Shown: one piece after another, positions 1-17,052 of the stretch
How the letters are laid out: each line of letters starts with the position of its first letter
Position numbering within the stretch: position 1 is the first letter of the stretch
Assembly (NCBI GenBank): GCA_027596195.1
Contig: JADGJG010000531.1
Location: 1-17,052, forward strand
DNA length: 17,052 nt
Origin: Podochytrium sp. JEL0797
Taxonomy: Eukaryota; Chytridiomycota; Chytridiomycetes; Chytridiales; Chytriomycetaceae
Direction of reading: 5' to 3'
Translations under genes and position numbers: made by a program
The notes under the pieces: generated by a model
Databases searched by the model: none
What the model was told of the DNA's origin: nothing
What the model saw: the letters and a program-made list of their open reading frames with translations, nothing else

Positions 1-23
1 GTGTTTTGTTTTATTTTTTCTCT

Positions 24-141
24 TTCGGCAGAGGTGATTTTTGTTCAGCAGACCCCTTGGGGGTCTGCTGAAGAAACAGGGTTCGGCAGAGGCGAAAATG
101 ACATTTTTCGACAAAAAAGTTCGACGGCAGAGACGAAAAAT
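24..141. repeat. Degenerate TTCGGCAGAGGCGA direct repeats around a hairpin
   Basis: Three imperfect copies of a TTCGGCAGAGGCGA-like motif are visible: 24-37 and 82-95 (13 of 14 bases identical) and a more diverged copy near 120-136. The first two flank a perfect hairpin at 44-72. The rest of 1-313 is AT-rich and contains no gene. The segment lies upstream of the first receptor copy. Its role is unknown; it may be the edge of a mobile-element relic or a structured intergenic repeat. Confidence 0.5.
44..72. repeat. Perfect 13-bp inverted repeat (hairpin)
   Basis: The left arm 44-56 (TTCAGCAGACCCC) pairs base for base with the right arm 60-72 (GGGGTCTGCTGAA) across a 3-base loop. It could fold in DNA or RNA, but no run of T follows that would make it terminator-like, and eukaryotic transcription would not use one. 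It sits between two near-identical 14-bp direct repeats. Confidence 0.75.
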
Positions 142-313
142 CTACTTGAAACAGGCCCTTAACTCTCCTTTATTCAAAAAGCAGTCGGAATAAGAAACCA
201 ATTTTTTTCATTAATTCAGACTCTCTCTCAATGCCAATAAACTCCTCGTAAATTTTTCACATTTTTCAAGGAAACCCAAATACCGAAAAATCGATCAAAA
301 AAATCGCACAGTA

Positions 314-1327
314 ATGTCAATCGCAGGAACTTGCACCCCATACGAACCAGAACCCTCGACACCTACTCTTTATTGTTCCAAGTATATCAACTATCCTGTC
401 TTCCTGCCTCAAAACTACACCATCGCCGCGATCGAAGGCGTCATCATGTCATGAAAAGCAGCGGTCTCGATATCCTCCTTTCATTGAACAACACGGCCAG
501 TTATCAGCAATGTATCGCTTCTTTTGCCGCACTCACATGTTATAACGCGTACCCGAGTTGTCAAAATTTGACTTCAACCGTCGTCGCGCAAGTCGCGTGT
601 AAATCTCTTTGTGAAACCACCGCCTCGCAGTGCAAAGCCATTTTTGGATTATTCAGAGAAGCTACGATTATTCCTGATTGTGCTGGTTCTGTGGCAACTC
701 TTGCAGCTACTCCATTTTCTTCTAACGCGAAATGCCTTGTATCCGGCGTTGTTGCGGGCCCAAACAATCAGACAATAAGCCCCACCCCTCCGTTAAATCA
801 AACCACAACGCCGCAGTGTGGTTTATTCCTGAAGCCCAATCCACTCTATGTGAACGGCACGTCTCCAGTCATTCCAGGCCAAGCTTGTGTCGGTGCGTGT
901 TGCGTGTCCTGTCCTGAAAACAAGTCCAAGAATACCATCTCCTTCAAGACATCTTGCATCCAATTTCCGTCTTGGGAGCCCTCTTTGTTTTCACATCGTA
1001 CCTGACTTTCTCAAAGAAGAGAAAACATCCGGCCACAATGGCAATGTTCATGTCCCTCTGCGCGATTCCATTCCATCTCGCCTTCTTAATCAGCACGGGA
1101 AACCCTTCTAGATTCACATGCATCGACGAGATTACTCCCATTTATAACGACAGCAGCGCAGTTTGCACGGCACAAGGATTCATCATATTCTACTCCCTCC
1201 TTGCTTTGCCATGTGGTGCTCCTTATTCATGATTTCCCTTCACTTCAAAATCGTTCAAAAAAGCAACTGGTTGGACGACAAGTACGCGTATTTTCACTTC
1301 GTCTGGGTGTTGGGTGCGATCCCCATG
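314..1327 (+). pseudogene. Frizzled-like receptor pseudogene (copy A)
   Basis: This is a broken copy of the seven-membrane-segment receptor found five more times in the window. It starts MSIAGTCTPY like copies B and C, and the cysteine-rich Frizzled-type domain is readable up to the LPxC-like end. Four lesions are seen by comparison with copies B-E. An 8-bp insertion within 441-452 brings a TGA at 452. A deletion of about 22 bp near 917 removes the stretch equivalent to PVYSLYDP. A 1-bp loss occurs around 1190-1212. Homology ends abruptly after the TM4 motif WVLGAIP near 1327, so TM5-TM7 are missing. The remaining pieces lie in three frames. Introns do not explain the breaks, because no GT-AG pair restores the frame and the insertion is absent from all paralogues. 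The 31 bp before the ATG resemble copy B. Confidence 0.88.
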
Positions 1328-1487
1328 TCAAAGGGAGGGAATAACATCTTTGATTGGATCAGTTATTTTCTATTTTTTGAGATGGTAATTTGCAAAGCGG
1401 AAAGAGTGTTTTTTATGGAGAAGAAGAGAATCGAAAATTTATCCCTTCCTTAATTTATTTTTTGAGATCAACAAAAATTTAGAGGAA

Positions 1488-1498
1488 TGAGTCACGTG
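1488..1498. promoter_or_regulatory. Overlapping TGAGTCA and CACGTG motifs
   Basis: TGAGTCA (1488-1494), the classical AP-1/Gcn4-type bZIP site, overlaps the palindromic E-box CACGTG (1493-1498). The composite lies about 80 bp upstream of the ATG at 1575, a typical distance for a fungal upstream activating element. Both motifs are short and could occur by chance. The remainder of 1328-1574 is AT-rich and contains no recognisable gene. Confidence 0.3.
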
Positions 1499-1574
1499 TC
1501 GTCTCCCAGCAAACAAAAAACACGGGTCAAACGGGTGGCGCCCCCGTGCCCCCCAAATTGTTTTTTACTTTGAA

Positions 1575-3092
1575 ATGTCCTCCTCGATCGTCTTCTTGCC
1601 ATTCGTGATGAGCCACTCTTGTTTCCTAGAGGATGCCTCGCACTTTCTAGGGGACACAGCGCGCGCCCTAGACAACAGCGCCCTAGGCGACACTGGGCAC
1701 TCCCTAGGCAATTACCTAGGGGACAGCGGCCTAGACAACGACGCCCTAGACTCCTTTCTAGACGGTTGTATCGAAAGCGGCAACGGCGAAGCGTTTTCTT
1801 TTCTCGACGACGCGGCGAAACGACACCGCGCCTCGTTTTGCCCTGTTGTTTTTTCCCTCGAAAAAGACGCCTCCGCCGCCGAACAACTTGTCTCCGCAGC
1901 GCTTTGCTTCGCCACAAAGTGGAAACACGACGCCTTCAAATCCGCCTTTGTTTTTCCTACCCAGTTCATCTTGGACGCAAAACGCGACTTTTACGCTTCA
2001 AAACGCGTCAACATCCACGGAGAAAATCTCTACCTCGCCTTGATCGATACCCTCACAAACATCAAGTGCTGTCCTTACACCCCATTCCTGATCGACAATG
2101 TCCAATCCGTATTCCCCTTCCTCGATCGCGCCGTGACAGGCGACTTTGTCCACCACAAAATCCTCTCGCACGTCAAAAACCCAAAAAACATTGGCCAACC
2201 CCTCCCACACCTCGAAACCCCCCATTTGCATGACGCCGAATCCTTCATTGCCCCACCCGACAGCATCTTCTCTCTCAAAGACGAATTACTCTCCTACACA
2301 ATCCAAGACGCCCTCGACGACGCATTTTCCGATGAACCAGAATTAAAGAGACAAATGGCGCCCTATCTGGACCTATTTTATTCCCTCTTTTCCGCCGAAT
2401 CGATGCTCGAACCGTTTTGGGAGTTTCTCGTGCAGGAAGGGTTGATCGAATCGTGTTTGCAGCCCGTGTTTGAGAGTTATCTGGACGCCGACAAGGAAGG
2501 GCCAGTTCACCTACCATCGAATCCACCTCTGATTCGAAACAACCCATTCTTGGACGCAGTCGAAATCGCGATCGACCTCGGCGGATCCTCGTTCGGCTCC
2601 AACGCAACCACCCTCTTCTCCCACTCATCCACCCCCACCCCCACCTCCACCCTCTCCCCTCAAAAAACATCTCTACTCATCCACGACTGGCTCTACGTCT
2701 CCCCCGCCTCCGCCTCCCCCTTCACCATGCATGCCCTCGAATTCCGATACGACCGGTTCAAAAATCTCCTCGATTTCGCGGGACTCACGAATCCAGATGT
2801 GGAGTGTGTGTTTGAGTCTGTTGTGGTGTGCGGTGGTGGTGGTGTGGAAGGGTTGGAATCGGGGGATGAAGCTCGGAATGAAGAGGAAGTGCGTGTGGTT
2901 CCGGAAGATTGCACTGGTTTGATGACGGTTCGGAAAATAGGTGAAGGGGTTTTGCGTTTTGATAAGGGGGTGGAGGAGGAGAATGGGAATGGTGATGAAG
3001 TTGATGAGGCTGAGGAGAGCGAAGACGAATGGCCCTGGGAAACCACGAGTGATGACGGCGATGAATATCTCTTCAACCTCGAGTTGTGTTAA
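1575..3092 (+). CDS. Hypothetical protein, 505 aa, with CTA-leucine repeat and acidic tail
   Basis: I do not recognise the family. The ORF is uninterrupted and starts at the first ATG (1575); a second in-frame ATG follows at codon 12. Residues about 17-65 form a low-complexity repeat of LGD/LDN-type units with leucines mostly 4-7 residues apart. Residues about 75-330 have ordinary globular composition, including a run of aromatic and acidic positions such as DLFYSLF and EPFWEFL. A Ser/Thr/Pro linker lies near 345-365, a second globular piece near 368-410, then a Gly/Glu-rich stretch, and a strongly acidic tail about 470-500. There is no signal peptide or membrane segment, so a cytosolic or nuclear protein is inferred. 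It sits between receptor copies A and B on the same strand. A decayed duplicate of its 3' end lies just downstream. Continuous coding potential over 1.5 kb supports a real gene. Confidence 0.7.
   Translation: MSSSIVFLPFVMSHSCFLEDASHFLGDTARALDNSALGDTGHSLGNYLGDSGLDNDALDSFLDGCIESGNGEAFSFLDDAAKRHRASFCPVVFSLEKDASAAEQLVSAALCFATKWKHDAFKSAFVFPTQFILDAKRDFYASKRVNIHGENLYLALIDTLTNIKCCPYTPFLIDNVQSVFPFLDRAVTGDFVHHKILSHVKNPKNIGQPLPHLETPHLHDAESFIAPPDSIFSLKDELLSYTIQDALDDAFSDEPELKRQMAPYLDLFYSLFSAESMLEPFWEFLVQEGLIESCLQPVFESYLDADKEGPVHLPSNPPLIRNNPFLDAVEIAIDLGGSSFGSNATTLFSHSSTPTPTSTLSPQKTSLLIHDWLYVSPASASPFTMHALEFRYDRFKNLLDFAGLTNPDVECVFESVVVCGGGGVEGLESGDEARNEEEVRVVPEDCTGLMTVRKIGEGVLRFDKGVEEENGNGDEVDEAEESEDEWPWETTSDDGDEYLFNLELC
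1626..1761 (+). repeat. In-frame CTAG-containing repeat array
   Basis: Nine CTAG tetranucleotides begin at 1626, 1647, 1668, 1683, 1704, 1716, 1731, 1746 and 1758. Spacings are 21, 21, 15, 21, 12, 15, 15 and 12 bp, all multiples of three. Each is a CTA leucine codon followed by a Gly, Asp or Glu codon. All nine leucines of the stretch use CTA, whereas CTC and TTG dominate in the rest of the gene. This points to expansion of a short repeat inside the coding sequence. Confidence 0.8.
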
Positions 3093-3160
3093 AAAATTGT
3101 ATAAAAAAACGGATTTCCCTGAACTATGGATCGACTCGAAACAGGAGAATGATTTTTATT

Positions 3161-3258
3161 GAGAAGCGAGGATGAATGACCCTGGGAATCAACGATTGAT
3201 GACGGCGATGAATATCTTTTCAATATCGAGTTGTATTAAAAATTGCATAAAAATGACG
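3161..3258 (+). pseudogene. Decayed duplicate of the 3' end of the 505-aa gene
   Basis: This segment aligns with 3015-3111, the last codons and early 3' flank of the upstream gene, at roughly 85% identity by eye. It still encodes a recognisable DDGDEYLFN-type end followed by TAA. The Trp codon TGG of the parent is TGA here (3176-3178 region), so it is not functional. It ends just before the leader of receptor copy B. Either a local tandem duplication or the remnant of a duplicated receptor-plus-gene unit would explain it. Confidence 0.75.
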
Positions 3259-3302
3259 TCGGTATTTGGTCATTTTCGCCATTGAAACTTGCGCTCAAAA
3301 AA

Positions 3303-3335
3303 ACCGAAAACTAATCAAAAAAAAATCGCACAATA
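3303..3335 (+). promoter_or_regulatory. 5' leader shared by receptor copies A and B
   Basis: The 33 bp before the ATG of copy B read CCGAAAA, then A-rich sequence, then AATCGCACAATA. The same string with few changes precedes copy A (about 283-313). It differs from the leader shared by the minus-strand copies C, D and E. This supports A and B as one subgroup with its own 5' region. No TATA box is obvious. Confidence 0.45.
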
Positions 3336-5085
3336 ATGTCAATCGCGGGAACTTGCGTCACATACAAACCAGAGCCGTCAGCGCCGAGTCTTTATTGCTC
3401 CAAGTATATCGATTATCCCGTCTTCTTGCCTCCAAACTTCACCGTTTCGGGAATCGAAGGCGTCATGAAAAGCAGCGGTCTGGATCTGCTTCTTTCGTTG
3501 AACAACACGGCCAGTTATCAACAATGCATTACATCTTTCGTCGAGCTCACGTGCTATAGCGCGTATCCCAGTTGTCAGAGCGTGGCTTCAAACGCGGTCA
3601 CTCAAGTCGCGTGTAAATCTCTTTGTGAAACCACCGCCTCGCAGTGCAAAGCCATCTTTGAATTATTCGGAGAGGGCAAGATTCTTCCTGATTGTGCTGG
3701 CTCGGTGCCGACTCTTCCAGCAGTTCCGTTCTCCTCGGATCCGAAATGCCTCGGATTCAGCTTCGTTGCGGGCTCGAATAATCAGACACGGAGCCCGACA
3801 CCTCAGTTAAATCAAACAGCAACGCCGCAGTGTGGTTTATTCCTGAAACCAAATCCCCTGTATGCGAATGGATCGTTTCCTGTGGTTCCAGGCCAGTCCT
3901 GTGTGGGCGCGTGTTGCCTGACATGCCCTTTCGTTTACAGCCTATACGACCCACAACAAGTCGAAATATACCACCGCTTTCAAGACGTCCTTCATCCAAT
4001 TTCCTTCCTCGGAACCCCTCTTTGTCTTCGTATCGTACGTGAGTTTCCCGAAGAAGAGAAAACACCCCGCCACCATGGCAATGTACATCTCTCTCTGCGC
4101 CATTCCATTCCACCTTGCCTTTATAATCAACACGGGAAACCCTGGAAGATTCTCTTGTCTGGACGATCTAACCGCGGTTTCCAACGACGACAGTCCAATT
4201 TGCACGGCACAAGGATTCATCATTTATTACACACTACTGTTGACTGCCACGTGGTGCACCCTATTCATGATTTCCCTCAACTTCAAAATCGTTCAAAAAA
4301 GCAACTGGCTCGACGACAAGTACGCGTATTTCCACTCCACCTGGGTGTTGGCTGTGATTCCCGTGGCAGTCACTCTTGCATGGGGAAAGTTTGATGCGTT
4401 TGGGAGAATCTGCATGTTTGACCCTGAGATACGTAATGTGTATTTGGTTCCCATGGCTGTGGTGGCGTTGCCTGGGTTTATGGCGCATTTGTGGACCGTG
4501 TTTCGGATTGTGGTTGTGGCGATTGATATGATTCGGATCCAAGGGATCCCGAGTTTCAAGATGGAGTCTGTGGAGGGAGAAGCGAGAATTTCGGCAACTA
4601 CGCGAGTCACCGCGGTTGCTCCTGCATTCTCAAAAAGGGATACATCCTCTGTGGCCGTTACTTCGATACCTGGTGCGCCTCCTGTCCGCATTAGTTTTAA
4701 TCAAGAAGCTTTGAAAAGGAAGACGCGTCTGGCTTGGGAACAATTGAATGCGTATTGGAGACCGGTGGGACTGACGGTGTTTTTTGCGGTAATTGTGGCG
4801 ACAGTTTGGAATTATTATAATGATGCAGCAATCAAATTCCCTGCACTATTGAGTAACTCCCATCCGTCCAACGCTGTGGTGGATTGGTACACATGTGCAG
4901 TGACGGGAAACACGCAAGCTCAGTGCGCCTCCTTACTCGATGGTTTAATCCCATCATTTAACGAAATGATGACTGCCGACGTTCTCTTGTCGTCGATTGG
5001 ATTTGCTTTTTTCCTCTTTTTTGGGACCGGGCAGTTTGCCGAGTGGAAGGAGCTTTTCTTTGGAGGAAACAAGTCGCCCTCATAA
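3336..5085 (+). CDS. Frizzled-like seven-TM receptor, copy B, one-base frameshift
   Basis: This is a Frizzled/Smoothened-family GPCR with a Frizzled-type domain. The N-terminal part, in the frame of 3336, has cysteines at residues 7, 21, 64, 73, 80, 93, 97, 104, 120 and 138, then a stalk with NQT sites and the CVGACCLTC cluster. At the four-C run 4015-4018 there is one C more than the paralogues need. Downstream of it the frame of 4018 carries TM1 (LFVFVSY) through TM7 and the end EWKELFFGGNK. Read through with the shift it would be about 582 residues, the usual size here; taken literally, the first frame ends after 352 residues. A homopolymer sequencing error or a very young pseudogene are both possible. 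The third loop (about residues 405-465) is Ser/Thr-rich and diverged. The short C-terminal tail lacks KTxxxW. No signal peptide is seen at the N-terminus. Confidence 0.85.
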
Positions 5086-5119
5086 CCCCACAGGCTTTAA
5101 GTTGATGATTTTTGAAGAA

Positions 5120-5542
5120 TTATATTAGATTTGCTTTAAATAAGTACGTAGAAAAAGGAGAGAGAGGTAGGTCAAGATCACGCGATTCGAAGTTGACCAG
5201 AACCAAATCGCCACGCTCAAGCTCGAGAAACGAAGGATCATTAGTTTCCAAAGAGGGCATGTCGGACACAAAAAATTCAACGCCGAGGGCGGTTTCGGAC
5301 GCGAAGATCTTGATAACTTCGCGAGATTTCGTTCCGCTGAAATTCGAGAAGCAGAAGACGCCAGTTTGATGGTGAAGCTGGCGAAGATCTATTTTCAAAT
5401 GATGGCCCACGACAGTTTGTCCAAAACGGGTCTGCCAAAAACCTTGTACTCCAATTAACTTTCCAGGTTTGGCGGAGTTGCATTCAATGTGAGTCAAAAC
5501 GTCAGAAGTTCCATCGATTTCGACGAGCATGTAAAGGTGCAT
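5120..5542 (-). CDS. Possible small hypothetical protein, 140 aa
   Basis: An ATG-started minus-strand ORF of 140 codons is convergent with receptor copy B, 34 bp beyond its stop. Its amino-acid composition is protein-like, with mixed hydrophobic and charged residues and beta-prone stretches such as VEFFVSD and DLVLVNFESRDLDL. An in-frame stop lies nine codons upstream of the ATG, so it does not extend further 5' without splicing. I do not recognise a family. There is no signal peptide or membrane segment. The opposite strand is also open for 85 codons but begins with TTG and looks like a shadow. It may be a degenerate fragment or an exon of a gene I cannot assemble. Confidence 0.3.
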   Translation of the reverse strand: MHLYMLVEIDGTSDVLTHIECNSAKPGKLIGVQGFWQTRFGQTVVGHHLKIDLRQLHHQTGVFCFSNFSGTKSREVIKIFASETALGVEFFVSDMPSLETNDPSFLELERGDLVLVNFESRDLDLPLSPFSTYLFKANLI

Positions 5543-6887
5543 GGACTCGCGAGAAGTTGTGGCTTCTTATTGACCATTGTGGCTGCGTGTGTATTGGTGG
5601 CCCGAGAAGAAATGAAGACTGTGGCTGCGCGACGCTCCGCATGGTTATTCGCTTTTTGTGTCGGCGTTTGTGAAAAGTCGCTGCTTCGACCCTTCTTCGA
5701 TTCAATTCAACAGGGTGTCTTACGTGCAGAATCGTCGATGACAAAGGGACGTTTCATGCCCTTGATTGAGTCAAATACCAGTTCGAAGTTTCGGTTTGCC
5801 GGTTAAATCCCCGAAAAGCATGAAGCAAGGCCACCATTGCCTGACAGCTCCGCAAACTCATTGGCTCGCTCCGATTTGCCTGGACATTAGCTGTAATTTA
5901 ATTTAAAGCCGGGGGGGGCAGAACATCGCGAATACGATATTTTTATTTCTTACATGAGACCTGTGTCATGCATTAGATTTTACAGGCCTGTGTGATCCAT
6001 TCCGTGTCATACCCTAAAAAACATGTTTATTGCTATCATTTATCGTCCTCCAATTGCTGCAATTTCTCGCACGTCCGTTATAATCACCCCCTAGTGGGAT
6101 TTCAGACGCAGTGTTTGAGAGCTCGAAAAGAGCATTATGTAAAAAAAATGCGTTTACGATTACGATCAATCTTAGAATGGGTAACGGCCGCGTTTTGGGA
6201 TGTTCTAAAAAGCAATCCCTGAACACTGTGTCGAGCCGTGTCGCATTAATTGGGTGATGAACACCCACTTGGCCGATGACCCAAATAAACGGAATAGGGT
6301 TTCGTTGGAAAAAATTGCGCACGTGTCGATGGAAGTTTCCAGACGTCAAGTGTTGATGGGTTGAAGTGGTGGAGAATGGGATCAGTTTATTTCACTCATT
6401 ATTTTATTCTTTTGCTTGTGTTGGTGTGGAATGTTGGAATTGTCAGCTTTGGAAGTTGAACAAATCTAAACAGCGTCCTTCCCGCCAACAGACAGCAGAA
6501 CACTGTCACTCAAAAATCCGCTCTGGCGGGCGTAATAACCTGGTCCATAAGTTATAATTTTGTATTCTGTAGTGATTTCCGCATGAAAGGAACTCGCTGC
6601 CTCCCATTCTACACAGAATCGGCCCACGGCAAAGGCACACGTCAAAGAGGTTCGAGCTCAACTTGCATTAGATACTCCCTCAAGAAAGTGACTCAAACAC
6701 TATGTGGTTGAGGGACGGCTGCCTGTGGGTGGGTGTGTTTTTTGTGACCCGGTCAAGTGGTTGTGTGCGAAAAGCAGACAAGGATGATTTCGAAAGCATC
6801 AACGCGAATCCGCGAGAATTTGTTTGCCGAAAAAGAGAAAGAAAATGAAAAGCGCATTGCCTGCATATACAGCCCAAAACCTACATT
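5543..6887. other. Intergenic stretch without a convincing gene
   Basis: About 1.3 kb between the weak ORF and the coiled-coil gene. Several ORFs of 60-110 codons occur, but they overlap on both strands, mostly lack an ATG and have shadow-like composition. A run of eight G lies at 5911-5918. Two short ATG ORFs (6177-6257, beginning MGNGRVLGC, and 6257-6364) follow each other in different frames and could be chance. From about 6700 to 6780 the plus strand is rich in G and T. No RNA gene or element boundary was recognised. Confidence 0.5.
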
Positions 6888-8364
6888 TCATCCCAACACA
6901 TTTTCGCCCTTCAGCTCCTCCTCATCCTCATCAAACACATCCTCCCACCCATCCGATGGCTCCGAGACTTTTTCCGTTGACTCAGCACGGTCTTTCAACG
7001 ATTCTACACACTTCAACGAAACAGCATCTCCGTCATTGACTTCCGCCGTCTCCACTTCGTTTACCACAGCATCCCCGCCATTTCCCACTGGTGACTTTTC
7101 CCAAACACTCGAATTCTCAAGACTCAATGTAGGTGTAATGGGGTCCGAATCGTGCGGAATTGTCTCGGCGGTCGCGTTGCTACCCGCAATCGACCTGCGC
7201 CCTCTCGAAACACTTTTCCCTTCAGAGCTCGAAATGCGCGACACGGAGGACGCATTGCTGCTGGTTCTGATGGATTTCAAAGACCCAGTGGATCTGGAGG
7301 AAGCGCGTGAGGCGGCCATGGATTCAAAGAGCTATATAATTGGGGCGGGTTGTTGAATACGTTTTTGACGCCGCGTGTTCTGAATTTAACTCACCTCTCG
7401 CAATTCCCCGAGTTCTCTCTCCAACCCTTCCACTCTCGCTTCCACAAGCCCTTTTTCGGATCTCAACGCGTCCACTTTACGTTCCAAGTTGCCCACGGTA
7501 TCGGCCTTTTCTTTCATCAAACTCGAAACATGATCCATGAGAATACTCTCCCTCAGAATACGCGATTCCAACTCTTCGGTCACACGACGCAGGGAACGCG
7601 TGAGACCCGCGTTGGTAGCTTCGAGGGCCTGAATATGAGTCTCGGCAACTTCCGCATAACTGTCGGATTTGTTGTTCAACCCAGCGAGAGCAAGCGGACG
7701 GTACTGATCCAAATTCGCTCTCAGCGCCGTCACTTCCTCCGTCAATCCTTGCACATCCGCCGCGTCCGTGTCAACACCGCGTCGATCAGGTACCCCCAGC
7801 AAGCGATTCAACATCGGAATCCGCACACCAGCCAAATGAGCAGCAGCAGCACCCAACACGCTCACAAGGGCCACGCCTCCAATGACAGGGAGGACCTTGA
7901 CGGCAAGAACAGCAACGGTTTTGAGCATGGACGCGAGGGATTTCCAGGAATCGAGGCCGAGGGATGGTGAGTTACGAAAGGAGATTTGCTGGGCAGACGG
8001 GTTGAAGAGGTATTTGTGGGATAAGACGATGGTGGGGGAGAGTGCGAGTGGGGAGGCAAGTGTGGCACTGGGAGTGGCACTTTTGGCCATGTGGGCGCTG
8101 AGGGCAGCGGCGGCAGCGAGGGACTGGGGGGAGTGTTGTGAGTGTTTCCAAGTATAGAGAATGCAGGGAATTCCTCACCCGTGCGAGTTCTTTGGCGCCC
8201 AGGGAACCGCCAACCTTTCTCATCAGAGTCGCCAGGGATTCAAGAGCCGTGGTCTGGGCATCCAGGAAGCGCTGCGAGTTGGAAGCCAGGGCGAATTCAA
8301 AGACGGGGAGCGAGGCGCCAACAGGAACGCCGAGCGAAGGCACGCGGAGAATCGAAGGGTGCAT
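6888..8364 (-). CDS. Membrane-anchored coiled-coil protein, three exons (452 aa)
   Basis: Three minus-strand ORFs join into one gene through two phase-0 GT-AG introns: exon 1 8364-8179, exon 2 8123-7395, exon 3 7331-6888. The start is the ATG at 8364; the frame is open further upstream but I saw no earlier ATG in the part I read. Residues about 63-73 are Ala-rich. About 128-161 form a strongly hydrophobic helix or hairpin (VLAVKVLPVIGGVALVSVLG). About 185-305 are a long heptad-like coiled coil rich in Glu, Arg and Leu (for example RKVDALRSEKGLVEARVEGL). After the last splice the protein is Ser-rich and ends in an acidic tail (GWEDVFDEDEEE). It is probably an integral membrane protein with an oligomerising domain, perhaps of an organelle. 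I do not recognise the family. It is divergent from the gene at 8896 across a 531-bp shared upstream region. Confidence 0.72.
7332..7394 (-). other. Intron 2 (63 bp) of the coiled-coil gene
   Basis: In transcript sense the intron begins with the perfect donor GTGAGT after codon GAG and ends ATATAG. A possible branch site TTCAAC lies about 25 bases before the acceptor. Removal keeps the frame (phase 0) and links the coiled-coil end ELRE to LFES and the Ser-rich exon. Confidence 0.7.
8124..8178 (-). other. Intron 1 (55 bp) of the coiled-coil gene
   Basis: In transcript sense the intron starts GTGAGG and ends CCCCAG, with a CTCAC branch-like element about 20 bases before the acceptor. Splicing is phase 0 and joins KELAR to SLAAAAALSAH, restoring one reading frame between two otherwise separate ORFs. 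Confidence 0.75.
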
Positions 8365-8895
8365 TTTGCGTCTTTTCAAACCACGTGGCAAAATATTCCA
8401 AACAAAAAGGAAAGGGAGAAAACGATGGAATAGAGACCATATCTGAATTATACTACAGGTTCAACAACTGAGCTTTTCGTGTCCGATAAGATATTTTTTT
8501 TAGTCTCAACACGTGTAATCCGATCACTTAATCAACTTACACAAATTGGGATTAGGACGTCGGGCTAAACAAAAAAAAGGTGTTATCATTGATCTTGCTT
8601 TTTGATTGCTGGGCTTGTGACTGCGCAATCGCACGGGGATCGACACCTTGTCGCTCCTAGTCCCCCGGGATTGAGAAAGCAGCAAGGTTCTCGCCGGCAT
8701 CGTGAGACATCATAGAACACATACTACAGCTTAAGGCTTCCCTCCATTTGCTGCCGCACGCGGAGCACAAAAGGAGAGCGGACTTGGCCACAAGTGTCGG
8801 GCAAAGCAAAAAAATTTCCGATTTGATCTGAAAAAATTGGATAAAAACGAGGCGCATCCAAGAGTTTTGATTTTTCTAATCCAAAAATCCTCGGC
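8365..8895. promoter_or_regulatory. Shared divergent upstream region
   Basis: These 531 bp separate the start of the minus-strand coiled-coil gene (8364) from that of the plus-strand secreted protein (8896) and must hold both promoters. A TATA-like GGATAAAAAC lies at 8839-8848, about 50 bp before the ATG at 8896. A CACGTG E-box occurs at 8382-8387, in the 5' flank of the minus-strand gene. No other gene or repeat is visible. Confidence 0.45.
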
Positions 8896-9210
8896 ATGCA
8901 GTCCATCCTCGCCCTCCTCACCCTCGCCGCCTCCGCGATCGCTCAGTCTGCCTCTGCCTCTGCTGGCGCGGCCTCCGCCTCCGCCTCCGCGAATGCCAGT
9001 GCGGCCCCTGCCACGACTGCCCCCGTTGTCGTAACAAACCAAGATCCTGCTGCCTCCACCGGATACGTGCCCATTGCTCCCACCGCGTACGTTGCCCCTG
9101 TCGCTGCCTACACCGCGCCTGGAGCACCCGCCAACCTCTACAAGGGCGCTGCGACCTCTGGCACAGTCTTAAGCATGGCGGCTGCTATCGCTGCTGGCCT
9201 TGTTCTTTGA
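8896..9210 (+). CDS. Small Ser/Ala-rich secreted, probably GPI-anchored protein (104 aa)
   Basis: The N-terminus MQSILALLTLAASAIAQ is a classical signal peptide with likely cleavage after AIAQ (residue 17). Residues about 18-40 are Ser/Ala repeats encoded by imperfect GCCTCC/GCCTCT hexamers. A middle region follows with Pro, Tyr and Val (YVPIAPTAYVAPVAAYTAP). The C-terminus (about 80-104) has a small-residue stretch AATSG and then a hydrophobic end MAAAIAAGLVL, the layout of a GPI-attachment signal. There are no cysteines; one N-glycosylation sequon NAS is present. Codons are strongly biased to C-ending forms, which suggests high expression. By analogy with fungal cell-wall proteins it is probably displayed at the surface; no enzyme domain is present. 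A TATA-like box lies about 50 bp upstream and AATAAA lies 29 bp after the stop. Confidence 0.8.
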   Translation: MQSILALLTLAASAIAQSASASAGAASASASANASAAPATTAPVVVTNQDPAASTGYVPIAPTAYVAPVAAYTAPGAPANLYKGAATSGTVLSMAAAIAAGLVL

Positions 9211-9238
9211 ATATTCTTAAATTGAGTTGCGTAGAATC

Positions 9239-9244
9239 AATAAA
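9239..9244 (+). terminator. AATAAA polyadenylation signal of the small secreted gene
   Basis: A canonical AATAAA hexamer starts 29 bp after the stop codon at 9210, at the expected position for 3' end formation. Confidence 0.55.
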
Positions 9245-9607
9245 TGCTTAGATATATGTTGTGGTGCGTACAACTGATTTCCAAAGGATGGGGATATCGC
9301 GAACTACGTCCGTGCGGACTGGCCGAGCATAAAATTCGAACCTCAATGTCCAGAGTCACGCCAAGTGCGGGCGATGACGCTCAACAGTGCACAATCGTTA
9401 CCCAAGCCAGCGAGGGTGCAAGGGCTTCGCAGGCGAAGACTGCCAAATCAATCAGCAGCGAACGAGAGAAAAAACAAAGGCACGGGCTCTGTCGTATGAA
9501 CCGGTTGAACGTGCATCTGGACTCCTTTATATTTGTTTTCAGTCATAATACCTGCATTTCCGGATGGTGTACGGCGGGCATTTTTCCCCCTCCCTCTTCA
9601 GTACTTC
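9245..9607. other. Convergent intergenic region
   Basis: This tail-to-tail spacer separates the secreted-protein gene from receptor copy C. The 123-codon ORF over much of it has no supporting features and unnatural composition. A short segment at 9316-9351 contains TGGCCGAG followed closely by ATTCGAACC and AATGTCC, resembling pieces of a tRNA (A box, B box, acceptor end), but it is far too short for a tRNA. Confidence 0.4.
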
Positions 9608-9613
9608 TTTATT
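9608..9613 (-). terminator. AATAAA polyadenylation signal of receptor copy C
   Basis: TTTATT on the plus strand reads AATAAA in the sense of copy C, with its nearest base 17 bp beyond the stop codon (9630-9632). Confidence 0.5.
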
Positions 9614-9629
9614 AAAAATAAATGTTCCA

Positions 9630-11357
9630 CTATTCCCCAAAAATTAAGACTTTCCAATCTGCAAATAGAGCCGTCCCAAAAAATAAGAATATTGCCGATC
9701 CAATTGATGCCATGAGAAAGTCAGCAGTCATCATTTCATTAAATGACGGGATTGAACTATCGAGTAAGGAGGCGCACTGAGCTTGCGTATTTCCCATCAC
9801 TGCACATGTATACCAATCCACCAGTGCTTTGGGTGGAAGGGCGCTATCCAATAGTGCCCCTAGGCGGATTGCTGCATCATAGTAATAGTTCCAAAGTGTC
9901 ACCACAATTACAGCAAACGCAATCGTCAGTCCCACAGGTCTCCAATAAGTCTTAAGTTGTTCCCAAGCAACCTTCCTCTTCTTGGCCAATGCTGCTTGAT
10001 CAAATAATGGTCTGGAAGGAGGGGAACCCGTCGGATGAGCGGCCACTGATGAGAGGTTCTTTTTCGAGACGTTCAAAGGACGCGCCGTGACCCCAGTCGA
10101 TCCCGAAGTTCCCACTTCTCCTCCCCCATTCCCCACCTGGAGAGTCGGAACTCCTTGAATCCCAATCACATCCATCACCACCAACACAATCTCAAACACG
10201 GTCCACACATGCGCCACAAACCCAGGCAACGCGACCACAGCCATGGGAATCAAATATACATTGCGGATCTGAGGTTCGAAAATACAGATTCTCCCAAACG
10301 AATCAAACTGGCCCCATGCGAGAGTGACTACCACGGGAATCGCGCCCAACACCCAGACAGTGTGGAAATACGCGTACTTGTCGTCCAGCCAGCTGCTTTT
10401 TTGAACGATTCTGAAGTTGAGGGAAATCATAAACAGAGTGCACCACATGACAATCAGCAACAGCATATAAAATATGACAAAGCCTTGTGCAGTGCAAACT
10501 GCGCTGCTGTCGTTGTAAACTGAGGTGAGTTCGTCTACACAAGAGAATCGCGCAGGGTTTCCCGTGTTGATCATGAAGGCTAGATGCATTGGAATCGCGC
10601 AGAGAGAGATGTACATTGCCATTGTGGCGGGGTGTTTTCTCTTCGTAGGGAAGGTCATGTACGACACGAACACAAAGAGAGCTCCAAAGAAGGACACTGG
10701 GTGAAGGATATCTTGAAAGTGGTGGTATATTGCGACTTGTCGTGGGTCGTATAGACTATATACTGGAGGACAGGAAACGCAACACGCACCCACGCAGGCC
10801 TGGCCTGGAATCACAGGAAACGATCCGTTGACATACAGTGGATTGGGTTTCAGGAATAACCCACACTGAGGTGTTGTCGTTTGGTTTATCGGGGGAGTGG
10901 GACTTATTGTCTGATTTTTGTTCGACCCCAGGCTGGATCCCAGGCATTTCGGGTCGGAAGAAAATGGAGTTCCTGGAAGAGTCGGCACCGATCCGGAGCA
11001 ATCAGGAAGGTTCTTGGCCTCGCCAAATAATCCAAAAATGGCTCTGCACTGCGCGATGGTGGTTTCACAAAGGGATTTACACGCGACTTGAGTGACCGCG
11101 TTTGAAGCCACGCTCTGGCATCTCGGATACGCGCCATAACACGTAAGAGCGACAAAAGAGGTGATGCAATTCTGATAACTGACGGTGTTGTTCAACGAAA
11201 GAAGCAGATCGAGACCGCTGCCTTTCATGATGCCTTCAATTCCCTCGACGGTGTAGTTTTGAGGCAAGAAGACGGGATAATCAATGAACTTGGAGCAATA
11301 AAGACTCGGAATCGAGGTCTCTAATTCGTACGGGGTACAAGTTCCCGCGATTGACAT
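9630..11357 (-). CDS. Frizzled-like seven-TM receptor, copy C (575 aa, intact)
   Basis: This is an intact Frizzled/Smoothened-family receptor. Residues 7-138 hold ten cysteines (7, 21, 64, 73, 80, 93, 97, 104, 120, 138) with the Frizzled-domain landmarks YPVFLP, YPRC, CKSLC and LPDC. A stalk with repeated NQT sites follows, then CVGACCVSC (188-196). Membrane segments are near 216-236, 246-264, 289-312, 328-348, 367-399, 474-492 and 544-562. Family-typical features are the basic KRKHPATMAMYISLC entry to TM2, CTAQG before TM3, WLDDKYAYFH before TM4 and the paired cysteines of the last extracellular loop (518, 528). The protein stops 13 residues after TM7, without KTxxxW. The N-terminus is not a signal peptide. 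By family it should be a plasma-membrane receptor; ligand and coupling are unknown. Its central part is almost identical to copy D. Confidence 0.93.
   Translation of the reverse strand: MSIAGTCTPYELETSIPSLYCSKFIDYPVFLPQNYTVEGIEGIMKGSGLDLLLSLNNTVSYQNCITSFVALTCYGAYPRCQSVASNAVTQVACKSLCETTIAQCRAIFGLFGEAKNLPDCSGSVPTLPGTPFSSDPKCLGSSLGSNKNQTISPTPPINQTTTPQCGLFLKPNPLYVNGSFPVIPGQACVGACCVSCPPVYSLYDPRQVAIYHHFQDILHPVSFFGALFVFVSYMTFPTKRKHPATMAMYISLCAIPMHLAFMINTGNPARFSCVDELTSVYNDSSAVCTAQGFVIFYMLLLIVMWCTLFMISLNFRIVQKSSWLDDKYAYFHTVWVLGAIPVVVTLAWGQFDSFGRICIFEPQIRNVYLIPMAVVALPGFVAHVWTVFEIVLVVMDVIGIQGVPTLQVGNGGGEVGTSGSTGVTARPLNVSKKNLSSVAAHPTGSPPSRPLFDQAALAKKRKVAWEQLKTYWRPVGLTIAFAVIVVTLWNYYYDAAIRLGALLDSALPPKALVDWYTCAVMGNTQAQCASLLDSSIPSFNEMMTADFLMASIGSAIFLFFGTALFADWKVLIFGE
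10332..10528 (-). repeat. Near-identical tract shared with copy D (12762-12958)
   Basis: The 197 bp differ at only two positions (10401 and 10506) from 12762-12958 in copy D. In contrast, 10261-10331 has 16 differences in 71 bp and 10529-10630 has 16 in 102 bp. The tract covers TM3, the following loop and TM4. The identity includes third codon positions, which fits a recent gene conversion. Confidence 0.75.
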
Positions 11358-11384
11358 CAGAGATCTAAAATCTTGGTGAACAAT
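11358..11384 (-). promoter_or_regulatory. 5' leader shared by copies C, D and E
   Basis: In transcript sense the sequence ATTGTTCACCAAGATTTTAGATCT lies immediately before the ATG. It is repeated almost exactly before copy D (13791-13820) and copy E (15836-15866). In copy C the similarity ends here, at the border of the candidate inserted element. It contains the small palindrome AGATTTTAGATCT. It is probably 5' UTR or core promoter. Confidence 0.5.
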
Positions 11385-12049
11385 ACAGGAATATAGGATT
11401 TACATACATGTGCCGGATTTTACCGCTATCGATATCAATAACTAACAGTAATTTCACAGTAATTTTTATCGTCAAATACCGATATTTATCGTCGGATAAG
11501 AAATACCGTTATCGGTGATCAAGCAAATCATTATTATTAAAATCAAGGAATACGTTGGTGATTCAGGAGTTCGTCAGAAGTTTGTACATCGACGAAGTAT
11601 GAATAATCTCTTTTATCAAATTCCATAAACAAGAAATCCGCATGCCACGTGGGAGAAACGCGCTCGGGATGTCTCGGATTCGACTTGTGTGTTTGATTGA
11701 AGAGTATCACTTGAGGTACCTAAAGAAGTATTACACTACAACTCGCTTGACTGCGTGCCTCTCGTTGTATGCCACTTGGAAAGGGGTGAGAGGTGGCAGG
11801 TTTCAAGAACTCCTGAATGGCACCACAAGGTGAAGTTGTCGTCCACGAGCCCCAATGTAGGTTGGAGAAACTTTCTGTGATTACAAAGTTGTTACGTTAC
11901 GTTTAATTCATTTTTGTGAGAGAAATCATACATTCAATTTTTTTTTATTCTTGTTTATTTGGACGGTTTATATTTACCTTAAGTATATCTTATGATAGCG
12001 GTAATCGACGATAATTAGCGACTGGTTATCGATATTTACCGTCCTGTAT
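11383..12049. mobile_element. Candidate non-autonomous inverted-repeat element (about 0.67 kb)
   Basis: This spacer between D and C differs from the short spacers D/E and E/F. Its ends carry inverted matches: ATACAGGA at 11383-11390 against TCCTGTAT at 12042-12049, and TACCGCTATC at 11421-11430 against GATAGCGGTA at 11994-12003. Subterminal TATCGATA, ATCGTC and TACCG motifs recur in both orientations, including a 13-of-14 direct match (11480-11493 and 12030-12043). The interior has no credible ORF. No target-site duplication could be identified and the inverted repeats are imperfect, so the boundaries are approximate. If real, it lies 25 bp beyond the stop of copy D and in the upstream region of copy C. 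Confidence 0.4.
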
Positions 12050-12073
12050 CGATTTCGTCGTTATCTAAAGCAT

Positions 12074-12079
12074 TTTATT
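12074..12079 (-). terminator. AATAAA overlapping the stop codon of copy D
   Basis: In the sense of copy D the end reads GTGAAATAAAATG, so the AATAAA hexamer includes the TAA stop (12075-12077). The candidate element starts only about 25 bp further on, so this may be the only polyadenylation signal left to the gene. Confidence 0.35.
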
Positions 12080-13790
12080 TCACTTCACCAAAGAAAAAGA
12101 TTCTCCACTCGCCAAACAGTGCGGTCCCAAAAAATAAGAAAATAACTGATCCAATCAATGCCATGAAAATGTCTGATGTCATCATTTCAGTAAAAGATGG
12201 GATTAAACCATCGAGTAAGGAGGAGCACTGAGCTTGCGTGTTTCCCGTCACTGCACATGTGTGCCAATCCACCAGAGCCTTGGGTGGAATAGCAGTATCC
12301 AATAGTGCCCCCATACGGACTGCTACATCATCGCAATAGTACCAAAGTGTTGCCACAATTACTGCAAACGCGATCGTCAGTCCCACAGGTCTCCAATATG
12401 CAATCAATTGTTCCCAAGCAACCTGCCTCTTCTTGGCCAATGCCTCTTGATCGAATAATGGTCGGGTAGAAGAGGGTCTGATAGAAGAGGGTCTAGTAGA
12501 AGATGTACCCGTCGTCGGAGCTTTACTTGGTCCCGAATTTCCCACTTCTCCTCCCCCATTCCCCACCTTGAGAGAAGGAACTCCTTGAATCCCAATCACA
12601 TCCATCACCACCAACACAATTTCAAACACGGTCCACGCATGCGCAACAAATCCCGGCAAGGCCACGGCAGCCATGGGAATCAAAAACACATTGCGGACCG
12701 GTGGTTGAAAAACGCAGATTCTCCCATACGAATTAAACTGGCCCACCGCGAGAGTATATATCACGGGAATCGCGCCCAACACCCAGACAGTGTGGAAATA
12801 CGCGTACTTGTCGTCCAGCCAGCTGCTTTTGTGAACGATTCTGAAGTTGAGGGAAATCATAAACAGAGTGCACCACATGACAATCAGCAACAGCATATAA
12901 AATATGACAAAGCCTTGTGCAGTGCAAACTGCGCTACTGTCGTTGTAAACTGAGGTGATTTCGTCTACACAAGTGAATCGCGCAGGATTTCCTGTGTTGA
13001 TCATTGAGGCGAGATGTAATGGAATGGCACAGATGGACATGTACATTGCCATTGTCGCCGGGTGTTTTCTCTTCTTGGGGAAAATCATGTATGACGTGAA
13101 CACAAAGAGAGCTCCAAACAAGGATAATGGGTGAAGAATGTCTTGAAAGCGGTGGTATGTTTCGACTTGTTTTGGGTCGTACATGTTGTAGACGGGAGGA
13201 CACGAAAGGCAACAGGCGCCGACACAGGATTGGCCAGGAATCACAGGAAAAGATCCGTTCAAATACAGTGGATTGGGCTTCAGGAATAAGCCACACTGCG
13301 GTGTTGTTGTTTGATTTGACGGAGGGATCGGGCTCGGTGTCTGATTGTTCGAGCTGGCAACGAAGCTGGATCCCAGGCACTTTGGGTCTGAAGAAAACTG
13401 AGTTCCTGGAAGAGTCGGTACCGAGCCAGCACAATCAGGAAGAATCTTGACCTCTCCGAATAATCCAAAGATGGCTGTGCATTGAGACACGGTGGTTTCG
13501 CAAAGAGATTTACACGCGACTTGAGTGACCGCGTTTGAAGTCACGCTCTGGCAACTCGGATACGCGCCATAGCAAGTGAGTGCGACAAAGGTGGTTATAC
13601 ATTGCTGATAACTTGGGGTGTTGTTCAACGAAAGAAGTAGATCGAACCCGCTGCTTTTCATGACGCCTTCGATTCCAGTCACGGTGTAGTTTCGAGGCAA
13701 GAACACAGGATAGTTGATGAACTTGGAGCAATAAAGACTCGGAGTTGAGGGTCCAGGCACATATGGCTGGCAGGTTCCTATAATTGACAT
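12075..13790 (-). CDS. Frizzled-like seven-TM receptor, copy D (571 aa, intact)
   Basis: This is an intact paralogue with the same ten-cysteine N-terminal domain (7 to 138), stalk, CVGACCLSC cluster (189-197) and seven membrane segments (about 217-237, 247-265, 290-313, 329-349, 368-400, 466-485, 540-558). The third intracellular loop, about residues 401-460, carries a small STRPSSIRPSSTRP repeat absent from the other copies, followed by the conserved RPLFDQ-ALAKK and WEQ entry to TM6. The C-terminus after TM7 is only about 13 residues (EWRIFFFGEVK). No signal peptide is seen before the first cysteine. The 5' flank and spacer are shared with copy E, while TM3-TM4 is shared with copy C, so the gene looks like a mosaic. 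By family it is a surface receptor; ligand unknown. Confidence 0.93.
   Translation of the reverse strand: MSIIGTCQPYVPGPSTPSLYCSKFINYPVFLPRNYTVTGIEGVMKSSGFDLLLSLNNTPSYQQCITTFVALTCYGAYPSCQSVTSNAVTQVACKSLCETTVSQCTAIFGLFGEVKILPDCAGSVPTLPGTQFSSDPKCLGSSFVASSNNQTPSPIPPSNQTTTPQCGLFLKPNPLYLNGSFPVIPGQSCVGACCLSCPPVYNMYDPKQVETYHRFQDILHPLSLFGALFVFTSYMIFPKKRKHPATMAMYMSICAIPLHLASMINTGNPARFTCVDEITSVYNDSSAVCTAQGFVIFYMLLLIVMWCTLFMISLNFRIVHKSSWLDDKYAYFHTVWVLGAIPVIYTLAVGQFNSYGRICVFQPPVRNVFLIPMAAVALPGFVAHAWTVFEIVLVVMDVIGIQGVPSLKVGNGGGEVGNSGPSKAPTTGTSSTRPSSIRPSSTRPLFDQEALAKKRQVAWEQLIAYWRPVGLTIAFAVIVATLWYYCDDVAVRMGALLDTAIPPKALVDWHTCAVTGNTQAQCSSLLDGLIPSFTEMMTSDIFMALIGSVIFLFFGTALFGEWRIFFFGEVK
12467..12503 (-). repeat. 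15-bp tandem repeat in the third loop of copy D
   Basis: On the plus strand TAGAAGAGGGTCTGA (12467-12481) is followed by TAGAAGAGGGTCTAG (12482-12496) and a partial third unit beginning TAGAAGA at 12497. Each unit encodes five residues of the S-S-T/I-R-P type. It is an in-frame expansion confined to copy D. Confidence 0.75.
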
Positions 13791-13940
13791 AATGGAGAAC
13801 TAAAATCTTGGTGAACAATAAAGGGCAAAACTTCCACAGGGCGTTCTGCTTTCTACTGGTAGAATATGAGAATTTATTGGCGTGGTTTTTTTCTCGTGGA
13901 ATTATCCCAATTCCGTTTTCGTTGTTTTCAGTAGTTGCCG

Positions 13941-14000
13941 TCCAGACTGCTGACCAAAACCACAATTCTCCGATGGGACAGCTTCCTCACCGATTTTATC
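13941..14000 (-). promoter_or_regulatory. Conserved spacer block between copies E and D
   Basis: This 60-bp block matches 15986-16045, in the spacer between copies F and E, at 54 of 60 positions. The flanking spacer (about 13836-13940) is more diverged. It lies about 150-210 bp upstream of the ATG of copy D and contains TTTTGGTCAG and TCCCATCGGAGAATT in transcript sense. It is a candidate upstream regulatory element, though it could simply reflect recent duplication. The rest of 13791-14104 contains no gene. Confidence 0.4.
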
Positions 14001-14104
14001 CTTTAATTTCATAACGTGAAAAAAAGTGAAGGGAAAGAGAATTCGAAAGAACAAAAATATTCATTTTTTGCTTCCAAAGAAATAAACTTTCCAGTCAGAA
14101 ATCA

Positions 14105-14138
14105 GTCCCGTTCAAGGGATTATGCCCTTGGTCCCGTT
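14105..14138. mobile_element. 26-bp micro-insertion with 8-bp flanking repeat in copy E
   Basis: GTCCCGTT at 14105-14112 is repeated at 14131-14138. Between the copies lies an 18-bp palindrome, CAAGGG-ATTATG-CCCTTG (14113-14130). Copies C, D and F lack it. An 8-bp target duplication and CAAGGG-type ends are features of hAT-superfamily DNA transposons, so it may be a transposon remnant or footprint. It is inside the coding region after the FFGTG motif at the end of TM7 and supplies the premature TAA at 14122-14120. Confidence 0.55.
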
Positions 14139-15835
14139 CCAAAAAAAAAGAAAATTGAGGATCCAACGTATGCAAGGAGCATGTCCGCAATCATCATTAG
14201 ATTGAAAGACGGGATAGTACCAACAAGTAAGGGAGCGCACTGAGCTTGCGTGTTTCCGGTCACTGCACATGTGTACCAATCCATCATAGCTCTGGGGCGA
14301 TTAGTACTGTCCAAAAGTCCAGCATATGCCACTGCTGCATCCCTGTAATACATCCATGTTGTCGCCACGATGACCGCAAACGAAATTGCCAATACCACGG
14401 GTCTCCAAAAAGTCTTGACCTGTTCCCATACGATCTGCTTCTTCTTCTTTAGCGCAGCTTGATCGAATAATGGTCTGGAAGGAGGGGGGCCTGCCGTCGG
14501 AGGAGCGGCCACGGCAGACAAGTCGTTTTTCGAGAATTTCATGGGATTCGCCGTGACTCCAGTAGATGCGGCATCCACAACACCTCCTGCCACATTTTCC
14601 ACCTTCAAACTCGGAATTCCTTGTATCCCAATCATATCAATCGCGACAGCCACAATCCGACATACGGTCCACAAATGCGCGACAAATCCAGGTATCGCCA
14701 CCACCACCATGGGAACCAAATACATATTGCTAATCTCGATTTCGAAAGTGCAGATTCTCCCAAACGAAAAAAACTTGCCCCATGCGAGCGTGACGGCCAC
14801 GGGAATCGCGCCCAACACCCAAGCGGAATGAAAATACGCGTATTTGTCGTCCATCCAATTGCTGCTTTGAACGAGTTTGAAATTGAGGGAAATCATGAAG
14901 AGAGTTTTCCACATGACAATCACAAGAAGCATGTAAAATATGATCACTCCTTGTGCCGTGCAAATTGCGCTGTCGTTGTTGAAAACCGTGGTGATTTCGT
15001 CCACACACGTAAATCGGGCAGGGTTTCCAGTGTTGAGCATGAAGGCGAGGTGCATTGGAATCGCGCAAAGGGAGATGTACATTGTCATCTTGGCGGGGTG
15101 TTTTCTTTTGTTGGGGAAAGTCATGTATGACGTGAACACAAAAAGAGCTCCAAAGAAGGAAATCGGATGAAGGATATCTTGAACTAGATGGTACATTTCG
15201 ACTTCTTTTGGGTCATATAGGCTGTATACGGGAGGGCAGGAAACACAACACGCACCCACGCATTGTTGTCCTGGGATGATTGGAAACGATCCATTCACAT
15301 AGAGGGGATTTGGCTTCAGGAATAAACCACACTGCGGTGTTGTTGTTTGATTTAATGGAGGAGTGGGGCCTATTGTCTGATTGCTGGGAGTGGGGCCGAT
15401 CGCAACAACGCTAGATCCAAGGCATTTTGGATCCGAAGAATATGAAGTTCCTGGAAGAGTTGGCACCGATCCAGAGCAATCAGGAAGAGTCTTGACCTCT
15501 CCGAATAATCCAAAGATGGCTGTGCATTGAGACACGGTGGTTTCGCAAAGGGATTTACACGCGACTTGAGTAACCGTGTTTGAAGACACGCTCTGACAAC
15601 TCGGATACGCGCCGTAGCAAGTGAGGACGACAAAAGAGGTGATACATTGCTGATAACTGACGGTATTGTTCAACGAAAGAAGCAGATCGAGCCCTTTGCT
15701 TTTCATGACGCCTTCGATTCTGGCGATGGTGTAGTTTTGAGGCAAGAAGACGGGATAGTCGATATACTTGGAGCAATAAAGACTTGGAGTTGAGGGTCCA
15801 GGCACGTATGGCTGGCAGATGCCCATAACTGACAT
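14120..15835 (-). CDS. Frizzled-like seven-TM receptor, copy E (571 aa, C-terminus altered)
   Basis: This copy has the ten-cysteine N-terminal domain, a stalk lengthened by a repeated GPTP-NQT unit, the CVGACCVSC cluster and seven membrane segments in the usual order. The conserved last extracellular loop VDWYTCAVTGNTQAQC appears here as MDWYTCAVTGNTQAQC. The reading frame ends FFFFGTGPRA because of the 26-bp insertion at 14105-14138. Beyond it, the original tail is still readable in another frame as LISDWKVYFFGSKK followed by TGA, as in copy F. The loss affects only the short segment after TM7, so the receptor core may still fold. No signal peptide is visible. It is more similar to F than to C or D around TM2-TM4. 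The leader and spacer match those of D. Confidence 0.9.
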   Translation of the reverse strand: MSVMGICQPYVPGPSTPSLYCSKYIDYPVFLPQNYTIARIEGVMKSKGLDLLLSLNNTVSYQQCITSFVVLTCYGAYPSCQSVSSNTVTQVACKSLCETTVSQCTAIFGLFGEVKTLPDCSGSVPTLPGTSYSSDPKCLGSSVVAIGPTPSNQTIGPTPPLNQTTTPQCGLFLKPNPLYVNGSFPIIPGQQCVGACCVSCPPVYSLYDPKEVEMYHLVQDILHPISFFGALFVFTSYMTFPNKRKHPAKMTMYISLCAIPMHLAFMLNTGNPARFTCVDEITTVFNNDSAICTAQGVIIFYMLLVIVMWKTLFMISLNFKLVQSSNWMDDKYAYFHSAWVLGAIPVAVTLAWGKFFSFGRICTFEIEISNMYLVPMVVVAIPGFVAHLWTVCRIVAVAIDMIGIQGIPSLKVENVAGGVVDAASTGVTANPMKFSKNDLSAVAAPPTAGPPPSRPLFDQAALKKKKQIVWEQVKTFWRPVVLAISFAVIVATTWMYYRDAAVAYAGLLDSTNRPRAMMDWYTCAVTGNTQAQCAPLLVGTIPSFNLMMIADMLLAYVGSSIFFFFGTGPRA

Positions 15836-16082
15836 AATGGAGATCTAAAATCTTGGCGAACAATAAAGGGCGAAACTTCCAGGGCTTTCTAGTTTCTACT
15901 GGGAGAATATGAGAATTTGATGGTGGTTTTTTTGTCTTCCCCAATCTAGATTCGGTTACGTTTCTTCAAAATCAGAAAGGCGCAGTCCAGACTTCTGACC
16001 AAAACCAGAATTCTCCGATGGGACTGCTTCATCGCCGACTTTATCATGACGAGAAAGAGAAGTCAAAAAAGAACAATAATAT
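15836..16082 (-). promoter_or_regulatory. Spacer between copies F and E with conserved leader and 60-bp block
   Basis: The part next to the ATG of copy E (15836-15881) matches the leader of copy D almost base for base, and 15986-16045 matches the conserved block at 13941-14000. The segment nearest copy F (16046-16082) also resembles the sequence after the original stop of copy E. The whole spacer was therefore duplicated together with the gene. It contains no coding sequence. Confidence 0.45.
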
Positions 16083-17052
16083 TCATTTTTTTCTCCCAAA
16101 GAAAACCTTCCACTCTGAAATCAGTCCCGTCCCAAACCACAAGAAAGTCGAGGATCCAACGTATGCAAGGAGAACGTCCGCAATCATCATTAAATTGAAA
16201 GATGGGATTGTACCAGCGAGCAATGGGGCGCAATGAGCTTGCGTGTTTCCGGTTACTGCACACGTGTACCAATCCATCATAGCTCTGGAAGGATTCGCAC
16301 TATCCAACAGTCGACCATATGCCACTGCTCCATCTCTGTAATACATCCACACTGTCGCCATAACTACCGCAAACGAAATCGCCAACCCCACGGGTCTCCA
16401 AAAAGCCTTGAACTGTTCCAAGACAATCTGCCTCTTCTTTTTCAGCGCAGCATAATCGAATATGTGTCGAGAAGGAGGGGCATCCGCCGTCGGAGGAACG
16501 GCTACAGATGACAGGTCATTTTTCGAGAATTTTGAATGACCCGCGGTCACTCCAGTAGGTCCTGCATCTACCACAACTCCTCTCACATTTTCCACCTTGA
16601 AACTCGGAATTCCTTGTATCCCAATCATATCAATCGCCACCGCCACAATCCGACACACGGTCCAAAAATGCGCGACAAGCCCGGGCAGCGCCGCCACCGC
16701 CATGGGAATCAAATACACATTGCTAATCTCGATTTCGAAAATGCAGATTCTCCCAAACGAGAAAAACTTTCCCCGTGCGAGAGTGACTGCCACGGGGATC
16801 GCGCTCAACACCCAGACCAAGTGAAAATATGCATACTTGTCGTCCAGCCAATTACTTTTTTGAACGAGTTTGAAGTTGAGGGAAATCATGAAGAGGGTTT
16901 TCCACATGACAATCGCGAGCATCATGTAGAATATGATAAATCCCTGCGCTGTGCAAATTGCGCTGTCGTTGTTGAAAACTGTGGTGATTTCGTCCACACA
17001 CGTGAATCGGGCAGGGTTTCCCGTGTTGATCATGAAGGCGAGGTGCATTGGA
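16083..17052 (-). CDS. Frizzled-like seven-TM receptor, copy F (partial, C-terminal part)
   Basis: The gene runs off the right edge of the window; only the part from the middle of TM2 (PMHLAFMINTG) to the stop is visible, about 322 codons. It contains the conserved cysteine loop with NNDSAICTAQG, TM3 to TM7, the third loop with SRHIFDYAALKKKRQ, the final extracellular loop VTGNTQAHC, and an end EWKVFFGRKK after TM7. No break is seen in the visible part. It is the closest relative of copy E and shows the ancestral C-terminus that E has lost. The array may continue beyond 17052. Confidence 0.92.
   Translation of the reverse strand, partial: PMHLAFMINTGNPARFTCVDEITTVFNNDSAICTAQGFIIFYMMLAIVMWKTLFMISLNFKLVQKSNWLDDKYAYFHLVWVLSAIPVAVTLARGKFFSFGRICIFEIEISNVYLIPMAVAALPGLVAHFWTVCRIVAVAIDMIGIQGIPSFKVENVRGVVVDAGPTGVTAGHSKFSKNDLSSVAVPPTADAPPSRHIFDYAALKKKRQIVLEQFKAFWRPVGLAISFAVVMATVWMYYRDGAVAYGRLLDSANPSRAMMDWYTCAVTGNTQAHCAPLLAGTIPSFNLMMIADVLLAYVGSSTFLWFGTGLISEWKVFFGRKK

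Follow-up and report, generated by a model that had tools for sequence, protein, structure and literature searches.

A converging array of class F (Frizzled/Smoothened)-like receptor genes, and the multi-clade family to which it belongs, predicted from the genome of the chytrid Podochytrium sp. JEL0797

The window analysed here spans an entire contig (17,052 bp) of Podochytrium sp. JEL0797 (Chytridiomycota) and contains six paralogous genes for predicted class F (Frizzled/Smoothened)-like receptors. They are members of a family represented in the genome by at least 29 copies or fragments, which lie on nine contigs, many of them in tandem, and fall into three clades. In clade III, to which the window copies belong, introns and a contiguous N-terminal signal peptide are absent. 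The local expansion had been proposed by a first-pass annotation of the window, which also named some early-diverging fungi among the organisms with such receptors; the expansion is confirmed, and the host is a fungus of that kind. Frizzled-like receptors in chytrids have already been published; the new part is the array, the scale of the family and the loss of the signal peptide.

The six copies together account for about 52% of the window (sum of coordinates) and form two converging arms, A and B on the plus strand and C–F on the minus strand, separated by 4.5 kb that contain no receptor match. Coordinates and identities thus confirm the annotated layout of two plus-strand and four minus-strand paralogs filling about half of the window. 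Coding-region DNA identity is 0.635–0.845 over the 15 pairs formed by all six copies, far above chance, and 0.721–0.845 over the ten pairs without copy A. Copy A (314..1327), identified with tblastn and Pfam, is a broken, 3′-truncated relic with the cysteine-rich domain (CRD), linker and first transmembrane segments (TMs) in several frames; its four tblastn pieces occupy three frames, and the match ends at residue 342 of copy C. Copy B (3336..5085), recognized from Pfam and two overlapping open frames (3315–4394 and 3922–5085), is near full-length and changes frame close to the first TM. On the minus strand, copy C (9630..11357) is complete, encoding 575 residues with the CRD at about residues 1–142 and seven TMs, but neither a signal peptide nor an intron. 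Copy D (12075..13790; 571 residues) is likewise complete, and copy E (14120..15835; 571 residues) is complete and open, its last residues after TM7 being unlike those of its paralogs. Copy F (16083..17051), which covers the family from residue 256 onward and is 67% identical to copy C over residues 256–575, is cut short by the end of the contig. The presence of pseudogenes in the array therefore stands, as judged from the pieces of A, the two frames needed for B and the altered end of E, although the frame changes may also be sequencing errors. A dispersed repeat (11406..11743), of which three more partial copies with 68–81% identity occur in the genome, starts no more than about 50 bp upstream from copy C, and what this copy has in common with D and E ahead of its ATG is limited to about 30 bp. 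Rfam and tRNA searches of the window gave no match, and neither a plasmid search nor a viral-contig scan revealed a relative.

We asked how well the Frizzled assignment is supported by Pfam, using the curated cut-offs of 22.3 bits for Frizzled (PF01534) and 32.1 bits for Fz (PF01392). Frizzled scored above its cut-off in copies C (31.9 bits), D (30.8) and E (35.0), of which it is the best Pfam match, as well as in the 3′ part of B (35.5) and a piece of A (22.5); copy F had no Pfam match at E ≤ 1. No other 7TM receptor family, including Dicty_CAR and 7tm_2, matched C, D, E or the 3′ part of B at E ≤ 1. The Fz model matched C (25.8 bits, E = 1.6e-5) and D (23.0 bits, E = 1.2e-4) with significant E-values but below the curated cut-off, so that of the two matches expected for these copies the Frizzled one was obtained in full and the Fz one in part. 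A piece of copy A (25.1 bits) and the first frame of B (28.6 bits) also remained below 32.1 bits, as did all scanned receptors of this genome (19.5–28.6 bits) and all 11 matches of a genome scan for Fz (best, 30.9 bits). Outside the window, Frizzled exceeded its cut-off in two clade III copies and did not match a third; one clade I example scored 16.6 bits, below the cut-off, and one clade II example had no match. Among 12 family members, comprising also the Benniella protein described below and four exon-joined sequences, Fz matched 12 and Frizzled seven at E ≤ 0.01, while at the same threshold Dicty_CAR (1.9e-5) and 7tm_2 (5.5e-5) each matched one. NCBIfam contained no family for any of five proteins.

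The more decisive evidence comes from the cysteines and from profile comparisons. In clade III, all ten cysteine columns of the CRD hold Cys in 12 of 12 covered rows. Nine of these columns also hold Cys in every covered row of clades I and II except one (column 120, five of six rows in clade II); the first column is covered by a single row in each clade, with Cys in clade I and another residue in clade II. The loop cysteines at positions 273, 288, 358, 518 and 528 are kept in every covered row. When the family profile was compared with PDB sequences, all 25 distinct sequences at E ≤ 0.001 were Frizzled or Smoothened (best, 4e-12); the best matches span CRD and 7TM, many others only the 7TM part. 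A CRD-only profile matched Frizzled in 16 of 16 cases at E ≤ 1 (best, 0.008). Because the ten CRD cysteines are conserved and the profiles, compared with sequences of solved structures, match Frizzled/Smoothened, we take the family as settled, in agreement with the earlier assignment to Frizzled-type receptors with a CRD. We nevertheless prefer “class F-like” to Frizzleds proper, since the KTxxxW motif (as defined in PMC10445921) is missing after TM7 from the family alignment, which ends in an FGTxxxxxWK-like sequence; according to that review, most D. discoideum Fsl receptors lack the motif likewise. The annotated seven-TM topology holds for copy C, in which a crude hydropathy scan found exactly seven segments, and otherwise by homology, as the scan gave six segments in D and E; in three copies from other contigs it gave five or six. 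AlphaFold2 models of copy C and of its CRD, built from eight and six alignment rows, were poor (pLDDT 39.3 and 48.1). In a fold search with the full-length model, five of the top six matches were Smoothened (E = 0.06–0.31, none ≤ 0.001), and one with the CRD model included no Frizzled CRD among the matches listed and no match at E ≤ 0.001; we do not count either search as evidence. We also considered the class F switch, R6.32–W7.55. Residue 473 is an arginine throughout the family alignment, but we do not claim the switch, as the alignment of TM6/TM7 to animal receptors is too weak.

Next, we focused on the family in the whole genome, in which five of the 29 copies reach a contig end. In the tree, which comprises copies with at least 300 aligned residues (thus without C438b, C674a and C674d), support is 100 for clade III and 97 for clades II and III together. 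Each clade has its own gene format: clade I genes combine signal peptides with about five introns, clade II genes keep only the 5′-most intron, at a position identical in clades I and II, and clade III genes have none. N-terminal signal peptides are usual for class F receptors. By hydropathy, they were found at all eight clade I starts, where the signal peptide shares an exon with the beginning of the CRD, and at none of 14 clade II/III starts, including those of window copies A–E. These 14 are from 21 clade II and III copies; C841b, C674a and C674b were left out of the count, and starts were missing in C557b, in F and C438b (cut by contig ends) and in C369 (no ATG there). Moreover, at nine of ten clade III starts examined, the upstream sequence runs to a stop codon or to its end without an in-frame ATG; the remaining start is that of the fused copy C101c. 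The direction in which introns and signal peptides changed is uncertain, because the tree is rooted on one remote sequence whose branch is very long.

The family is under purifying selection. The dN/dS ratio was 0.18–0.42 in 13 of 13 pairs at dS of 0.4–2.5, and the compared copies have therefore been constrained for long. Pairwise comparison placed the CRD and linker among the more conserved parts, the third cytoplasmic loop was the most variable region in eight of the 11 pairs measured for it, and the extracellular domain displayed no sign of diversifying selection in the pairs compared. Conversion between copies, also suggested by the first-pass annotation, is supported for C–D and D–E. Copies C and D are 83% identical overall, but 98 and 99% identical in 100-column windows from CDS positions 826 and 901; their longest run of matching variable sites (CDS 855–949) was reached in none of 5000 permutations. 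The probable tract in copy C lies at 10358..10532 on the minus strand, with approximate limits. Among the six pairs put to the permutation test, C–D and D–E gave 0/5000 and C–E 18/5000, whereas E–F, B–C and B–D were not significant. The likeness to the birth-and-death evolution of chemosensory families consequently holds for the pattern (29 copies, relics, conversion), but not for diversifying selection, of which there is no sign, the CRD and linker being conserved.

Could the receptors belong to another 7TM class, such as the cAMP-receptor, secretin/adhesion or a fungal class, with the Frizzled likeness being a cross-match? Cross-matches do occur in this genome. PF01534 has 18 matches, of which we excluded from the family six on C712, C113 and C778, CRD-less receptors of about 300 residues; two were scanned and match other classes better, and the remaining ones were judged by eye. 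For the scanned C712 protein, 7tm_2 (45.4 bits) comes ahead of Frizzled (31.9 bits, the score of copy C); for the C113 protein, both 7tm_1 (36.7 bits) and 7tm_2 (35.3 bits) come ahead of it (Frizzled, 21.0 bits). Since a CRD-less receptor reaches 31.9 bits, the Pfam Frizzled model lacks specificity in this genome when taken by itself. The single Dicty_CAR and 7tm_2 matches in the 12-member set also speak for a cross-match. However, copies C, D and E have Frizzled as their best match with no rival family at E ≤ 1, the family carries the Fz domain with its cysteines, and class B receptors enter the PDB profile search only from E = 0.03 up. This alternative is largely refuted, and we regard it as highly improbable. 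A less remote, though still unlikely, alternative is that the array is mostly decaying, a functionless tandem amplification kept similar by conversion. It is consistent with the damage or truncation seen in A, B, C557b and C369, with the repeat close upstream of copy C and with the fused frame in C101. The long constraint recorded by the dN/dS values and the continued conservation of the cysteines argue against it.

The signal peptide might also not have been lost at all, if an upstream leader exon, perhaps one per tandem array, were spliced to each cassette so that splicing selects the receptor. In favor of such an arrangement, D and E have in common a TTTTAG that precedes the ATG by 9 nt and is followed by an open frame, and C101 contains two copies 16 nt apart, too close for promoters of their own, and two that share one frame. 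Candidate leader exons were found upstream of three of nine tested copies. On the other hand, the remaining six have none in up to 1 kb (313 bp only for A), the candidates differ between copies, and shuffled upstream sequences yield a candidate in 5–38 of 100 cases. Moreover, copy C has the same acceptor-like site 7 nt before its ATG in a different phase, and in clade I the signal peptide shares its exon with the CRD start. A shared acceptor or leader exon is thus not supported, and we consider this arrangement very unlikely.

We consider it likely, if far from certain, that these are class F-like GPCRs sensing a non-Wnt ligand and that clade III is an amplified, mRNA-derived group without introns and signal peptides. 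The ancestor would have been a multi-exon gene with a signal peptide, in the format of clade I. A partly spliced, 5′-shortened mRNA intermediate may have given rise to clade II, with the 5′-most intron left and no signal peptide, and further loss to the intronless clade III. The latter would then have been amplified by unequal exchange into tandem rows of compact cassettes, tandem duplication being followed by gene conversion and decay under purifying selection. An intact copy is predicted to begin with an extracellular Fz-type domain containing ten cysteines, followed by a linker that also bears cysteines and by seven membrane helices, and its export would most likely rely on TM1 as a reverse signal anchor. 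Against this, the lack of a signal peptide is unusual for a CRD receptor and might indicate genes that are dying or mislocalised. The best reading of function is that of G-protein-coupled sensors of a non-Wnt ligand, probably lipid-like or a small environmental molecule, which the CRD and linker would bind. Signaling may proceed through some of the G-alpha proteins of this genome, for which 35 matches on nine contigs were assigned by eye to about twelve loci, and zoospores or young thalli would be the site of action. Neither Wnt (PF00110) nor DIX (PF00778) matched in the genome, a result without a positive control, as 14 control genomes had none either, and hence no proof of the absence of Wnt stated in the first-pass annotation. 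A more elaborate version, which we put forward only tentatively and think rather doubtful, is a fungal odorant-receptor-like repertoire of the Frizzled class, born from mRNA as intronless, signal-peptide-free tandem cassettes (16 nt apart in one place, and in part fused), in which a disulfide-rich N-terminal domain of about 200 residues would cross the ER membrane with no signal peptide and non-Wnt cues would be perceived for the zoospore.

Its class F family, large and intact in part, and its roughly twelve G-alpha genes make this chytrid a non-animal setting in which ligand and coupling of Frizzled-class sensing can be tested where no Wnt is known. Occurring together in one genome, the three gene formats constitute a natural series for changes of gene structure in a receptor family. 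Export of so large an N-terminal domain, rich in cysteines and lacking a signal peptide, presents a cell-biological puzzle.

The family resembles animal Frizzled/Smoothened in the CRD–linker–7TM order, the cysteine framework and the best PDB profile matches, and differs from them in having neither KTxxxW nor, in the clade II/III members examined, a signal peptide. Krishnan et al. (2012, PMC3251606) describe class F receptors of another chytrid, Spizellomyces punctatus (SPPG_01720 and SPPG_06172), as basal to the animal members; compared by description, the two genes of that genome stand against no fewer than 29 copies or fragments, many of them tandemly arranged, in Podochytrium. Fungal GPCR class 17 (Frizzled), as delineated by Liu et al. 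(2025, PMC12842992) with the same two Pfam models as used here, comprises 187 sequences among 1357 fungal species and is nearly absent from Ascomycota and Basidiomycota; in the main text of that paper, a word search finds no mention of Podochytrium, tandem or signal peptide. Among the matches listed by a search of 5.8 billion proteins, the sole relative was a hypothetical protein of Benniella sp. (J3Q66DRAFT_163239; 23% identity over 88%), a single sequence whose listed form misses the first part of the CRD; that search requires shared exact 5-residue words and so says nothing about absence from other chytrids. The dictyostelid Fsl/Fsc receptors are reported as a class F expansion in amoebae, with Frizzled domain matches often below threshold and, in D. 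discoideum, KTXXXW in FslJ and FslK only (PMC10445921). According to the same source, dictyostelid members are mostly without a recognizable CRD, whereas the Podochytrium family keeps the CRD and it is the signal peptide that is missing.

The window is contig C481 in full (17,052 bp), from a genome of 24.4 Mb in 995 contigs. Two joined frames of that genome's gene for the second subunit of RNA polymerase III match the Podochytrium sp. JEL0797 protein at 100% identity across an alignment of 61% of the query, ahead of Chytriomyces confervae at 90% and Chytriomyces sp. MP71 at 89%; the organism is thus a chytrid fungus. The first-pass annotation had described six Frizzled-like receptor copies in two converging arms, and both its coordinates and its reading of the sequence were correct. 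Two copies, C with 575 aa and D with 571 aa, are complete in one open frame each. Copy E also has a complete frame, with residues at its end, past TM7, that are unlike those of its paralogs. Copy B is split into two overlapping frames, copy A consists of four pieces in three frames with a match that ends at residue 342 of C, and copy F runs past the contig end. Coding DNA identity between window copies ranges from 0.635 to 0.845 (15 pairs).

A genome search with copy C returned 69 matches on nine contigs; sorted by hand, these amount to 29 copies or fragments. Five copies touch contig ends (F, C557c, C438b, C369 and C674d), so the actual count could be different. Built from 26 of the 29 and rooted with the distantly related Benniella protein J3Q66DRAFT_163239, the tree resolved three clades, each with support of 100: clade I (eight copies or fragments on contigs C224 and C694), clade II (six on C841 and C674) and clade III (15 on the window contig, C101, C557, C438 and C369). 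Clades II and III group together with support of 97. The branch leading to the root is very long, and within the window only the grouping E+F has more than weak support.

The family assignment made in the first-pass annotation is borne out by Pfam Frizzled (PF01534), CRD cysteines and profile matches. The Frizzled cut-off is exceeded by C, D, E and the 3′ part of B, and barely reached by a piece of copy A (22.5 versus 22.3 bits); copy F has no Pfam match at E ≤ 1. In this genome the model is unspecific on its own, as a receptor on C712 that lacks the CRD also scores 31.9 bits, behind 7tm_2. For Pfam Fz (PF01392), E-values are significant, with bit scores under the cut-off of 32.1. At E ≤ 0.01, Fz matches all 12 family members, the Benniella protein included, and Frizzled matches seven of them. 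When a profile of the 12 members was compared with sequences of solved structures, all 25 distinct matches at E ≤ 0.001 were Frizzled or Smoothened (best 4e-12), followed by a Frizzled-3 CRD (0.013) and then by weaker class B receptors. A profile of 13 CRDs gave 16 such matches at E ≤ 1, every one of them Frizzled, the best at only 0.008. All ten CRD cysteines are present in each of the 12 covered rows of clade III; in clades I and II, nine cysteine columns are complete but for a single row, and coverage of the first is slight. The KTxxxW motif, which belongs to the class definition (PMC10445921), was not found in the alignment of the Podochytrium family. We therefore refer to these proteins as class F-like receptors. 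According to the same source, most D. discoideum Fsl receptors also lack the motif.

Signal peptides divide the clades. All eight clade I starts have one (eight-residue hydropathy peak of 2.27–2.94 inside the first 30 residues), and none was found in the 14 starts examined among the 21 copies of clades II and III (1.00–1.90). These 14 proteins begin two to seven residues ahead of the first cysteine. Of ten clade III starts examined, nine have no in-frame upstream ATG before a stop, and the tenth sits within a fused frame. In a search of up to 1 kb upstream, no spliced-on leader exon was found for six of nine copies; candidates for the other three are not common between copies and are chance-like. 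As its cysteines are conserved, the CRD is probably still delivered to an oxidising compartment and, given the missing signal peptide, TM1 acting as a reverse signal anchor would be the simplest route. The receptors probably couple to G proteins and bind a non-Wnt ligand through the CRD and linker. Grouping 35 matches on nine contigs by eye gives about twelve G-alpha loci in the genome, and searches of it with Wnt and DIX models, run without a positive control, gave no match.

Gene format also differs by clade. Clade I has about five introns (one copy, read by eye). Clade II keeps one, the 5′-most, beginning seven bases past the Cys80 codon, at the same position as in clade I; clade III is without the introns of either. 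The Cys80 intron starts with GT in all eight clade I copies. Among the clade II copies other than C674a, the motif could be located in all but C841b; three of these four copies have GT at the intron start and one has GC. Intron loss via reverse-transcribed mRNA is expected to leave just the 5′-most intron, and such an event may have given rise to the clade II format. Copies C557a and C557b (C557:29000–36000) seem to have acquired a different intron: an in-frame TGA lies within a short GT..AG stretch exclusive to these two, which is probably a gained intron. The C557b match begins only at residue 187, so its CRD is gone.

Judged from sequence, the history of the array is one of birth, conversion and decay of copies long kept functional. 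Copies C and D are 83% identical overall and 98–99% identical in windows from CDS 826 and 901. None of 5000 permutations (0 of 5000) gave a stretch of agreeing variable sites as long as the longest one seen between C and D, and the same held for D–E; for C–E, 18 of 5000 did, and three further pairs were not significant. Over all codons, dN/dS is 0.18–0.42 in 13 of 13 pairs, and the copies have therefore long been kept functional. Among the 11 pairs that include the third cytoplasmic loop, this is the region of highest dN/dS in eight, with values up to 0.78. CRD values are 0.12–0.36, with no visible diversifying selection on the extracellular domain, although region averages may mask single sites.

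On the minus strand of C101 (62500–72000), three receptor copies are packed almost end to end. Just 16 nt separate the stop of the first copy from the ATG of the next, which shares with the third copy a single 1129-aa open frame containing two CRDs and two 7TM regions. Such a fusion would put the second CRD on the wrong membrane side; the close packing and fusion could be an assembly effect.

The presence of class F in chytrids is already known. Two Frizzled receptors were reported in Spizellomyces punctatus (Krishnan et al. 2012, PMC3251606), a survey of 1357 fungal species counted 187 such sequences (Liu et al. 2025, PMC12842992), and Frizzled homologs with Fz domains in fungi and amoebozoans are cited in PMC12716839. 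The main text of PMC12842992 does not contain the words Podochytrium, tandem or signal peptide, and titles and abstract starts in the open-access literature yielded no report of a comparable chytrid array. What is new is the scale, the tandem format and the loss of the signal peptide.

Between A and B lies an orphan 509-aa frame (1563–3092) with no Pfam family at E ≤ 1; it is single-copy in the genome, save for a 3′-end relic at 3162–3233, directly upstream of B. A minus-strand frame at 7386–8174 has weak coiled-coil-type Pfam matches, with DUF1664 under its cut-off. The small plus-strand frame at 8878–9210, with a signal-peptide-like start, Ser/Ala-rich body and hydrophobic tail (by eye), looks like a GPI-anchored wall protein. 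A repeat at 1–142, with an imperfect palindrome at 40–76, recurs on C772 (88% over query 4–142). On C712, C113 and C778 there are other groups of receptors, about 300 aa long and without a CRD, most of them in single open frames; the two proteins scanned from these groups match 7tm_2, 7tm_1, Dicty_CAR and Frizzled.
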